Shown here: positions 1 to 64,000 of the stretch, in pieces
Position numbering within the stretch: the stretch's first letter is position 1
Layout of the letters: the number at the start of each line of letters is the position of its first letter
Program-made: the position numbers and the translations under genes
The notes under the pieces: generated by a model
Told to the model about the DNA's origin: nothing
Databases searched by the model: none
Seen by the model: the letters and a program-made list of their open reading frames with translations, nothing else
From: an uncultured Bacteroidales bacterium
Lineage (GTDB): Bacteria; Bacteroidota; Bacteroidia; Bacteroidales; UBA932
DNA length: 64,000 bases
Assembly (NCBI GenBank): GCA_900321715.1
Contig: ONXC01000013.1
Location: 58,804 to 122,803, forward strand
Reading direction: 5' to 3'

Positions 1-19
1 ATCACTATCCTTGTGGGAG

Positions 20-976
20 ATGGCAAAAATGAGACCTTCCATAATTGTTCTGACAGTTCTGCTGATCCTAACCGGTTGCAACGCCAAGTCTGGCATCAAG
101 ATCGATAGGAACTCCGTCAAGGTCATCCAGGGGAAATACAACGGTGAAACAGTTGACCTCACCTTCTATGCGGACTTGACAGCCACGGTTAAACCCGAAT
201 GGACATATTGGGACACATCCGATGGCCGGTTCCATCGAGACGAACACTCCAATGACGGCACTACACTCTGTTTCGAAGTATTCAACCCTTTCGGAGAACT
301 TGATTTGAAGATGATGAGCGATAAGGTTGGCTCTTCTAAAACCGTCACACTTTCCCTACCCGTCTTTTGGACAGAGGATAATCCCTACGAGTACACCTTA
401 AGGGTCACATTCTATTATAACGCCAAGAAGCAGGATAGTTATAGCGTCAGATTCCGCTTGAACGAACCGCCGCCCCTGCATTCTCGGACATCTGCCTCTC
501 AATATTGGGAGGATATGACCGAGGAACAAAAGATGGCCGTTCTGCACTCCCCAGATGCTGCCCAGATCATAAGGGATTACGTAAACTCTCCCTGGGAGAT
601 TTCAGATGATGATAAGTCGTTTTCATTTATGGACGCTTTGTCATCCGGTTCCCCAAACCGCCAAGTTCAAGCCCTTTATTTCTATCAATTCAATCAGATT
701 CTTGCAAAAGCGGATGGAGCGGTAGCCGAGCTCATGCCTGATTATGTCAATACCTGGATTGAAAAAGATCCTCTATTTGTTTTCGAGTACCTTCAGTCAC
801 GAGAGGAATGGAGAAAACGATATGTTTTCTACCTGGCCGCCAATTTCTATTACAACGTCGATGCAGACATAGTTGCCAGCGAACAAAAAGCGAAAGCACA
901 TTGCCCTACTGATATGGCGGCTTGGATCTCCTCTTTTTATGCCGAGGTAAATGCGCAAAGAGAATCATTTGGTTGA
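20..976 (+). CDS. Predicted lipoprotein of unknown function
   Basis: About 318 residues. The N-terminus is a lipoprotein signal peptide: an arginine after the second methionine, a run of hydrophobic residues, then the lipobox LTGC, so the mature protein should start at that cysteine and be membrane anchored. The reading frame is open to the window edge, so TTG at 11, ATG at 20 and ATG at 29 are all possible; 20 or 29 fit the signal peptide. The first half is rich in beta-strand-like segments, and the second half (from about residue 165) looks alpha-helical. No family was recognised. It stands alone on the + strand and is followed by a strong hairpin terminator. Confidence 0.7.
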   Translation: MAKMRPSIIVLTVLLILTGCNAKSGIKIDRNSVKVIQGKYNGETVDLTFYADLTATVKPEWTYWDTSDGRFHRDEHSNDGTTLCFEVFNPFGELDLKMMSDKVGSSKTVTLSLPVFWTEDNPYEYTLRVTFYYNAKKQDSYSVRFRLNEPPPLHSRTSASQYWEDMTEEQKMAVLHSPDAAQIIRDYVNSPWEISDDDKSFSFMDALSSGSPNRQVQALYFYQFNQILAKADGAVAELMPDYVNTWIEKDPLFVFEYLQSREEWRKRYVFYLAANFYYNVDADIVASEQKAKAHCPTDMAAWISSFYAEVNAQRESFG

Positions 977-1069
977 TTTCATTCATTCTTTGATTATCTG
1001 ATTTTCAATATATCGCGAAAATCTTTCAACCTTCTTCAAGTCCTCAAAAAGGTTCGATAATTTTTCACC

Positions 1070-1084
1070 GTAGTCTACTACAGA
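1070..1084 (+). repeat. 15-base repeat, left copy (gtagtctactacaga)
   Basis: The 15-base word gtagtctactacaga occurs here and again at 1843-1857. Its first 12 bases are an interrupted palindrome (gtagt-ct-actac). Each copy sits directly before a hairpin terminator, so the two copies bracket the toxin-antitoxin operon. Confidence 0.7.
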
Positions 1085-1122
1085 GGATAAATCGAAAGAT
1101 TTGTCCTCTTTTTTTGTTTTTT
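1082..1122 (+). terminator. Intrinsic terminator with GAAA loop
   Basis: A 12-base-pair stem (1082-1093 with 1098-1109, one G-U pair) closed by a GAAA tetraloop is followed by T-rich sequence to 1122. It lies 106 bases after the lipoprotein stop and just before the toxin-antitoxin promoter, so it insulates that operon. Confidence 0.8.
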
Positions 1123-1135
1123 CAATTATTCTATC

Positions 1136-1158
1136 TACTTTTGTACATTATAATGTAC
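1136..1158 (+). promoter_or_regulatory. Toxin-antitoxin promoter with palindromic operator
   Basis: A Bacteroidetes -7 element (tacttttg, 1136-1143) runs into a perfect 16-base palindrome gtacattataatgtac (1143-1158), which would span the transcription start. The antitoxin ATG is at 1166. Palindromes placed this way are typical operators for autoregulation by Phd-type antitoxins; binding here is inferred. Confidence 0.7.
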
Positions 1159-1165
1159 TTGTGTT

Positions 1166-1402
1166 ATGGTTGTCATCAGTTCAGCGGAACTCCGCAACAA
1201 TATGAAGAAGTATCTGGACTTGGCCCGTACGGAGCGGGTTATAATCCAGCGTGGCCGCGATGAGTCTTTTGTACTTGTCGCACAAAACAATGCATCGGAT
1301 GCCGATTTAGCACGTGCCATCACTGTCGATGACGTGATTGAACGCGTTCGTGAGGGCCTTACGCAGATGTTTGAGAAGAAAGAGGCAGAGAGAAGTGCGT
1401 AG
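1166..1402 (+). CDS. Phd/YefM-type antitoxin
   Basis: 78 residues. The N-terminus (VVISSAELRNNMKKYLDLA, then an IIQRG and FVLV stretch) has the pattern of the Phd/YefM DNA-binding fold, in which a short N-terminal domain binds the operator as a dimer. The charged C-terminal half would wrap around and neutralise the toxin. The partner gene starts 3 bases after the stop, which is the usual antitoxin-first order. The palindrome at 1143-1158 is the obvious autoregulatory target. Assignment rests on size, N-terminal pattern and the adjacent toxin-like gene. Confidence 0.8.
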   Translation: MVVISSAELRNNMKKYLDLARTERVIIQRGRDESFVLVAQNNASDADLARAITVDDVIERVREGLTQMFEKKEAERSA

Positions 1403-1405
1403 TTT

Positions 1406-1747
1406 ATGAAGGTCCTGTTTCTTCCAGAAGTCGTCAATCAATTCCTTGAACTTGCCCAAGTACTCTACGATGAAGGGTATCTTGGCTTTAAAGATGCGGC
1501 CATCGCGTATTCGGAGCAACTGTTTCGAGATATTCAGACAAATCTTCCTCTAAAGGTACGGAAGGGGGCTCCCGCTTATTTCGAGCGTTATGGGACCGAC
1601 CTGTTTTACTCTGCCTTTAAACACAATAAACAAACCGTTTGGTATGTTTTCTACAGCGTTCATGACATAGATGGCGAAACGACCTTCCTTGTCAGGTATC
1701 TAACCAACAACCACGTTGCTGCCCAGCACCTGGAAATAGATGCTTAA
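1406..1747 (+). CDS. ParE/RelE-superfamily toxin candidate
   Basis: 113 residues, directly downstream of the Phd-type antitoxin. Size, helical first half and C-terminal beta pattern (YFERYGTDLFYSAF, VWYVFYSV, FLVRYLTNNHVAA) fit the ParE/RelE fold, whose members act as mRNA interferases or gyrase poisons. The C-terminal strand ends in a histidine-containing segment. I cannot tell a ribosome-dependent RNase from a gyrase inhibitor from sequence alone. It probably shares one transcript with the antitoxin, ended by the hairpin at 1859-1880. Confidence 0.7.
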   Translation: MKVLFLPEVVNQFLELAQVLYDEGYLGFKDAAIAYSEQLFRDIQTNLPLKVRKGAPAYFERYGTDLFYSAFKHNKQTVWYVFYSVHDIDGETTFLVRYLTNNHVAAQHLEIDA

Positions 1748-1788
1748 TTGCAAAGTATAATCCTTATTCCGCGACGCTCCAAGTACTC

Positions 1789-1812
1789 CGCAAGCCTAAC
1801 CAGGCGTGCGTA
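1789..1812 (+). repeat. Dispersed repeat, copy related to 32219-32300
   Basis: The stretch tccaagtactccgcaagcctaacc closely matches tccaagtaccctacagcctaacc at about 32219-32241, differing only in the middle. It lies in the 160-base gap after the toxin gene. It has the character of a small intergenic repeat found at the edges of accessory modules. Confidence 0.5.
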
Positions 1813-1842
1813 GGAGGCATAAAAGTTAGATAATTCGGTTTG

Positions 1843-1857
1843 GTAGTCTACTACAGA
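1843..1857 (+). repeat. 15-base repeat, right copy (gtagtctactacaga)
   Basis: Second copy of the 15-base word at 1070-1084, again immediately before a hairpin. Together the copies form direct repeats 773 bases apart around the toxin-antitoxin operon. Confidence 0.7.
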
Positions 1858-1858
1858 A

Positions 1859-1888
1859 AAGGTCAGCACGTGCTGACCTTCTTTGCTT
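1859..1888. terminator. Palindromic terminator
   Basis: A perfect 22-base palindrome (aaggtcagcacgtgctgacctt, split as two 11-base arms, 1859-1880) is followed by a T-rich tract. It sits between the toxin gene and the convergent amidohydrolase gene and could stop transcription from both sides. Confidence 0.75.
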
Positions 1889-1908
1889 TTGTCTTAGATA
1901 AAAAGCGT

Positions 1909-3507
1909 CTAATTTCTCAGGGCGTGACCGGAGGTTTTTAGGGCTTCGGTGTCCAGGACGCCGTCGGAGAGGACTTCCTTACCGTTGATAAAGACGCGCT
2001 TGATGCCGAAGGAACGCTCCTGGTCAGGGGTGGCGGCGGCCATTTCGGCCTCGTCGAAGACCGTCAGATCGGCAAAATAGCCGGGCCTGACGTAGCCGCG
2101 GTCCGGGATGCTGAAGCGGTCTGCTACGGCGCCGGTCATCTTGCGGATGGTATTGGGCATGGTATCACCCTTTCCAAGCAGGGAGAAATGGATGAACTTG
2201 GGGAAGCAGTCGTAGATTGCAGGGTTCTGGATGCCGTTTTCCTCCACCCAGGCATCTGTCATATAAAGGACATTATCCATCTTGGACTGCCACTCAATGA
2301 TTTCAGGAGTGGAGTAGGGGCCCATATTTGCACGGCCCTTGAAACCCGACATCTCTGCCAGTTCCAGGTATGTGTAGAAGCAGGACTTACCCCATTCCCT
2401 GGCAATCTGGGCAATGGTCTTGCCCTCGTACTGCTCCAGTCCGGGACCCAGATATGCTATCTGGATATCCTTCCAGCCAAAGCCCAGCATCTTGAGGATG
2501 AGGTTGTTGCATACTGTTGCAAGGCGAATCCTGTTCCCAGGCTTGCGGCGCTCTTCAGGAGACAGCTCCTGGAACCAGCTTGGCAGGAACACCGTCATTA
2601 CGGAAACGCCAAGGGTTTCATGATAGATGTCGAACCACGCATCTACGCCTTCCTTGCGGAGATTGTCCAGAATGCTGTGAAGCTCATCCTTGGTTTTGAA
2701 CGTGCTTGTGCCCACAAAAATGGCGTGGGAATACTGAAGCTTGAGGTGAGTGCCCTTAGAAATCTCTACAAGCTCGTCAAGTGCGCGGAGGTTGTGCGCC
2801 CTGCCAAACATTGGATAGTCCATTGTTATGGCCGACAGGGCCCTGGCGTGGACGGTGAGAGGACGGTTGTACTTTTCTGCCAACATTGCAACTTCCTTGG
2901 TTTCTGCAACGCTGGTGTACCTGCCGGGCTCATACATCATGCCCAGGGAAAGGCCGCAGGCACCCTCCTTGAGACCCTGTTCCATGATGCCGAGCATGCG
3001 TTCCTTCTCTTGAGGGTTGAGTTCACGGCTTTCCCAGCCGGCAACGCCTGTGCGGGCCGTGCAATGGCCCACCAGAACTGCAATGTTGCAGGGATTCTTG
3101 CCGTCTATGCCTTCCAGGAATGATTTGACGCTTGGATATACATCTTTGGTTGTGGAGTCATAATGGAAGAGACCGCCTCCTATCTTGTCAAGATAAGGGG
3201 TGTCCTTCTCAAAGCCCACGGCCGACAGACCGCAGTTGCCGGTTATAAAAGATGTGATTCCCTGGCGGATAAAGGGCTCAAAGTACTTGAGGGGCTCTTT
3301 TTTTATGCAGAACCAGTCGTTGTGGGAATGGGCGTCAAAGAAGCCCGAGGAGACGCTGAGTCCCCCGAGGTCTATGACCTTATTGGCCTTTTCTTCAATT
3401 GAAGGGGCGACGGCGGCAATACGCTCATCTTCAACCAGGATATCTCCGGTGAAAGGGGCGTTTGCGGCCCCGTCATAGATCTTTGCGTTTTTGAGTAGGA
3501 TTCGCAT
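1909..3507 (-). CDS. N-acyl-D-amino-acid deacylase family amidohydrolase
   Basis: 532 residues, the size of D-aminoacylases. An N-terminal beta domain (to about residue 55) leads into the amidohydrolase metal site DAHSHND (H60, H62). GNCGLS follows, carrying the cysteine used as a metal ligand in D-aminoacylases, and then GHCTAR and HAR. The C-terminus returns to the beta domain (YVRPGYFADLTVFD, RVFINGKEVL), the usual amidohydrolase ending. Enzymes of this family cut N-acyl groups from D-amino acids or D-glutamate derivatives; the exact substrate is unknown. No signal peptide is visible, so it is probably cytoplasmic. It is divergent from the glutamine synthetase gene and transcribed alone. 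Confidence 0.85.
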   Translation of the reverse strand: MRILLKNAKIYDGAANAPFTGDILVEDERIAAVAPSIEEKANKVIDLGGLSVSSGFFDAHSHNDWFCIKKEPLKYFEPFIRQGITSFITGNCGLSAVGFEKDTPYLDKIGGGLFHYDSTTKDVYPSVKSFLEGIDGKNPCNIAVLVGHCTARTGVAGWESRELNPQEKERMLGIMEQGLKEGACGLSLGMMYEPGRYTSVAETKEVAMLAEKYNRPLTVHARALSAITMDYPMFGRAHNLRALDELVEISKGTHLKLQYSHAIFVGTSTFKTKDELHSILDNLRKEGVDAWFDIYHETLGVSVMTVFLPSWFQELSPEERRKPGNRIRLATVCNNLILKMLGFGWKDIQIAYLGPGLEQYEGKTIAQIAREWGKSCFYTYLELAEMSGFKGRANMGPYSTPEIIEWQSKMDNVLYMTDAWVEENGIQNPAIYDCFPKFIHFSLLGKGDTMPNTIRKMTGAVADRFSIPDRGYVRPGYFADLTVFDEAEMAAATPDQERSFGIKRVFINGKEVLSDGVLDTEALKTSGHALRN

Positions 3508-3527
3508 GGTATAGGTATAGGAAACAG

Positions 3528-3561
3528 TTTGAACAAAGTTAATAATTTTTTGGTATCTTTG
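3528..3561 (+). promoter_or_regulatory. Promoter of glutamine synthetase gene
   Basis: TTTG (3528-3531) and TATCTTTG (3554-3561), 22 bases apart, form a -33/-7 Bacteroidetes promoter. It lies inside the open 5' extension of the reading frame, which shows that translation starts at the ATG at 3580 and not at the upstream TTG. Confidence 0.7.
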
Positions 3562-3579
3562 TATTCAAATCAAGATACA

Positions 3580-5094
3580 ATGGATAAATTAATAGCACTT
3601 AACCCAAACGAGGTAGTAGCCTACCTTCAGAAACGGCCCGCAGAGTTCACCAGGGCCGATTTACTCAGATTCATCACGGAAAAGGGCATCCGTATGGTTG
3701 ACTTCATGTATCCCGCTGAGGACGGCAGGGTGAAAACCCTGAATTTCACCGTCAACAGCCTTGCATACGCAGAGACCATCCTCACGGAAGGAGAGCGCGT
3801 GGACGGCTCCAGCCTTTTCCCTTCATTCATAGAGGCCGGAAACAGTGACCTTTACGTAATCCCCCGCTACCGCACGGCGTTTGTGGATCCCTTCAACGAA
3901 ATCCCCACCCTGTGCATGCTCTGCGACTTCTACGACAAAAGCGGAGAACCCTTCGACTGCGGCCCGCACGCAACCCTCATGAGGGCCGAAAAAGCCTTCG
4001 AGGCATCTTCAGGGATGCAGTTTGAGGCCATGGGAGAACTGGAATACTACGTAATCACGGAAGAAGACAAGCTTTTCCCCGCCACGGACCAGAAGGGTTA
4101 CCATGAATCAGAACCCTTTGCAAAACTGAACGATTTCCGCAGGGAATGCATGGACCACGTTGCAAAAACCGGCGGCCAGATAAAGTACGGCCACTCCGAG
4201 GTAGGAAACTTTACCCTAGACGGCAAAGTCTACGAGCAAAACGAGATAGAGTTCCTCCCCTGCCCCCTTGACACAGCCGCAGACCAGCTTCTCCTTGCAA
4301 AATGGGTTATCCGTAACCTCGCATACCGTTACGGTCTGGATGTGAGCTTCGCCCCCAAGATCACCGTGGGAAAGGCAGGAAGCGGAATGCACATCCATAT
4401 GCGCCTGATGAAAGACGGAAAGAACGCCACCCTTGGAAAAGACGGAAAACTCTCAGAGGAAGCGCTCCGCGCAATTGCCGGCCTTATGACCCTGGCCCCG
4501 TCCATCACCGCTTTCGGCAACAAGAATCCCACTTCATACTTCCGCCTGGTTCCCCACCAGGAGGCTCCCACCAACGTATGCTGGGGAGACTGCAACCGCA
4601 GCGCCCTTGTCCGCGTACCCCTTGGCTGGAGCTCAGGAAAGGACATGTGCTCCAAGGCAAATCCCGCGGAGACTCCCGCCGCCCTTGACACCACCGCCAA
4701 GCAGACCTTCGAGATGCGCTCCCCGGACTGCAGTGCCGATATCTACCAGCTTATGGCAGGCCTATGCGTAGCCGCGCGTATCGGCCTTGAGATGCCCGCA
4801 GATAAGGCACTCAAGATTGCAAAGGACACTTACGTCGATATGGATATCCATAAATCGGAGAACGCCGCAAAGCTTGCCACCCTTGCCCAGCTTCCCACCT
4901 GCTGCGCGGAATCTGCCGATAGCCTTGAGAAAGTCAGAGACATCTACCAGAAGGCCGATGTCTTCCGTCCCAGGATGATTGACGGCATCCTGAAGAGCCT
5001 AAGAGCCCTCGGAGACTCTTCACTCCACTCCCAGGCGCGTAAGAATCCAGGACTAATGAAGCAGCTTGTAGAGCAATACTTCTATTGCGGATAG
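3580..5094 (+). CDS. glnA: Glutamine synthetase
   Basis: 504 residues from the ATG at 3580. It carries the glutamine synthetase hallmarks: EYYVITEED and the later NEIEFLP glutamates, the ATP-binding GSGMHIH segment, and NPTSYFRLVPHQEAPTNVCWG followed by NRSALVRVP. It makes glutamine from glutamate, ammonia and ATP in the cytoplasm and is the entry point for ammonium assimilation. The start was chosen because the promoter -7 element lies upstream at 3554-3561. The gene is monocistronic and is followed by a GC-rich hairpin at 5129-5155. The family is clear; which subclass is less certain by eye. Confidence 0.92.
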   Translation: MDKLIALNPNEVVAYLQKRPAEFTRADLLRFITEKGIRMVDFMYPAEDGRVKTLNFTVNSLAYAETILTEGERVDGSSLFPSFIEAGNSDLYVIPRYRTAFVDPFNEIPTLCMLCDFYDKSGEPFDCGPHATLMRAEKAFEASSGMQFEAMGELEYYVITEEDKLFPATDQKGYHESEPFAKLNDFRRECMDHVAKTGGQIKYGHSEVGNFTLDGKVYEQNEIEFLPCPLDTAADQLLLAKWVIRNLAYRYGLDVSFAPKITVGKAGSGMHIHMRLMKDGKNATLGKDGKLSEEALRAIAGLMTLAPSITAFGNKNPTSYFRLVPHQEAPTNVCWGDCNRSALVRVPLGWSSGKDMCSKANPAETPAALDTTAKQTFEMRSPDCSADIYQLMAGLCVAARIGLEMPADKALKIAKDTYVDMDIHKSENAAKLATLAQLPTCCAESADSLEKVRDIYQKADVFRPRMIDGILKSLRALGDSSLHSQARKNPGLMKQLVEQYFYCG

Positions 5095-5128
5095 GACTTT
5101 TTATTCCTAATTATCACAAAAATACACC

Positions 5129-5155
5129 GGCCCGTTGCACTCACTGCGACGGGCC
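5129..5155 (+). other. GC-rich hairpin followed by orphan mini-ORF
   Basis: An 11-base-pair stem (5129-5139 with 5145-5155, one G-U pair) has no T tract. It is followed by ttacttaacctaaact and an ATG at 5180 that opens only ten codons (MKNFTANVAY, stop at 5212). The arrangement resembles the hairpin-plus-leader in front of the gene at 27249. It may end the glnA transcript or be the leader of a decayed gene. Confidence 0.45.
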
Positions 5156-5296
5156 AGTTACTTAACCTAAACTTAAACTATGAAAAACTTCACTGCAAAT
5201 GTAGCATATTGAACGCATATATGCAACACTTAGCAGAAATATTTTTCAAAAATTTTAATTCTACCAAGAAAAATCATAAGGACTTTTTATCCCTAT

Positions 5297-7660
5297 TTAG
5301 CAGTGGCGCATCTTTGCGAATTTGAGTATCAGCAGTTTATCTCCGTATTGATTGAAATGGACGCGTGCCTTTAGATCAGGAAGCTGGCCGATAATTTCAA
5401 GGATCTGACCCTTTCCAAAACGGTTGTGTTCTATGCTGTCCCCCGCCTTGAAGGAGGTCATGGGGTCTGGGACGAAGTTGGCGTCTATGACAGGCGGCTT
5501 CACCATGGAAGCCCGGTCCTGGCCGGGCGTGACGGAAGGCCTGGCAGGCGTGACGGAAGGCCTGGCAGGCGTGACGGAAGGTTTTGAGGCAGGGCGTGAG
5601 CCATAGACGGTGACCGGACGGCGCTCCCCGAAGGATCCGCGGCGCCAGGAGAATCCCACGGAGCCGAAATCGTCGTCGTCATCGTCGTTCCTTCGGCCTC
5701 CCTCCATATCTTCACGGGTAAGGGGATGGTCAAGGTACTGGGGCGCAATCTCCCGAAGGAAACGGCTGGGGGAATTGGATTCGTGCTTTCCGTTTCTCAT
5801 TCGGGTTTGGGCAAAAGACACCGTCACAACCCTTTTTGCGCGGGTAATGGCCACATAGAAAAGGCGCCTTTCCTCTTCCAGGTCCTGTGGCGTGAGGAGC
5901 CAGCCTCCGGAAGGGAAAAGATTCTCCTCCATACCCGTCACGTAAACGTACGGGAATTCCAGACCCTTTGCGGTATGAACCGTCATGAGGGCCACTTTAT
6001 TGGCCGATTCTTCGTCCGACACATCCACGTTTGAAAGCAGCGACACATTCTCCAGATAGCTTGCAAGGTCCAGGCGTGGAGGCTCATCCACGGCCTGTTC
6101 CTCAGCATCTTCCATGAACAGCTTCACGCTGTTGAGAAGTTCCTCAAGATTGGCAAAACGGGACTGTCCCTCAACAGAAGTATCGGCCTTGTAAAACAGG
6201 TAAAGGCCGCTTTCCTGAGCCAGGGACATTGCCGCATCATAGGCATCCTGCAACCTTTCGCGGGCCCTGAGGATTATGGCGCAGAAGGCCCCGAACTTGG
6301 GATTTGAGGTGGCCGATGCCGCCTGGAAAAGGGACACCCCCGCCGCGCGGGCCTCATCTATGAGGGCGTTGAGGGAAGTGTTGCCGATACCCCTTGCGGG
6401 CTTATTGACTATGCGTTTGAAGGATTCGTCGTCACTGGGGTTCACCGCCAGCTTGAAATACGCCATCATATCCTTTACCTCCGCCCTTTCGAAGAAAGAG
6501 TTTCCGGAGTAAATCATATAGGGAATATTGCGGCGGCGAAGCTGTTCCTCAAGGGCCCTGGACTGGGAATTTGTGCGGTACAGGATGGCGAAGTCCTGAT
6601 ACTGCGCTCCATCCATACGTATGCGCTGAAGGATGGACGACGCGGTCTGAGCCGCCTCTTCCTGCTCCGTGAATGTTCTCACAAGATGGATGGGCTCTCC
6701 CTTCTCCCCCATGGAGACGCACTCCTTGGGAATACGGCCTTCATTACGGGCGATGAGGGTATTGGCGGCATTCACTATATTCTGGGTGGAGCGGTAGTTT
6801 CTCTCCAGGCGGAAGAGTTTTGCCCCGGGGAAATCCTTCTGGAAATTCAGGATGTTCTGGATCTGGGCGCCGCGGAAGCCATAGATGGACTGGGAGTCGT
6901 CTCCCACCACGCAGATGTTCCGGTGCCCTGCAGCCAGCTTGAGGAGGATGAGGTACTGGGCCATGTTTGTGTCCTGGTACTCATCCACAAGGATATGGTC
7001 AAAGCGGGCCGATATATCCTGAAGCGCCTGAGGAGACTTCTTAAGGAGGATATTCATATAGAGGAGAATATCGTCGAAGTCCATGACGCCGGACTGCTTG
7101 CAAAGTGCGCAGTAGGCGGCATAGATGCGGTAAATCTCAGGCTTTTTCTGGTGGCTGTCTGATTCCCTGTAGCCGCCAGCGCCGTTGGAGTACGGAGTGG
7201 GCGTGATGAGGTCATTCTTGGCCTTGGAGATGCGTGAGAGCACTTCCTTGGGCTTGTAGAGTTTGTCGTCCAGATTCAGGTTCTTGATGCAGGTTTTCAC
7301 CGCGCTCACGGAATCTGTCTGGTCATATATGGTGAAGGTGGGCGGGAATTCTATCACGCCGGCATAATCCCTCAGGAACCGGATGAACACGGAGTGGAAG
7401 GTGCCCATCCATATGCGGCGGGCCTTCCTTTCCCCTACCATGAGGCCTATCCTTTCCTTCATTTCCCCGGCGGCCTTCTTGGTAAAAGTAAGGGCCAGGA
7501 TGCGCTCTGGAGACACCCCTTTCTCAATAAGATATGCAATCCGGGAAGTTAAAACCCTGGTTTTTCCAGATCCTGCTCCCGCCACTATGAGCATTGGCCC
7601 GCTGTCACACTTTACAGCCTCTTTTTGCTCTTCGTTCAAATCCTTCAAAATCTCGCTCAT
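5297..7660 (-). CDS. uvrD: UvrD/PcrA-type 3'-5' DNA helicase
   Basis: About 787 residues. The Walker A motif is AGAGSGKT (residues 27-34), then LTFTKKAA (motif Ia), ILVDEYQDTN (motif II), VVGDDSQSIYGFRGA (motif III), LERNYRS (motif IV), VALMTVHTAKGLEFPYVYV (motif V) and RRLFYVAITRAK (motif VI), a full superfamily 1A helicase set. A C-terminal tail of about 50 residues (GDSIEHNRFGKGQI) matches the Tudor-like domain that contacts RNA polymerase in PcrA/UvrD. The linker before it holds a 7-residue repeat, SVTPARP. It acts in nucleotide excision and mismatch repair. The ATG at 7660 is preferred over the TTG three codons upstream. Confidence 0.95.
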   Translation of the reverse strand: MSEILKDLNEEQKEAVKCDSGPMLIVAGAGSGKTRVLTSRIAYLIEKGVSPERILALTFTKKAAGEMKERIGLMVGERKARRIWMGTFHSVFIRFLRDYAGVIEFPPTFTIYDQTDSVSAVKTCIKNLNLDDKLYKPKEVLSRISKAKNDLITPTPYSNGAGGYRESDSHQKKPEIYRIYAAYCALCKQSGVMDFDDILLYMNILLKKSPQALQDISARFDHILVDEYQDTNMAQYLILLKLAAGHRNICVVGDDSQSIYGFRGAQIQNILNFQKDFPGAKLFRLERNYRSTQNIVNAANTLIARNEGRIPKECVSMGEKGEPIHLVRTFTEQEEAAQTASSILQRIRMDGAQYQDFAILYRTNSQSRALEEQLRRRNIPYMIYSGNSFFERAEVKDMMAYFKLAVNPSDDESFKRIVNKPARGIGNTSLNALIDEARAAGVSLFQAASATSNPKFGAFCAIILRARERLQDAYDAAMSLAQESGLYLFYKADTSVEGQSRFANLEELLNSVKLFMEDAEEQAVDEPPRLDLASYLENVSLLSNVDVSDEESANKVALMTVHTAKGLEFPYVYVTGMEENLFPSGGWLLTPQDLEEERRLFYVAITRAKRVVTVSFAQTRMRNGKHESNSPSRFLREIAPQYLDHPLTREDMEGGRRNDDDDDDFGSVGFSWRRGSFGERRPVTVYGSRPASKPSVTPARPSVTPARPSVTPGQDRASMVKPPVIDANFVPDPMTSFKAGDSIEHNRFGKGQILEIIGQLPDLKARVHFNQYGDKLLILKFAKMRHC
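5527..5580 (-). repeat. 21-base tandem repeat in helicase linker
   Basis: Two full and one partial 21-base units in tandem encode the SVTPARP repeats of the helicase linker. Units are identical, as expected from replication slippage. Copy number may vary between strains without disturbing the frame. Confidence 0.85.
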
Positions 7661-7679
7661 ACAGCCCAATTTTATTACG

Positions 7680-7687
7680 CGAAATTA
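7680..7687 (-). promoter_or_regulatory. Likely -7 element of the helicase gene
   Basis: On the minus strand this reads taatttcg, a TAnnTTcG variant of the Bacteroidetes -7 box, 20 bases before the helicase ATG. It lies back to back with the nqrA promoter. Confidence 0.4.
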
Positions 7688-7699
7688 GCAATTTTTTCG

Positions 7700-7720
7700 T
7701 AACTTCGCACAGTATTTTTG
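7700..7720 (+). promoter_or_regulatory. Promoter region of the nqr operon
   Basis: Two overlapping -7 candidates, taacttcg (7700-7707) and tatttttg (7713-7720), precede nqrA. The form taacttcg recurs before other genes here (44299, 54372). Either places the start of transcription upstream of the ATG at 7745, which supports that start over the ATG at 7724. Confidence 0.45.
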
Positions 7721-7744
7721 TAAATGCACAAAACCTTAACAATA

Positions 7745-9079
7745 ATGTCAAACAATCTCGCTTTGAAAAAGGGTCTGAACGTACCTCTTGACGGTGCGGC
7801 AGCCCCGGAAGTCATCAGGCGGGTTACTCCTGACGTAGTTGCCGTAAAACCTACCGATTTCAAAGGTTTCCTCCCCAGGCTCCTGGTGAAGGAAGGTGAC
7901 GCGGTGCTTGCAGGTTCCCCCGTCATGGCTCACAAACAAAACCCCGAGATCCTCCTCACTTCGCCCGTAAGCGGCACCGTTGAGCAGATCGTAAGGGGTG
8001 AAAAGAGAAAATTGCTTGCGGTTCTGGTAAAGGCCTCCGATAAGCAGGAAGCCGTGGACTTTGGCGCCAAGGCTCCCGCCACGGACGCAGACGTCCGCGC
8101 CCTGCTCCTGAAGAGCGGCCTCTGGGGATCCCTCATCCAGCGCCCCTACGGCGTCATGGCAGATCCCGCCATCACCCCCAAGGCAATTTTCGTTTCATCA
8201 TTCAGCACGGCTCCCCTTGCCCCCAATGAGGACTTTGTCCTGGGAGATGCCCTGCCCGATATCCAGGCCGGTGCAGACGCCCTTGGCAAGATAGCGCCCG
8301 TGCATGTTTCAATCCGCAGGGAAAATTCGGCCTCAACGCCTTTCCACAAGCTTGAGAACGTTACTCTCCATGAGGTGAGCGGTCCCCATCCTGCAGGAAA
8401 CGTGGGTGTCCAGATAAGCCACATCTCCCCCATCATGAAGGGTGAGACCGTGTGGACGGTATCCCTTCTGCACCTTGCAGCTATCGGCCACCTCATCAAT
8501 ACCGGAAAGCTGGAGCTCACCCGCAAGGTGGCTGTTACCGGCCCTGCCGCAACCCGCAACGCATACGTTGCATGCCTCCCCGGCACTCCCGTGAGTGAGA
8601 TCACCCACGTGATGCCTGAAGTCCGTGTAATTGGCGGAGACGCCCTTACCGGTGAAAACCTTGGCAAAGACGGTTACCTTGGCTTCTTCCAGAACCAGCT
8701 CACCCTCCTTCATGAAGGTTATGAGCGTGAATGGTTCGGCTGGGCAAAGCCCTTCCGTCCCAAGGTGCACTCAAGTTCATGGTGCTACTTCTCCTGGCTC
8801 ACCCCTTCAAAGAAGTACCAGATGGACACCAACCTCCACGGCGGTCCCCGCGCCTTTGTGGAAACCAAATGCTTCGAGGATGTAACCCCCATGGACATCT
8901 TCCCCATCTACCTCATCAAGGCCTGCCTTGCAGGAGACATTGAGAAGATGGAGCAGTTCGGTATCTACGAAGTCCTTCCCGAAGACCTTGCCCTGTGCGA
9001 CTACGTAGACCCTTCCAAGAACGAGATCCAGGCCATTATCCAGAAGGGTATTGACCTCATGATCAAAGAAATGGCATAA
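7745..9079 (+). CDS. nqrA: Na+-translocating NADH:quinone reductase subunit A
   Basis: 444 residues, normal for NqrA. The N-terminus (ALKKGLNVPLDGAA) and the segments KPTDFKGFLPRLLVKEGDAV and SPVSGTVEQIVRGEKRKLLAV are typical of NqrA, a RnfC-like soluble subunit lacking iron-sulphur sites that faces the cytoplasm and contributes to quinone binding. First of six nqr genes in canonical order A-F, with nqrB starting 3 bases after its stop. The complex couples electron flow from NADH to quinone with Na+ export. Confidence 0.95.
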   Translation: MSNNLALKKGLNVPLDGAAAPEVIRRVTPDVVAVKPTDFKGFLPRLLVKEGDAVLAGSPVMAHKQNPEILLTSPVSGTVEQIVRGEKRKLLAVLVKASDKQEAVDFGAKAPATDADVRALLLKSGLWGSLIQRPYGVMADPAITPKAIFVSSFSTAPLAPNEDFVLGDALPDIQAGADALGKIAPVHVSIRRENSASTPFHKLENVTLHEVSGPHPAGNVGVQISHISPIMKGETVWTVSLLHLAAIGHLINTGKLELTRKVAVTGPAATRNAYVACLPGTPVSEITHVMPEVRVIGGDALTGENLGKDGYLGFFQNQLTLLHEGYEREWFGWAKPFRPKVHSSSWCYFSWLTPSKKYQMDTNLHGGPRAFVETKCFEDVTPMDIFPIYLIKACLAGDIEKMEQFGIYEVLPEDLALCDYVDPSKNEIQAIIQKGIDLMIKEMA

Positions 9080-9082
9080 GCT

Positions 9083-10225
9083 ATGGCAGATCAGAATAAA
9101 CCTGGCCTTTTTGAAAAAGGCGGCAAGCTGTACTGGCTTCACTCTTCCATCGACGCTTTTGACACCTTCCTCCGCGTTCCTGGCACCGTAACCTTCAAGG
9201 GTGCCCACGTTAGGGATGGCATAGACCTCAAGCGCGTGATGATCATGGTGGTCATCGCCCTGGTTCCCGCAGCCCTTTTCGGCATGTACAACGTAGGTCT
9301 CCAGACCTCTACGCTCTACGGCCTTGACTGGGGCTGGTTCCACATGTTCTGGTATGGTCTCCTCAGGATGCTCCCTCTGTTTGTGGTATCCTATGTGGTT
9401 GGCCTTGGTATTGAATTCGCTTCATCCCAGATAAGGGAAGAGGAGGTTAACGAGGGATACCTGGTAACTGGTTTCCTCATTCCTCTCATCGTTCCCGTGG
9501 ACGTTCCGCTCTGGATGCTGGCCCTGGCCGTTGCCTTCTCCGTCATCTTCGTGAAGGAGGTATTCGGCGGCACCGGCATGAATATATGGAATCCGGCTCT
9601 CGTTGCCCGCGCATTCCTGTTCTTCTCCTATCCTTCAAGCATGTCCGGCTCAAGCGTGTGGGTATCCAAGACATGGGTCCCCGCCCTCAAGGACGTGGAT
9701 GCAATATCGGCCGCAACTCCCCTTGCAATAGCTCACGACGGCGGCGTAGAGGCCCTGAGCTCCCAGTATTCCTTCATGGATATGTTCTGGGGCTTCATCC
9801 CCGGCTCCACCGGTGAGACTTCCGTAATTGCAATCCTGCTTGGTGCCTTCATCCTGATATGGACCGGAGTAGCTTCCTGGAAGATCATGGTAAGCTCCAT
9901 CGCCGGCGGTCTCCTGGTTGGCTGGCTTGGCCAGATTGCCGGAGCAACCACCCTCCCCTGCTACTACCAGCTGGTCATGGGCGGTTTCCTGTTCGGCTCA
10001 GTATTCATGGCAACAGATCCCGTCACCGCTGCACAGACAGAGGTTGGCAAGTGGATCTACGGTTTCCTGGTAGGTGCCCTCGCCGTTGTGGTCCGTCTGT
10101 GGAACCCCGGTTACATGGAGGGCATGATGCTGGCTATCCTGTTCATGAACACCATGGCGCCCATCATTGACCACTGCGTAGTCAGTGCCCACACAAACCG
10201 CAGGCTTAAATCTGCCAAAGCATAG
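9083..10225 (+). CDS. nqrB: Na+-translocating NADH:quinone reductase subunit B
   Basis: 380 residues with about ten hydrophobic membrane segments, RnfD/NqrB family. The segment GGTGMNIWNPALVARAFLFFSYPSSMSGSS is a family signature. The sequence DAISAATPLA holds the motif S-A-T of the kind used for covalent FMN attachment through threonine. NqrB is the main membrane subunit that carries FMN and riboflavin and forms the Na+ path. It sits between nqrA and nqrC in one operon. Confidence 0.95.
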   Translation: MADQNKPGLFEKGGKLYWLHSSIDAFDTFLRVPGTVTFKGAHVRDGIDLKRVMIMVVIALVPAALFGMYNVGLQTSTLYGLDWGWFHMFWYGLLRMLPLFVVSYVVGLGIEFASSQIREEEVNEGYLVTGFLIPLIVPVDVPLWMLALAVAFSVIFVKEVFGGTGMNIWNPALVARAFLFFSYPSSMSGSSVWVSKTWVPALKDVDAISAATPLAIAHDGGVEALSSQYSFMDMFWGFIPGSTGETSVIAILLGAFILIWTGVASWKIMVSSIAGGLLVGWLGQIAGATTLPCYYQLVMGGFLFGSVFMATDPVTAAQTEVGKWIYGFLVGALAVVVRLWNPGYMEGMMLAILFMNTMAPIIDHCVVSAHTNRRLKSAKA

Positions 10226-10237
10226 GAGGAGAGAGAT

Positions 10238-11083
10238 ATGAATACAAACAACAACGTATACACCGTAGTCTACACCACCGTAATAGTAGTGGTAGTAGCC
10301 GCCATCCTCGCCTTCGTATCCCAGAGCCTCAAGGCAAAGCAGGACGCCAATGAAAAGGCGGAAACCATTTCCCAGATGCTCACCAGCGCAGGTTACGGCA
10401 CCAAGGCGGAACTTGACCTCCTTGGCAATAATGCAAAGCTGGACAAGTACGCAGAGGAAATTGAGGAGGCATTCATCATCAACCTTGAAGGTGAGAAAGT
10501 CAGGGAGCTTGAAGGAATCACCGTTTACGGTCCCAAGGATCTCAAGCGCCAGAACTACAACATCAAGGGCGGCGCCAACAAAACCGGAGAGCCTGAGATT
10601 CCCGTTTTCATCTTCAAGAACGGCCGCACTGTGGTTCCCATCTACGGAGCCGGCCTGTGGGGCCCTATCTGGGGATACATCTCCTTCAACTCAGACCTTT
10701 CCACCATCGGCGGCGCATACTTCGACCATGAATCAGAGACCGCCGGCCTTGGTGCCAAGATCAAGGACGACCCTTCCTTCCAGGCCGAATTCATAGGTGA
10801 AAAGGCCGATTTCTCTTCAATGAATGTCTTTGACATCGTGAAGGGCGGCTCCCCCAGGGATGCCGAAGGAAAGTCCGTGGTTGACAACAAGATTGACGCA
10901 ATTACCGGCGCTACCATGACCTCCCAGGGCCTTGACGCCGCAATTGACACCTGGCTCGCAGCCTACGCAAAGTACTTCCTCGGAGAAAAGCCCGCCTGTG
11001 ACAAACCCTGCTGCGGCGGTGAAGAAATGGAAGAGCCCTGCGACGGAAACTGTGAACATCACCATAATGAAGTGGAGGACTAA
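10238..11083 (+). CDS. nqrC: Na+-translocating NADH:quinone reductase subunit C with Cys/His-rich tail
   Basis: 281 residues. One N-terminal membrane helix (VYTVVYTTVIVVVVAAILAFV) is followed by a soluble periplasmic FMN-binding domain. ITGATMTSQG near residue 225 is the site where FMN is joined to threonine. The last 30 residues form a tail with six cysteines and three adjacent histidines (CDKPCC, CDGNCEHHH), which I do not know from other NqrC proteins and which looks able to bind metal. A strong AGGAGG-like ribosome binding site precedes the ATG, unusual for this genome. Confidence 0.93.
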   Translation: MNTNNNVYTVVYTTVIVVVVAAILAFVSQSLKAKQDANEKAETISQMLTSAGYGTKAELDLLGNNAKLDKYAEEIEEAFIINLEGEKVRELEGITVYGPKDLKRQNYNIKGGANKTGEPEIPVFIFKNGRTVVPIYGAGLWGPIWGYISFNSDLSTIGGAYFDHESETAGLGAKIKDDPSFQAEFIGEKADFSSMNVFDIVKGGSPRDAEGKSVVDNKIDAITGATMTSQGLDAAIDTWLAAYAKYFLGEKPACDKPCCGGEEMEEPCDGNCEHHHNEVED

Positions 11084-11086
11084 GCC

Positions 11087-11701
11087 ATGGATGCAAAACT
11101 GAAAGAAACCATTCTGAACCCTATCTTCAAGGGTAATCCCATTACCGTACTGGTTCTGGGTATCTGCTCTTCCCTGGCGGTCACCGTCACCCTGAAGGGC
11201 GCGCTGGTCATGGCCCTGTCCGTCATAGTTGTCTGCGGCATCTCCAGCCTTATCCTGTCACTGCTCAGAAAGACCATCCCCGGCCGTGTACGTATCATCG
11301 TACAGCTTGTGGTGGTGGCCATGATGGTTATCCTGGTGGACCAGATCCTCAAGAGCTTCGAAGCCACCTATGCCATCGACAAGCAGCTGTCCGTCTATAT
11401 CGGCCTTATCATTACAAACTGTATTGTGATGGGCCGCATTGAGGCTTTCGCCCTTGGCAACAAGCCCTGGCCCAGCTTCCTCGACGGTATTGCAAACGGC
11501 GCCGGATACGGCCTTATCCTTATTATAGTAGCTTTCTTCCGCGAGCTTCTTGGAAGTGGAACCCTCTTCGGGTTTGACATCCTGAACCGCTTCGGCTACG
11601 TTCCCAACAACCTGGTTATCCTGCCGCCCTTCGCCCTCATCCTCCTCGGATGCATCGTGTGGGTGCAGCGCTCCATCCAGAAAGACCTTCAGGAAAAATA
11701 A
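11087..11701 (+). CDS. nqrD: Na+-translocating NADH:quinone reductase subunit D
   Basis: 204 residues, highly hydrophobic, about six membrane helices. The segments LGICSSLAVTVTLKGALVMAL and YIGLIITNCIVMGRIEAFA are typical of NqrD/RnfE; the cysteines in these helices help hold the intramembrane [2Fe-2S] cluster between NqrD and NqrE. It follows nqrC by 3 bases and precedes nqrE by 12 bases. Confidence 0.95.
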   Translation: MDAKLKETILNPIFKGNPITVLVLGICSSLAVTVTLKGALVMALSVIVVCGISSLILSLLRKTIPGRVRIIVQLVVVAMMVILVDQILKSFEATYAIDKQLSVYIGLIITNCIVMGRIEAFALGNKPWPSFLDGIANGAGYGLILIIVAFFRELLGSGTLFGFDILNRFGYVPNNLVILPPFALILLGCIVWVQRSIQKDLQEK

Positions 11702-11713
11702 AAGTACAGACCT

Positions 11714-12328
11714 ATGGAATACCTTAGCTTATTTGTAAAGTCCATCTTCGTGGACAACATGATTTTCGCTTACTTCCTGGGAATGTGCTCTTTCCTGGCA
11801 GTATCGAAAAACGTCAAGACAGCCGCAGGCCTTGGCCTTGCAGTTATCTTCGTGCTTCTGGTGACCCTCCCCATCAACTATCTCCTGAACTCCTACGTCC
11901 TCCAGCCCGGCGCCCTCAAGTGGATCAGCCCTGAACTGGCCGGCGTAGACCTGAGCTTCCTGAGCTTCATCGTGTTCATTGCAGTCATTGCCGCAATTGT
12001 CCAGATAGTGGAGATGGTGGTGGAGAAATTCTCTCCGGAACTCTACTCTTCCCTTGGTATCTTCCTGCCCCTTATCGCAGTGAACTGCGCCATCCTTGGC
12101 GGTTCGCTCTTCATGCAGCAGAAAGACTTCCTGAACATTGGAGAGGCAACCGTCTACTCACTGGGTTCAGGCCTGGGCTGGTTCCTTGCAATCGTGTCCC
12201 TGGCCGCCATCCGTGAGAAGATGAGCTACTCCAACGTTCCCGCAGCCCTCAAGGGCCTTGGCATCACATTCATCACCGTGGGTCTTATGGGCATTGCCTT
12301 CATGACCTTCATGGGCATTTCACTGTAG
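11714..12328 (+). CDS. nqrE: Na+-translocating NADH:quinone reductase subunit E
   Basis: 204 residues, RnfA/NqrE family, about six membrane helices in inverted topology to NqrD. The segments [20 protein letters not shown] and [17 protein letters not shown] carry the conserved cysteines for the shared [2Fe-2S] cluster. Canonical place and size in the operon. Confidence 0.95.
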
Positions 12329-12340
12329 GAGGACCGCCAT

Positions 12341-13615
12341 ATGACAAGTACTATCATTGCTTCAATAGGAGTCATCGTTGTTGTGACCCTTATCCTTGTT
12401 GCGCTCCTTCTCTGGATCAAGACCGCCCTCACCCCTTCCGGTACCGTAAAGATCAATATCAACAACGGCACCAAGGAGCTTGAGGTCACCCCCGGCGGAG
12501 ACGTCATGCACACCCTGGCCGATCACGGAATCTTCCTTCCTTCGGCCTGCGGCGGCAAGGCCAACTGCGGCCAGTGCAAGCTCCAGGTTCTTGCCGGCGG
12601 CGGCACCATCCTTCCCACTGAAACGGGTTTCTTCTCCCGCAAGCAGATCAAGGAAGGCTGGCGTCTGGGCTGTCAGGTAAAGGTCAAGGACAACATTGAG
12701 ATTGCCGTTCCGGAAAGCGCCCTCTCCGTCAAAAAACTTGAATGCGAGGTCATTTCCAATGACAACGTGGCCACCTTCATCAAGGAATTCACCGTCCGTC
12801 TCCCCGAAGGAGAGCACATTGACTTCAAGTCCGGTGAATACATCCAGATTGACATCCCTGAATATGAGGCCGATTTCTCAGATATGGGTGTGGCCGATAT
12901 CTACAAGGGAGACTGGGAGAAGTACGGCATCACTTCCCTGAAGTTCAAGAACACCGTTCCCACCATCAGGGCATACTCCATGGCCAGCTATCCCGCAGAG
13001 AAGGACCTTATCAAACTGAACGTGCGTATTGCAACTCCTCCGTTTGACAGGACCCAGCCCAAGGGCGTATTCAAGTTCGTCCCAGGCGTTCCTCCGGGAA
13101 TTGCCTCCACCTACGTGTTCTCACGTAAGCCCGGAGACAAGGTATGGATAAGCGGCCCTTACGGAGAATTCCTCCTTCCCAAGGACGACCCTGACTCCCA
13201 GGAATACGTATTTGTGGGCGGCGGCGCCGGTATGGCACCTCTCCGCAGCCACATCATGCACCTTTTCAAGACCTTAAAGACCAAGAAGGAAGTTCACTTC
13301 TTCTACGGCGCCCGCGCCCTTGTGGAAGCCTTCTATCTGGAAGATTTCGCAGAAATCGAGAAAGATTTCCCCAACTTCCACTTCCATCTTGCCCTTGACC
13401 GTCCGGATCCCGCAGCAGACGCTGCAGGCGTGAAGTACACCGCCGGCTTCGTTCACAATGTGATGAACGAGACCTACCTCAAGGACCACGAGGCTCCGGA
13501 GGACATCAAGTACTTCATGTGCGGTCCGCCCATGATGACAAAGTGCGTATGTGACCTCCTTGACAGCCTTGGAGTTGCCCCGGAGAGCATCCTCTTCGAC
13601 AACTTCGGAGGTTAA
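12341..13615 (+). CDS. nqrF: Na+-translocating NADH:quinone reductase subunit F
   Basis: 424 residues. An N-terminal membrane helix (residues 5-27) anchors a ferredoxin domain with the [2Fe-2S] cysteines C70, C76 and C79 (ACGGKANCGQC) and a fourth in the LGCQV segment near residue 111. Next is an FAD-binding domain (RAYSMAS) and an NAD-binding domain (GGGAGMAPLRSH, FYGAR, CGPPMM), ending in ILFDNFGG. It takes electrons from NADH and starts the electron path of the complex. A strong AGGAGG ribosome binding site precedes the ATG. A terminator follows at 13632. Confidence 0.96.
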   Translation: MTSTIIASIGVIVVVTLILVALLLWIKTALTPSGTVKININNGTKELEVTPGGDVMHTLADHGIFLPSACGGKANCGQCKLQVLAGGGTILPTETGFFSRKQIKEGWRLGCQVKVKDNIEIAVPESALSVKKLECEVISNDNVATFIKEFTVRLPEGEHIDFKSGEYIQIDIPEYEADFSDMGVADIYKGDWEKYGITSLKFKNTVPTIRAYSMASYPAEKDLIKLNVRIATPPFDRTQPKGVFKFVPGVPPGIASTYVFSRKPGDKVWISGPYGEFLLPKDDPDSQEYVFVGGGAGMAPLRSHIMHLFKTLKTKKEVHFFYGARALVEAFYLEDFAEIEKDFPNFHFHLALDRPDPAADAAGVKYTAGFVHNVMNETYLKDHEAPEDIKYFMCGPPMMTKCVCDLLDSLGVAPESILFDNFGG

Positions 13616-13631
13616 TCTTCCAGTACGGATT

Positions 13632-13662
13632 AAGCCGGCCCCCACAAAGGGCCGGCTTTTTT
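13632..13662 (+). terminator. Terminator of the nqr operon
   Basis: A 10-base-pair GC-rich stem (aagccggccc at 13632-13641 with gggccggctt at 13649-13658) followed by six T residues, 17 bases after the nqrF stop. Confidence 0.9.
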
Positions 13663-13700
13663 ATCACAAAAAACAGAAACTTTTTTTGTGATTGAACCCT

Positions 13701-13736
13701 TGAAACGTAAAATCTTTGCGTTTCATCACGTGAAAC
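13701..13736 (+). promoter_or_regulatory. Alternating inverted repeats before FimB-like operon
   Basis: tgaaacg (13701-13707), cgtttca (13719-13725) and tgaaac (13731-13736) form overlapping inverted repeats around aatctttg, a possible -7 box. The layout suggests a regulator binding site at the promoter of the fimbrial-type operon. The regulator is unknown. Confidence 0.4.
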
Positions 13737-13840
13737 AACACTTTTTTTCAAAGGATGCTTGGAACAGGCGGTAACTGTGGATAGTTTTGCTTCCGGACTA
13801 TTGCTTGAAGAAAATGACAAACGCAATACATACAGGCCGG

Positions 13841-14806
13841 ATGTCTTTCATCATTACCGTCACCAGAAATCTATTTGCTTGCCGCACGTCTGCGGCGTTA
13901 TTGGCTGCGCTCTTGCAGTATCCGGCCTTTTTTTGCTGCACGCCCGTCCCCGCCCCGGCAAAGAGAATCGCGGCGGGAGAATATATAGATGTATTCTTCT
14001 TTGACACGCTCTCTCCCCAGTACCTGGACTCCTATCAGCGCCTGAAGGCAGGCGACGTCCTCTACGCCATGTCCTCAGTGGGTCCAAAACGCGTTGTAGC
14101 ACTCTCAGTGGGCTCAAAGGACGCAATGACCTGGGCCGATATCCGTACTTACGCAGACCTTTGCAAGTACAGTTTCTCCCTTAAGGAAGATTCGCCCGGG
14201 AAGCCTCTCATGGCCTCGGAAGGGATCCTTGGAGACGGAATCTCACGCGTAGCAGACCTTCAGATGAGAACTTCCCTTGCAAGGGTGGTACTTGGGAGCG
14301 TCGCCTGCGATTTCACAGACACACCATATACGGGCCAGGGCTTTGACAACAGACTCATATACATGCAGTATGCCGGAGTGGAGGCAAGGCCTTTCGGCCC
14401 CGGCCATGAAATCCCGCTTTCCACAATAAACCAGGGCTGGCTGGACAGTGCGGCCGTAATGTCCTTCCCCAGACCGGATATGCTCCTCCAGAGCGGCCTT
14501 GGCACTATCTGGAGGCAGAGGATAAAGGAGGAGAGGGAGTTCTGGTGCTACGGAAATGACGTGGATTCATCGGCCCTTGGAAGGCCCGTGACAAGGATAG
14601 TCCTGGACGGCTATGTGGGAGAGCACCACTGCTATTATCCAATTGAGCTGCCACGGCTTAAGGCCGGGCAGACAATGAGGCTGGATGTCACCATCCTGAG
14701 GATGGGGACGCCGGACCCGGATATCCCCGCCGGAGGGGACATGATAAAGCTTGAGACCAGGACAGCGCCCTGGATAATCAGGGATGAAAGAGAGGAGACA
14801 TTTTGA
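13841..14806 (+). CDS. Mfa2/FimB-like fimbrial accessory protein candidate
   Basis: 321 residues from the ATG at 13841; ATG at 13814 or TTG at 13787 are alternatives. A hydrophobic N-terminal segment ends in FFCCTP, compatible with export and a lipid-anchor cysteine. The rest is beta-rich, with the fimbrillin/FimB-like ending in which a strand carrying a charged basic patch (MRLDVTILRMGTPDPDIP) is followed by a short terminal strand. The stop overlaps the next start (TGATG), and that neighbour is a clearer FimB/Mfa2-type protein, so the two are probably co-translated parts of one type V pilus-like surface structure. No major fimbrillin gene is present in the window. Confidence 0.55.
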   Translation: MSFIITVTRNLFACRTSAALLAALLQYPAFFCCTPVPAPAKRIAAGEYIDVFFFDTLSPQYLDSYQRLKAGDVLYAMSSVGPKRVVALSVGSKDAMTWADIRTYADLCKYSFSLKEDSPGKPLMASEGILGDGISRVADLQMRTSLARVVLGSVACDFTDTPYTGQGFDNRLIYMQYAGVEARPFGPGHEIPLSTINQGWLDSAAVMSFPRPDMLLQSGLGTIWRQRIKEEREFWCYGNDVDSSALGRPVTRIVLDGYVGEHHCYYPIELPRLKAGQTMRLDVTILRMGTPDPDIPAGGDMIKLETRTAPWIIRDEREETF

Positions 14807-15726
14807 TGGCAAGAGGGGTTAGATGGTTAATAATTTTGCTCGTGGCCGCATGTACGCGTGTGGAGGAGCCTTCCAGCGAGGTTTCAATAACCCTCCTCGC
14901 ACCGGAACCCCACACGCGTTCAGGCGACCCTGAAGAGTCTCTTATCACGGATTATGACCTCTTTGTCTTCAACAGCTTCGGCCTTCTGGAAAAGAAGGTC
15001 TATGTGCCAAGGAGGGAGTATTCTTCAGATGCTCCTTCCTGCACTGCAAGGCTTCTCAAAGACGCGCCTTACACTATTCTTGCCGCGGCAAATATTGGTT
15101 ATGAACTGAGACTTGGCTCCATTGAAGAGGCTCTTTCCTACCGCTACCACATGGCCTATCCCGATGAATTCTCACAGGGAATGCCAATGTCGGCCTGCAT
15201 GATGGAGGCTGTAGCCGGGAAAGACTCCATGATAGAGGTCCAACTGGAGCGGCTCATGTCAAGGGTAGACCTGAGGGTAGACCGTCGCAGCCTCAATGAG
15301 GACGTATCCCTTCGCGTTCTCTCTGTTGAGGTGTGTAACCAGGCTTCTTCCGTGGTCCTGTTTGGAGAAAGCCGCGTGGAAGCCTGGGGGCAGCTTTTCA
15401 CCGGGGGCTACTCAAAGACCGGTGAGCAGGTGTACAACCTCAATCATGAGACCCTTGACGGCATAAGCGGAGCAGTGCCCCTGTATCTTCTGGAAAGCGT
15501 TCCAGGCGGCCTTGTCCAGCCATATATAGAGGTAAAGGCCGATTACCACTCCTCCACCTGCCATACCCGGCCGGGAGAGGTGCTTATCTACCGCTTTTAC
15601 ATAAATGAAGATGAGGGTAACATGCGGAATACAGTCTACCCCATAATACTGAAGCCCTCCGGCACCGGACTGGAATGCCAGGACGGCTGGCGGCTGGATA
15701 AGAGCGCCCTGATTACAGCATTTTAG
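14806..15726 (+). CDS. FimB/Mfa2 family fimbrial anchor lipoprotein
   Basis: 306 residues. Signal peptide RWLIILLVAAC with cysteine at the lipobox. The opening of the mature part (TRSGDPEESLITDYDLFVFNSFGLLEKKVYV) is the typical start of Bacteroidales FimB/Mfa2 proteins, which anchor type V fimbriae in the outer membrane and limit their length. The segment RLMSRVDLRVD followed by later strands (VYPIILKPSG) completes the two-domain transthyretin-like pattern. It overlaps the previous gene by one base and converges on rfbD with a 14-base overlap. Confidence 0.75.
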   Translation: MARGVRWLIILLVAACTRVEEPSSEVSITLLAPEPHTRSGDPEESLITDYDLFVFNSFGLLEKKVYVPRREYSSDAPSCTARLLKDAPYTILAAANIGYELRLGSIEEALSYRYHMAYPDEFSQGMPMSACMMEAVAGKDSMIEVQLERLMSRVDLRVDRRSLNEDVSLRVLSVEVCNQASSVVLFGESRVEAWGQLFTGGYSKTGEQVYNLNHETLDGISGAVPLYLLESVPGGLVQPYIEVKADYHSSTCHTRPGEVLIYRFYINEDEGNMRNTVYPIILKPSGTGLECQDGWRLDKSALITAF

Positions 15727-16552
15727 CCAGGCACTCCTTCAGGGAATCTGTCCAGTAAGGGATTTTAAGGCCGAATGTCTCCTTGACAAGAGTCTTGTCC
15801 AGGACGGAATATGCGGGCCGATGCACCTTTGAGGAGAATTCTCCGGAGTGGCATGGCCTTATCTCGCAGGCGGTATGACCGGAGAGAGCGGCAATTGCCT
15901 TTGCAAAGTCATACCAGGAGCATACTCCCTCATTGGAATAATTGTAGATACCTTCAACCGGGGCTTCCAGGATACGAATTATGGCTGCAGCAAGGTCTGA
16001 GGCGAAGGTGGGGGTTCCAACCTGGTCGAAGACCACACTTACTACCGGCCTTGCAGACGTAAGCTCAAGCATGGTCTTCACAAAATTCTTCCCGTACGGG
16101 CTGTACAGCCATGATGTGCGGATGATGACATGACGTACCCCTGAACTTATCACTGCCTCCTCTCCGTGAAGCTTCGTAAGCCCATAGACACCCGTGGGCG
16201 TACCCTTCATATCCTCCTTGCAGGGAGTATTGTACGGCTCCTTTCCAAACACATAATCAGTGGAGATATGTACAAGGAGCCCGCCGACTTCCTTCATGGC
16301 AGCTGCGAGATTTCCAACGGCCGTAGCGTTGAGGAGCTCTGCAAGCTCATAATTATCCTCTGCTGCTTCCACATTGGTGTAGCCGGCGCAGTTCACTATG
16401 GCATCTATCTTCTCTTGGGCCACAAGTGCACACACGGCCTGAAGGTCCGTTATGTCCAGCTCCTCGATGTCCGTATAGATGAAATTCTGAGGACACAGAT
16501 CCTCTATGGAGCGTCCCAGCTGGCCTTTTGCACCTGTTACTAGTACCTTCAT
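15713..16552 (-). CDS. rfbD: dTDP-4-dehydrorhamnose reductase
   Basis: 279 residues. N-terminal Rossmann motif VTGAKGQLGRS (GxxGxxG), a catalytic-type YGLTKLHGE segment (YxxxK), and VHISTDYVFGKEPYNTP, all signatures of RmlD. It reduces dTDP-4-keto-L-rhamnose with NAD(P)H, the last step of dTDP-L-rhamnose synthesis for cell-surface polysaccharide. Its start overlaps the rfbC stop by four bases (ATGA), so the pair is translationally coupled. rfbA and rfbB are not in the window. Confidence 0.93.
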   Translation of the reverse strand: MKVLVTGAKGQLGRSIEDLCPQNFIYTDIEELDITDLQAVCALVAQEKIDAIVNCAGYTNVEAAEDNYELAELLNATAVGNLAAAMKEVGGLLVHISTDYVFGKEPYNTPCKEDMKGTPTGVYGLTKLHGEEAVISSGVRHVIIRTSWLYSPYGKNFVKTMLELTSARPVVSVVFDQVGTPTFASDLAAAIIRILEAPVEGIYNYSNEGVCSWYDFAKAIAALSGHTACEIRPCHSGEFSSKVHRPAYSVLDKTLVKETFGLKIPYWTDSLKECLAKML

Positions 16553-17127
16553 CTGGCGTAATAATCTATGGAATAGTCAAAAAGGTCTGTGGCCTGGGAA
16601 AGAAGCGGATGGCACTTATCCTTCTCAGAGAGAATAATATCCTCCGGGGGAAGTCCCCAGTCTATTCCCAGGGAAGGGTCGTTCCAGGCTATTGCGCCTT
16701 CCTCAGACGGCTCATAGAAAGCATCGCACTTATACTGGAAAACGGCCTCCTGGCTAAGTACGGCAAAGCCGTGGGCAAAACCGCGCGGCACAAAGAACTG
16801 GCGGTGATTCTCTGAGGAAAGCTCGCAGGCCACATGCTTCCCGAACCACGGAGAGCCGCGCCTTATATCCACCACAACGTCCAGCACCCGGCCGCTTACA
16901 ACCCTCACAAGCTTGCTCTGGGAGAAGGCTCCCCTCTGGTAATGAAGCCCCCGCACAACGCCGTAGGAGCTCCTGCTTTCATTGTCCTGGACAAAGTCTA
17001 TGGGCCCCACAAGGGAGTCAAAGTCTCTCTTGTTCCAGCTTTCCATGAAATATCCGCGGCTGTCTCCAAAAACCCTGGGTTCAAGGATGAGGACTCCGGG
17101 AATCTCTGTCTGAATTACATCTATCAT
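16549..17127 (-). CDS. rfbC: dTDP-4-dehydrorhamnose 3,5-epimerase
   Basis: 192 residues, normal length for RmlC. IPGVLILEPRVFGDSRGYFMESWN, the catalytic-histidine segment VRGLHYQ, and FVPRGFAHGFAVLS are family hallmarks, as is ILSEKDKCHPLL near the C-terminus. It epimerises C3 and C5 of dTDP-4-keto-6-deoxyglucose. First gene of the rfbC-rfbD pair, divergent from a glycosyltransferase gene. Confidence 0.95.
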   Translation of the reverse strand: MIDVIQTEIPGVLILEPRVFGDSRGYFMESWNKRDFDSLVGPIDFVQDNESRSSYGVVRGLHYQRGAFSQSKLVRVVSGRVLDVVVDIRRGSPWFGKHVACELSSENHRQFFVPRGFAHGFAVLSQEAVFQYKCDAFYEPSEEGAIAWNDPSLGIDWGLPPEDIILSEKDKCHPLLSQATDLFDYSIDYYAR

Positions 17128-17182
17128 CGGCGGCCTTTAATTCTTGCAAATATACGAAAATATCCGTATCATTGCATCCAGT

Positions 17183-18301
17183 ATGCCCACAATAGCTTTC
17201 ATAAACAAAGGATTCCCGGAGGGCGGGGTTGCCCGCGTAACAATAGACATTGCCCGTTATTGCAAGAAATACGCCCCTGAGTTCAAGATAGTCATCCTTG
17301 GAAAACGCATCCTTCCAATCCCGGAAGACATCAAGGACCTCATCTCTGACGCCTATCCCGGCCTTGATGTGTACCAGAACGCCCTTAACGCCGGGGCCGA
17401 TCTTATAGTTGCCTGCTCCACCACCCTCAAGGAGGCCCCAGAGGCCAGAAAAAGGGGCATCAAGGTAATCTACGCAAACCACGGCGAATCCTTTACGGAC
17501 AAATATGCCATCATGAGCCACCGCATGCAGCACAAACTTCTCTGGCACCTGCTTTACCGCAGGAAGTTCCAGGACGGTACGCTTGCCCTCAGGATGGCCC
17601 AGGAAAGGGTTGTCCGGAATTACCTTAACAGCGACGCCTACGTAGTTCTGTGTGAAGGTTACAAGGAGGAAACCATTGCCGTCCTTCCCCCGGAAGAAGG
17701 CCCCCGTCATATCCTTGCAATCAACAACCCGGAATATCCCGTAGAGAATCCCAATCTCCGTAAAGAGAAGGTAATCCTTTTCAGCGGCCGGCTCAACGAC
17801 TACGACAAAGCCCCGGACCGCCTGATGAGGATCTGGGCCAAAGTCCAGGACCAACTGCCGGAATACACCCTGGAAATAGTTGGTGACGGCCCGGAAAGGG
17901 CAAATCTTGAAGCCCAGGCCACTGAGCTTGGCCTGAAGAACTACCGTTTTGAAGGCTGGAAGAGGGATGTCTCTCCCTGGTATGAGAAGGCCGATATCCT
18001 GTGCCTTGTCTCAAGGACGGAAGGCTGGCCCCTCTGCGTATCGGAGGCCCTTGCCCATGGCGTCATCCCCGTGGCATTCAACTGCTCTGCCGGCGTGAAC
18101 GAGCTACTTGACGGCACCGGATTCCCCGTTCCTCCCGCAGATGAGGATCTCTTTGCCAAGGCCCTTGTGAAAGCAGCCCGCCTTTCAGAAGAGGAGAAAC
18201 TGGAGCTCAGGAAAAAAGGCATAGCCAAGGCCGCATCCCTGGACCCTGACACAATCTGTGCAAAATGGGTTAATCTCTTTAGAGAAGTACTTTCAAAATA
18301 A
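17183..18301 (+). CDS. Glycosyltransferase family 4
   Basis: 372 residues from the ATG at 17183, chosen because MPTIAFINKGFPEGGVARV is the normal start of a GT4 enzyme with its glycine-rich loop. The C-terminal half has the GT-B donor site: LFSGRLNDYDKAPDRLMRIWAKV, LEIVGDGPER, and SRTEGWPLCVSEALAHGVIPVA, the E-x7-E type motif of GT4. It transfers a sugar from a nucleotide donor during surface glycan assembly. The 3' end overlaps the convergent GT2 gene by 23 bases. Donor and acceptor unknown. Confidence 0.88.
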   Translation: MPTIAFINKGFPEGGVARVTIDIARYCKKYAPEFKIVILGKRILPIPEDIKDLISDAYPGLDVYQNALNAGADLIVACSTTLKEAPEARKRGIKVIYANHGESFTDKYAIMSHRMQHKLLWHLLYRRKFQDGTLALRMAQERVVRNYLNSDAYVVLCEGYKEETIAVLPPEEGPRHILAINNPEYPVENPNLRKEKVILFSGRLNDYDKAPDRLMRIWAKVQDQLPEYTLEIVGDGPERANLEAQATELGLKNYRFEGWKRDVSPWYEKADILCLVSRTEGWPLCVSEALAHGVIPVAFNCSAGVNELLDGTGFPVPPADEDLFAKALVKAARLSEEEKLELRKKGIAKAASLDPDTICAKWVNLFREVLSK

Positions 18302-19175
18302 GCTGCCTGTGCAGTTTCAGGGCACAGTCCCATTGTAGGGGAAAAGCTTTTGCCGCAGCCTTCAGATAAGGACGCTCGGTAAAGATGGTATTGTCCTCTG
18401 TGAAAGCCACCCAGGTGCTCCGGAGAATGAAATCCGGCTCAAAACCCTTCACCGGAGAGTCTTCCCTTCCCTTCCAATACTCATAGAGGTCCAGGAAATT
18501 ACGTGCGCTCTGGCCTCTCCGTACGCTTGTCCTCACCCTTGAAGCAGAATCAGGATTGTCCCTCCTGTACAGATAGAGGGGCTCCTGAATAAGGACAAGT
18601 GTCTTTGCGCGGGCAAGGAGCTGGCCGCTCAGGACCATATCCTCATGCATATTGTAGCGGGGCCAGAATAACTCATACGCGTAGAGGCTTCGTTTCATGA
18701 GCTTGTTGCACATGAAGCCGTGTGAATGGAAGCGCAGCATCTGAGCCTGATAAAGATGAGGGTCCCCGTAGTCCTTATCCCTGGAGATATGGGAGCTGCC
18801 ATCGGCCTTTACCTTCTGAACGTAGTAATGAATTACGTCGGCATCGGTCTCAATGGCCTTACGGGCAAGTTTTTCAATGGCACCCGGCACTATCCAGTCG
18901 TCGGAATCCACATGCATTATATAGTCTCCGGAAGAGGCTTCAACCCCGCTCTTCCGTGCCTGAGGAAGGCCGCCGTTTTCCTTATTCACAATCTTCACAT
19001 CCCTGCCCGGAAACTCTTCCAGGACAGACTGCAGCACTTCCATGCTGCGGTCCGGGGTGCCGTCATTGACAAAGACAAACTCCGTGTCCTTCCAGCTCTG
19101 GGACAGAAGTGAACGTGCGCACTGGCCGATATAGGCCTCAACGCCATATATGGGAACTACAACCGAGATTGTCAT
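18279..19175 (-). CDS. Glycosyltransferase family 2
   Basis: 298 residues. SVVVPIYGVEAYIGQCARSLL, FVFVNDGTPDRS, ENGGLPQARKSG and the DxD-type HVDSDDW motif mark a GT-A fold family 2 enzyme, which uses a nucleotide sugar and a divalent metal. Last gene of a minus-strand run (uvrA, glycosyltransferase, this gene) in which each start overlaps the preceding stop by four bases. Confidence 0.92.
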   Translation of the reverse strand: MTISVVVPIYGVEAYIGQCARSLLSQSWKDTEFVFVNDGTPDRSMEVLQSVLEEFPGRDVKIVNKENGGLPQARKSGVEASSGDYIMHVDSDDWIVPGAIEKLARKAIETDADVIHYYVQKVKADGSSHISRDKDYGDPHLYQAQMLRFHSHGFMCNKLMKRSLYAYELFWPRYNMHEDMVLSGQLLARAKTLVLIQEPLYLYRRDNPDSASRVRTSVRRGQSARNFLDLYEYWKGREDSPVKGFEPDFILRSTWVAFTEDNTIFTERPYLKAAAKAFPLQWDCALKLHRQLILKVLL

Positions 19176-20011
19176 ACCACGTCTTCAAAGCGGGGAGGGA
19201 TGGCAACGATTATCTTGAGGCCGAACATTGCGGGCTTGTTCCAGGCATACGGCGGACGGACAAGGGTCTGGCAGATGCGTGCAAAACGGACCCAGGGCTC
19301 GAACTTGCGGGCCGGAAGCTCCGTCACAAGGCGGATGGCACGTGAACGCTTCTTCATATGCTTTCCCCATCCCTGTTTCAGGCGGTCCTTGTCGTTGAAA
19401 CGGTCTTCAAGCCTCTTCTGGTCAAAATACCCGAAGTGGAAGAGGTAAAGGTCCTTGGCAATGTGGAAATTCTTTCCCTTGATGCGGTGGAAACCGCTGC
19501 CCCAGGTAAGGGGTTCGGCCATTATGGAGGGCTTGGTGTAACGCGTTCCAAGCTGGGCGTAATGCCTTTGCTGAAGGAACGGGATCTCATCCGTAATGTC
19601 CCCTTCAACGCCTATTTTCTGGCCGAAGTCAAGGCCAAGGGCAGAGCAGGAGCCCTTAATCTTCAGGCCGCTGAGGTACTCCACAAGAGTTTTCCCCAGC
19701 TTAGGATCCACCACTATGAATTCATCGGCATCTACCCCTATCACAAGATCATAGCCTCCGGAAAGGAGTTCCGCCGCCTTCCATGAGAGGAACTGCAGGC
19801 GGCCTTTTTCCGCCTCAACCACTTTCTTGCCGATCTTTGGAACCTTGAATGCATTGGTTCCGCGGCAGAAGTCCCCTATCTCCTGGTCCACGCCGTCAAA
19901 GTATATGTAAAGATGCTCCCTGCCACCAAGCTCACGGGAGTAATACTGGACCCATTTGCGAAGGTAGAAGTCGTCGTTACGGACCATGGTTATGGCTGCA
20001 ATCTTTTTCAT
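19172..20011 (-). CDS. Glycosyltransferase, GT2-like
   Basis: 279 residues. Begins AAITMVRNDDFYLRKWVQYYS and contains VIGVDADEFIVVD, the pattern of the Glyco_tranf_2_4 group of GT2-like enzymes. A later HFGYFDQKR segment and basic HMKKRSRAIR stretch suggest membrane or glycan contact. Coupled to uvrA upstream and the GT2 gene downstream through ATGA overlaps. Substrate unknown. Confidence 0.85.
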   Translation of the reverse strand: MKKIAAITMVRNDDFYLRKWVQYYSRELGGREHLYIYFDGVDQEIGDFCRGTNAFKVPKIGKKVVEAEKGRLQFLSWKAAELLSGGYDLVIGVDADEFIVVDPKLGKTLVEYLSGLKIKGSCSALGLDFGQKIGVEGDITDEIPFLQQRHYAQLGTRYTKPSIMAEPLTWGSGFHRIKGKNFHIAKDLYLFHFGYFDQKRLEDRFNDKDRLKQGWGKHMKKRSRAIRLVTELPARKFEPWVRFARICQTLVRPPYAWNKPAMFGLKIIVAIPPRFEDVV

Positions 20012-22836
20012 AGGTATTTTGCTGTAAATGTTTTTCCCTGTTTCTTAAGGTCTTCCGGAGTGCCTTCAAACACCACTTCACCACCTCTGTCGCCGGCGTC
20101 CGGACCAAGGTCTATCACCCAATCGGCCGCCCTTATGACATCCAGGTTATGCTCCACCACAAGCACCGTGTGCCCCTTGCCGATAAGGGCGTCGAAGGAT
20201 TTCAGGAGCTTCTGGACATCGTGGAAATGAAGGCCGGTTGTGGGCTCATCGAAGATGAAGAGGATCTTGTCACGGGAGCCCTCGCTTATGGAGAGGAAGT
20301 ACGCCAGCTTGATTCTCTGGCTCTCACCTCCGGAAAGCGTACTGGAAGGCTGCCCCAGCTTTATGTATCCAAGGCCAACGTCCACAAGGGGCTGGAGCTT
20401 TGCGGCAATAGCCGCGGCCTCAGGTTCCTTCTGGGCACCGAAAAATGCTATTGCCTCGTCTACGCTAAGGTCCAGGATATCGCTCACATTGAGGCCCTTG
20501 TAGTTCACCTCCAGGATTTCCGGCTTGAAGCGCTTGCCGCCGCAGGATTCGCACACCATGGTTACATCGGCCATGAACTGCATCCCTATCTTCACAAAGC
20601 CGTCTCCCTGGCATTCAGGGCACCTGCCGCCCTCCTGGTTGAAGGAGAAATAGGACGGCGTGAAGCCGTTTATGCGGGCGTACTGCTGCTGGGACAGGAG
20701 CTTACGGATGTCGTCGTAGACTTTGAGGTAGGTGACGGCGTTTGAGCGGGAACTCTTGCCGATAGGATTCTGGTCCACGTACTCAACGCGCGTTATGCGG
20801 CTGAGGTCCCCCTCCAGGCCCTTGAACGTGCCCGGGACATCCCCGGTCTCATTGAGACGGCGGTGCATTGCGGGATAAAGGATGTCCCCCACCAGGGAAC
20901 TCTTTCCGCTGCCGGAAACGCCGCTCACCACGGTGAAGACGTTGAGAGGAATCCTTACGTCTATGTCCTTGAGGTTATTCTGCATGGCCCCCTTTATCAG
21001 GATGGAGTACCTCCAGGGGTTCTTTTCCCTCTCATATGGCGGCCTCTGGCCAAAGAGATACTGAAGGGTAAGGGATTTGTCGTCATGCCCAGCCTGATCG
21101 GGCATCTTCCCGGCAAAGACCACCTCGCCGCCATTGACGCCGGCGCGGGGGCCAAGGTCAATGAGGTAATCGGCCGCCTTAATTATCTCAGGGTCATGTT
21201 CCACCACTACAACCGTGTTCCCTATGTCCCTGAGGCGCCTGAGGACTGCAATGAGTCTGTCGGTATCGCGGGGATGAAGGCCGATAGAGGGCTCGTCCAG
21301 GATATACATGGAGCCCACCAGGGAGCTTCCAAGCGCCGTCACAAGGTTCACCCTCTGGCTTTCTCCTCCGGAGAGCGTATTCATGGTGCGGCTGAGGGTG
21401 AGATACCCAAGGCCCACGTCCTCAATGCACTGAAGGCGGTAACGGATCTCCTCTATGGTCTTGCCGGCTATCGCCTGCTCAGTTTCAGTAAGAGATATGC
21501 CGCCAAACCACTTCAGGAGCTCCTCAACGGTCATTGAGAGTAGGTCGTGGATGGTCTTTCCCGCCACTTTCACGTACAGTGCCTCCTTGCGGAGACGGCT
21601 GCCGCCGCAGGCGGTGCAGGTGGTGCGGCCGCTGTATCGGCTTAACATGTACTTGTACTGGATCTTGTAGCGGTTGCTTTCCACCCACTGGAAGAACTGG
21701 TTTATGCCGAAGAAGGCGCCGGGATCCTGGTAATCGCCTTCATGGGTCCAGATTATGTCCTTTTGCGCCTGAGTAAGCTTGCAGTAAGGCTCGAAGATGG
21801 GAATCCCCTCCTTTTCGGCATTCTTTATGAGCTGATCCTTGAACCAGCTCATCTTCTCCCCTCTCCAGCACGCTATGGCTCCGTCGTAGATGCTCTTTGT
21901 CTTGTCAGGCACCACTAGGTCCTCGCTTATGCCGATTATCTTTCCAAGGCCGCCGCACACAGGGCATGCCCCCAGCGGGCTGTTGAAACTGAAAAGGTAT
22001 TCGTCCGGCCGCCTGAACGTGATTCCGTCCAGCTCAAACCTGGCGCAGAACCTCACGAGGCCGAGGGTGGCCAGGGATTCTGACACCCCTGTCTCCTCCG
22101 GCCTCACCCACAGCGCCATATCACCGTTGCCTTTATCGAAGGTTGTCTGGACGGAGGCGTGAAGGCGGGCACGCAGGTCATCGTCAAGGGTGCCGGTGGT
22201 TTTCACACGGTCTACAAGGAGCATCAGGCCGGCAGGGTATGCGCCGTCCATACGGAGAACCTCCTCAATCTGGAGAATACCTGCATCGGCAGGATTGAAA
22301 AGACGTCCGAAACCCTCTTCCTTGAGGGCAAGGAGATACTCAACTTTGTCCTGACGGGAGTCCCAGCCAATATCGGAGAGGATATACACGGCCCTGGGGG
22401 TGCCGTCGGAAAGGTAGTCAAGCACATCCTTCACGGAATGGGCCTTCACTTCTCCGCCGCTTACCGGGGAATATGTGCGGCCGATACGGGCAAAAAGAAG
22501 CCTCAGGAAATCATATATCTCAGTGGTGGTGGCAACGGTGGAGCGGGGGTTCTTGATATTTACCTTCTGCTCTATGGCTATTGCCGGAGGGATGCCCTCA
22601 ATGATGTCTACGTCCGGTTTTGACATCCTGCCAAGGAACTGGCGGGCATAGGAGGAAAGGCTTTCGGCAAAACGGCGCTGGCCCTCTGCGAAGAGGGTAT
22701 CAAAGGCCAGGGAGCTCTTTCCGCTGCCGGAGACGCCGGTTATAACCACAAGTTTACCGCGGGGTATTTCCACGGTAATTCCCTTGAGGTTATTCTCACG
22801 GGCGTTCTTGATTATTATGCTGCTTTCCTTTGTCAA
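20008..22836 (-). CDS. uvrA: Excinuclease ABC subunit A
   Basis: 942 residues with two ABC ATPase modules: Walker A GVSGSGKSSLAF near residue 35 and GVSGSGKSSLVG in the second half; zinc-finger cysteines CPVCGG, CTACGG, CPECQG and CESCGG; signatures LSGGESQRVNLVTAL and LSGGESQRIKLAYFL; Walker B YILDEPSIGLHPRD and FIFDEPTTGLHFHD. It recognises DNA damage with UvrB. The only possible start is TTG, almost at the transcription start. Within the coding region at 21082-21108 a palindromic repeat adds the in-frame residues KMPDQAGHD between VFAG and DKSLTLQYL. Confidence 0.95.
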   Translation of the reverse strand: MTKESSIIIKNARENNLKGITVEIPRGKLVVITGVSGSGKSSLAFDTLFAEGQRRFAESLSSYARQFLGRMSKPDVDIIEGIPPAIAIEQKVNIKNPRSTVATTTEIYDFLRLLFARIGRTYSPVSGGEVKAHSVKDVLDYLSDGTPRAVYILSDIGWDSRQDKVEYLLALKEEGFGRLFNPADAGILQIEEVLRMDGAYPAGLMLLVDRVKTTGTLDDDLRARLHASVQTTFDKGNGDMALWVRPEETGVSESLATLGLVRFCARFELDGITFRRPDEYLFSFNSPLGACPVCGGLGKIIGISEDLVVPDKTKSIYDGAIACWRGEKMSWFKDQLIKNAEKEGIPIFEPYCKLTQAQKDIIWTHEGDYQDPGAFFGINQFFQWVESNRYKIQYKYMLSRYSGRTTCTACGGSRLRKEALYVKVAGKTIHDLLSMTVEELLKWFGGISLTETEQAIAGKTIEEIRYRLQCIEDVGLGYLTLSRTMNTLSGGESQRVNLVTALGSSLVGSMYILDEPSIGLHPRDTDRLIAVLRRLRDIGNTVVVVEHDPEIIKAADYLIDLGPRAGVNGGEVVFAGKMPDQAGHDDKSLTLQYLFGQRPPYEREKNPWRYSILIKGAMQNNLKDIDVRIPLNVFTVVSGVSGSGKSSLVGDILYPAMHRRLNETGDVPGTFKGLEGDLSRITRVEYVDQNPIGKSSRSNAVTYLKVYDDIRKLLSQQQYARINGFTPSYFSFNQEGGRCPECQGDGFVKIGMQFMADVTMVCESCGGKRFKPEILEVNYKGLNVSDILDLSVDEAIAFFGAQKEPEAAAIAAKLQPLVDVGLGYIKLGQPSSTLSGGESQRIKLAYFLSISEGSRDKILFIFDEPTTGLHFHDVQKLLKSFDALIGKGHTVLVVEHNLDVIRAADWVIDLGPDAGDRGGEVVFEGTPEDLKKQGKTFTAKYL
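21082..21108 (+). repeat. Palindromic repeat inserted in frame in uvrA
   Basis: The 27-base element (gtcatgccc...gatcgggcatctt) matches intergenic copies at 63936-63962 (minus strand) and 49079-49103 (minus strand). It is a self-complementary hairpin of the gtcatgcccg/cgggcat type. In uvrA it is read as KMPDQAGHD and keeps the frame. Confidence 0.7.
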
Positions 22837-22842
22837 AGTTTA

Positions 22843-22850
22843 CAAAGATA
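22843..22850 (-). promoter_or_regulatory. uvrA -7 element
   Basis: Minus strand reads TATCTTTG, a perfect Bacteroidetes -7 box, only 7 bases before the TTG start. uvrA mRNA would therefore have almost no leader. Confidence 0.6.
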
Positions 22851-22861
22851 CTAAATTATTC

Positions 22862-22892
22862 TTTGTCTTTTGAGGTATTATTGTTAGTTTTG
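22862..22892 (+). promoter_or_regulatory. Promoter of the kinase/peptidase/PqqD/exporter operon
   Basis: TTTG at 22862-22865, a 19-base spacer, then TAGTTTTG at 22885-22892: the full -33/-7 consensus. It lies right before the first gene of the operon, so the leader is very short or absent. Confidence 0.7.
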
Positions 22893-22895
22893 TGA

Positions 22896-23795
22896 ATGAT
22901 TATGAATAACTCAAAGATATACAGAGTGGCCGATCTCCCGTTCATGGTGAGCAGTGAAGGAGATTCTTTCCTACCGGACAGCCTTCTTAACATGAAGCCC
23001 TTCGTTTCTGCCCTGAAAGAGGGTGAGACCCCACTTTTTACTTTGGAACTCACTTACGGTCCGTTACCGGCTCCCCGCGGAGAACTCCTTTACAGGACAG
23101 ATGACGGCCCGCTTTTCCCGGAAATAAGCCTTTACAGGAATGCCGATGCCTCCATCGCTTCCCGCACCTGTCCCCTTCCCGGACGCCCTGAGGCTATGGA
23201 ACTCACCATGAGCCCGGATTTCACTAGGGCCCGCCTCATTCTTCCCGGAAAGGACGACTCCTTTGCGTTCAACAATTCGCTCATGCTCCTTTTCACCTTT
23301 GCATCGGCCAGAATGGGAGCGCTGGAAATGCACTCTTCCGTGGTGGTGAATGAAGGTAAGGGTTATCTCTTCCTTGGAAAGAGCGGCACCGGAAAAAGCA
23401 CCCATAGCAGCCTTTGGCTCAAGCATATTCCCGGCACCTGGCTCCTCAACGACGACAACCCCGTCCTCAGGCTCATGCCCGGCGGAGATGTCCGCGTGTT
23501 CGGCTCCCCCTGGAGCGGCAAGACGCCCTGCTACAAGGCCCTCAGCGCCCCCGCCGGCGCAGTGGTACGCCTGAGCCAGGCCCCTTACAACAAGATAGAG
23601 CGCCTGACCGGCGTTAAAGCATATGCATCACTGATGGCATCGGCCTCATCTTTCAGGCCCTTCTCAGAGCTAGCAGACCAATGGCACAACACCCTTGAGG
23701 CAATGGCCGGGACGGTCCCCTGCTACCACCTTGAGTGCCTGCCGGATGAAGCCGCGGCAAGGCTCTGCTACAATACCGTAGTTGTGAATGGATAA
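22896..23795 (+). CDS. HPr kinase-like P-loop protein
   Basis: 299 residues (ATG at 22902 also possible). The central part has YLFLGKSGTGKSTHSSLW, a Walker A motif near residues 160-168, followed by WLLNDDNPVLR and FGSPWSGKTP, the arrangement seen in the C-terminal domain of HPr kinase/phosphorylase. The N-terminal half is not the HPr kinase regulatory domain, so this belongs to the free-standing HprK-like proteins found near peptide-modification genes; some lasso-peptide clusters use such kinases to phosphorylate the peptide. The stop overlaps the next start by 8 bases. Substrate here is unknown. Confidence 0.75.
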   Translation: MIMNNSKIYRVADLPFMVSSEGDSFLPDSLLNMKPFVSALKEGETPLFTLELTYGPLPAPRGELLYRTDDGPLFPEISLYRNADASIASRTCPLPGRPEAMELTMSPDFTRARLILPGKDDSFAFNNSLMLLFTFASARMGALEMHSSVVVNEGKGYLFLGKSGTGKSTHSSLWLKHIPGTWLLNDDNPVLRLMPGGDVRVFGSPWSGKTPCYKALSAPAGAVVRLSQAPYNKIERLTGVKAYASLMASASSFRPFSELADQWHNTLEAMAGTVPCYHLECLPDEAAARLCYNTVVVNG

Positions 23796-24207
23796 GAAGA
23801 TAGTTCCAAATACCCTTATCCTGGAGGAGGCCGGGCAGCTTCTCAATGAAGGCCGCACAGTGCGTTTTACCCCGCTTGGAAGCAGCATGCTCCCCTTCAT
23901 CCGCGGCGGTCGTGACAGCGTGGTGCTCGCAAAGAAAGACACCGTGGAGGTTGGAGACATAGTGCTGGTGAGGCTCCCTGGAAGGTACGTGCTTCACCGC
24001 GTGATAGCCCTTGACGGAGAAAAAGTCACCCTCATGGGAGACGGAAACATTGCCGGCACAGAGGAGTGCACTTTGGCCGATGTTATGGGTACGGCAATTG
24101 AGATAGGCCGCGGAAAGCGCTCCGTAAAACCCGGCAAAGGACGCATTTGGAGGGCCCTGAAGCCCTTTAGAAGATATATTTTGGCAATTTATAGAAGAAT
24201 AGCATGA
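23788..24207 (+). CDS. S26B-type signal peptidase-like protein without membrane helix
   Basis: 139 residues. GSSMLPF carries the candidate nucleophile S33; YVLHRVI gives H70; MGDGN gives D85. Ser-His-Asp in this order matches the SipW/Sec11 (S26B) branch of signal peptidase rather than the Ser-Lys type. No N-terminal transmembrane segment is visible, so it would be cytoplasmic or peripheral. Sandwiched with overlaps (8 bases, 4 bases) between the HprK-like and PqqD-like genes, it could trim a leader from a modified peptide. That role is inferred from position. Confidence 0.75.
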   Translation: MDKKIVPNTLILEEAGQLLNEGRTVRFTPLGSSMLPFIRGGRDSVVLAKKDTVEVGDIVLVRLPGRYVLHRVIALDGEKVTLMGDGNIAGTEECTLADVMGTAIEIGRGKRSVKPGKGRIWRALKPFRRYILAIYRRIA

Positions 24208-24473
24208 AAATCAAGGAAGGATTCATCCTCAGGAAAATCTGCGGAGAGTACGTAGTGGTTGGAGAAGGCCTTGCACAGGTGAACTTCAACAAGATGCTCT
24301 CCCTCAATGCATCGGCAGCATACCTCTGGGAGCAGTTCCAGGGCAAGGAATTCACCGTTGAAGATATGACAGCGGCCCTCATGGACCGCTATGAGGTGGA
24401 AAAGGAACGCGCCTATCAGGACGCCGCCGCCCTTGCCGGAAAATGGATTGAAGAAGGAGTTGTAGAGGCTTGA
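24204..24473 (+). CDS. PqqD family peptide-binding protein
   Basis: 89 residues with the PqqD pattern: FILRKICGEYVVVGEG beta-strands, NFNKMLSLNASAAYLWEQFQG, FTVEDMTAALMDRYEVEKERAYQDAAALAGKWIEEGVV winged-helix part. PqqD-type domains recognise leader peptides of ribosomally made, modified peptides. Coupled by an ATGA overlap to the peptidase-like gene and by TGATG to the ABC transporter gene. No precursor or radical-SAM/cyclase gene adjoins it. Confidence 0.85.
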   Translation: MKIKEGFILRKICGEYVVVGEGLAQVNFNKMLSLNASAAYLWEQFQGKEFTVEDMTAALMDRYEVEKERAYQDAAALAGKWIEEGVVEA

Positions 24474-26083
24474 TGAAGATACTACGTACCCTTGCAGGCA
24501 TGGCGCGTCCCGTAGCCGGGCGCGTGGCTGTCACCGTGGTTGTGGGAGTGGTGAGAATTGCCGCTTCCCTGGCTTTTGTGGCATCCAGCAAACAGCTGGT
24601 AGATATTGCCACCGGAGACTCTGCAATGTCCCTTGGTACAGGTATCGGCATTTTCCTTGGCATCCTGGCTCTTCAGCTTGTCACCATACTCTTCAGTAAC
24701 TGGTGGGAGAGCTACACCCAGGTGAAGTCCCAGAACATCATGCGCCGCAGCATCTTTGAGACCGTGATGAAAAGCCGCTGGGACGGCCGTGAGCGTTTCC
24801 TCTCCGGAGACGCCGTAAACCGCCTGGAAGAGGACACAAGGGTGGTTTCAGAGCTGGTTGTGGCACGCATCCCGTCCATTATCCTCACCCTTATCCAACT
24901 TCTTGCAGCATCCATATACCTTATGTATCTGGCGCCAAACCTTCTGTGGGTGATCCTTATCCTCACCTTTGCAATGGTCTTTGGTTCCAAGCTCTTCTTC
25001 AAGAAACTCCGTGAGCTGATGGCAGCCATCCGTAAGCGTGAAAGCGAGATCCAGCAGCTCATGCAGGAGAGCCTCCAGAACAGGGTGCTTATGCTCACCC
25101 TCACAAGCGTTGAGAGGGTTGTGGACAAGATGGGATGGCTCCAGGGAGACGTAGAGGACATAACCCGTAGACGCCTCAACTACAACGCCGTAGCCCGCGG
25201 GCTCATGTTCTTTGGATTCCAGGCAGGCCACGCCGCAACGCTCCTCTGGGGTGTTGTGGGCATCATGCACGGAACCATCACCTACGGTATGATGACTGCA
25301 TTCATGCAGCTGGTGGGCCAGGTGCAGCGCCCCGTGGCGGAACTTGGCCGGCAGGTCCCCGCCATCATCCAGGCCATCACTTCCGTAGACCGCGTGATGG
25401 AGCTTCTGGAGCTGGAACAGGAACCCGCCTCTGAGCCTGTGGTCCTTGCCCATGCCCCTTCAATTGAGGTTTCCGGCGTCACCTACACTTATCCCGGCAC
25501 TCCGGAGCCCGTGCTGTCAGATTTCTCCTGCAGTTTCCCTGCAGGGCAGCTTTCCGTGATAGCGGGCCCCACCGGAATCGGCAAAAGTACTCTCATAAGG
25601 CTTATCCTCGGGCTCCTCAGGCCTTCTTCAGGCTCCGTCATGATTGACGGCAATCCAGCATCGGCAGCCCTGAGGGGTAATTTCCAGTACATTCCGCAGG
25701 GAAATTCCCTCCTTAGCGGCACCATACGCTCAAACCTTCTTCTGGCGGCCCCGGATGCCACGGAGGAAGAGATGAAAACCGCACTTGAAGATGCCCAGGC
25801 CCCGTTTGTCTTTGATCTCCCGGACGGCCTTGACACCCCTTGCGGGGAAGATGGCAGCGGCCTTAGTGAGGGCCAGTGCCAGAGGATAGCCATAGCGCGT
25901 GCCCTCTTAAGGCCCGGCGGCATCCTCCTTCTGGACGAGTCAACATCGGCCCTGGACTCTGTCACCGAGGCCCGCCTTATTGAGCGCCTTGAATCAAAGT
26001 ACAAGGGCCGCAAGACCGTGATTTTTGTTTCCCACCGTGAAAAAGTCATCAGTCACGCAGACAACATTGTCACAATCAATTGA
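24473..26083 (+). CDS. ABC exporter, fused membrane and ATPase domains
   Basis: 536 residues. The first 310 residues have several membrane helices in an MsbA-like exporter arrangement; the rest is the ATPase with Walker A GPTGIGKST (about residue 366), signature LSEGQCQRIAIARALL (about 463), and Walker B GGILLLDESTSALD. It should work as a homodimer at the inner membrane. It is the last gene of the tightly overlapping operon and is the likely export step for the peptide or other product handled by the upstream genes. No N-terminal C39 peptidase domain. Confidence 0.88.
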   Translation: MKILRTLAGMARPVAGRVAVTVVVGVVRIAASLAFVASSKQLVDIATGDSAMSLGTGIGIFLGILALQLVTILFSNWWESYTQVKSQNIMRRSIFETVMKSRWDGRERFLSGDAVNRLEEDTRVVSELVVARIPSIILTLIQLLAASIYLMYLAPNLLWVILILTFAMVFGSKLFFKKLRELMAAIRKRESEIQQLMQESLQNRVLMLTLTSVERVVDKMGWLQGDVEDITRRRLNYNAVARGLMFFGFQAGHAATLLWGVVGIMHGTITYGMMTAFMQLVGQVQRPVAELGRQVPAIIQAITSVDRVMELLELEQEPASEPVVLAHAPSIEVSGVTYTYPGTPEPVLSDFSCSFPAGQLSVIAGPTGIGKSTLIRLILGLLRPSSGSVMIDGNPASAALRGNFQYIPQGNSLLSGTIRSNLLLAAPDATEEEMKTALEDAQAPFVFDLPDGLDTPCGEDGSGLSEGQCQRIAIARALLRPGGILLLDESTSALDSVTEARLIERLESKYKGRKTVIFVSHREKVISHADNIVTIN

Positions 26084-26113
26084 ATAGGGCTTGCATAAAA
26101 AATTATTTTTGTG

Positions 26114-26121
26114 CATCTTTG
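26114..26121 (+). promoter_or_regulatory. Possible -7 element (catctttg)
   Basis: An imperfect -7 box 20 bases before the ATG at 26141, after a T-rich stretch containing tttttg. It suggests that the following lipoprotein gene is transcribed separately from the exporter operon. Confidence 0.35.
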
Positions 26122-26140
26122 TATCTTCAAACAATACATT

Positions 26141-27181
26141 ATGCTAAGAATTTTGCATCGTTTCTTTTGGGCCGTATTAATTTGCGGCATTGCTATGGCG
26201 TCTTGCCAGAAAGGGTCCTCTGATCAATCTCCCAAGTATCCCTATGACGACTCAGAATTCCTTCTTAACCAGGTTCTCTATTTGGGTGACAATGGTGCCA
26301 TAGAAGGTACATACGGCGGTCTCCAGCTGGATGAATCAGATCCCGGAAAAATAACAATCGCAGCAGAGAATTATAATGAGGCTAAGGAGTGGTTCAATTT
26401 GCTTATCCCCCCTGAGGCAGAAATCATCACCAACGGAGAAAGCGTAATCTGGAACCTGCAGGACACCCTTGGCGTAAAGAAGGGACAGGCCGTGCTACAG
26501 CCCGTCAAGGACGCAAAGGACGGCAGGATCGCAGAAATTGAAGTTCCCGCCTGCGCCCGTCCACTTTCCTCAATAGTGTTTATGCCAAAGGATGTCATAG
26601 CAATGTCTATGAACGACGAAACCTTCAGTCACAAAGATTTCGTCGATGTCCTGGATAACTTCTATCAAGGCGCCAAAATTACCCTGAAACCGGGTGTTGC
26701 ACTGCCCGAGGGAGCTTATATGGTAAGAAAAGACTCCTTTGAACGCGGAGATGGTGATTTCCTGGTCATTCAGGAATACACACAGGCCAACAAAGACGGC
26801 ATTCTTCTCAGGCTGAATCCCGGAGAAAAGCATTGGATGACGTCCAATACGGACTCCGATTTCAGTCAAGCATCCCTCCACTGGACGCTTTGCTACGTAC
26901 ACAATATCCTGGATGCCAATCCTGCTCTCCATGCCGTCATCAAGCAAATGGGCATGCCGGACTGGAACAGGGGCTTTATGTGCAAAAAGACCAATACTGA
27001 CAGCAACCACTACCGCTGTAACCTCTCCAATCCCGGATCTATAGTAAGGATGGGACATTTCAGCGAATACCTTCATTACTACGAGTGCTTTGTGTACCGT
27101 TTCTGGGTAGGTGATGTGAATGGAGAGTATAAGGTGTGGATTGAACCCGCCGACCGAGGCTACAACGCCCACCAGAGTTAA
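26141..27181 (+). CDS. Predicted lipoprotein of unknown function
   Basis: 346 residues from the ATG at 26141. Signal peptide LRILHRFFWAVLICGIAMASC with a lipobox cysteine. The mature part is acidic and beta-rich without a domain I recognise; a later part has several cysteines and tryptophans (HWTLCYVHNI, GFMCKK, HYYECFVYRFW). It follows the exporter operon but has its own promoter-like sequence, so a functional link is possible but unsupported. Confidence 0.6.
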   Translation: MLRILHRFFWAVLICGIAMASCQKGSSDQSPKYPYDDSEFLLNQVLYLGDNGAIEGTYGGLQLDESDPGKITIAAENYNEAKEWFNLLIPPEAEIITNGESVIWNLQDTLGVKKGQAVLQPVKDAKDGRIAEIEVPACARPLSSIVFMPKDVIAMSMNDETFSHKDFVDVLDNFYQGAKITLKPGVALPEGAYMVRKDSFERGDGDFLVIQEYTQANKDGILLRLNPGEKHWMTSNTDSDFSQASLHWTLCYVHNILDANPALHAVIKQMGMPDWNRGFMCKKTNTDSNHYRCNLSNPGSIVRMGHFSEYLHYYECFVYRFWVGDVNGEYKVWIEPADRGYNAHQS

Positions 27182-27205
27182 ACTCCGCAAACTGATATAA
27201 TCGCA

Positions 27206-27229
27206 GCGCCAGGCCTTTCGGCTTGGCGC
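27206..27229 (+). other. Hairpin in leader of beta-lactamase-like gene
   Basis: A 10-base-pair stem (27206-27215 with 27220-27229, one G-U pair) with a four-base loop lies 19 bases before the ATG at 27249. No T tract follows. It may end the upstream transcript or shape the leader of the next gene; a similar layout precedes the mini-ORF at 5180. Confidence 0.5.
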
Positions 27230-27248
27230 ATTAACTTAACTAAAACGT

Positions 27249-28580
27249 ATGAAAACTAAGAAAGTACTGGGCATTGCCGGCGGCATCCTTGCCGTAGCCA
27301 TCCTTGGAGGCTGCATCTACCTCAACACCCTTATGCCCATCATCACGGGCTATGCGGCAAAGAATCTTGCATCGGCCGTGTTTGTATCTGGCCGTAATCA
27401 GGCCGATGTAGAACCACTGGACCTTCATTTCTCCTTCATAAAGTTCAACCGGAACAAGGTGGACATGGAGAAAAAGACCGTCACCAGCCGCTTCCTCTGG
27501 TACAAGTCAACGGCCGCCTACAGGGAAGGCTACGGCGTTACCCTCCTAAGGGGGAAAGGCAAGAAGGAATTCCTAAGCGGCACCTATCCCCTCCCCGCAG
27601 ACTCATATACGGATTATCTTGAGAAGGCCGATGACAGCCTCACCGCGCGTCTGGAGCCAATTGCCAGGGCTCTCGTGGATGAGCGTTCATACAACGGCCA
27701 TCCCTTTGCCTTTGTGGCGCTTCATAACGGAAAGATCATTGCCGAGCGCTACGACAATGGAATTGACGCCAGCACCCAACTCCTCAGCTGGAGTATGGGA
27801 AAGAGCTTCACAAACGCCCTTGTGGGCATAATGGCAGGAGACGGGCTGGTGGATATCAACGCTCCCATGGACATCCCTGAGTGGCAGAATGACGCCAGGA
27901 AGGAGATCACCCTCAACAACCTTCTCCAGATGCAGAGCGGTCTTGAGTGGAACGAGGATTACGGCAACCGCTCAGACGTGAATCTCATGCTTCACCGTGA
28001 GGCCGATATGGGCCTCTACGCCCTCTCTAAGCCCCTGGAGTATGAGCCCGGCACCCACTGGTACTATTCCAGCGGCAGCACCAATATCGTGATGCGTTAT
28101 CTTCGCGGCAAGTTTGATTCCGACCAGGCCTTCCTTGAATACATGCGTGAGCGCCTCTTCGCTCCCCTTGCCATTGCAAATCCCCACTTTGAGCCGGATA
28201 TGAGCGGCACTCCGGTAGGGTCTTCCTACCTCTATGTCACCGCCAGGGACTTCGCCCGCTTCGGCCAGATGTTCCTGGACGACGGCTGCGTGGGAGAGAA
28301 GCGTATCCTTCCTGAAGGCTGGGTGGAATATACCACCACTCCCGCTCAGGCAAGTGAAGGCAGGTACGGAGCCTTCTTCTGGCTCAACCGCTGCGGGGTG
28401 TGCCCCGACGTCCCTGAAGACATGTTCTCCTGCAACGGCCATGACGGTCAGCAGATCTACATTGTCCCCTCCAAGGACCTTGTGGTGGTTATTCTTGGCT
28501 ACTCTCCCAAGCCTGACAAGGTGATTGATTTCAACGGACTCCTCCGTGATATCATCTCCTGTCTCCCCTACGAGGATTAA
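27249..28580 (+). CDS. Class C beta-lactamase-like serine hydrolase
   Basis: 443 residues. An N-terminal hydrophobic stretch ending in ILGGC gives export and probably lipid anchoring. The catalytic domain has SWSMGKSFT (S-x-x-K), WYYSSGSTN (the Y-x-S/N motif) and a C-terminal NGHDGQQIYI segment in place of the K-T-G box. These belong to the serine beta-lactamase/penicillin-binding family (class C and esterase relatives), active in the periplasm on peptidoglycan peptides, D-amino acid peptides or esters. HDG instead of KTG suggests an esterase or peptidase rather than a true beta-lactamase. Confidence 0.88.
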   Translation: MKTKKVLGIAGGILAVAILGGCIYLNTLMPIITGYAAKNLASAVFVSGRNQADVEPLDLHFSFIKFNRNKVDMEKKTVTSRFLWYKSTAAYREGYGVTLLRGKGKKEFLSGTYPLPADSYTDYLEKADDSLTARLEPIARALVDERSYNGHPFAFVALHNGKIIAERYDNGIDASTQLLSWSMGKSFTNALVGIMAGDGLVDINAPMDIPEWQNDARKEITLNNLLQMQSGLEWNEDYGNRSDVNLMLHREADMGLYALSKPLEYEPGTHWYYSSGSTNIVMRYLRGKFDSDQAFLEYMRERLFAPLAIANPHFEPDMSGTPVGSSYLYVTARDFARFGQMFLDDGCVGEKRILPEGWVEYTTTPAQASEGRYGAFFWLNRCGVCPDVPEDMFSCNGHDGQQIYIVPSKDLVVVILGYSPKPDKVIDFNGLLRDIISCLPYED

Positions 28581-28627
28581 GACTTCTAGACTCAAGAAAA
28601 AATAATTGCAAAAATTTTAATTAATTG

Positions 28628-28658
28628 TTTGCAGATTCAAAAAAAGGTGTTACCTTTG
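28628..28658 (+). promoter_or_regulatory. Consensus promoter of the truncated tRNA-Asp
   Basis: TTTG (28628-28631), 19 bases, TACCTTTG (28651-28658): a perfect Bacteroidetes promoter 31 bases before the first base of the tRNA-like sequence. It indicates that the broken tRNA is still transcribed. Confidence 0.8.
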
Positions 28659-28689
28659 CAATCCCGAAAGGGAAGTTCACTGAAAACTT

Positions 28690-28752
28690 GGTGCGGTAGT
28701 TCAGTCGGTTTAGAATACCGGCCTGTCACGCCGGGGGTCGCGAGTTCGATTC
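28690..28752 (+). pseudogene. Truncated tRNA-Asp (GUC)
   Basis: The first 63 bases match bacterial tRNA-Asp: GGTGCGG acceptor strand, GTTC/GAAT D stem, CCGGC-CTGTCAC-GCCGG anticodon arm with anticodon GTC, variable loop, and T arm up to GTTCGATTC. The 3' strand of the T stem, the 3' acceptor strand (expected CCGCACC) and CCA position are absent. The D loop has one extra T. In their place comes ccaaagtcaaactttgg, a 7-base-pair hairpin. A consensus promoter is intact upstream. Confidence 0.8.
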
Positions 28753-28785
28753 CAAAGTCAAACTTTGGGACCCTTTTCGCTTTTA
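28752..28785 (+). terminator. Hairpin replacing the tRNA 3' end
   Basis: ccaaagt (28752-28758) pairs with actttgg (28762-28768), and gaccc plus a T-rich stretch follows. It may terminate the short tRNA-like transcript. Confidence 0.5.
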
Positions 28786-28797
28786 GGGCAAAATTGC

Positions 28798-28805
28798 TAT
28801 ATTTG
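28798..28805 (+). promoter_or_regulatory. -7 element of the kinase/importer operon
   Basis: TATATTTG, perfect -7 box, 15 bases before the ATG at 28820. Confidence 0.55.
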
Positions 28806-28819
28806 CATAGTAAGTAACT

Positions 28820-29662
28820 ATGGAACAATATCAGCACATTAATCTTTCAGATTACACCTACAGCGGAGAAGGCGGGCAGGGCGTTGCATACACTCACAAG
28901 AGTGAAAAACGCCTTGCAAAGCTCTTCAATCCGGGTTTTGACGCCACCTTTGCCTTCAAGGAGTTTGAAATGTCAAGGGCGGCTTTCGAGATGGGCGTTC
29001 CCACCCCGGAGCCGTTCAGGCTCATAACAGACGGCGAACGCGTGGGTACGGAATACGAACTAATTGAGAACAAGCGTTCCTTCTGCCGCATCATCTCAGA
29101 GGAGCCGGAGCGTATGGAGGAAATCTCCCTCCGTTTTGCCAAGGCCTGCCGTGACCTTCACGCAATGAAGGCCGATACAACCCGCATCCCCTCAATGAAG
29201 GCCCGTATGATTGATTTCTACAATCAGGAAGGCACCGTCCCTGCCTTCCTGAAGGAGAAGGTGATGCCCATCCTTGAGAATATCCCGGACACCCCCACCT
29301 GCCTTCACGGAGATCTGCAGATAGGAAATATCATCACGGACGGGGACCGTAACCTCTGGATAGATATCGGCCAGTTTGCCTATGGCGCTCCGGAATGGGA
29401 TATGAGCCTTTGCTGGAGAATTTCCCAAATCCCGGATCCCGGTATGACAGACCGCCTTTTCCATCTAACTCCTGAGCAGCTGCGCAGGCACTGGTCTATC
29501 CTTGGCCCGGCATATTACGGCTGCTCCAGGGAGGAACTTGGTGCCGTGATACGTAAACTCCTCCCGTATTCCGTCATTAAATCGGCCTATATGTACCACC
29601 TCACATATCACAGGCCCATCGAGGAGGAAAAGGCACAAAAGATTTGCGCAGCCCTTCAATAA
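28820..29662 (+). CDS. APH/choline-kinase fold phosphotransferase
   Basis: 280 residues. CLHGDLQIGNII is the Brenner-type catalytic loop (H-G-D-x5-N) and LWIDIGQFAYG the metal-binding aspartate of the aminoglycoside phosphotransferase/choline kinase superfamily. The N-terminal lobe starts with a glycine-rich GEGGQGVAY loop followed by KRLAKLF with the ATP-binding lysine. The cytosolic substrate is unknown; resistance is only one of several roles in this family. One base separates it from the amino-acid importer genes, so it may be part of that operon. Confidence 0.8.
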   Translation: MEQYQHINLSDYTYSGEGGQGVAYTHKSEKRLAKLFNPGFDATFAFKEFEMSRAAFEMGVPTPEPFRLITDGERVGTEYELIENKRSFCRIISEEPERMEEISLRFAKACRDLHAMKADTTRIPSMKARMIDFYNQEGTVPAFLKEKVMPILENIPDTPTCLHGDLQIGNIITDGDRNLWIDIGQFAYGAPEWDMSLCWRISQIPDPGMTDRLFHLTPEQLRRHWSILGPAYYGCSREELGAVIRKLLPYSVIKSAYMYHLTYHRPIEEEKAQKICAALQ

Positions 29663-29663
29663 T

Positions 29664-31124
29664 ATGAAAAGAACCATTATATACCACATTTTTATTGGCC
29701 TGGCGGTCATTGCTGCCCTGCCGGGCTGTTCCAACGGCGGCAGGGAAACGCTGGACCTGAAGACGGAGGAGGACCTCCACGGCCTTACCATCACAACATC
29801 GGCCGGAAACTACTACGACGAAAAGTACTCTGCCTATGATGACATCAACATCTTCCGCGTAAGCTTTGAAGCGGACGGCATTCAGGCCGTAAGGCAGGGT
29901 ATGGCCGATGTCTTTGTTAGCGACGAAGTGGCCCTTACCCCGGAGGATATGGACAGGCTTCATATGAAGATGGCTTTCCGCGGGGAAGAGTCCTTTGACG
30001 TAGCCTTTGCCGTAAGGAAAGGGGATCTGGCCCTTCAGGAGGCTCTGAACAGTTTCATAGCCTCTGGAAAGGCCGATGGCACCATCCCGGATGTCATCTC
30101 CCACTGGACCAAGGGCACTCCGGCGCCGGAGATGCCAGCCCCGTCCCAAGTCACCGGCACGGGGAAGCCTCTGAGGTGTGTCACCGCCGTTAATCTGGCC
30201 CCGGTCAGCTTTGTTGGCGAAGGCGGGCAGTGGATGGGAATGGATGTCGATATCCTGAGGCGCTTTGCCTCTCAAAGCGGCCGTGAGTTCCAGATGCAGT
30301 TCCAGGAGCTTGGATCGGCCATCATAGCCCTCACTACCGGCCAGTGCGACGTAGTAAGCGCCTGCCTGTTTGTGACTGAGGAGAGGCAGAAATCCGTAGA
30401 CTTTACCATCCCGTATTATGAGTGCCACCCCGGGTACTTTGTGTATGACGGCGGGAAATCCTCCAGCATCGGCTTTGGAGAGCGCCTGAAGATGAATCTT
30501 GTCACTGAAGGAAGGTGGAAACTCCTTGCCGACGGCCTCCTTGAGACCCTCAAGATCACCTTCCTCTCAATCCTTCTTGGAACCCTCCTTGGAGCAGGCA
30601 TCTGTGCCATGCTCCGTAGCCGCAGGAAATGGGTCCGTGAGATTGCCGGCATCTATGGAGCCTTCATCCAGGGCATCCCCACGCTGGTCCTCCTTCTCAT
30701 CATGTTCTACATCATCCTTGCAAATGCAGGCCTTAACGGTTCCGTGGTAGCCATTATCACCTTTGCAATGTGCTTTGCGTGGTCGGCAGGAAGCATCTTT
30801 GACACGTCCATCTCATCTGTTCCCAAGGGGCAGACCGAGGCCGGCCTCAGCCTTGGCTTCACGCCGCTCAGGACCTTCACCGGAATAGTTCTGCCGCAGG
30901 CCGTGAAGAAGGGACTTCCGCTGTTTGCCGGAGAATGCGTGGCTCTTCTAAAGAGCACCTCAATTGTTGGCTACATAGCCATCCAGGACCTTACCCGCGC
31001 CAGCGACCTAATCCGCAGCCGCACCTTCGACGCCCTCATTCCGCTGCTGGTTGTAACGGTGCTCTACTTTGTCCTTGCCTGGCTCATCCGGGTAGTGTTG
31101 AACCTTTTCCTCAAGAAGAAGTAA
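29664..31124 (+). CDS. Amino-acid ABC importer: substrate-binding domain fused to permease
   Basis: 486 residues. A lipoprotein-like signal ([14 protein letters not shown]) leads to two periplasmic parts: a partial binding-protein segment (to about residue 150) and a fuller SBP_bac_3 domain ([33 protein letters not shown] to about 270, with [23 protein letters not shown]). A permease of the His/Glu/Gln type follows ([22 protein letters not shown], the [21 protein letters not shown] coupling loop). The gene for the ATPase starts one base after the stop. Fusion means that the binding site is tethered to the channel. Confidence 0.88.
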
Positions 31125-31125
31125 T

Positions 31126-32199
31126 ATGATAAGCATAAAGCATTTAAGTAAGACTTTTAAGAATCCCGACGGTTCCTCAATTACCGTTTTGAAGGATGTT
31201 AATTGCGATATTCAGAAGGGAGAGGTCATCAGCATCATCGGCCCTTCCGGAACGGGAAAGAGTACGCTCCTGAGGGCCATCAACATGCTGGAACCGCCCA
31301 CATCCGGAGAGATATGGGTGGACGGTGAGAACATAATGGCAAAGGGGTACCACCTGGACAAGATGCGAAAGAAAATGGGTATGGTCTTCCAGAGCTTCAA
31401 CCTCTTTGACCATATGACGGTGCTGGAAAACATCACCTACGCCCCCGTGCGCCTTCTCAAATTATCGGAGGAAAACGCCCGGGAAGAGGCCATGGAGCTT
31501 CTGAAGAAAGTGGGCCTGGCCCAGAAGGCCGATGTTTTCCCGGATTCCCTTTCCGGCGGCCAGAAGCAGCGTGTGGCCATTGCCCGCGCCCTTGCCATGC
31601 ACCCGGATGTGATCCTCTTTGATGAGCCTACATCGGCCCTTGATCCCACGATGGTGGGAGAGGTCCTCAGCGTCATGAGGCAGCTGGCAAAGGACGGGAT
31701 GACCATGCTCATAGTGACCCACGAGATGCGTTTTGCCCGTGACGTGAGCACCCGCATCTTCTTCATGAACGAAGGCATAATCTATGAGGACGGCACCCCG
31801 GAGCAGATATTCGAGCACCCTGTTCACAGCGCCACCAAGGCCTTTGTGAACCGCATCCAGAAACTGGTCTACGAGATAGACTCTGAGGATTTCGACTACC
31901 TCCAGATCCGCACCGGCCTCAATCAGTTCTTCCTCAAGTACAACCTCTCTAGCAAGGCAGAGAATGCATACTCCATTATCAGTGAGATGCTCTTTGAGCA
32001 CCTTGGAGGGATCAGGCCGCTTACCTTCCGCATCACCTTCGCGGAACTCTCCGGGGAAACTGCCCTTGACTTTATGATTGAAGGGGCATCGGCCTCACCC
32101 ATCAAGGATTCTTCCGTCCTGGACGGTATCCGCAAGAAGGCCCAGGCCATAGTGGAGGAACCCACCGCCCGCGGCTTCAGGATCAAGATTCTTATCTAA
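31126..32199 (+). CDS. Amino-acid ABC importer ATPase with extra C-terminal domain
   Basis: 357 residues. Residues 1-243 are a GlnQ/HisP-type ATPase: [18 protein letters not shown]-loop [17 protein letters not shown], signature [15 protein letters not shown], Walker [14 protein letters not shown]. About 110 residues follow that ordinary GlnQ proteins (about 240 residues) lack: [44 protein letters not shown]. These look like an alpha/beta regulatory domain, perhaps a degenerate GHKL-type fold, but I could not identify it. It works with the upstream fused binding protein/permease. Confidence 0.88.
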
Positions 32200-32218
32200 C
32201 TTTTAAGTGCATTTAGGG

Positions 32219-32300
32219 GTCCAAGTACCCTACAGCCTAACCGCAAAAACACCCTATTTTTGCAGTTGGGAGTGCACGTGTTCAACAGCCTAACCGCACT
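32219..32300 (+). repeat. Tandem-like copies of a small intergenic repeat
   Basis: Two copies of cagcctaaccgca (about 32232 and 32288) sit in similar surroundings (agtgca... upstream), 57 bases apart. The first has tccaagtac before it and matches the copy at 1789-1812. They fill the gap between the importer operon and the AbiE-type genes. Confidence 0.5.
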
Positions 32301-32350
32301 TCCGTATCTTCATATCGGACCTGAAGTTTGTGATTGTCTTTTCCCAACCC

Positions 32351-32381
32351 TTTGTTTTATTTCTGAAATTGTGTATATTTG
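32351..32381 (+). promoter_or_regulatory. Promoter of the AbiE-type operon
   Basis: TTTG (32351-32354), 19 bases, TATATTTG (32374-32381): full consensus, 18 bases before the ATG at 32400, which rules out the upstream ATG. Confidence 0.8.
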
Positions 32382-32399
32382 CACAGTTTTAGAAATACA

Positions 32400-33014
32400 A
32401 TGAACTATTACGAATTCAAAAAGCAATACTCAGGGCAAGGTGTTTTTTCCTTAAACAGTATAGAGAGAAGCAGCGACAACAGCCTTTCCTCCAACCTAAG
32501 GCGCTGGAAGGGCGAGGAAAAGATCCTGCGCATCCGCCAGGGCTGGTACCTTTTCCCCGATGAGGCAGGAAGGAGGGACGTACGTATGGCGGCGGCCGGT
32601 AAAATCTATTGTCCGTCCTACCTAAGCCTGGAGTATGTCCTCTCGTGGTATGAAATAATCCCTGAAACTGTCCTTGCGCTTACATCCGTGAGTACGTTGA
32701 AGACCGCCGTATTTGACACCCCGATCGGCTATTATTCCTATCGGCACGTTTCCCCGAACCTGTTTTTCGGGTATAAGCCCCTCCTGCCGAGGGATAGTTT
32801 GCCGTGCTTAATGGCAACCCCGGAGAAAGCCCTACTGGACCTGCTTTACTTCCACCCTGAATACAAATCGGCCAGTGATATGGAGAATCTTCGCCTTGAC
32901 AGGGATGCTATGCGCGAAGAGTTTGACTGGAAGCGTTTCCGCGCCTTTTTAGAGCGATTTGACAATAGGGCTCTTTCACAGAGAGCCGCAGTAATAGAGA
33001 AAACTTATGCTTGA
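32400..33014 (+). CDS. AbiEi-type antitoxin / transcriptional regulator
   Basis: 204 residues. The N-terminal winged-helix pattern (GVFSLNSIERSSDNSLSSNLRRWKGEEKILRIRQGWYLFP) and the following IYCPSYLSLEYVLSWYEIIPETV segment are typical of AbiEi-like proteins, which repress their own operon and neutralise the AbiEii nucleotidyltransferase. The gene overlaps the toxin gene by 8 bases, so the two are translationally coupled. Start fixed by the promoter at 32351-32381. Confidence 0.82.
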   Translation: MNYYEFKKQYSGQGVFSLNSIERSSDNSLSSNLRRWKGEEKILRIRQGWYLFPDEAGRRDVRMAAAGKIYCPSYLSLEYVLSWYEIIPETVLALTSVSTLKTAVFDTPIGYYSYRHVSPNLFFGYKPLLPRDSLPCLMATPEKALLDLLYFHPEYKSASDMENLRLDRDAMREEFDWKRFRAFLERFDNRALSQRAAVIEKTYA

Positions 33015-33780
33015 CCTGCAAAACATCAGAGCCTTTTATCCCGGTTTTCCGGAAAGTCCTGACACAGACATCCAACTCTACAAGGAATATCTGGAACTGA
33101 TGGTCCTGGACTATCTGTCCTCCCACCCCCTGATTGGGAAACTTACGTTTATCGGTGGCACTAACCTGCGTCTTCTCAGACAGATAGACCGGTTTTCCGA
33201 GGATTTGGACTTTGATTGCAAGAATCTCTCGCAGGAGGAGTTCGTAAGCCTCACAGATGATGTTGTCCGCTTTCTAAGGCGGAATGGTCTTCCAGCTGTC
33301 GCCAAGGAAAAGGAAAGTGATGCCCTGACGGCTTTTCGCAGAACCATTCAGTTCCCGCAGCTGCTTTACGACCTGGGGTTGTCCCCTTACCGGGAAAAGA
33401 AGTTCGTGCTGAAGATTGAGGCTCAGGACCAGGGAGTGGATTATCAGCGAGAAATGTTCACCGTGAACAGGGACGGATTCTATTTCAGGATCCCCTCACC
33501 TTCAGATGCCACGCTGTATGCAATGAAGCTTTCCACCATTCTCCACCGCGGGAAAGGCCGGGATTTCTATGACGCTATGTTTCTGCGCGCAAGAAGCGAC
33601 CCGGATATGAACTATCTTTCGAAGCGGGAGGGCATTGCAACCGACGAGGAACTGAGATGCCTGATGAAGCAGGCGTGCGGCAGGACGGATTTTCGCATCA
33701 AAGCACAGGATTTCAAGTACTTGCTATTTTACCCGGAAAACTCATCCCGCATTTTGGACTTCCCTGCTCTGTGGGAATGA
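33007..33780 (+). CDS. AbiEii-type nucleotidyltransferase toxin
   Basis: 257 residues. FIGGTNLRLLRQIDRFSEDLDFD contains the G-G-T and S-x-D-x-D elements of the DNA polymerase beta-type nucleotidyltransferase fold; the later segment FRIPSPSDATLYAMKLSTILHRGKGRDFYDAMFL holds the K...R-D-x-Y-D pattern of AbiEii. Such toxins transfer nucleotides to tRNA or other RNA and block phage growth by stopping translation. Its last 68 bases lie antisense over the end of the M23 peptidase gene, marking a likely insertion junction. Confidence 0.85.
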   Translation: MLDLQNIRAFYPGFPESPDTDIQLYKEYLELMVLDYLSSHPLIGKLTFIGGTNLRLLRQIDRFSEDLDFDCKNLSQEEFVSLTDDVVRFLRRNGLPAVAKEKESDALTAFRRTIQFPQLLYDLGLSPYREKKFVLKIEAQDQGVDYQREMFTVNRDGFYFRIPSPSDATLYAMKLSTILHRGKGRDFYDAMFLRARSDPDMNYLSKREGIATDEELRCLMKQACGRTDFRIKAQDFKYLLFYPENSSRILDFPALWE

Positions 33781-35023
33781 ATGGTTGCACCTTTTTCCGA
33801 GCACTGCCATCCTCACCAAAATCTTCCAGCGCCGCCCTCATCCTTACCAGAACGGAATCAAGGGCGGGAAGGTTTTCCTCCCTGATGGGTTCAGAGGGCG
33901 GGGATTCAAGTTTGAGGGGATTGATGGGAGAGCCGTTTCTCCATACGCGGAAGTCCAGGTGCGGGCCGGTGGCGGTGCCGGTCATGCCCACATAGCCTAT
34001 GACCTGGCCCTGGGACACTCTCTGGCCGGCTTTTACGGCCATTTTGGAGAGATGGAGATAGGCGGTGGTGTAAACGGAATTGTGGCGGATCTTCACCATA
34101 TTGCCGGCGCCGCCCTTGCCCCAGCCGGCGCTGAGGACGGTTCCGTCTCCGATGCTCCTGACGGGCGTACCCGTAGGTGCGGCGTAATCCACCCCCGTAT
34201 GGGCCCTCACCGTTCCATGAACGGGATGGAGCCTGTGGAGGGAATAGCCGGAGGATATGCGGGTGAACTTGAGAGGAGCCTTCAGGAAGGCTTTCCGCAT
34301 GCTCTCGCCCTTTTCGTTCCAATACGTGTTGCCGCCGTCTCCCTGGTCAAAATACACGGCCGGAAGGCAGGTTCCCCCGCGGTGAAACTCAGCGTAACTC
34401 ACTTTTTCTATGCCGATAGATTCGCCCTCACACATCTTCTCACTGTAGAGGATACGGAAGCGGTCCCCCTTCTGGAGGCCGAAGAAATCCACCGTCCAGG
34501 CATAGATATCGGCAATACTTACAATTAGGTCTGGCGTAGCACCGGCCGCAATCATGTCGTTCCAGAGGGAGGAGTTGATTGTTACATCGGCCTTTTTGGA
34601 GACAATCTCCACCGGCCTTTCATAAGTCCACACGGGGATGCTGTCACGAAGGCTGAAGATGGTCTCCTTCACCTGGCTGTTCTGATACACAACATACCGG
34701 AGGGCCGATGAATCCTTGTAATAGGCCTTGTAGGCATTGCCGGCGCGGAGTTTCCTGACGTCAAAGACGGTATCGGAGGCCGATGCTAGGGCGTGCGCCT
34801 GCTGGGGCGTAGCTCCAAGCCTGGTGAGCCAGAGAGTGAAATTGTCTCCGCTTTTGATGGTGCCGGAAACTACCGTGAAGGAGTCTGTGCAAAAGCCAAG
34901 GGGGTAGACAGTATCTTTGACAGCCACCTCCGGCTCCTTGGCTGCCTCTCCCCTGTTCCTTCCGGGAAGGCAGGAAAGGGCCGATATAATAAGAAGAAGT
35001 ATGCCTAGTAGCCTAAGTTTCAT
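33713..35023 (-). CDS. M23 family metallopeptidase (MepM/Csd3-like)
   Basis: 436 residues. Signal peptide with ISALSC lipobox. A middle region of about 220 residues (SGTIKSGDNFTLWLTRLGATPQQAHAL, then KADVTINSSLWNDMIAAGATPDLIVSIADIYAW) matches the N-terminal domains of MepM/Csd3-like endopeptidases. The catalytic LytM domain has HTGVDYAAPTGTPV (H-x3-D) and TGPHLDFRVW (H-x-D, the HxH region), zinc ligands of M23. It cuts peptidoglycan cross-links in the envelope. The last 25 or so residues are encoded antisense inside the AbiEii gene and are probably not ancestral. Confidence 0.9.
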   Translation of the reverse strand: MKLRLLGILLLIISALSCLPGRNRGEAAKEPEVAVKDTVYPLGFCTDSFTVVSGTIKSGDNFTLWLTRLGATPQQAHALASASDTVFDVRKLRAGNAYKAYYKDSSALRYVVYQNSQVKETIFSLRDSIPVWTYERPVEIVSKKADVTINSSLWNDMIAAGATPDLIVSIADIYAWTVDFFGLQKGDRFRILYSEKMCEGESIGIEKVSYAEFHRGGTCLPAVYFDQGDGGNTYWNEKGESMRKAFLKAPLKFTRISSGYSLHRLHPVHGTVRAHTGVDYAAPTGTPVRSIGDGTVLSAGWGKGGAGNMVKIRHNSVYTTAYLHLSKMAVKAGQRVSQGQVIGYVGMTGTATGPHLDFRVWRNGSPINPLKLESPPSEPIREENLPALDSVLVRMRAALEDFGEDGSARKKVQPFIPTEQGSPKCGMSFPGKIAST

Positions 35024-35056
35024 ACGTCAAAGATAAGAATAAAAACCGTTCCAACC

Positions 35057-35087
35057 TTTGACAAGTTGAGGAAATTGCGTAAATTTC
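35057..35087 (+). promoter_or_regulatory. Promoter of hydEGF
   Basis: TTTG (35057-35060), 19 bases, TAAATTTC (35080-35087). The box lies within the open frame upstream of hydE and supports the ATG at 35096 as start, leaving a very short leader. Confidence 0.6.
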
Positions 35088-35095
35088 GGGATTAT

Positions 35096-36028
35096 ATGAT
35101 TGAGACACTTAAAGATACCCGTAATCTTCCGGACAGCGCCCTCCAGGAGCTTCTGGAGAGCCCCAGCGCCGCCCTGGCGCAGGAGCTTAAGGACACGGCG
35201 CGGGAAGTGTGTCTCAAGGTAAAAGGGCCGGAGGTCCTTATCCGTGCGCTTATCGAATGGAGCAATCTGTGCCGCAATGACTGCCTTTACTGCGGCATAA
35301 GGCGCTCAAGGGCGGGCGTCCCCCGCTATTCCCTCTCCCCGGAAGAGATCCTTCAGTGCTGTGAGGCAGCCTGGAAAGACGGCGTTCCCACCTTCGTGCT
35401 TCAGGGCGGGGAGAACCCCGCCGCGGCTGAAGGCCTCATCCCCACGGTAAGGGAAATCCGGAGGCGCTATCCATCGGCCGCAATAACCCTGTCCCTTGGA
35501 GAGCTTCCCTTTGAGCTCTATGCCGCCTTCAAGGAAGCCGGCGCCAACAGATACCTCCTTAGGCACGAAACCGCAAATCCTGAGCATTACGCCAGCCTCC
35601 ACCCCGCAGGAATGCGGTTGGAAAGCCGCCTGGCGTGCATCAGGGAACTTAAACGCCTTGGCTACGAAACCGGCATGGGAATGATGGTTGGAAGCCCCGG
35701 GCAAACCACGGAGGACCTTGTGCAGGACCTCCGGCTTATGCAGGAGATAGGCCCGCATATGATAGGTATCGGCCCATTCATCCCTCAGGACGGTACTCCC
35801 TTTGAGAACTGCCCGGCCGGAAGCGTGGAGACAACCCTAAGGCTCATAGCCATCCTGAGGCTTATGTTCCCTCAGGCTAATATCCCCGCCACAACGGCCC
35901 TTGCAACGCTTCTTCCCGGCGGAAAGCAGGCCGGAATCCAGGCGGGAGCAAATGTAATAATGAATGTGTATACGCCCCTTACGGAGCGCAAAAAATATGA
36001 CCTTTATAAAGGAAAGACAGATGTATAA
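35096..36028 (+). CDS. hydE: [FeFe]-hydrogenase maturase HydE
   Basis: 310 residues. Radical SAM motif CRNDCLYCG (C-x3-C-x2-C), followed by GGENP and later segments RYLLRHETANPEHY and GIGPFIPQDGTPF typical of HydE. It helps build the diiron subcluster of the H-cluster in the cytoplasm using S-adenosylmethionine. The gene is the first of hydE-hydG-hydF and its stop overlaps the hydG start by 8 bases. The start at 35096 is chosen from the promoter; an upstream ATG at 35066 would precede the promoter's transcription start. Confidence 0.93.
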   Translation: MIETLKDTRNLPDSALQELLESPSAALAQELKDTAREVCLKVKGPEVLIRALIEWSNLCRNDCLYCGIRRSRAGVPRYSLSPEEILQCCEAAWKDGVPTFVLQGGENPAAAEGLIPTVREIRRRYPSAAITLSLGELPFELYAAFKEAGANRYLLRHETANPEHYASLHPAGMRLESRLACIRELKRLGYETGMGMMVGSPGQTTEDLVQDLRLMQEIGPHMIGIGPFIPQDGTPFENCPAGSVETTLRLIAILRLMFPQANIPATTALATLLPGGKQAGIQAGANVIMNVYTPLTERKKYDLYKGKTDV

Positions 36029-37436
36029 TCCTTCATCACCATACGCACAGGAATTCATAGACCATGAGGAGATTCTGGACAGTCTCCAGGAGGCGGAAAA
36101 GGAAAGCCGTAACCCGGAAAGGGTGGCCCAAATCCTAGAGAAGGCGGCTCTTCTAAAGGGCCTTACCCACCGTGAGGCCGCAATCCTCATGGACTGCAAT
36201 GACCCCGCCCTGGAAGAAAAGATCTATGCCCTTGCCGCAAGTATCAAGCAGCGCTTTTACGGCAACCGCATAGTGCTGTTTGCCCCGCTGTACCTTTCAA
36301 ACTACTGCGTGAACGGCTGCGTATACTGCCCCTACCACTATAAGAACAAGTCTATTCCCCGCCGGAAACTCTCCCAGGAGGAGATTGCGGCGGAAGTGCG
36401 GGCGCTTATCCGCACCGGCCACAAGAGGCTTGCCGTAGAAGCCGGGGAAGATCCCGTAAATAACCCCCTGGAGTATATCCTGGAGTCCATCAAAACCATT
36501 TACTCCGTGAGCGAGGGCGGCAATTCCATCCGCCGCGTGAACGTGAACATTGCAGCAACGGACGTAGAGAGTTATCGTAAACTGAAGGCTGCGGGAATCG
36601 GCACATATATCCTCTTCCAGGAAACCTACAACAGGGAGCAGTACCTGAAGCTCCACCCCACGGGCCCCAAGAGCAATTACGAGTGGCACACTGAGGCCAT
36701 GGACCGCGCCCAGGAAGGCGGCTGCGACGACGTAGGGATTGGCGTACTATTCGGCCTTTCCGGTTACCGTTATGAACTTGTGGGGCTCCTCATGCACGCA
36801 GAGCACCTTGAAGCGCGTTTTGGCGTTGGGCCGCATACCATAAGCGTTCCCCGTATCTGCCCCGCAGAGGATATCTCCGTGGAAGATTTCAAGGATGCGC
36901 TTCCGGACAACATCTTCCGGAAACTGGTGGCGGTTCTCCGCGTTGCGGTCCCCTACACCGGAATGATAATCTCAACCCGTGAGAGCGCCCGCATGAGGGA
37001 GCAGCTCCTCCACTGCGGCATTTCCCAGATAAGCGGCGGGTCCCGCACAAGCGTCGGCGGCTACACCACCGTTGAGCGCCACGACGAAACAGCCCAGTTT
37101 GACATTGCCGATACCCGCCCGCTGGACAGCGTCGTGCGCTGGCTCCTGGAGAACGACCACATCCCCTCCTTCTGCACCGCCTGCTACCGCGAAGGCCGCA
37201 CCGGAGACCGCTTCATGAGCCTCTGTAAGAGCGGAAAAATCGGCCTTTGCTGCACGCCAAACGCACTTATGACGCTTAAGGAGTACCTGATGGACTACGC
37301 CTCCCCGGAAACGCGCGCCGCCGGCGAGGCCCTCATAGAGAAGTCTTTGGCCGATATCCCCCTTGAGCGCACCCGTGAGATAACCGTCCGCCACCTCAAG
37401 GAGATTGAGGAAGGCGCAAGGGATTTTAGATTTTAA
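36021..37436 (+). CDS. hydG: [FeFe]-hydrogenase maturase HydG
   Basis: 471 residues, the usual HydG length. The radical SAM site is CVNGCVYCPYH (C-x3-C-x2-C). The C-terminal extension FCTACYREGRTGDRFMSLCKSGKIGLCC gives the second iron-sulphur site (C-x2-C...C). It splits tyrosine to p-cresol, CO and CN- and delivers an Fe(CO)(CN) unit for the H-cluster. Start at 36021 overlaps hydE by 8 bases; hydF follows 3 bases after the stop. Confidence 0.96.
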   Translation: MYNPSSPYAQEFIDHEEILDSLQEAEKESRNPERVAQILEKAALLKGLTHREAAILMDCNDPALEEKIYALAASIKQRFYGNRIVLFAPLYLSNYCVNGCVYCPYHYKNKSIPRRKLSQEEIAAEVRALIRTGHKRLAVEAGEDPVNNPLEYILESIKTIYSVSEGGNSIRRVNVNIAATDVESYRKLKAAGIGTYILFQETYNREQYLKLHPTGPKSNYEWHTEAMDRAQEGGCDDVGIGVLFGLSGYRYELVGLLMHAEHLEARFGVGPHTISVPRICPAEDISVEDFKDALPDNIFRKLVAVLRVAVPYTGMIISTRESARMREQLLHCGISQISGGSRTSVGGYTTVERHDETAQFDIADTRPLDSVVRWLLENDHIPSFCTACYREGRTGDRFMSLCKSGKIGLCCTPNALMTLKEYLMDYASPETRAAGEALIEKSLADIPLERTREITVRHLKEIEEGARDFRF

Positions 37437-37439
37437 GGT

Positions 37440-38468
37440 ATGGAACGCATCCACATAGCGGTCATCGGCCCTGTAAACAGCGGAAAATCATCGCTTGTCA
37501 ATGCTCTTTGCGGGCAGGAAGTCTCCCTTGTGAGCCCTGTTGCCGGCACCACCACAGACCCCGTAAGAAAGGCCGTGGAGCTGCCGGGTATCGGCCCTTC
37601 AATCATCATTGACACCCCCGGTCTGGAGGACAGCACCACCCTTGGCCCTGAACGCATGCGACGTACCCTCTCCGCTCTTGATGAGGCCGATATTGCCGTA
37701 GCGCTGCCGCCATTTCCTAAGATTGATGCCGATATCCCAGTGGTCAACTACACACCTGGAGAATCCATAGAATCCCTTCTGGAGCGTATCAGAAAGGCAC
37801 TTCCAAAGGAGGAGGAGAATTTTCTCACCGGAAACCTTGTGAAAGCCTCAGACAAGGTGCTGCTTGTGATGCCCCAGGACTCCGAGGCCCCCAAAGGCAG
37901 GATAATCCTCCCGCAGGTACAGGTCCTCAGGGAACTTCTGGACCGCGGATGCATCCCCGTGTGCTGCACTCCGGAGAGCCTCCCCGAAGCCATCAAAATG
38001 GCACCTGACCTTGTGATTACGGACTCCCAGGTGTTTGCAGCCGTCAATTCGGCAATTCCTGCCGGCACTCCCCTCACCTCTTTTTCAGTTCTTCTTGCCG
38101 GCGCCAAAGGAGACATAAAAACCTATGTGGAAGGTGCCAGGGCCATTGAAAGCCTCAAAGACGGGGACAGGGTCCTCATAGCCGAAGCCTGCACCCACGT
38201 CCCGGACTCCGAGGATATCGGCCGGGTAAAAATCCCCGCACTCCTAAGGAAAAGGGCCCGTGTAGAGGTTGAGATTGCCGCCGGGAATGACTTCCCTGAG
38301 GATCTTGAAGGCTATTCCCTCATTATTCACTGCGGAGCCTGCGTTGCCGGCCGCCATCTGGTACAGTCCCGCATAAAAAAGGCACTCCGCAAGGGAGTGC
38401 CAATCACTAACTACGGTATAGCCATTGCGGCCTTACAGGGTATCCTTGGAAGGATTTCCCTGCCTTAG
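37440..38468 (+). CDS. hydF: [FeFe]-hydrogenase maturase HydF with shortened GTPase domain
   Basis: 342 residues; HydF is normally about 400. Walker A GPVNSGKSS, switch AGTTTDP and DTPG are present. After SALDEADIAVAL the sequence passes at once to IPVVNYTPGES; the segment that normally holds N-K-x-D (G4) and the SAL-type G5 motif is missing. The C-terminal scaffold part is complete: ACTHVP...HCGAC provides the cluster-binding cysteines and histidine, and PITNYGIAIA is near the end. It carries the diiron precursor to HydA. The 3' end overlaps hydC, which lies on the other strand, by 4 bases. Confidence 0.9.
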   Translation: MERIHIAVIGPVNSGKSSLVNALCGQEVSLVSPVAGTTTDPVRKAVELPGIGPSIIIDTPGLEDSTTLGPERMRRTLSALDEADIAVALPPFPKIDADIPVVNYTPGESIESLLERIRKALPKEEENFLTGNLVKASDKVLLVMPQDSEAPKGRIILPQVQVLRELLDRGCIPVCCTPESLPEAIKMAPDLVITDSQVFAAVNSAIPAGTPLTSFSVLLAGAKGDIKTYVEGARAIESLKDGDRVLIAEACTHVPDSEDIGRVKIPALLRKRARVEVEIAAGNDFPEDLEGYSLIIHCGACVAGRHLVQSRIKKALRKGVPITNYGIAIAALQGILGRISLP

Positions 38469-38935
38469 GCGTCAAATTCCGCTATGATCTTCTTTATGTC
38501 GGAGGGGTTGAGCCTGCCGTAGACTTTCTCGCCTATGGTTGCTACCGGGGCAAGGCCGCAGGCGCCAACGCAGCGGAGGCAGTCCAGGGAGAACTTGCCG
38601 TCCGGGGTGGTCTCCCCTACCTCAATTCCAAGCACCCTTTTGAATTCCTCCAGCACCTTGTCTGAGCCGCGCACGTAGCAGGCCGTTCCAAGGCACACGG
38701 AAACGGGATATTTTCCCTTGGGCACCATTGAGAAGAAAGAATAGAACGTCACCACGCCGTACACCTTTGATGCGGGGATGCCAAGTTCACGGGCAATCAC
38801 CCTCTGGACTTCCTCAGGAAGGTATCCAAGGGTGTTCTGGCACTCGTGAAGGATGCTGATGAGTTCACCGGGATCATTATTAAATTTCCGGCAGATGACC
38901 TCCACCTGACGGAGAGCTTCACATGATACTTTCAT
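38465..38935 (-). CDS. hydC: Electron-bifurcating [FeFe]-hydrogenase subunit C (NuoE-like)
   Basis: 156 residues, thioredoxin-like [2Fe-2S] fold of the NuoE family. Ligand cysteines appear as CLGTACYVRG and later CLRCVGACGLAP. HydC passes electrons between the flavin subunit HydB and the rest of the complex. Last gene of the order hydB-hydA-hydC, 5 bases after hydA. Confidence 0.93.
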   Translation of the reverse strand: MKVSCEALRQVEVICRKFNNDPGELISILHECQNTLGYLPEEVQRVIARELGIPASKVYGVVTFYSFFSMVPKGKYPVSVCLGTACYVRGSDKVLEEFKRVLGIEVGETTPDGKFSLDCLRCVGACGLAPVATIGEKVYGRLNPSDIKKIIAEFDA

Positions 38936-38940
38936 AACTT

Positions 38941-40701
38941 CTACTTGATGCTTTTGTCAAAATAACGGGTATGGAGGAGTTTCTCTGAAAGCTCTCCCAG
39001 GGGCTCCCCAAGGTAAACTTTATACAGCTGCTGGATATCCGGGTTCTCATGGCTCTTGCGGATGGGCTTGCCTTCATCCTCACGGTAGATGGCACGTGCG
39101 CGGGCCTTCAGGACCTCCACATTGCCGTGGTGGTAGGGCTGTCCTGCGCCGCCAATACAGCCGCCAGGGCATGCCATGATCTCTACCACGTGGTAATTCA
39201 GCTCACCTGAACGGAGCTTATCCATAAGGTAACGGGCATTGCCAAGGGTATGGGCAACGCACACCTTCAGGGCAAAGCCGTTAAGGTCTATTGTTGCCTC
39301 CTTGATGCCATCAAGGCCGCGTACATCAGTGAATTCCAGCCTGGGCAGGGTCTTTCCGGTGTACACCTCATACACTGTACGGAGGGCTGCCTCCATCACG
39401 CCGCCCGTTGCTCCAAAGATGGCACCGGCACCTGAAGATTCTCCCATGGGGGTATCAAAATCAGTGTCAGGAAGGCTCTTGAAGTCAATATTCGAGCGCT
39501 TGATAAGGCGCGCAAGCTCACGGGTGGAGATAGAGTAATCAACATCCGGATTTCCGTTAACGGAGAATTCCTCACGCTCGCACTCATATTTCTTTGCAAG
39601 GCAGGGCATGATGGACACCACCACCAGCTTCTCACGCGGAATACCCATCTTCTGAGCCCAGTAGTTCTTTGCAATTGCGCCAAACATCTGGGCCGGGGAT
39701 TTGGCCGATGAAGGATACTCCAGAAGATCCGGATAGTTGTGCTCATAGAAGTTCACCCATGCTGGGCAGCAGGAAGTCATGATGGGAAGCTTCACGCCCT
39801 TGTCCCCGCCAAGGAAGGCCTTGAGGCGGTGAAGGATCTCTGCGCCCTCCTCCATGATGGTGAGGTCTGCGGCAAAGTCAGTGTCAAACACATAGTCAAA
39901 GCCAAGGTAGCGCAGTGATGTTGCAAGCTTTCCAGTAACAATTGTTCCGGGCTCCATGCCGAATTCCTCGCCAAGGGCCACGCGCACTGCAGGAGCGGGC
40001 TGGGCAATCACAATCTTTTCAGGGTTGCAGAGGTCGTCCAGCAGCCTGTCAGTATTGTCACGCTCAGTAAGGGCGCCGGTAGGGCAAACCGCAACGCACT
40101 GGCCGCAGTATGTACAGTCAGTGTCCTTGAACATGCGGTCAAAGGTGGGAGCGATTGTGGTTTCAAAGCCACGGCGAACGGCACCAAGCACACCCACGGT
40201 CTGGACCTGGTTGCACACTGTCTCGCAGCGGCGGCACAGGATGCACTTGTCCATGTTGCGGGTGATGGCCGCAGTCTCCTCCTTCTTCCTCACACTCTGC
40301 TCTCCCTTGTAGGTCATCCTGCGGATATTGAAGCGGGTAACCAGCTTCTGGAGCTCGCAGTCATTGCACTTGGGGCAGGTAAGGCAGTCGTTGGGGTGGT
40401 CGGAGAGAATAAGCTCAGCCACGGTCTTACGGGCACGCACAACGCGTGCGGAATTGGTCCTCACCACCATTCCTTCCATCACCTGGGTGGCGCAGGAAGG
40501 GGCCAGGTTGCGCCTTCCCTCAACCTCCACTACGCATATGCGGCAGGAGGCCGGAGAATTCTTCACGCAGGTGCCCTTCAGGTCCATATGACAGAGGGCG
40601 GGGATATTTATGCCGATACTTGCGGCCGCGTCAAGGACGGTTGTTCCTTTGGGCACGCTTACGGCCCTGTTATCTATAGTTAGGGTAATCATATTTTCCA
40701 T
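38941..40701 (-). CDS. hydA: [FeFe]-hydrogenase catalytic subunit HydA
   Basis: 586 residues. N-terminal [2Fe-2S] plant-type domain (CHMDLKGTC...CRIC), a His-Cys [4Fe-4S] site (HPNDCLTCPKCNDC), two bacterial ferredoxin sites (CILCRRCETVC, CTYCGQCVAVCP), and the H-cluster domain with TSCCPAWVNFYE, MPCLAKKYE and MACPGGCIGGAG. This layout is that of the trimeric HydABC enzyme, which couples NADH and reduced ferredoxin to H2 formation (or the reverse). Cytoplasmic. The maturase genes hydEGF face it on the other strand. Confidence 0.96.
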   Translation of the reverse strand: MENMITLTIDNRAVSVPKGTTVLDAAASIGINIPALCHMDLKGTCVKNSPASCRICVVEVEGRRNLAPSCATQVMEGMVVRTNSARVVRARKTVAELILSDHPNDCLTCPKCNDCELQKLVTRFNIRRMTYKGEQSVRKKEETAAITRNMDKCILCRRCETVCNQVQTVGVLGAVRRGFETTIAPTFDRMFKDTDCTYCGQCVAVCPTGALTERDNTDRLLDDLCNPEKIVIAQPAPAVRVALGEEFGMEPGTIVTGKLATSLRYLGFDYVFDTDFAADLTIMEEGAEILHRLKAFLGGDKGVKLPIMTSCCPAWVNFYEHNYPDLLEYPSSAKSPAQMFGAIAKNYWAQKMGIPREKLVVVSIMPCLAKKYECEREEFSVNGNPDVDYSISTRELARLIKRSNIDFKSLPDTDFDTPMGESSGAGAIFGATGGVMEAALRTVYEVYTGKTLPRLEFTDVRGLDGIKEATIDLNGFALKVCVAHTLGNARYLMDKLRSGELNYHVVEIMACPGGCIGGAGQPYHHGNVEVLKARARAIYREDEGKPIRKSHENPDIQQLYKVYLGEPLGELSEKLLHTRYFDKSIK

Positions 40702-40712
40702 AGCGTGCGGGA

Positions 40713-42584
40713 TTAAATCACTTTAATTGCTCCAAACTTACACCTGGACAGGCACATTCCGCAGCGGATGCACTTCTCAGGGTTAATCACAAACGGCTTG
40801 CGTACCTCTCCTGCAATAGCCTCGGCGGGGCATCCGCGCGCACATGCGCTGCAGCCCTTACAGAGGTCCGGATCTATGGAGTAAGTAAGGAGGGCCTTGC
40901 ACTTATGGGCACGGCACACGTGGTCACGCACGTGCTCCTCATACTCATCGCGGAAGTTTGCAAGAGTGGAGAGCACGGGGTTGGGGGAAGTCTGGCCAAG
41001 GCCGCAGAGGGCTGTGTCCTTGATAACCTTTGCAAGATTCTCCAGGGTGTCTATATCCTCCATGGTTCCCCTGCCCTGGGTAATCTTATCCAGGATTTCC
41101 AGCATACGGCGGTTGCCAATGCGGCACGGGGTGCACTTTCCGCAGCTCTCGTCCACGGTGAATTCCAGGAAGAACTTTGCAACGGACACCATGCAGTCGT
41201 CCTCGTCCATCACTATCATACCGCCGGAGCCCATCATGGAGCCCGCCGCGGCAAGGGATTCGTAGTCGATGGGGATATCAAGGTGCTTTTCCGTGAGGCA
41301 GCCACCGGAAGGACCGCCGGTCTGGACGGCCTTGAATTTCTTGCCGCCCTTCACGCCGCCGCCAATGTCGTAGATTATCTCACGGAGGGTTGTACCCATG
41401 GGAACCTCTATGAGGCCAACGTTATTGATCTTTCCGGCAAGGGCGAACACCTTGGTGCCCTTGGATTTTTCAGTGCCGATAGAAGCGAACCACTGAGGGC
41501 CCTTGGTGAGGATGACGGGAACGTTTGCCAGGGTCTCAACGTTGTTCACGTTGGTGGGATTGCCAAAGTAACCTGCCTCTGCGGGGAACGGGGGCTTGAG
41601 GGTGGGCTCACCACGCTTTCCTTCCATGGAATGGATGAGGGCGGTTTCCTCACCGCACACGAACGCGCCGGCGCCGTAGCGGATCTCTATGTCAAAGTCA
41701 AAGCCTGTTCCAAGGATGTTCTTTCCAAGGAGGCCCAGTTCACGGGCCTGGCCGATAGCAACCTTCAGACGGTGCACCGCCAGGGGGTATTCGGCCCTTA
41801 TATATATAAGGCCATGGTGGGCGTTGATGCAGTAGCCGCATATCATCATGGCTTCAATCACGGAGCCCGGGTCTCCCTCCATGATGGAGCGGTCCATGAA
41901 TGCACCGGGGTCTCCTTCATCGGCATTACAAACTACGTATTTATCCGGGGCGTCAAACTTACGGGCAATTTCCCACTTCACTCCGGTGGGGAAACCTGCG
42001 CCGCCGCGGCCACGGAGGCCGGAGGCCTTTATATCGGCCAGAACCTCAAGGCTGTCCCTCTGGAGACTCTGAGCCAGGGCCTTGTATCCGTCACGGGCAA
42101 TGTATTCACGGATGTCCTCCGGATTGATGAAACCGCAGTTACGGAGCGCCACGCGCAGCTGCTTGCGGTAGAAGTTCATGTGCTTGGAGTCTGAGATGTG
42201 CTCTCCGGTTGCGGGATCCTGATAGAGGAGACGCTCCACCTTCTGTCCGCCGATAATATGGGAAGTGACTATCTCCTCCACATCATCCGGACGTACGGAT
42301 GTGTAGAAGGTGTTGTCCGGGATAATCTTCACGATGGGGCCTTTCTCGCAGAATCCAAAGCAGCCGGGAACAATCACGTCCACTTTGTCGGCAATGCCAT
42401 GGGCCTGAAGCGAAGCGTGGAAATTCTCAACGATCTTTGCGCTTTCGGAGGCCTTACAGCCGGTACCGCCGCAGCAAAGGATCTGAAGCCGGGGCGTTCC
42501 GGTGTAATTATCCTCCCTGACAGACAGCGCCTTAAGGGCTTCCTGTCTGATGCCTTCAAGGGCATCTGGTGAGTTTATGATCAT
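40713..42584 (-). CDS. hydB: Electron-bifurcating [FeFe]-hydrogenase subunit B (NuoF-like)
   Basis: 623 residues from the ATG at 42584; a longer open frame to 43115 runs antisense through another gene and is not used. Parts in order: an N-terminal thioredoxin-like [2Fe-2S] domain (CCGGTGCKAS, GCFGFC), FMN/NADH-binding domain (LRGRGGAGFPTGVKWE, CNADEGDPGAF, GAFVCGEETAL), SLBB region, a [4Fe-4S] site (ESCGKCTPCRIG), and two C-terminal ferredoxin sites (CKGCSACARGCP, CIRCGMCLSRC). It holds the flavin where electrons from NADH enter or leave. First gene of hydBAC. Confidence 0.96.
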   Translation of the reverse strand: MIINSPDALEGIRQEALKALSVREDNYTGTPRLQILCCGGTGCKASESAKIVENFHASLQAHGIADKVDVIVPGCFGFCEKGPIVKIIPDNTFYTSVRPDDVEEIVTSHIIGGQKVERLLYQDPATGEHISDSKHMNFYRKQLRVALRNCGFINPEDIREYIARDGYKALAQSLQRDSLEVLADIKASGLRGRGGAGFPTGVKWEIARKFDAPDKYVVCNADEGDPGAFMDRSIMEGDPGSVIEAMMICGYCINAHHGLIYIRAEYPLAVHRLKVAIGQARELGLLGKNILGTGFDFDIEIRYGAGAFVCGEETALIHSMEGKRGEPTLKPPFPAEAGYFGNPTNVNNVETLANVPVILTKGPQWFASIGTEKSKGTKVFALAGKINNVGLIEVPMGTTLREIIYDIGGGVKGGKKFKAVQTGGPSGGCLTEKHLDIPIDYESLAAAGSMMGSGGMIVMDEDDCMVSVAKFFLEFTVDESCGKCTPCRIGNRRMLEILDKITQGRGTMEDIDTLENLAKVIKDTALCGLGQTSPNPVLSTLANFRDEYEEHVRDHVCRAHKCKALLTYSIDPDLCKGCSACARGCPAEAIAGEVRKPFVINPEKCIRCGMCLSRCKFGAIKVI

Positions 42585-42656
42585 TAGTTTCGGGATTTGG
42601 TTATCTTTCAAGCCACTAATATAGGAAGAATTCCGGAAATAATGTAAATTTGCCTT

Positions 42657-43277
42657 ATGAAAAAGATATTCAGCATATTGTTTTTCCTGGCCATGGCAGT
42701 ATCTGCCTATGCCCAGTATGCCACCCCCGCTCTTGCAGAGCGCAAAGGATGCACCATAAAGATTGACGGAGAGAAACTCAGTCATCATGAGGCAGAGCTT
42801 CTCATGTCCAATATCGGCGGAGAGGATTACTCTGCCCAGTGGGCAAAGGCCCGCGGCTGGAGAACCGCCGGTATTTCCATGATAGCGGGCGGCGGAGCCA
42901 TTGCCGCCGGAGGCGCCGTGACGGTTCTCATTGGTGCCCTTACATCGGCCCTTGGCGCCACTGTAGGGGCTGTCGCCGGAGCCACCGTGGGGAGCATCGG
43001 AGGTGAGGAGCAGGCCCAGCAATCGGCCTCGGAGGCTGCTCAGAAAGGTGCCGATGCCGGAAAACCCATCATAAACGGAGGCCTTATCGCTATGGGCCTT
43101 GGCCTTGCCACCCACATTGCCGGTATTCCCCTCACGGTTGTGAACAGCGTCAGGATGAGTAAGCTGGTGGACAGGTACAATGAGGCCAATGAGCCCAGTG
43201 AGACCAAAGAGTCCGGTGAGGTCCTTCTTTCATTTGGAACAACGCGTAACGGCGTAGGTCTTTGCATTAGCTTCTAG
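42657..43277 (+). CDS. Secreted protein with glycine-rich hydrophobic segment, unknown function
   Basis: 206 residues. Signal peptide KKIFSILFFLAMAVSAYAQ. A middle segment (about residues 75-120) is packed with glycine and alanine in a glycine-zipper-like pattern (GGGAIAAGGAVTVLIGALTSALGATVGAVAGATVG), and a second hydrophobic stretch follows near residue 145, so it may insert in a membrane. No family recognised. A TAAATTTG box at 42645-42652 lies only 5 bases before the ATG, so either the mRNA is leaderless or the box is chance. It is divergent from hydB. Confidence 0.65.
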   Translation: MKKIFSILFFLAMAVSAYAQYATPALAERKGCTIKIDGEKLSHHEAELLMSNIGGEDYSAQWAKARGWRTAGISMIAGGGAIAAGGAVTVLIGALTSALGATVGAVAGATVGSIGGEEQAQQSASEAAQKGADAGKPIINGGLIAMGLGLATHIAGIPLTVVNSVRMSKLVDRYNEANEPSETKESGEVLLSFGTTRNGVGLCISF

Positions 43278-43347
43278 TTTCACAAAGATTCCGGAATACA
43301 ATTAATCTTTAAGTTTGTGTTTTTTTCCGTAATTAACCTTAATTATT

Positions 43348-44262
43348 ATGGAAGAAAACACAAATTTTATGTCTGTGGCTCTCTCATGGCTAAGCCACAA
43401 GAGGCAGTACGTTAAAAGATCCACTTACGCCGTCTACTGTAATCACGTCTACTCTCATCTTATCCCCTCCTTTGGCCAAATGACCCGCATCACGGAAAGG
43501 GAGGTCCAGGATTTTGTGGACGGGGAGCTTGAAAGGGGCCGAAGTCTCAAGACGGTGAAGGATGTCCTGGTGGTTCTTAAGATGGTTCTGAGGTTCTGGG
43601 AGAAAAGCGGCGCAGGGCCTGCCGCTAAGATTGACGTGGTGTTCCCAACAAAGAGGGAAAAATCTCAGATCCAGGTGCTTTCCGTTTCCAGCCAGAAACG
43701 GCTCATGGGCTATGTGAGGGAGCATTTTTCTTTCCGGAACCTGGGGATTCTGATATGCCTCAGTTCAGGGCTCAGGATTGGGGAGATCTGTGCGCTCCGC
43801 TGGGCCGATGTTGACCTTGCCGCCGGGGTGATCCGGGTCTGTAAGACCATCCAGAGAATCTACATTGACGGCCACACGGAACTCATTGAGGATGTGCCAA
43901 AGACGGTGAGTTCCATCCGGGAGATTCCTCTTACGCGGGAGCTTGGTGCGTATATGCGGAATCTAAGGAAGCTGGTGATGGCCGATTGGTATGTGGTGTC
44001 CGGCTCCCCCGCCCCGGTTGAGCCGCGGACGTACAGGGCGTATTTCAGGAATCTGATGGCAAATCTTGGGCTTCCTCCTATCCGATTTCATGGGCTGCGG
44101 CACAGTTTTGCTACGCGATGTATTGAGTCAAGGTGTGATTATAAGACAGTTAGCTCTATTCTTGGGCACTCGAATATAAGTACCACTCTGAATCTTTATG
44201 TGCATCCGGATCTGGAGCAGAAACGGCGCTGCATTGATGCCATGGTGAAGTTACTCAAATAA
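43348..44262 (+). CDS. Tyrosine recombinase / integrase
   Basis: 304 residues. N-terminal SAM-like DNA-binding domain (SWLSHKRQYVKRSTYAVYCNHV) and a catalytic domain with the full set: SGLRIGEICALRW (first Arg, about 143), REIPL strand region after a lysine, HGLRHSFATR (His-x2-Arg, about 247-250), LGHSNISTTLNLYVH (His and the nucleophile Tyr, about 284). It is an intact XerC/phage-type recombinase, 180 residues short of large conjugative-element integrases. Directly downstream lies the cassette with the conserved leader and small gene, so it may act on the inverted repeats there; that is inference. Confidence 0.9.
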   Translation: MEENTNFMSVALSWLSHKRQYVKRSTYAVYCNHVYSHLIPSFGQMTRITEREVQDFVDGELERGRSLKTVKDVLVVLKMVLRFWEKSGAGPAAKIDVVFPTKREKSQIQVLSVSSQKRLMGYVREHFSFRNLGILICLSSGLRIGEICALRWADVDLAAGVIRVCKTIQRIYIDGHTELIEDVPKTVSSIREIPLTRELGAYMRNLRKLVMADWYVVSGSPAPVEPRTYRAYFRNLMANLGLPPIRFHGLRHSFATRCIESRCDYKTVSSILGHSNISTTLNLYVHPDLEQKRRCIDAMVKLLK

Positions 44263-44298
44263 GGTGAATTTCTGCTTGCTTTTACTAAAGTAAATTGC

Positions 44299-44306
44299 TA
44301 ACTTCG
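44299..44306 (+). promoter_or_regulatory. Candidate -7 element (taacttcg) of the cassette
   Basis: Same variant -7 box as before nqrA and the nitroreductase gene, 159 bases before the small-protein ATG. It would start a leader transcript holding the hairpin at 44354-44391. Confidence 0.45.
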
Positions 44307-44353
44307 CGACTTGTAAAGTTAGAGATGCGTCACTTATCACTTTTTTTTGAATC

Positions 44354-44391
44354 CTTCACGTCCCTTAGCCACATACTAAGGGCGGGTGAAG
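44354..44391 (+). other. Leader hairpin of cassette A
   Basis: cttcac (44354-44359) and cccttag (44362-44368) pair with ctaaggg (44376-44382) and gtgaag (44386-44391), giving a 13-base-pair stem with a small internal loop, apical loop ccacata. A T-rich tract precedes it. It may attenuate or stabilise the cassette transcript. Its 3' half lies in the block shared with cassette B. Confidence 0.6.
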
Positions 44392-44399
44392 TGCGTTCT
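44369..44399 (+). repeat. 31-base inverted repeat, copy A
   Basis: Identical, on the opposite strand, to 63970-64000 at the window edge; the match may continue beyond the window. It includes the apical loop and 3' arm of the leader hairpin. Confidence 0.9.
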
Positions 44400-44447
44400 A
44401 GCGAGCGCAGCGAGTCGAGAAATCTCCTTCTATTGGGAAATCAAACT

Positions 44448-44532
44448 ATTAAATCCATAAATCTATGAACAAAGAAAAACTAACTTATCTGTCTCCCGAG
44501 ACAGAAACCCTCGTGGTACGATTCGAGGATTC
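44448..44532 (+). repeat. 85-base inverted repeat, copy A
   Basis: Identical base for base to the reverse complement of 63825-63909. It runs from 17 bases before the small-protein ATG through its first 22 codons and two bases of the 23rd. Sequences after it diverge at once, within the coding region. Confidence 0.95.
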
Positions 44533-44611
44533 TATTCTTCAAGTGGCTAGTCCAACTGGAGAAAATGTCAATGAACAGGAAACTTGGTCAGGAAGTAATG
44601 GCTGGTCTTAA
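44465..44611 (+). CDS. Small protein with conserved N-terminus and variable tail (cassette A)
   Basis: 48 residues. It starts MNKEKLTYLSPETETLVVRF and continues to ILQV identically with the 52-residue protein at 63734-63892, then ends in its own tail TGENVNEQETWSGSNGWS. The tail is polar and rich in G, S, N and W. No signal peptide or membrane segment. The stop is 10 bases before a large lipoprotein start, as in cassette B (11 bases). It could be a leader peptide for translational coupling, a chaperone-like partner, or a ribosomally made peptide with leader and core; function unknown. The repeated context is the best evidence that it is a real gene. Confidence 0.75.
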   Translation: MNKEKLTYLSPETETLVVRFEDSILQVASPTGENVNEQETWSGSNGWS

Positions 44612-44621
44612 TCTGGTTGTC

Positions 44622-47261
44622 ATGAAAAAGTATTTATTCATTTCGATGCTCGCCATAGCAGCTGTGGCAGCATTTTCCTGCGCTAAAGAAATAGATCAGA
44701 AAGTTGAGGATGAGATTATTAAAGAGTCTGAAGAAGTAGTTACTCCAGTTGTAGATAATCCTTTGGTAATAACAGCGTATGCAGACGATGATATAGCGCC
44801 TGACACAAAAACCAGTCTTAGTGGAGTTAGCGTACTATGGGCAGATTCCGACGAAGTCGCCGCATATAAATCTGGTGACACTAAACCGCATACTTCAACC
44901 GCTACAGAAGTTGCCGATGGAGGAAAGAAAGCGACATTCACTTTTACTGACTTAACAGTAGGCACAGATGTAACTTACATTATTTATCCGGCAGATGCTG
45001 CCGGCGACGAGGATGGCGGTTATTATTCAATCACAATTCCGACAGAGCAGGCTGCTACCGCAAACAGCTTTGCGGAAGGAGCAAATCTTGCCATGGCTGA
45101 CGGTTCCGTTGATGCTGACGCGGTTCAGTTTAAGAACTTAGGTGCACTGATTGGCATAAAGATTAACAATGATGACATTGAATCTGTAAAGATTGCCGCA
45201 AGTGAGGAAATGACCGGTGCTGGTATTGTTGATTCTGGTTTTGATGCAGTAAGCTTTGGAGAAACATATGTCAAACTTACTGGAGGTATTGACAACGGAT
45301 CTCAATATTATGCCGTTGTTTATCCAAGTCCTGTATCTGGATATACTGGACTTCAGATTGTTGCTGAAAACACTATTGGTCAGACAGCAACCTATAGTAA
45401 CCCTAATGCCCTTGTTTTAAACCGTAATGACAATTTACAGATTGCAAATTTGACAATTGCAAACTCAAAATGGTATCCCGCATATAATTCATGGTCTTAC
45501 ACATTTGAGAGTAAGGCATATGATGCGGTTGGAGCGAAAACTCTGAACGGCAAGTCATGGACTCTTGCTGGAGAAGGAACTACTACGGAGTTTAATTACA
45601 ATTCGACAAAAGGGGAGCAATTTGGTACAGCAACCAAACCTTTCACGTCATTAACTCTATCATCAAACTTTGGTGATGGCGAAGCTATAAAAACAGTTAA
45701 GGTTAATGCTTCTGGAGCAAATGATATTGTTGGAAGCATCTCTGTGTCTGTTGGGGGAAGTGCTTTTAAAAATGGAGAAAACACTTCTGTCTCATTGTCT
45801 TCAAGTGCTACGGATTATACTTTCGATTCTCCTGACGGAAAAGTCAAAACGGGAGTTATCGTTATCACCCTATCACAGACATCCTCGAAAGGCCTGTATA
45901 TTAAGTCAATAAGTGTCAATCCTAAAGGTGATCCGGGAATAGCATGGAAGAAAGCTGGATCTGTAGCGACTACAGACACCGGCACACTCATCACTGGTGA
46001 TGACACCTTACCGTCCATCGCTCTTGATAATCCAAACGCCGTTAGTGTGACATATTCCTCCGATGACGAGGAGGTGGCAACCATTAATGCTTCCACTGGT
46101 GAAATCGCCCTTGTTGGCGCTGGTTCAGCCGTAATCAGCGCGACCTCTGCAGAGACCTCTTATTATGCCTCCTCAACTGTATCATATACTTTAACTGTTA
46201 CGGATAGCCGTTCCGTGTGCGAGACTCCGACCTTCTCTCCAGGAGCAAGTGCTGTTGAAGAAAACGATGAAGTAACCATCTCCTCTACCACTACTGGCTC
46301 TACTATTTACTATACCGTTGATGGAAGTACACCCACAACGTCTTCTGCGCACGGGACGGTAGGTGATGCATCTGCTACCGTCACCATTGATGTTGCCAAG
46401 ACCGTCAAGGCTATTGCTGTCAAGGATGACTGGAAGACCAGCTCTGTTGCGAGCGCTACTTATACGATTTCCGGCGTGGTAACTCCGTTGGACGATCCTT
46501 CAAGCGTTGCCATTACGGCCATTTCTGCAACTGGTTTTACTGCGACATGGACCAATAACTCCAATGCTACCGGTTATTCCTGGATGCTTTCCACCTCTTC
46601 CACCGCCCCGGCAAACACCAGTGATGCCAGTGTTAAGGCTTATGGTTCGTTTACGTCAGCTTCTCCCGCTGGTTCTGGCGCAAGTCTAAGCAGCGGCACC
46701 TGGACACTTACTAAGACCAGTTTGTCGCTATCTGGAAAGTACTACTTCTATGTTAAGGCAGACGGAGATGGTTCAACATATTCGGATTCAGGTTATTCGA
46801 GCGATTCAAAGATTCTCATTATTCTCGATCTGAGCCAGAATATCTTTAGTCTGACGGCGGGTACTAGCTTTGGAACGACTAATGATGCAAGTAGCGAAAT
46901 CAGCAAAACCGTTGGCGACTATACGTATAAACTAAAAGCAACAAATAACTGCTTATACTTTAATTCCAAGGCGTTAGCAATAGGAAAAACTGATTCATAT
47001 ATAACTTTACCCGCAATTGCCTCTTATAAATTGAACTCTGTTTCTGCAAGTAACTGCGCAGGAGCCGCCAAACCTAATGTATTAATATGCAGTACAGCTA
47101 ATACCACCGCTATCACGAATGGTACCGCAACAGATATTAGCGCAGGTTCTACGGTATCATGGAATAATCTGGGGTCAAGTGCGAATACGTCTTATAGAGT
47201 ATATATAACTAACGCTAAAGTCGCTCAATTTGACAATATTACTCTTGTTTACGGTTTATAA
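44622..47261 (+). CDS. Large multidomain surface lipoprotein (cassette A)
   Basis: 879 residues from the ATG at 44622. Signal peptide KKYLFISMLAIAAVAAFSC followed by AKE, lipid anchored. An N-terminal fimbrillin-like domain (about 40-280: TSLSGVSVLWADSDEVAAY, YYAVVYPSP); a beta-sandwich domain (about 290-440); a bacterial Ig-like group 2 segment (SVTYSSDDEEVATINASTGEIALVGAG); a chitobiase-C-like segment with IYYTVDGSTPTTSS; a fibronectin-III-like segment (ATGFTATWTNNSNATGYSW); and a C-terminal beta domain. It probably faces outward and binds glycan or protein. Codon use is more AT-rich than in the core genes. Confidence 0.8.
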   Translation: MKKYLFISMLAIAAVAAFSCAKEIDQKVEDEIIKESEEVVTPVVDNPLVITAYADDDIAPDTKTSLSGVSVLWADSDEVAAYKSGDTKPHTSTATEVADGGKKATFTFTDLTVGTDVTYIIYPADAAGDEDGGYYSITIPTEQAATANSFAEGANLAMADGSVDADAVQFKNLGALIGIKINNDDIESVKIAASEEMTGAGIVDSGFDAVSFGETYVKLTGGIDNGSQYYAVVYPSPVSGYTGLQIVAENTIGQTATYSNPNALVLNRNDNLQIANLTIANSKWYPAYNSWSYTFESKAYDAVGAKTLNGKSWTLAGEGTTTEFNYNSTKGEQFGTATKPFTSLTLSSNFGDGEAIKTVKVNASGANDIVGSISVSVGGSAFKNGENTSVSLSSSATDYTFDSPDGKVKTGVIVITLSQTSSKGLYIKSISVNPKGDPGIAWKKAGSVATTDTGTLITGDDTLPSIALDNPNAVSVTYSSDDEEVATINASTGEIALVGAGSAVISATSAETSYYASSTVSYTLTVTDSRSVCETPTFSPGASAVEENDEVTISSTTTGSTIYYTVDGSTPTTSSAHGTVGDASATVTIDVAKTVKAIAVKDDWKTSSVASATYTISGVVTPLDDPSSVAITAISATGFTATWTNNSNATGYSWMLSTSSTAPANTSDASVKAYGSFTSASPAGSGASLSSGTWTLTKTSLSLSGKYYFYVKADGDGSTYSDSGYSSDSKILIILDLSQNIFSLTAGTSFGTTNDASSEISKTVGDYTYKLKATNNCLYFNSKALAIGKTDSYITLPAIASYKLNSVSASNCAGAAKPNVLICSTANTTAITNGTATDISAGSTVSWNNLGSSANTSYRVYITNAKVAQFDNITLVYGL

Positions 47262-47318
47262 TGTAAAAATAGAGGTAAGACTTCGATAAAGAACGTTTAG
47301 ATACACGTGTACATGTTT

Positions 47319-47366
47319 GTAGCAGCAACTTTTCCGAAGTTCCGGTAAGTTGCTGCTACTTTCGTT
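47319..47366 (+). terminator. Terminator after cassette A
   Basis: gtagcagcaactt (47319-47331) pairs with aagttgctgctac (47347-47359), 13 base pairs, then tttcgttt. The stem core agcagcaact/agttgctgct is shared with the terminator at 48933-48977. Confidence 0.8.
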
Positions 47367-47471
47367 TAGTTGCGTACTACTCGCTATGAGTCGCAGTCTG
47401 TCTTGAGGAAATTGTCCGAAAGGTAGCACAAGCGCTTCTGCTGAACGTGGTCACAAGCTTGACAGAATAAT

Positions 47472-47560
47472 TGGGACACCCCAACATGATATCACAATTT
47501 GTGATTTCAAGTTTGCATTCCCCTTTTAATCAAACTGAAACATAAAGTCTGATTAAATAT
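47472..47560 (-). pseudogene. Relic of an ORF6N-domain gene
   Basis: On the minus strand this reads MFQFD, stop, KG, then NLKSQIVISCWG, matching MFQLDLKEF and NLKSQNVISSWGG of the intact ORF6N gene at 59175-59756. Roughly 80% of the bases agree over about 85 bases, with an in-frame stop and no start. Only this core piece remains. Confidence 0.75.
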
Positions 47561-47674
47561 ATACACGTACTTGAAAACAAATTCTCAATAATTGACTGTT
47601 CTTGAGGTTGCAATTTGTGACCTCATGTTGATTTTCAATAACTTATGCCGTCCCGGTGACAAAACCAACTAAAA

Positions 47675-47704
47675 TCCATCCAGGATTTTGGCCGTTTTTC
47701 CGGA
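47675..47704 (+). repeat. Dispersed repeat, copy 1 (tccatcc...ttccggac)
   Basis: Imperfect copies of this 30-base element (tccatcc, gattt, gccgtt, ttccggac) also occur at 48990-49021 and 49042-49073, so the copies flank the Rpn gene. Confidence 0.5.
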
Positions 47705-47733
47705 CCCTGCTTAGTAAAGCGACATCGCATTAT

Positions 47734-47764
47734 TTTGCATCCTTAAGAAATAACCCTATATTTG
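47734..47764 (+). promoter_or_regulatory. Consensus promoter of the Rpn gene
   Basis: TTTG (47734-47737), 19 bases, TATATTTG (47757-47764). Transcription would begin about 200 bases before the ATG at 47973. Confidence 0.8.
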
Positions 47765-47770
47765 TATTGT

Positions 47771-47972
47771 TGTGGCCGTGAAGGATTCAGGGTTGGGTAG
47801 TTAGCCCCCTTGTTACGGGGACCCTGTCTTTGAGTTTGACCTTCGTGCCCAGGCATGAAGGGCCTTGCCGTTCTTTTGCAAGGCGCCTGTTCCGGAGCCG
47901 CATCAAGGGTAACGTAACACCGTCGCGGAAACACCGCGGCGCGTACAGTTTCACTTTACCCTTTTAACTGCT
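47771..47972 (+). ncRNA. Long structured 5' leader of the Rpn gene
   Basis: About 200 GC-rich bases without an ATG-led frame that fits. Visible stems include ccccc/gggg around ttgtta (about 47805-47820), gccttgc with gcaaggc (about 47865-47887) and a ccgcgg palindrome near 47935. Such a long folded leader is out of line with the short leaders elsewhere in the window and suggests control at RNA level, or a non-coding RNA read from the same promoter. Confidence 0.5.
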
Positions 47973-48914
47973 ATGGAACAGTTGATTACACCCCAAAAGT
48001 ATGTCAATCCCATGATTGACGTCGCATTCAAGTACCTGTTTGGTACGGAAAAGAACAAACACCTCCTCAAAGGACTTCTGGAAAATGTCTTCAAGCGAAA
48101 AATCAATGACATCATATATGACAATACGGTGCAGATAGGAGATACGCTTGAGAGCCGGAGTGCCTGCTTTGACGTTGTGTGCAAAAGTGTCGACGGCCCG
48201 GACTTCATTGTAGAATGCCAGGTGCGTACGCAGGCTTTCTTTGCCCAGCGAGCGATATTCTATTCTTCCAGGGCAATTGCCAATCAGGCCCCTAAAGGAG
48301 ACTGGGATTATAACTTCAGACCTGTCTATTTCCTCGGACTTGTGGACTTTCCGCTTCCGGAATCAGTTGGGAAATCGGAGGGGTATATACAAAGCTATTC
48401 TCTGAGAAATGACGTTAACAGCACACTTATGTCAGACAGGGTACGTTATGTTTTTATGGAAGTGGAGCCCTTTGACAAATCTTATGAGGAGTGCACCAAC
48501 TTTGAGGAAAAGTTCTTGTATTATATGAAGAATCTTCCTACTTTTGCCGATAAACCCGACACACATAACGACAAGTATTTTGAGGATCTTCTTATGGAAG
48601 CTGAATATCTGAAAATGGACACCGAAACGCAGGCCCAATACGAAAGACGCGTTAAAGAAATGCGTGACGCCAAAAACGTTGAGGAATATGCCCGCAAACA
48701 AGCAATTGCGGAAGGGCGCGCAAAAGGACTTGCCGAAGGACGTGAGGAAGGACGTGAGGAAGGACGTGAGGAAGGACGTGCCGAAGGCATTGCCTTAACT
48801 CTTAAAGCGTTGTCATTACTCAATGAAGGCAAATCTGTACAGGATGTCTATAAACTAACAGGTTTGTCAGAGGAGATAGTCAGCACTTTGTATTCGCGTA
48901 TCAATTCAGATTAG
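47973..48914 (+). CDS. Rpn family PD-(D/E)XK nuclease
   Basis: 313 residues. It opens MEQLITPQKYVNPMIDVAFKYLFG, the usual start of Bacteroidales Rpn/PD-(D/E)XK transposase-like proteins. Catalytic residues are the D of ACFDVVCKSVDG and E-x-Q of FIVECQ. Near the C-terminus a 12-base tandem repeat codes EGREEGREEGREEGR, a charged helix, followed by a short helical module with LNEGKSVQDVYKLTGLSEE. Rpn proteins promote RecA-independent recombination and some take part in phage defence through tandem-repeat variation. Transcribed alone, from the promoter at 47734, with terminator at 48933. Confidence 0.9.
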   Translation: MEQLITPQKYVNPMIDVAFKYLFGTEKNKHLLKGLLENVFKRKINDIIYDNTVQIGDTLESRSACFDVVCKSVDGPDFIVECQVRTQAFFAQRAIFYSSRAIANQAPKGDWDYNFRPVYFLGLVDFPLPESVGKSEGYIQSYSLRNDVNSTLMSDRVRYVFMEVEPFDKSYEECTNFEEKFLYYMKNLPTFADKPDTHNDKYFEDLLMEAEYLKMDTETQAQYERRVKEMRDAKNVEEYARKQAIAEGRAKGLAEGREEGREEGREEGRAEGIALTLKALSLLNEGKSVQDVYKLTGLSEEIVSTLYSRINSD

Positions 48915-48932
48915 GACACGGAGTTATATGTA

Positions 48933-48977
48933 AGAAGCAGCAACTTCACCATCGCGGTCAGTTGCTGCTTCTTTTTA
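48933..48977 (+). terminator. Terminator of the Rpn gene
   Basis: agaagcagcaact (48933-48945) pairs with agttgctgcttct (48960-48972), 13 base pairs, followed by five T residues. Confidence 0.85.
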
Positions 48978-48989
48978 TAGTGGCATGGA

Positions 48990-49021
48990 ATCCATCCTGA
49001 TTTTTGCCCGTTATTCCGGAC
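48990..49021 (+). repeat. Dispersed repeat, copy 2 (tccatcc...ttccggac)
   Basis: Related to 47675-47704 and 49042-49073; lies just after the Rpn terminator. Confidence 0.5.
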
Positions 49022-49041
49022 GGGCAGGTAAAAAACTGGCT

Positions 49042-49073
49042 TCCATCCATGAAAATGGGGTGTTTTTCAGGAC
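49042..49073 (+). repeat. Dispersed repeat, copy 3 (tccatcc...ttcaggac)
   Basis: More diverged copy of the same element, 20 bases after copy 2. Confidence 0.4.
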
Positions 49074-49078
49074 GGGAA

Positions 49079-49103
49079 GATGCGGGATCAGGTCGGGCAT
49101 GAC
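49079..49103 (-). repeat. Palindromic repeat of the gtcatgcccg type
   Basis: On the minus strand reads gtcatgcccgacctgatcc then cgcatc, nearly the same as the element inside uvrA and the one in the cassette B leader. Confidence 0.6.
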
Positions 49104-49315
49104 GGGAACGCCCCTGGCATTTCGTCCCTATATTTGAGTTTTCGTCCCTAATCCGTTGAAACGTAAATTTTATTGTTTTTGTTTTTTGTGATTGTGGGAT
49201 TCCGGATTTATTTGCAATATATTTGAGGTCAACATAAATGAAACGATTATGCTGACCTACTATTGTGCATTCTTTTGTCGCCCGCCCTAATAATCTTTGT
49301 GGTTGCGAACAATTA

Positions 49316-49347
49316 TTTGGAAGTAATAAAATTATTACCTAGATTTG
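49316..49347 (+). promoter_or_regulatory. Promoter of the DUF4160/DUF2442 pair
   Basis: TTTG (49316-49319), 20 bases, TAGATTTG (49340-49347), then an aaggag ribosome binding site at 49350 and the ATG at 49362. Confidence 0.75.
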
Positions 49348-49361
49348 TAAGGAGAAATAAA

Positions 49362-49601
49362 ATGCCAACGATATTTAGAGTTTTTGGGTATATATTTAAA
49401 TTCTACTCAAACGAGCATGAGCCTATTCATATACACGTTATTAAGGGAGGATCAAAAGCCAAATACACAATTAATCCTGTCGAACTAATTGAAAATGAAG
49501 GTTTCAATCCTGCAGAGTTAAAGATGATAGAATCCATAGTAGAAGATAATCAAGAGGTAATTGCAGAACATTGGAACAAGTACTTTAATAAGGCCCAATA
49601 G
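49362..49601 (+). CDS. DUF4160 family protein
   Basis: 79 residues. PTIFRVFGYIFKFYSNEHEPIHIHVIKGGSKAKYTI is the standard DUF4160 opening (F-x-S-N-E-H-x-P-x-H-I-H-V), with closely spaced histidines that could bind metal or form a catalytic site. These proteins are commonly encoded next to DUF2442 proteins and are suspected toxin-antitoxin partners; not proven. The DUF2442-HTH gene starts 2 bases after the stop. Confidence 0.85.
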   Translation: MPTIFRVFGYIFKFYSNEHEPIHIHVIKGGSKAKYTINPVELIENEGFNPAELKMIESIVEDNQEVIAEHWNKYFNKAQ

Positions 49602-49603
49602 AA

Positions 49604-50005
49604 ATGATTACCGTGACTAAAATATGGCTTACAGAAGATGCCGTATGGATAAGGACTTCAGAAGGAAAAGAAGCCTGTGAGTATTATGCCGATTATCCTA
49701 GGCTCAAGTATGCTACGCCGGCGCAGCGCTCACATTATGAGTCGGATGAATACGGCATCCATTGGCCAGATATTGATGAAGACCTGAGTTATGAGGGATT
49801 CTTCCAGTCCAAACAACGGACAGATCTATACCGCATATTCATGTCACATCCGGAACTTAACGCATCTGCCGTTGCACGCAGGCTTGGAATATCCCAAAGT
49901 CTCTTTGCCCAGTATATCAGCGGATTCAAAAAACCTTCGCAGAAGCGTTTGGAGGAGATATATGCTACTATTCGCCAGATTGGGAAAGAATTGATGGCTG
50001 TTTAG
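49604..50005 (+). CDS. DUF2442 domain with C-terminal helix-turn-helix
   Basis: 133 residues. The first half (EYYADYPRLKYATPAQRSHYESDEYGIHWPDIDEDLSYEGFF) is DUF2442. The second half reads NASAVARRLGISQSLFAQYISGFKKPSQKRLEEIYATIRQIGKELM, a helix-turn-helix of the Xre kind. DNA binding plus adjacency to DUF4160 suggests the antitoxin/regulator of a pair. A diverged paralogue lies at 58793-59221. Confidence 0.82.
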   Translation: MITVTKIWLTEDAVWIRTSEGKEACEYYADYPRLKYATPAQRSHYESDEYGIHWPDIDEDLSYEGFFQSKQRTDLYRIFMSHPELNASAVARRLGISQSLFAQYISGFKKPSQKRLEEIYATIRQIGKELMAV

Positions 50006-50011
50006 TTATGC

Positions 50012-50029
50012 GGTCACAGTGTTGTGACC
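50012..50029. other. Small hairpin after the DUF2442 gene
   Basis: ggtcaca-gtgt-tgtgacc, a 7-base-pair stem without T tract. The following tgacctcatattgattc recurs nearly unchanged at about 47621-47637. Confidence 0.45.
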
Positions 50030-50127
50030 TCATATTGATTCTTCCGTCCGGGCAAGTACAATCAAGATTCTTTTTTTCGTAGTAGAAGTATAGGTTCGTA
50101 TTATTATAGTGTCAAAGATAGCAAATA

Positions 50128-51738
50128 CTAATTTGCTTTAGGCGTCACGGGACGTATGGTGTAGCCCAGATAGCGGTCTGCCGGCCCCACGTTAATCTCG
50201 TATACCTTAGATTTTATCACAAGATTATATGCTTTCTTGTTGTTATCTCCATCTAATGTGGATGTCCAGTACTGTCCGTAGTTACCCACGCTGACGGGCT
50301 GACCAGAGGATCCGTAGCAATAGCCTGCCGCGGGTAAGAAGAGGACAGCGTCATTAATCTTACTGGTCATCACTATGCCAAGGACATCTTTGTAGCGGGT
50401 CCATTTCATTACCACATTATCCTTGAGTTCCTGCATCTCTTCCCTGGTGGGAGTACGCCAGTTGGAACCCAGATACTGTGTTGCGGCGTCGTCTTGGCTT
50501 TCGAGGACTACTTTGTTGTCTACCTGATTATTGTAGCCGTCAGATGCATTGGTGACGTACTTAGTCATTGTGTTGTAGGCCTTGCGGAACTTATAAGTCT
50601 CCCACACGTAGTCTTCCTTAGTTCCGGTTTCTCCCCATGCGTAGAAGCTACCTGAGCCTTCCGGCTTTGTGGCTCCTACGTTCCAGCCGCGCCAATTTAC
50701 GCTGAGGCCCATATCAACAACCTCCGGAATCTCAGGAAGGTCTGCAGTTGTGAATTCCAGCACATCACTATAGAAATTACCCTCTTCAAGTTGCAATGAT
50801 GCTACACAGCAGTACCTTGTGTTCACGGCAAGTGAAGAGACTGGTTTGGAAAGATCTACTGATCCGGGTATAAAGAATGACTCCGAGACGGCAGTCTTAC
50901 CATTTGTCCTGATCTCTTCTGCAGTAGGATTACCGTTACTCTCAATAAAGTAGAATTCCGCGCTGACGAAACTGTCGGAGCAACCCTGGACCTCAAACTT
51001 TCCGTTCAGCGTTACCGATGAGAAGGTGATGTCGGAGACGCTGATATCCGTGAAGGTTACACTGAAGGAAGGGGCAACCGGATTAACCGTGACAGGGCAT
51101 TTAACGCTCTTGTCACCGGCAATGACCGTAATGAAAGTCTCACCGGCAGAGACACCGGTCACCTTGCCATTTTCATCTACTGAGGCGACATCTGTGTTAT
51201 CACTTACAAAAGAAACAGGGTTGAATGCACGGGCCTCTTCAGGGAAGATGGTCACCTCAATGGTGACATCACTTCCGGCTTCTATTACAATCTCAGACAG
51301 ACTCACCTCTATACTCTCTACCGGAACCACTTCTGCAGAAACCGTGATGTAGCATATGTCAGAAGCCTCCCCGCAGCGTGCCTCTACTTCTACTGCTCCA
51401 GCCTTGACAGCCGTCACAAGACCGGTTTCGCTTACGGTCACTTCACCTTTTACAGTAGTGTTTGGCTCCAGCGTTTTCCAGGTGACCTTCCCTTCTGCAC
51501 CTTCCGGCAGAAGGACGGCTTCCAGTTGAAGGGTTTCCCCTTCCTTGAGTTCAACCTGGCCGGGCGTTACCACAAGTGACTCCACCTTTATCGAAGAACC
51601 GGAATTGGGATCGGGATCATCGGTTTTTCCGGGGTTCTGATTTTCAGGTTCCTGGTTGTCGGGTTCCGTAGCAGGTGCCGTGCAGGCAAAGGGAACAATC
51701 ACCAAAGCAAGTAGAAGAAGGAGGACTCTGTTTTTCAT
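50128..51738 (-). CDS. Ig-like (Big2) lipoprotein with Fibrobacter-type C-terminal domain
   Basis: 536 residues. Signal peptide NRVLLLLLALVIVPFAC. An acidic-proline linker leads to two bacterial Ig-like group 2 domains (SLVVTPGQVELKEGETLQLEAVLLPEGAEGKVTWKT and IEVSLSEIVIEAGSDVTIEVTIFPEEA, each with a later GLVTAVKAG / GKVTGVSAG strand). The C-terminal 190 residues (VDMGLSVNWRGWNVGATKPEGSGSFYAWGE, NWRTPTREEMQEL, YWTST) match the Fibrobacter succinogenes major paralogous domain often fused to Big2 in Bacteroidales. Surface exposed, probably binding. Not linked to a small-protein gene. Confidence 0.85.
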   Translation of the reverse strand: MKNRVLLLLLALVIVPFACTAPATEPDNQEPENQNPGKTDDPDPNSGSSIKVESLVVTPGQVELKEGETLQLEAVLLPEGAEGKVTWKTLEPNTTVKGEVTVSETGLVTAVKAGAVEVEARCGEASDICYITVSAEVVPVESIEVSLSEIVIEAGSDVTIEVTIFPEEARAFNPVSFVSDNTDVASVDENGKVTGVSAGETFITVIAGDKSVKCPVTVNPVAPSFSVTFTDISVSDITFSSVTLNGKFEVQGCSDSFVSAEFYFIESNGNPTAEEIRTNGKTAVSESFFIPGSVDLSKPVSSLAVNTRYCCVASLQLEEGNFYSDVLEFTTADLPEIPEVVDMGLSVNWRGWNVGATKPEGSGSFYAWGETGTKEDYVWETYKFRKAYNTMTKYVTNASDGYNNQVDNKVVLESQDDAATQYLGSNWRTPTREEMQELKDNVVMKWTRYKDVLGIVMTSKINDAVLFLPAAGYCYGSSGQPVSVGNYGQYWTSTLDGDNNKKAYNLVIKSKVYEINVGPADRYLGYTIRPVTPKAN

Positions 51739-51756
51739 CTTTAAGTTTTTTGCACA

Positions 51757-51764
51757 CAAATTTA
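51757..51764 (-). promoter_or_regulatory. -7 element of the Ig-like lipoprotein gene
   Basis: Minus strand TAAATTTG, 18 bases before the ATG at 51738. Confidence 0.55.
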
Positions 51765-51787
51765 ATAAATATTAGTTTATTTGCTAT

Positions 51788-51814
51788 CTTAGCACAAACA
51801 TACTTAGCACAAAC
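51788..51814. repeat. Direct repeat cttagcacaaac, two copies
   Basis: Copies at 51788-51799 and 51803-51814, 15 bases apart, in the short divergent promoter region. A third partial cttag follows. Possible regulator binding sites. Confidence 0.5.
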
Positions 51815-51834
51815 TTAGCCCATAATTCGTATTT

Positions 51835-52875
51835 ATGAAACCAATAAAGCTTATGTCCATCCTTTCCCTGCTGGGCCTGTTTGCCTGCGGTAGCGGGTAT
51901 AATAACCTAAGTACAGAAGAATTTGCCAAGGCAATCGCTGCCGGAGAAATGGCCGTTGTAGATGTCCGCACGCCGGATGAATATGCCGCAGGGCACCTCC
52001 CCGGCGCATCAAACTGTGACTGGTTTTCAAAGGACTTCCTCTCAAACATGGAAGCCGCATATCCCAAAGGGACGCAGCTTGCAGTGTACTGCCGTAGCGG
52101 CAAGCGCAGCGCAGCCGCAGCAGCAAAGCTTTCCAAGGCCGGATACAAAGTGATCAATATGCTTGGAGGCTATCTGGCATGGACTCAGGAGAACAGGCCT
52201 GTCACGCAGTACGCTGTGGAGACCTTCATAACCGGCAGTGGCGCTCCTGTTGCCATAACCCTCATTAAGCACGGAACCCTTGCCTTAAGCTATAAGGGCC
52301 TTAGTATCCACGTGGATCCTGTTGCAGGGTTAGGCAAGCCCACAGACTATGCCACGGAGTTCAGTAAGGCAGATGTTATCCTTGTAACTCACGAGCACGG
52401 AGATCACTTTGACAAAGAAGCTATTGCCGCGCTCACCGGGGATAAGACTGAGCTCATTACAAACGCCCGCTGCGGGGAGATGCTGGGCTACGGAACAGTA
52501 ATGGCAAATGGAGATTCAGCGGATCTTCCAAATGGCATTAAACTGGAAGCAGTTCCGGCCTACAACTACACAGAAGGCCATACAATGTTCCACCCCAAGG
52601 GCCGTGACAATGGCTTCATTCTCACCATAGACGGCCTTCGCATTTACATTGCCGGGGACACTGAGGACATTCCTGAGATGGCAGGAATCAAAGGTATTGA
52701 CGTAGCATTCCTCCCGGTTAACCAGCCCTACACCATGACGGTGGAGCAGTGCGTCAATGCTGCAAAGATTATTCAGCCCAAAGTGCTTATCCCATATCAC
52801 TTCTCCCAGACAGACATATCCGGCCTTCCGCAGCTTCTTCCAGGAATTGATGTGCGGTTAAGGGAGATGCAGTAA
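51835..52875 (+). CDS. Rhodanese domain fused to UlaG-like metallohydrolase, lipoprotein
   Basis: 346 residues. Signal peptide with LFACG lipobox. Residues about 25-120 are a rhodanese domain with active-site loop YCRSGKRS. Residues about 130-346 are a metallo-beta-lactamase fold: LVTHEHGDHFD (H-x-H-x-D-H), later EGHTMF, YIAGDTED and a terminal IPYHFSQTD, like UlaG/YtnP-type hydrolases. Rhodanese plus metallohydrolase suggests sulfur-compound or lactone chemistry in the periplasm; substrate unknown. Confidence 0.88.
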   Translation: MKPIKLMSILSLLGLFACGSGYNNLSTEEFAKAIAAGEMAVVDVRTPDEYAAGHLPGASNCDWFSKDFLSNMEAAYPKGTQLAVYCRSGKRSAAAAAKLSKAGYKVINMLGGYLAWTQENRPVTQYAVETFITGSGAPVAITLIKHGTLALSYKGLSIHVDPVAGLGKPTDYATEFSKADVILVTHEHGDHFDKEAIAALTGDKTELITNARCGEMLGYGTVMANGDSADLPNGIKLEAVPAYNYTEGHTMFHPKGRDNGFILTIDGLRIYIAGDTEDIPEMAGIKGIDVAFLPVNQPYTMTVEQCVNAAKIIQPKVLIPYHFSQTDISGLPQLLPGIDVRLREMQ

Positions 52876-52888
52876 CAGATGTCTGACC

Positions 52889-54331
52889 TCAGCTTTTCTT
52901 CACCCTTTTTGCGGAAGAAATAGCCCCCACGGGGCACACAAGCCGGCAGAGGTGGCAGCCAACGCACTTGGGCCCAATGAACTGAGGCTTCCGGGTTTCC
53001 TCGTTGAAAACCAGTGCCTGGTGACCGCCGTCAGCGCAGGAGATTGTGCAGCGGCCGCAGCCAATGCACTTGGAAGTGTCAAACTTTGGATATACAATAG
53101 TGGTGCGGTCAAGGTCTGAGGGAAGGCGGAATGAAGGCAGAAGCTCCCCAACAAGGTCTGAGAGTTTCTCAACGCCCCTATCTGCCATATAATTCTGAAG
53201 GCCAAGGATGAGGTCCTCAATGATGCGGTAGCCATATTGCATTACGGCCGTGCACACCTGAACATTGCGGCAGCCAAGCTGGATGAACTCCAGTGCATCA
53301 TGCCAGGTTTCTATGCCACCTACACCACTGTACTGGATGTTTTTCATCATGGGGTTAAGGACCATGGAAAGGATATGCCTCAGTGCAATTGGTCTCACGG
53401 CCCTTCCAGAATAACCGGATCCGGTCTGGTTGCCGCTTACCTCCGACCCATCTCCCATGGTGATGCTCTTGATAGTGTTGATGGCCGATATTGCATCTGC
53501 TCCGGCAAAGTATGCTCCCATTGCGGGGCCGGAGATGTGAGCGATGTTTGGCGTCATCTTGGGAATGACGGGGATAGAGACGCTGCGCTTTACATATGCG
53601 GTAAAAAATGTTACCAGTTCAGGGTCCTGACCTACGTCACTTCCCATACCAGCCTCACGCATCTGAGGGCAGGAGAAATTGAGCTCTACTGCATCACAGC
53701 CGGCATCTTCTGCCATTTTTGCTAGCTCTATCCACTCCTCTTCCTTCTGTCCCATGATGGAGGCAATGATAACCTTATTGGGGTAATTCTGCTTGAGGCG
53801 CCTGAGAATATCAAAATCCATATCCACGGGGTTCTCACTGAGCTGCTCCATGTTTCGGAATCCGTAGAAGTCTCCCTTCTTTCCGCTCTGGTACACGGCG
53901 TCAAAACGGGGAGATACCTCCTTTATTTCCTGCATGCAGATGGTCTTGTAGAAAACTCCGCCCCATCCGGCTTCCAGGGCACGGGCCACCATCTCATAGT
54001 TAGTGCATACGGCAGATGAAGCCAGGAAGAAGGGGTTCTCACAGCGGATGCCGCAGAAGTCAATTTCAAGGCTGGGAAGCGGCCTTGTGGGTGCTTCCGG
54101 AAGCTCTTTTACTATCTCGCGGATGCGGATGGGAAAGTCGTAGTGGATGCAGGCTTTCTCTGCTGCTTCAAGCTCATCCTCAGAGCAGTCTTTTACCCAT
54201 TTGCGTGCAATGGCCTGGTTGTCAAAACGGATGGCACGTATGGCTCTTGCGGGATCACCGCCCTTGCAGGCTTTGCTGCAGGGTGCATCTGCGCATAGCA
54301 GACAGCGTGAGGCTTCTTCAAGGATATGCAT
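52889..54331 (-). CDS. preA: NAD-dependent dihydropyrimidine dehydrogenase subunit PreA-like
   Basis: 480 residues. The N-terminal 75 residues hold CLLCADAPCSKACKGG, a ferredoxin-like cysteine set normally found in the partner PreT. The FMN barrel follows (ASSAVCTNYEMVARALEAGWGGVFYKT, ELNFSCPQ, MGSDVGQDPELV, SGYSGRAVRPIALR). The C-terminus has two [4Fe-4S] sites (CIGCGRCTISCADGG, CVGCHLCRLVCPVGA). PreA with PreT reduces uracil and thymine using NADH. Here no separate preT gene is adjacent, and the extra N-terminal segment may stand in for part of it. Confidence 0.9.
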   Translation of the reverse strand: MHILEEASRCLLCADAPCSKACKGGDPARAIRAIRFDNQAIARKWVKDCSEDELEAAEKACIHYDFPIRIREIVKELPEAPTRPLPSLEIDFCGIRCENPFFLASSAVCTNYEMVARALEAGWGGVFYKTICMQEIKEVSPRFDAVYQSGKKGDFYGFRNMEQLSENPVDMDFDILRRLKQNYPNKVIIASIMGQKEEEWIELAKMAEDAGCDAVELNFSCPQMREAGMGSDVGQDPELVTFFTAYVKRSVSIPVIPKMTPNIAHISGPAMGAYFAGADAISAINTIKSITMGDGSEVSGNQTGSGYSGRAVRPIALRHILSMVLNPMMKNIQYSGVGGIETWHDALEFIQLGCRNVQVCTAVMQYGYRIIEDLILGLQNYMADRGVEKLSDLVGELLPSFRLPSDLDRTTIVYPKFDTSKCIGCGRCTISCADGGHQALVFNEETRKPQFIGPKCVGCHLCRLVCPVGAISSAKRVKKS

Positions 54332-54371
54332 AGCTATAGTTTTAGATGCACTAAGATAAGCATTTTTTTAG

Positions 54372-54379
54372 TAACTTCG
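54372..54379 (+). promoter_or_regulatory. -7 element (taacttcg) of nitroreductase gene
   Basis: Variant -7 box 20 bases before the ATG at 54400, same form as at 7700 and 44299. Confidence 0.45.
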
Positions 54380-54399
54380 CAGAAACAACTGAATTTGAT

Positions 54400-54987
54400 A
54401 TGATTAGGTTTAAACTTTTCCTTGTTTCACTGATTGCCATGGTTTCTGTCACCAGTTATGCCCAGGAGCAGCCCGGTAAGGCCGTTCTGGACAATATTCA
54501 TGCCCGTAAGAGCATGCGTACGTACACGGATGAAGATGTTACCCCTGAGCAGGTGGAAACCATCCTGAGGGCTGCTATGGCGGCACCTTCAGGGATGAAC
54601 GCTCAGCCCTGGCGCTTTGTTGTGGTAAGGGAACAGGCAACCAAGGAAAAGCTTGCCGGCGGCTTCAACAAGATGATTGCAAAGGCTCCCGTTGTGATTA
54701 TCGTGTGCGGTAAAACCACAGGTGCCATGGGTAAGGAGAACCGCAACTGGACCGCAGACTGCGCCGCCGCTACGGAGAATCTCCTTCTGGCCGTTGAGGC
54801 CATGGGCCTTGGCGCCGTATGGACCGCCTGCTATCCCTATGATGAGAGGATGAATACCACAATAGAGGCTCTTGAGCTTCCGGACAACGTGAAGCCGTAC
54901 TGCATTGTACCAGTTGGCCATCCCGGCGGCAAGGAAAAGCCCAAGGACAAGTGGAAACCTGAGAACATCCACTTTGAGAAGTGGTAA
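54400..54987 (+). CDS. Nitroreductase family protein with signal peptide
   Basis: 195 residues. Signal peptide RFKLFLVSLIAMVSVTSYAQ, then the nitroreductase fold: ARKSMRTYTDEDVTPEQVETILRAAMAAPSGMNAQPWRFVVV, and AATENLLLAVEAMGLGAVW before the C-terminal strand. FMN-dependent oxidoreductases of this kind are usually cytoplasmic; an exported version is common in Bacteroidales but its partner is unknown. The stop overlaps the next start by one base (taatg). Confidence 0.88.
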   Translation: MIRFKLFLVSLIAMVSVTSYAQEQPGKAVLDNIHARKSMRTYTDEDVTPEQVETILRAAMAAPSGMNAQPWRFVVVREQATKEKLAGGFNKMIAKAPVVIIVCGKTTGAMGKENRNWTADCAAATENLLLAVEAMGLGAVWTACYPYDERMNTTIEALELPDNVKPYCIVPVGHPGGKEKPKDKWKPENIHFEKW

Positions 54988-55922
54988 TGAACCACCTCGG
55001 GGAAATAATCTCTCTTGGCGTAGCCGTTTCCTGGACCATCACCGCCTGGTTTGCCGCCAAGGCAAGCCAGAGGGTTGGCGCAATGGTCACAAACGTGCTC
55101 AGGCTGGTCCTGGCCGCGGTTTTTCTTGGGATAATTCTTTGGGTTACCATTGGACATCCTTATCCAGTTTATGCCGATAAGAACACTTGGATCTGGCTGG
55201 GACTGTCTGCCCTGGTTGGATATGTCTTTGGAGATTATTGCCTTTTTAACTGCTACCTTTACATAGGTCCCAGATTCGGTCAGCTTCTTATGACCCTAGC
55301 GCCGCCAATGGCTGCAGTTGCCGGCTGGATAATGCTTGGGGAGACGCTGGGCTGGAAGGCAATCCTTGCCATGGGAGTTACGCTCCTTGGTATTGCTATT
55401 TCCATACTTAGCCGTGACGGCGGCCACCATTTCAAGCTGGACTTGCCGCTCAAAGGCGTCCTGCTTGGGATAGGGGCTGGAATAGGACAGGGCGTTGGGT
55501 TGGTGCTCAGTAAAATCGGCATGCAGTATTACGAGGCAGCTATCCCTGCCGGGGCTCCTTCCATGATGGAGGGAATGCTTCCCTTTGCGTCAACTATGAT
55601 GAGGGCAATTGTGGGCGGTATTGGATTCTTTGCAATCCTGCTTCTTCAGAAGGACTTTGGTAAACTCAGAAGTGCCGTTAAGGACCCCGTAGCAATGCGG
55701 TACGCCTCCATCATCACGCTCTTTGGGCCTGTTCTTGGCGTGTCCCTTTCACTTATGGCTGTGCGCTATGCCAACGCCGGAATTGCATCAACGCTTATGG
55801 CCCTAACGCCTGTAATAATCATTTTCCCGGAGGTCCTTATTGAGAAGAAGCGCATCCGATTCAAGGAGATTGTGGGCCTTGCGGTAACAATTGCGGGTGT
55901 GGCGCTGTTTTTCCTGCTGTAA
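54987..55922 (+). CDS. EamA/DMT family transporter
   Basis: 311 residues with ten predicted membrane helices in two repeated halves, each an EamA domain (ISLGVAVSWTITAWFAAKAS; FGPVLGVSLSLMAVRYANAGIASTLMALTPVIIIFPEVLI). Members export or exchange metabolites across the inner membrane. The substrate cannot be told. Coupled to the nitroreductase gene by a one-base overlap. Confidence 0.9.
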   Translation: MNHLGEIISLGVAVSWTITAWFAAKASQRVGAMVTNVLRLVLAAVFLGIILWVTIGHPYPVYADKNTWIWLGLSALVGYVFGDYCLFNCYLYIGPRFGQLLMTLAPPMAAVAGWIMLGETLGWKAILAMGVTLLGIAISILSRDGGHHFKLDLPLKGVLLGIGAGIGQGVGLVLSKIGMQYYEAAIPAGAPSMMEGMLPFASTMMRAIVGGIGFFAILLLQKDFGKLRSAVKDPVAMRYASIITLFGPVLGVSLSLMAVRYANAGIASTLMALTPVIIIFPEVLIEKKRIRFKEIVGLAVTIAGVALFFLL

Positions 55923-56005
55923 AGAATACCAGCCAGGCTAGAGCGCGTCGCTTTTTTTATCCAAAATCACTATCTTTACAAAAACAAGAGCACAAGACAC
56001 AGAAA

Positions 56006-58789
56006 ATGGCCAATAATACCACACAAAAGCAGGCAGCAAGGCAGTTTGTCCAGGACTGGTCTGGGAAGGGATATGAGAAGGGCGAGACCGCCCGTTTCTG
56101 GATTGCACTGCTGCAGAATGTTTACGGAATTCAGGATGCCACCAAGTTCATGGAATTTGAACTTCCTGTAAAGACCATCCTGAAGGAGAAGGGCGCAGAC
56201 TTTATTGACGGGTATATTCCCACCACTAAGGTCCTCATTGAGCAGAAGGGCTCCAAGGTGGATCTTACGGCCAAGTACCGTCAGTCCGACGGCTCTGAGC
56301 TTACTCCATACCAGCAGGCCAGGCGTTATGCCGCCGGTCTTCCTGTTTCAATGGCTCCTCGCTGGATTGTCGCTTGCAATTTCACTACGTTTGAGGTTCA
56401 TGACATGGAGCGTCCAAATGATGCTCCTGAGGTCATTGAGCTCAAGGATCTTGAGAGGGAGTATCACCGTCTCGGTTTCCTTGTGGATGATTCTAATGTT
56501 CATCTAAAGAAGGAGCTGGAAGTCAGTATCCAGGCCGGTGAGATTGTGGGTGTCCTTTATGACAAGATTCTTGCCCAGTATAAGGACCCTGCTAATCCCG
56601 AATCCCAGAAGAGCCTCAACAAGCTTTGTGTCCGTATTGTATTCTGTCTTTATGCAGAGGACGCCGGTATCTTCGGGGCCAAGGATATGTTCCATGATTA
56701 TCTGGAGCAGTTCACGGCCGGGGAGCTTCGTGAGAAGCTTATCAAACTGTTCCGCATCCTTGATACAAAGCCGGAGGACCGTGACCCTTATGAGGACGAG
56801 AAACTCCTTGCATTCCCGTATGTGAACGGCGGCATGTTTGCCGGGGAGATTGAGATTCCCAGGTTCAATGAGGAGATCAGGACGCTGCTGCTTCAGCGCG
56901 CCAGCGACGACTTTGACTGGAGCGCCATCAGCCCTACTATCTTTGGCGCCGTGTTTGAGTCTACTCTTAATCCTGAGACTCGCCGTTCCGGCGGCATGCA
57001 CTATACCAGCATTGAGAACATTCACAAGGTAATAGACCCTCTGTTCCTGGATGATCTTAAGACTGAGTTGGCCGATATCCGTGCCACTTCCGTGACTAAA
57101 CTGAAGAGGGAGAGGGCTATTGCTTTCCAGGAGAAGATTTCAGGGCTAAAGTTCTTTGACCCGGCTTGTGGGTCGGGTAATTTCCTGACGGAGTCTTATA
57201 CCAGTCTCCGAAGGCTGGAGAACGAGGCTCTCCGTATTATTTATGGTGGTGACCGCGTGATTGGTGAGATGGTGGATCCTATCAAGGTTTCCATCAACCA
57301 GTTTTATGGGATTGAGATTAATGATTTTGCCTGTTCTGTGGCGCAGACGGCACTGTGGATTGCGGAGAGTCAGATGATGGCCGCAACGGATGAGATTGTG
57401 GGGTTTAATTTGGATCCGCTGCCGCTGAAGACGTATACCAATATTCACGAAGGGAATGCCCTCAGGATGGACTGGAACGATGTTGTTCCGGCTGGGGAGT
57501 TGAATTATATTATGGGGAATCCACCCTTCTTAGGGCATCAAAACCGGAGTGAATCTCAGATTGAAGACATGGATGTTGTTTTCCTGGGATTTGAAGCCTA
57601 TGGAAAATTGGATTATGTCGCAGCTTGGTATAAGAAGGCCGCAGACTATATACAAAGGACGAAGATTAAATGTGCTTTCGTTTCAACTAACAGTCTTGTC
57701 CAGGGAGAGTCTGTTTCAACTTTGTTTAAGCCATTAAAGGAACTCTTGAACATAGAGTTATTGTTTGCGTGGCGTTCTTTCGTATGGGATAGTGAGGCTA
57801 GTGAAAAAGCTCATGTGCATTGTGTTATCATAGGTTTCCATTATGGAGGTTCTACTGAGAGAAAAACAATTTATGATAAGGATGGAGCACATCAAGCGGA
57901 CCACATAAATGGTTATTTAATTGATGGTCCGGATGTGTTTCTGGAAGGAAGAGGGAAACCTAAGTTTATGAATCTTCCGGAAATGACCAAGGGAAGTCAG
58001 CCAACAGATGGCGGCAATCTCATTTTGAGCGAATTTGAAAAGGAAGAGCTTATTTCTGCATATCCCGAGGCCGGTCATTTTATAAGACCATATATTGGTG
58101 CTGATGAATTCATTAAAGGTACTAAGAGATATTGCTTATGGATGAAGGGTGTATCACCCGCATTATATAGAATCATCCAACCAGTACGCGAAAGAATTGA
58201 AAAGGTTGCAGAGATGAGACGCAAGTCTCCTACTAAATCTGTTCAACGTGATGCTGAAATTCCTTCTCTATTTACTCAGATTCGTCAGCCAGTTAGCGAT
58301 TACCTCGTAGTACCTGAAACATCTTCCGAAAAGAGGTATTATATCCCAATGGGATACCTGTCACCGGATATTATTTGTAGTAATTCGATTAGATATATCC
58401 CGAATGCAACTCTTTTTATGTTCGGGATCTTGACTTCTTCGCTTCATATGGCATGGATGCGTGTGGTGTGTGGTCGTCTTGAGATGCGTTATCGTTATTC
58501 TCCTGCTGTTTACAATAACTTCCCGTGGCCTGAGCACTTGTCGGAAGCTAAAAAACAGAAGATAGAGCAAACGGCACAGGCTATCCTTGATGCCCGTGCG
58601 CTCTATCCGGACAGTAGTCTGGCAGATCTGTATGATGATCTTACTATGCCGGTAGAACTACGCCGCGCCCACCGTGCCAACGATGCTGCCGTCCTGGAGG
58701 CCTACGGCTTCCCGAAGGACGCTAGTGAGAGCGATATCGTCGCCCGCCTCTTCAAAATGTATCAGGACCTCACTACTAATCTTGAATAG
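56006..58789 (+). CDS. MmeI-like type IIL/IIG restriction-modification enzyme
   Basis: 927 residues, close to MmeI (about 920). The N-terminal part has FIDGYIPTTKVLIEQKGSKVDL, a PD-(D/E)XK nuclease core (D...E-x-K). The methyltransferase part has GGMHYTSIENIHKVIDPLF, FFDPACGSGNFL (motif I) and MGNPPFLG (motif IV, N-P-P-F, N6-adenine type). The C-terminal third is the target recognition domain, noticeably more AT-rich (57.6-58.4 kb) than the rest, as if exchanged. One protein cuts and modifies using S-adenosylmethionine. No separate R, M or S gene is needed. A degraded 5' fragment of a second copy is at 60978-61051. Confidence 0.9.
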   Translation: MANNTTQKQAARQFVQDWSGKGYEKGETARFWIALLQNVYGIQDATKFMEFELPVKTILKEKGADFIDGYIPTTKVLIEQKGSKVDLTAKYRQSDGSELTPYQQARRYAAGLPVSMAPRWIVACNFTTFEVHDMERPNDAPEVIELKDLEREYHRLGFLVDDSNVHLKKELEVSIQAGEIVGVLYDKILAQYKDPANPESQKSLNKLCVRIVFCLYAEDAGIFGAKDMFHDYLEQFTAGELREKLIKLFRILDTKPEDRDPYEDEKLLAFPYVNGGMFAGEIEIPRFNEEIRTLLLQRASDDFDWSAISPTIFGAVFESTLNPETRRSGGMHYTSIENIHKVIDPLFLDDLKTELADIRATSVTKLKRERAIAFQEKISGLKFFDPACGSGNFLTESYTSLRRLENEALRIIYGGDRVIGEMVDPIKVSINQFYGIEINDFACSVAQTALWIAESQMMAATDEIVGFNLDPLPLKTYTNIHEGNALRMDWNDVVPAGELNYIMGNPPFLGHQNRSESQIEDMDVVFLGFEAYGKLDYVAAWYKKAADYIQRTKIKCAFVSTNSLVQGESVSTLFKPLKELLNIELLFAWRSFVWDSEASEKAHVHCVIIGFHYGGSTERKTIYDKDGAHQADHINGYLIDGPDVFLEGRGKPKFMNLPEMTKGSQPTDGGNLILSEFEKEELISAYPEAGHFIRPYIGADEFIKGTKRYCLWMKGVSPALYRIIQPVRERIEKVAEMRRKSPTKSVQRDAEIPSLFTQIRQPVSDYLVVPETSSEKRYYIPMGYLSPDIICSNSIRYIPNATLFMFGILTSSLHMAWMRVVCGRLEMRYRYSPAVYNNFPWPEHLSEAKKQKIEQTAQAILDARALYPDSSLADLYDDLTMPVELRRAHRANDAAVLEAYGFPKDASESDIVARLFKMYQDLTTNLE

Positions 58790-58792
58790 GAT

Positions 58793-59221
58793 TCAGAAAT
58801 CTGCCTCCAGCAGTTCTTTTCCCAGATTGTGTATATGCTCCAGAATAGCCTTCTCCCGCTCGAGAGAAGGTTTTTTGAATCCATTTATGTAATTGCGTAG
58901 AAGAGTTGCGTTGATGCCGGCATAGCGTGCAAACTCAGCAATGTTGATCTCTTTATGGGTAAGAAAGAATGCCTGCATCGCCGTCGGCTGGGCATCATCA
59001 TAAAGAAAACTCTCAAAACTGATATCTTCATCAACATTCCGCCAATGGAGCCCATCAAGACCGATTGTAAACTGCTCCCGCTCCGAGGCAGATGCCGCCT
59101 TGAGACGAGGATACCAGAGAAGGGATTGGCTATGCACCTGTCCATTCTCGTCCCGACCATAAATCTGGTCCTTTTCAAACCATATCTCCTTGATCAAACC
59201 CAATCTTACGCCTAGGTTCAT
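58793..59221 (-). CDS. DUF2442 domain with C-terminal helix-turn-helix
   Basis: 142 residues from the ATG at 59221. Paralogue of the protein at 49604: WYPRLKAASASEREQFTIGLDGLHWRNVDEDISFESFL is DUF2442, NIAEFARYAGINATLLRNYINGFKKPSLEREKAILEHIHNLGKELLE the helix-turn-helix. There is no DUF4160 partner here; instead it overlaps the ORF6N gene by 47 bases. Three bases separate its stop from the convergent MmeI-like gene. Confidence 0.8.
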   Translation of the reverse strand: MNLGVRLGLIKEIWFEKDQIYGRDENGQVHSQSLLWYPRLKAASASEREQFTIGLDGLHWRNVDEDISFESFLYDDAQPTAMQAFFLTHKEINIAEFARYAGINATLLRNYINGFKKPSLEREKAILEHIHNLGKELLEADF

Positions 59222-59756
59222 TCTTCTTCTCTTCAATCTTCTCTGCCAGTTGGCCGATAGCAATATATAGGGAATCAATGTCCCGGCGGACATCTTCCGA
59301 GAGGTCACTGATGGCACCATTAGTTTCCTCTTGTTGGATTTGAAGCAAGTCTACTCTGGCTTTTAGCTCTTTCAGTTCCGAAGATAAGGAAGAAGAAGTC
59401 AAAAGGTACTCACGAATCTTTAGGAAGGCGCGCATAATGCTGATATTTACTTGAATGGCTGTTTCACTATGAAGCACCGATGAAAGCATTGCCACTCCTT
59501 GCTCTGTAAATGCATGTGGTAGTTTTCGAGTACCACCCCAACTTGATATCACATTTTGTGATTTCAAGTTTGTAAACTCCTTTAAATCAAGCTGAAACAT
59601 AAAATCTGAAGGGAATCTATTTATATTTCTTTTCACAGCTTGATTAAGATTCCCGGTCGTCACGTGGTACAACTTTGCCAGATCAAAATCCAGCATCACC
59701 TTTTTACCTCTAATCTCGTGGATGAGGTTTTGAACAAGAACTAATTCATCACTCAT
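59175..59756 (-). CDS. ORF6N domain protein
   Basis: 193 residues from the ATG at 59756. ELVLVQNLIHEIRGKKVMLDFDLAKLYHVTTGNLNQAVKRNINRFPSDFMFQL is the ORF6N/KilA-N-like DNA-binding domain known from phages and integrated elements. The C-terminal part (SSLSSELKELKARVDLLQIQQEE) is a coiled coil ending in a basic tail. Possibly a regulator. A relic of a close copy lies at 47472-47560. Confidence 0.88.
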   Translation of the reverse strand: MSDELVLVQNLIHEIRGKKVMLDFDLAKLYHVTTGNLNQAVKRNINRFPSDFMFQLDLKEFTNLKSQNVISSWGGTRKLPHAFTEQGVAMLSSVLHSETAIQVNISIMRAFLKIREYLLTSSSLSSELKELKARVDLLQIQQEETNGAISDLSEDVRRDIDSLYIAIGQLAEKIEEKKNEPRRKIGFDQGDMV

Positions 59757-59803
59757 ATAATAGCCTCCATATCTTTCCACTTGAACATATGTTCGCGTGC
59801 CTA

Positions 59804-59811
59804 CAAAGGTA
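59804..59811 (-). promoter_or_regulatory. -7 element of the ORF6N gene
   Basis: Minus strand TACCTTTG, 47 bases before the ATG at 59756, supports that start over the longer open frame. Confidence 0.5.
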
Positions 59812-59852
59812 TAACATTTCTGGCAATATTTGCGAATTATTGCCAAAATATA

Positions 59853-59860
59853 TACATTTG
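59853..59860 (+). promoter_or_regulatory. -7 element of the MNT/HEPN operon
   Basis: TACATTTG, 17 bases before the ATG at 59878. Confidence 0.55.
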
Positions 59861-59877
59861 CAGAAAAGAACAACACA

Positions 59878-60648
59878 ATGGAATATCACGTACAGATAAC
59901 TCCGCTTATGAAAGCCGTATGCCAAACCTTGATAGAAGAATGTGAAGGTGTTGATTATTGCATTGTCCAGCAACCTAAAAACCTAATTGTAGAGGTTTCT
60001 AGGAGTGATATTGAGCAAACAGTGTTAGTGCTCAAAAAGCACTTCCCTGACGTGGTGGATATCAGAAAGGCTTATCTTATGATAGAAGACCTCCACGATT
60101 TCATCCTGGTAAAGCCTTTCACCTCGGAGTCTCCGGTGATTCAAGAAGAAGGCATTCCGGTCCCCACCATTGAGAAAATGATGGTAGACCGCATTTCTGA
60201 TAAGGAGTACGGCAAACGCGGCCTGGAGGATTCTGTCCAAATGTATCAAAGGATAATGGAGACATACTCCGTAAACACCTCCCGTCTATTGCGCTATGCC
60301 GCCAGAAAAGGCAAAAAGGAGGAGGTCAGTGAGATTCTGTCTCAGATAAACAAAAATAGAATTGACACCATCAAGGCCATCTGCCAGGTTCTTTCAACTG
60401 CTCCTGTGCTTCGCGCCTGGGTGTTTGGCTCCTTCGCCCGCATGGAAGAGCGGCCTGACAGCGATATCGATATATTGATCACATTGGACAAATCTGCACA
60501 CATTGGCTTATTTGCTTTCTCCGAACTAGTCAACCAACTAGAATCCGCCGTAGGCCGGGCCGTTGACCTTGTACCAGAAGATGCTTTAAAGCCCTATGCG
60601 CGTCCTTATGTAGAGAAAGATAAAGTCCTTGTGTATGAGAGAGCCTAG
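59878..60648 (+). CDS. MNT-type nucleotidyltransferase with long N-terminal extension
   Basis: 256 residues. The C-terminal 100 residues are a minimal nucleotidyltransferase: WVFGSFARMEERPDSDIDILI (G-S-x10-D-x-D) and AVDLVPEDALKPYARPYVEKDKVLVYE. MNT proteins AMPylate and so neutralise their HEPN toxin partner. The first 150 residues are unusual for MNT: a small alpha/beta domain (CIVQQPKNLIVEVSRSD, YLMIEDLHDFILVKPF) and then a helical part. The next gene, a HEPN protein, overlaps it by 14 bases. Confidence 0.82.
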   Translation: MEYHVQITPLMKAVCQTLIEECEGVDYCIVQQPKNLIVEVSRSDIEQTVLVLKKHFPDVVDIRKAYLMIEDLHDFILVKPFTSESPVIQEEGIPVPTIEKMMVDRISDKEYGKRGLEDSVQMYQRIMETYSVNTSRLLRYAARKGKKEEVSEILSQINKNRIDTIKAICQVLSTAPVLRAWVFGSFARMEERPDSDIDILITLDKSAHIGLFAFSELVNQLESAVGRAVDLVPEDALKPYARPYVEKDKVLVYERA

Positions 60649-60997
60649 CAGAGATAAAGGCCGTCTAGAAGACATTATTGAAGCGGCAGATTACGTTTCC
60701 TCATTTACGCGTGGACTGGATTACGAAGGTTTTGTGGCCGACAAACTCCGTTATTTCGCAGTGTTAAAGAACGTTGAGATTATTGGTGAAGCCACTTATA
60801 TGATAACACCTGCCTTGAAAGAATCTCATCCTGAAATTCCTTGGGAAAAGATAATCAAGATGAGGCACGTTTTAGTTCACGGCTATTCCTCAATTCTGCC
60901 GGAACTATTATGGGATACGGCTATCAACGATGTCCCAAAGTATAGGGAACAAGTTTGTTCATTGCTAGATGAGATTAATGACCAACAATACCACTAA
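60635..60997 (+). CDS. hepT: HEPN-domain toxin, HepT/DUF86 type
   Basis: 120 residues from the ATG at 60635. IKMRHVLVHGYS contains R-x4-H-x-Y, the RNase motif of HepT; the rest is a four-helix HEPN fold (EDIIEAADYVSSFTRG, FAVLKNVEIIGEATYMI). With the overlapping MNT gene it forms a type VII toxin-antitoxin pair acting on tRNA or other RNA. The last codons (NDQQYH) coincide with the start of a relic of an MmeI-like gene in another frame, so its natural C-terminus may have been altered. Confidence 0.85.
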   Translation: MREPSRDKGRLEDIIEAADYVSSFTRGLDYEGFVADKLRYFAVLKNVEIIGEATYMITPALKESHPEIPWEKIIKMRHVLVHGYSSILPELLWDTAINDVPKYREQVCSLLDEINDQQYH

Positions 60998-61051
60998 ATA
61001 GCAGGTGGATAGGCAGTTGTCCAGGATTGGTCCGGGAAGGGCTATGAAATG
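60978..61051 (+). pseudogene. 5' relic of a second MmeI-like gene
   Basis: From ATGACCAACAATACCAC to gggaagggctatgaaatg this aligns with the first 75 bases of the MmeI-like gene at 56006, with about 75-80% of bases equal, one lost base and a stop after seven codons. Homology begins inside the last codons of hepT and ends near 61051. Nothing else of the gene remains. Confidence 0.75.
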
Positions 61052-61112
61052 AATACCTTCTGAAAAGAGCATTGAACAGCTACTACCCGGTAGTACCACG
61101 TCAATACCTACT

Positions 61113-61155
61113 ATTAGCCGCCACTACCCGGTACTACTCGAGAGTGGCGGCTAAT
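61113..61155. other. Perfect 13-base-pair inverted repeat
   Basis: attagccgccact (61113-61125) and agtggcggctaat (61143-61155), with loop acccggtactactcgag. A shorter inverted repeat tactac-ccg-gtagta lies at 61081-61095, and the words ctacccggta recur in loop and repeat. Possibly a terminator for hepT or an element end. Confidence 0.6.
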
Positions 61156-61220
61156 GCACTTTATCGGATGCTTACGGACTTCAACCCTTATCCGCATACT
61201 ATAATGGATTTGATAACAAA

Positions 61221-61249
61221 AGAGCAGAGTTCATATTGAACCCTGCTCT
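61221..61249 (-). terminator. Terminator of cassette B lipoprotein gene
   Basis: Read on the minus strand, agagcagggttca pairs with tgaactctgctct (one G-U pair) and is followed by ttttgtt, 8 bases after the lipoprotein stop. Confidence 0.75.
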
Positions 61250-61256
61250 TTGACAT

Positions 61257-63722
61257 TTAGTTAATCTGCAAAGCCTTTAGGTAGAATGCTTTACTTGAAG
61301 TCGATTGTTTGAAATCTATTCTTAACGAGCCCTGGTAAAGCTTATCGAATGCTATTTTCTGAGCTGACGTAGGAGTTCCTGTTTTAGAAACCGCTACGTC
61401 TTCAGCGACTTTGTTTCCTCCAACATAAACATCAATCGTTACGGTACTTCCAGTCGCTTTACAGCATGTTAAAGTTACGCTTTCGATTCCAGCAGTGTAA
61501 TCTGATGAAGTCAAAGATAGAGAAGTCATCGCACGATTATTCGAGGCACCAATTTGATAATGATTTGTGCTCCCTCCTACCCATGACAGATAGTGTGTCG
61601 ATGATTCCCAAGTAAATGCATGCGTCCACGACATTGTCAGCAGCCCAGAAGTCCAGCTCTTTGTGGCCCCTGCATCACTTAGATCGCCACTGGCAAGAGA
61701 ATGAGTCCAGGTAGCTCCTTTTACGATACCGCCACCCTTATATGCCTGTTTAAGGCTTATAGGAATATTGATACCGTCACGAGATACAGTTACAGTAGCA
61801 GCATAGTCATCACCAGACTCATTATCCTCGACAACGTTTACATCAAGGTAATACTCATTTGTTGAACCATTCCTGGTAATGTCTGCCTCAAATTTTGCAG
61901 CATCAGTGCCAGTTATAGCCACATTGCTGGAAGTGAGCTCATAAGTTGAAGTGATAGTTATTCGTTTGATTTCTGTATTTGTATAATCATCCCACACGAA
62001 GTTGAGGGGGGAAGTTGATGAGGCTTCAAATACAGATGCATTTTGAGAAACATTTATTGTCTTGGTAACCGAAGGATTTGATGCGGAAACAAGAACAATT
62101 GTACCTGCCCGCACCGCACATGTGTGATTAGCCGTAACGGTATAAACAATATCTCCACCATCTGCAATAGCCTCAGAGACACAACCAGTCACTCCAGAAA
62201 CCGTAACATCATCTACAAAATTAGAAACTGTGTACGTTGCTTCTGCATCAACAACACCGATTGCAGCGACTCCTGAAATATTTTCAGCGTTGATACGAGG
62301 AGTAAGATCAGGTGCTGCAATGGATATAGACCCCATGGCAAGGTTACCCGTGGCCTTGGTGAATGTCATTTTGATATAGCGGTATGTACTATTGCTATTG
62401 GCAACCAGAACGGGATCAGGCGTCTCTTCTACATTAGACCCATGAGTAAATGACGGAGTCGCAATTTCAGTGTAAGACGTCCCGTCAGCTGAACCATAAA
62501 CTTTTAATGTGGAAGTCGGAGTACTTCCGGTATTATATAAAGCGACAATAGATATATCTCCAAAAGCGCTCTTAGTTGGAATAATAATCTGATCATTAGT
62601 AGCATCAAATTTTAAAGTACTACCAAAGAAATAGGAGGCATTCGCCGTGTAATAATCTGCACCTGTTAATTCCACGAACTCCACATTATTACGTGTTTTG
62701 AAGTTGATGGTTGCCGGGATGTCATATCCAACCAGCTCGCGGTTACAGGTTGCACTTTCAAGATTCAAACCAAGTCGTTTAACCTTTGCACGCTGAAATT
62801 CTTTAGCAGAGGAAATGGTGTACTCATAAGTTGCAGCATTCGTCTCCAGTGTAACAGTCCCGGTATAGCTGCCAGGAGCTAGGACCATATAGACTTTTTT
62901 AGCGTTTGAAACACTTGTTGCATCTCCCACCGACAGGCCAGTTACAGATGTGGTTACGCTTGTTCCGGTATATCCAGAGATGCTCAGAGTGGATTCAAGG
63001 TTAGAAACATCAACAGTTCTTAAATCGAAAGAGAATGAACCAGCAATACTACTGGTAGACTCAAAAGTAACGGATTTAATACTTTCTGCTGCATATTCAC
63101 CTGTGGAAGAGAAAATGTCAAACTCCACAATACCGCCAAGGTTGTAAAAATGTACTTTTGATGTTTCATCGATGGAGCTTTGAGCAGATACCGCGGCGGA
63201 AATACCGAAAGGTTCTGCAACCATCGGCATGGCCGAGGCGTCAAAGGAAGTGCCATCCTGGGTCTGATCTGCAGGAATCTGCATTGTAGTTGATGGCGTT
63301 GTGTCTTTTGTCCCGGTATAGGGATACATGGCATAAATAGGGTCATCTACTTCCAACGCTCTATAACTGTGAATAGTGAACGTCACAGGATTAGTGCTTG
63401 CATCAACAGTACTCTCATTATTATATGAATACGCCCCATTACCTCCGGTATAAAGGGCCCAAGTATTCAGCTTATCGGTGCTTTCCCACTGAAGGAAAAG
63501 GCCGTTTGCATCTGAGTTCAGGATAGACTTCGTATCCTTATCTGCATTCGAAGCATCACCATTAGATACGACAAAAGTATACTCGAATGTTTCAGCGGGC
63601 TCTTCAGTCGGGTTATCAACCACAACATTCTCGTCTGTCTTCTCAATTTGTGCTTCCTTTGCGCAGGAAAAAATAGCACCTGCACATGCTATCACAGTCA
63701 AAAATGATAATAATCTCTTCAT
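61257..63722 (-). CDS. Large multidomain surface lipoprotein (cassette B)
   Basis: 821 residues. Signal peptide KRLLSFLTVIACAGAIFSC followed by AKE, like cassette A. An N-terminal fimbrillin-like domain (TKSILNSDANGLFLQWESTDKLNTWA, YAMYPYTG, VYMVLAPGSYTGTV); a discoidin-like segment (STLKVYGSADGTSYTEIATP ... YRYIKMTF); one or two BACON/Ig-like segments (SASNPSVTKTINVSQN; TVTVSRDGINIPISLKQAYKG); and a C-terminal beta domain comparable to the one in the middle of the cassette A protein. Lipid anchored and likely surface exposed. The small-protein gene ends 11 bases upstream. Confidence 0.8.
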   Translation of the reverse strand: MKRLLSFLTVIACAGAIFSCAKEAQIEKTDENVVVDNPTEEPAETFEYTFVVSNGDASNADKDTKSILNSDANGLFLQWESTDKLNTWALYTGGNGAYSYNNESTVDASTNPVTFTIHSYRALEVDDPIYAMYPYTGTKDTTPSTTMQIPADQTQDGTSFDASAMPMVAEPFGISAAVSAQSSIDETSKVHFYNLGGIVEFDIFSSTGEYAAESIKSVTFESTSSIAGSFSFDLRTVDVSNLESTLSISGYTGTSVTTSVTGLSVGDATSVSNAKKVYMVLAPGSYTGTVTLETNAATYEYTISSAKEFQRAKVKRLGLNLESATCNRELVGYDIPATINFKTRNNVEFVELTGADYYTANASYFFGSTLKFDATNDQIIIPTKSAFGDISIVALYNTGSTPTSTLKVYGSADGTSYTEIATPSFTHGSNVEETPDPVLVANSNSTYRYIKMTFTKATGNLAMGSISIAAPDLTPRINAENISGVAAIGVVDAEATYTVSNFVDDVTVSGVTGCVSEAIADGGDIVYTVTANHTCAVRAGTIVLVSASNPSVTKTINVSQNASVFEASSTSPLNFVWDDYTNTEIKRITITSTYELTSSNVAITGTDAAKFEADITRNGSTNEYYLDVNVVEDNESGDDYAATVTVSRDGINIPISLKQAYKGGGIVKGATWTHSLASGDLSDAGATKSWTSGLLTMSWTHAFTWESSTHYLSWVGGSTNHYQIGASNNRAMTSLSLTSSDYTAGIESVTLTCCKATGSTVTIDVYVGGNKVAEDVAVSKTGTPTSAQKIAFDKLYQGSLRIDFKQSTSSKAFYLKALQIN

Positions 63723-63733
63723 AGTACGGCAAT

Positions 63734-63892
63734 TTAAAGAAGGTCAACATCTCCATCGTCTTCGCGGGGCATGTACTCTGTCCCGTAAACGACATTAAGT
63801 AAAGGGCTATTCACCTGCAAAATTGAATCCTCGAATCGTACCACGAGGGTTTCTGTCTCGGGAGACAGATAAGTTAGTTTTTCTTTGTTCAT
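63734..63892 (-). CDS. Small protein with conserved N-terminus and variable tail (cassette B)
   Basis: 52 residues. Its first 27 residues (MNKEKLTYLSPETE to ILQV) are identical to the cassette A protein, and the tail differs completely: N-S-P, then VVYGTEYMPREDDGDVDLL. Like its twin it has no signal peptide and stands 11 bases before a large lipoprotein gene. Identity extends to the third codon positions only in the 85-base block; beyond it even shared residues (SILQV) use different codons, which shows that the protein end of the conserved part is under selection while the DNA block is recently exchanged. Confidence 0.75.
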   Translation of the reverse strand: MNKEKLTYLSPETETLVVRFEDSILQVNSPLLNVVYGTEYMPREDDGDVDLL

Positions 63893-63909
63893 AGATTTAT
63901 GGATTTAAT
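63825..63909 (-). repeat. 85-base inverted repeat, copy B
   Basis: Exact reverse complement of 44448-44532. Confidence 0.95.
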
Positions 63910-63935
63910 GGATTTAATTGTTTGATAATCGGCAT

Positions 63936-63962
63936 TAGATGCCCGATCGGGTCGGGCATGAC
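63936..63962 (-). repeat. Palindromic repeat of the gtcatgcccg type in cassette B leader
   Basis: Reads gtcatgcccgacc then cgatcgggcatcta on the minus strand; close match to the copy inside uvrA. In cassette A this slot (44400-44447) holds an unrelated sequence. Confidence 0.7.
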
Positions 63963-63969
63963 ACGCAAC

Positions 63970-64000
63970 AGAACGCACTTCACCCGCCCTTAGTATGTGG
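63970..64000 (-). repeat. 31-base inverted repeat, copy B (to window edge)
   Basis: Exact reverse complement of 44369-44399; probably continues past the edge as the other arm of the leader hairpin. Confidence 0.9.

Follow-up and report, generated by a model that had tools for sequence, protein, structure and literature searches.

A predicted recombinase-driven inversion switch between two lipoprotein cassettes in an uncultured Bacteroidales bacterium

In Bacteroides fragilis, outer surface proteins are reportedly subject to inversions mediated by a tyrosine recombinase (Weinacht 2004). A comparable arrangement occurs in the six-gene Vpma system of Mycoplasma agalactiae, where inversion by the tyrosine recombinase Xer1 links a silent lipoprotein gene to a promoter, and disruption of xer1 locks the phase, which constitutes experimental proof of the mechanism (PMC2268961). 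Small inversions have been surveyed (PMC5903667), and larger inverting segments have been reviewed as moving genes into expression loci (PMC12632263). Here, we analyzed a 64,000-nt stretch of DNA (the window) from an uncultured Bacteroidales bacterium. Judging from its sequence, the window probably carries a site-specific inversion switch that would choose between two lipoproteins, A and B, by means of a single promoter. In the literature that we searched, whose coverage was limited, no description of this leader–lipoprotein inversion system was found.

The window is the final part of contig C20 (G000:C20:58804-122803) in an assembly of 2.04 Mb and 29 contigs that is ~81% complete and is designated G000; its genus may be Cryptobacteroides. 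The sequence-only reading that preceded this work had described two cassettes of opposite orientation sharing identical DNA, and alignment confirmed this: a 31-nt block (copy A, 44369-44399, + strand; copy B, 63970-64000, − strand) and an 85-nt block (copy A, 44448-44532, + strand; copy B, 63825-63909, − strand) form inverted copies that match at 31/31 and 85/85 positions, and the 85-nt block continues to 116 nt at 91% identity. Only one other inverted pair, of 35 nt at 77% identity, was reported between 43,000 and 64,000 (minimum length 25, seed 12); thus, the identity of the blocks is not due to chance. A DNA search with leader A matched at both cassettes and additionally hit the 31-nt block of contig C21. 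An apparent third 31-nt copy on C21 was rejected, as it is the same copy seen through a 99-nt overlap between C20 and C21.

The 85-nt block spans the end of the leader and the start of a small gene. Small leader gene A (48 aa, 44465-44611, + strand) stops 10 nt before the ATG of lipoprotein A (44622-47261, + strand), while small leader gene B (52 aa, 63734-63892, − strand) stops 11 nt before the ATG of the 821-aa lipoprotein B (61257-63722, − strand; ORF list and Pfam scan). The listed start of lipoprotein A, at 44565, overlaps the small gene; the start that yields a signal peptide is at 44622. Divergence behind the common start was likewise borne out, with small-gene tails that give total lengths of 48 vs 52 aa and lipoprotein N-terminal regions that are 26% identical. 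The two lipoproteins have an N-terminal signal in common, followed by a weakly similar N-terminal region, over which lipoprotein A is 21–26% identical to eight others. Lipoprotein A matches PF13290 and PF13287 (CHB_HEX_C_1 and Fn3_assoc), and lipoprotein B gives only a sub-threshold match, to F5_F8_type_C. No pilin match (Type V pilin/fimbrillin, Mfa_like) was found for either protein in Pfam or NCBIfam. The N-terminal region of lipoprotein A had no PDB sequence match at E 1, and its model, with a mean pLDDT of 49, is of such low confidence that a fold search, which gave no match at E 0.001, is not meaningful. Lipobox-type signal peptides suggest that A and B are located at the cell surface.

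A recombination site is predicted upstream of each of the two lipoprotein genes. The 31-nt block consists of a spacer, a right arm and 17 further nt, and is half of a palindrome that extends beyond it. Site A (44362-44382, + strand) reads CCCTTAG-CCACATA-CTAAGGG, with its left arm at 44362-44368; site B runs on into C21, where its left arm CCCTTAT occupies C21:100-106. Read toward the cassette, the full site is therefore CCCTTA(G/T)-CCACATA-CTAAGGG, with 7-nt arms around a 7-nt spacer, which we take to be the layout of a tyrosine-recombinase core site. The palindrome CCCTTANCYRCAYACTAAGGG, searched with up to one mismatch allowed, gave 10 matches without any mismatch, spread over eight of the 400 genus genomes searched (G000 among them); a reversed-pattern control gave none in the same 400 genomes. 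A half-site pattern returned 13 rows, representing 12 distinct sites, in the eight palindrome-bearing genomes. Both partner sites were in hand for five genomes (G000, G398, G238, G280 and G053). The spacer is identical within each of the five and takes four forms across them: CCACATA (two genomes), CCGCACA, CTGCACA and GTGTCAA. The G053 site, GTGTCAA-CTTAAGG, differs from the others, and the promoter-side left arm in G238 and G280 is CCCAAAG, so that these promoter-side sites are not full palindromes. Viral contigs held no exact match to the expression-site 20-mer.

Contig ends also coincide with some of these sites. Position 64000 is the end of C20, and C21:1-99 exactly repeats the last 99 nt of C20, which places the outer flank of site B on C21. 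Among the 58 contig ends of G000 we found nine dovetails, seven of them exactly 99 nt, which makes 99 the probable k of the final assembly and C21 the physical neighbor of C20. The break falls precisely on the outer boundary of the 31-nt block. With only 31 nt against a k of 99, a static repeat should not break a contig, yet C20 stops at the block edge. From the way such assemblers work, we infer that an overlap of length k points to a branch in the graph and not to a gap in coverage. However, C20 continues without a break across site A, and a mixed population ought to produce a branch there as well, which makes the graph argument one-sided. Across genomes, a contig end is found no more than 10 nt from 4 of the 12 sites vs 0.014 expected (Poisson, rounded genome sizes; two of the four come from G398 and are not independent), and the remaining eight lie away from contig ends. 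These four are site B of G000, two sites in G398 and one in G196: the recombinase contig of G398 stops 4 nt beyond the site and the contig with its other flank (C21-like by eye) 10 nt beyond, and the recombinase contig of G196 stops 5 nt beyond. Such ends are expected if both orientations are present, although they could have other causes.

A promoter-like motif, TTGC-N19-TAACTTCG, lies at 44276-44306 (+ strand) and points at site A; its consensus is one that we take to be of Bacteroidales type. The scan covered 600 nt outside each site plus each leader, and its TTGC/TTCG variants were admitted only after site A had been seen. In all five two-site genomes, the promoter match is confined to one of the two sites: one flank scores 10/10, a value reached by at most 4 of 200 shuffles, and the other scores 7–8/10, reached by at least 143 of 200. 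For the eight sites of G000, G238, G280 and G053, the leader from site to ATG and the outer flank at 260–600 nt score no more than 8/10. Promoter and recombinase share a flank in G000 and G398 and lie on opposite flanks in G238 and G053, while G280 has no recombinase match at E 1e-30. Where one site is in hand, G196, L127, G304, G141 and G244 score 10/10 and G236 scores 7/10. A promoter-like motif is also found downstream of the recombinase in L125, L126, L127 and G398.

Comparison between genomes provides a further indication of rearrangement. The promoter flank of G280 resembles the cassette-2 flank of G238 (116/120), and the gene behind it resembles cassette 1 of G238 (304/320). A cassette is thus exchanged behind the same promoter flank, between species and not between the strains that had been suggested for comparison. 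The leader from site to ATG in G238 and G280 is a mosaic of short repeats, which leaves the exact point of exchange ambiguous. The outer flanks of the G238 locus occur ~1 kb apart at G000:C17:69417-74911, so the chromosomal location of the cassette system differs between G238 and G000. A block at 52.9-57.5 kb of the window is found near the cassettes in G000, G238 (in part) and G280.

An intact tyrosine recombinase had been noted directly before cassette A, and it is indeed there: the 304-aa ORF at 43348-44262 (+ strand) matches PF00589 (E 6.6e-27) and carries R143, K166, H248, R251, H274 and Y284, six residues presumed to be catalytic. Of its three nearest named relatives, two have titles that point to goat and water-buffalo reticulum, and the other belongs to the 'uncultured Bacteroidales bacterium' RUG478; RUG genomes derive from rumen. 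A scan of genome contigs found 502 relatives. Among the best 80 of these, 28 have an inverted repeat (at least 20 nt, no more than 500 nt from the gene) vs 8 of 212 control windows, and contig ends come within 300 nt of the gene on the upstream side in 21 and on the downstream side in 4. We inspected 25 of the 28 repeat-bearing loci, leaving out L138, L152 and L153, and 24 of the 25 have an HsdS-type N-terminal reading frame at the repeat. Pfam detected Methylase_S in 5/5 of the hsdS-type loci scanned, and recombinase identity for the 25 inspected loci is 52–62%. Separately, the contigs of four relatives (L131, L132, L140 and L141) begin inside the hsdS-type repeat, and such contig starts may be a general assembly signature of inversion. 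In a midpoint-rooted tree of 45 proteins (L134 was labeled hsdS by eye, outside the 25-locus inspection), seven of nine cassette recombinases, including that of the window, and the unlabeled L143 formed a supported group nested among the hsdS-associated ones. The G238 recombinase falls on a different branch from the window's, and that of G073, whose protein start was chosen mechanically, lies elsewhere on a long, unreliable branch. The contig of L143 starts 222 nt before its recombinase and contains a site-like CCTTATCTCATACCTAAGGG. The window recombinase belongs to the hsdS-associated family, and lipoproteins stand at the window repeats instead of hsdS genes, with no Methylase_S detected by Pfam among the 16 window proteins scanned.

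Linkage of recombinase and cassette varies across the genus. Among the 13 genomes besides G000 whose leader matches are strongest, seven have a recombinase match (E 1e-30) and six have none; the recombinase lies ~300 nt or less from the leader match in G304, G053, G238 and G073 and on a separate contig in G236, G269 and G141. The ORF lists viewed for G007, G021 and G005, whose recombinases are 50–57% identical, contained no leader–lipoprotein pair. In G236, the 279-aa recombinase L139 (G236:C103, 8819-9658) by reading lacks an internal stretch that holds the catalytic H and Y; it is followed by a leader gene and a lipoprotein that have their own promoter-like motif, and no site was seen. Inverted repeats at L230 (G269) were rejected as a site, as they fall within the coding regions of two adjacent genes, at their 3′ ends.

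Each small gene is predicted to form two tandem RNA hairpins (gene A, 44489-44529, + strand, at about 44489-44504 and 44508-44529; gene B, the same two by folding, 63828-63868, − strand), and both hairpins were predicted in 19/19 small-gene starts folded. Folding energy was below that of synonymous-codon variants (p ≤ 0.035) in 15/19 leaders, many of them near relatives, vs 8/56 ordinary coding windows, for which the test used 200 shuffles and a codon table built from a larger set of genes. In a fixed single register, helix 1 is paired in 64% of cells and helix 2 in 97%; helix 2 shows both-side changes in two pairs, and helix 1 needs different registers. Paired cells (80.7% vs 75.6% shuffled) and the covariation score (0.150 vs 0.100 shuffled) were above the shuffled values, while both-side-change pairs (matched or exceeded by 153 of 500 shuffles) and further pair types (by 450 of 500) showed no excess. 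Sliding the structure by +1 or +2 gave slightly higher covariation (0.162 and 0.166), and hairpin covariation is therefore not established.

An RNA model of the small-gene start found three members in G000, namely A, B and a cassette C on C21 (150 of 298 candidates scored), and matched in 3 of 25 genomes when 150 candidates were scored per genome. Cassette C, by eye, has its own promoter-like motif. As DNA, the 85-nt start is conserved within the genus, at 80–94% in the six best-matching genomes. A leader search that tallied 85 of 400 genomes was set aside: most of the listed rows are confined to about query 57-90, where leader A contains a short dispersed repeat (window 44396-44428) that recurs in many genus genomes, and these rows were not counted as cassettes. 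At E 1, Rfam gave no match at the hairpin-bearing leader gene, nor did Pfam or NCBIfam match the three small proteins scanned. The leader gene may represent an unrecognized regulatory RNA.

The segment between the cassettes carries other genes. Between 47973 and 60997 there are a PD-(D/E)XK transposase-family gene, a DUF4160/DUF2442 pair, a Big_2 lipoprotein, an MmeI-like restriction–modification gene (56006-58789), an ORF6N gene and a nucleotidyltransferase/HepT-like pair. A 76-nt direct repeat (47477-47552 and 59534-59609, 88% identity) has one copy within the ORF6N gene and the other where no ORF of at least 60 aa is listed. Lipoprotein A is followed by a hairpin (47305-47372), possibly a terminator, which matches Rfam mir-194 below the gathering score (E 0.0021); a similar hairpin sequence occurs in L230 near 5186-5225.

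Based on these data, we propose a plausible mechanism. The recombinase (43348-44262) would recombine the inverted palindromic sites A and B within their common spacer/right-arm block, thereby flipping the predicted invertible segment of ~19.6 kb (44369-64000, no strand assigned), which is delimited by the two sites. The only full promoter match in the scanned regions is found in the stretch from the recombinase to site A, beyond the segment; inversion would set either leader and lipoprotein A or leader and lipoprotein B behind it, with the other pair left promoterless at the far site. The two-hairpin leader gene would accompany each lipoprotein gene, whose translation it probably tunes or couples. 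We infer that these sites are the substrate of the recombinase, that the two orientations occur side by side and that expression is switched. The sequence-only reading had likewise envisaged a lipoprotein-swapping inversion, and this part is supported, with recombinase-linked, inward-facing cassettes whose inversion would cover ~19.6 kb and with promoter, partner sites, contig ends and cross-genome comparison in agreement. Its crossover inside the peptide gene is not supported as the main event, because the palindromic recombinase-type site, with its matched spacers and contig ends, precedes the leader and coincides with the 31-nt block. Exchange within the 85-nt block is possible, but from its sequence this block reads better as a conserved leader-peptide/RNA-hairpin element than as a crossover site.

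Identical blocks could also be maintained by gene conversion or homologous recombination within a dispersed leader–lipoprotein family, with no programmed inversion. The DNA-level conservation of the 85-nt start, where homologous exchange could swap tails, and the genomes that have the block but no recombinase match are compatible with this idea, which had been offered earlier as the ordinary alternative. Yet it does not predict a palindrome, one promoter per pair, contig ends at the site boundary or spacers that are identical within genomes and mostly not between them, and the small-gene-start model found only three members in G000 among the 150 of 298 candidates scored. Plain conversion also leaves the palindrome, the matched spacers and the contig ends at the site unexplained, and we regard it as improbable. 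A similarly low probability attaches to a relic that once inverted and is now fixed in G000. The single assembled orientation, continuous at site A, and the G236 recombinase that by reading lacks its catalytic H and Y would suit such a relic, but the window still encodes an intact recombinase in which the six catalytic residues are present, neither site is degraded, and C20 stops at site B with a k-length overlap.

Least probable of all, in our view, is that the palindrome acts merely as an RNA hairpin, an attenuator or stability element in the 5′ leader, rather than as a recombination site. The palindrome does lie within the predicted leader transcript, and its complementary arms could pair over 7 bp around a 7-nt loop. 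Nevertheless, partner sites that have no promoter match carry it too, spacers match within genomes, flanks change at the palindrome and contigs end there. The site-specific inversion switch remains the reading that we favor. A broader proposal is more tentative and, in our judgment, somewhat doubtful: that a recombinase of the hsdS-shuffling family was recruited for lipoprotein switching via a segment with MmeI-like and toxin–antitoxin-like genes, and that the leader ORF encoding two conserved hairpins is a novel cis-regulatory element, carried along with each cassette, through which leader translation is coupled to lipoprotein expression.

The predicted switch would extend single-promoter lipoprotein switching to a large gut and rumen Bacteroidales genus known here from metagenome assemblies, and it suggests how a restriction-shuffling recombinase came to serve surface variation. 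The specific 21-nt site makes flipping testable in existing metagenome reads.

As is reported for the B. fragilis system, the locus combines a Bacteroidales host, a tyrosine recombinase and, as predicted here, an inversion affecting surface proteins. It shares with the Bacteroidota hsdS-inverted-repeat systems the recombinase family, inverted repeats near the recombinase and some contigs that end at the repeat; in those systems, however, the repeat lies at the start of hsdS genes, whereas here an intergenic palindrome precedes lipoprotein cassettes. Vpma has surface lipoproteins, an adjacent tyrosine recombinase, one active promoter per locus and a recombination region upstream of each gene, and the same features are seen or predicted here. 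In contrast to the six genes and experimental proof of Vpma, there are two cassettes here, at the ends of a 19.6-kb segment whose inversion is predicted from sequence; unrelated cargo, a hairpin-bearing leader gene before each lipoprotein and a different phylum also set it apart. Since Vpma follows the same logic and is experimentally proven, the mechanism class is already known; what is new is the recombinase lineage, the site, the leader gene and the 19.6-kb cargo segment.
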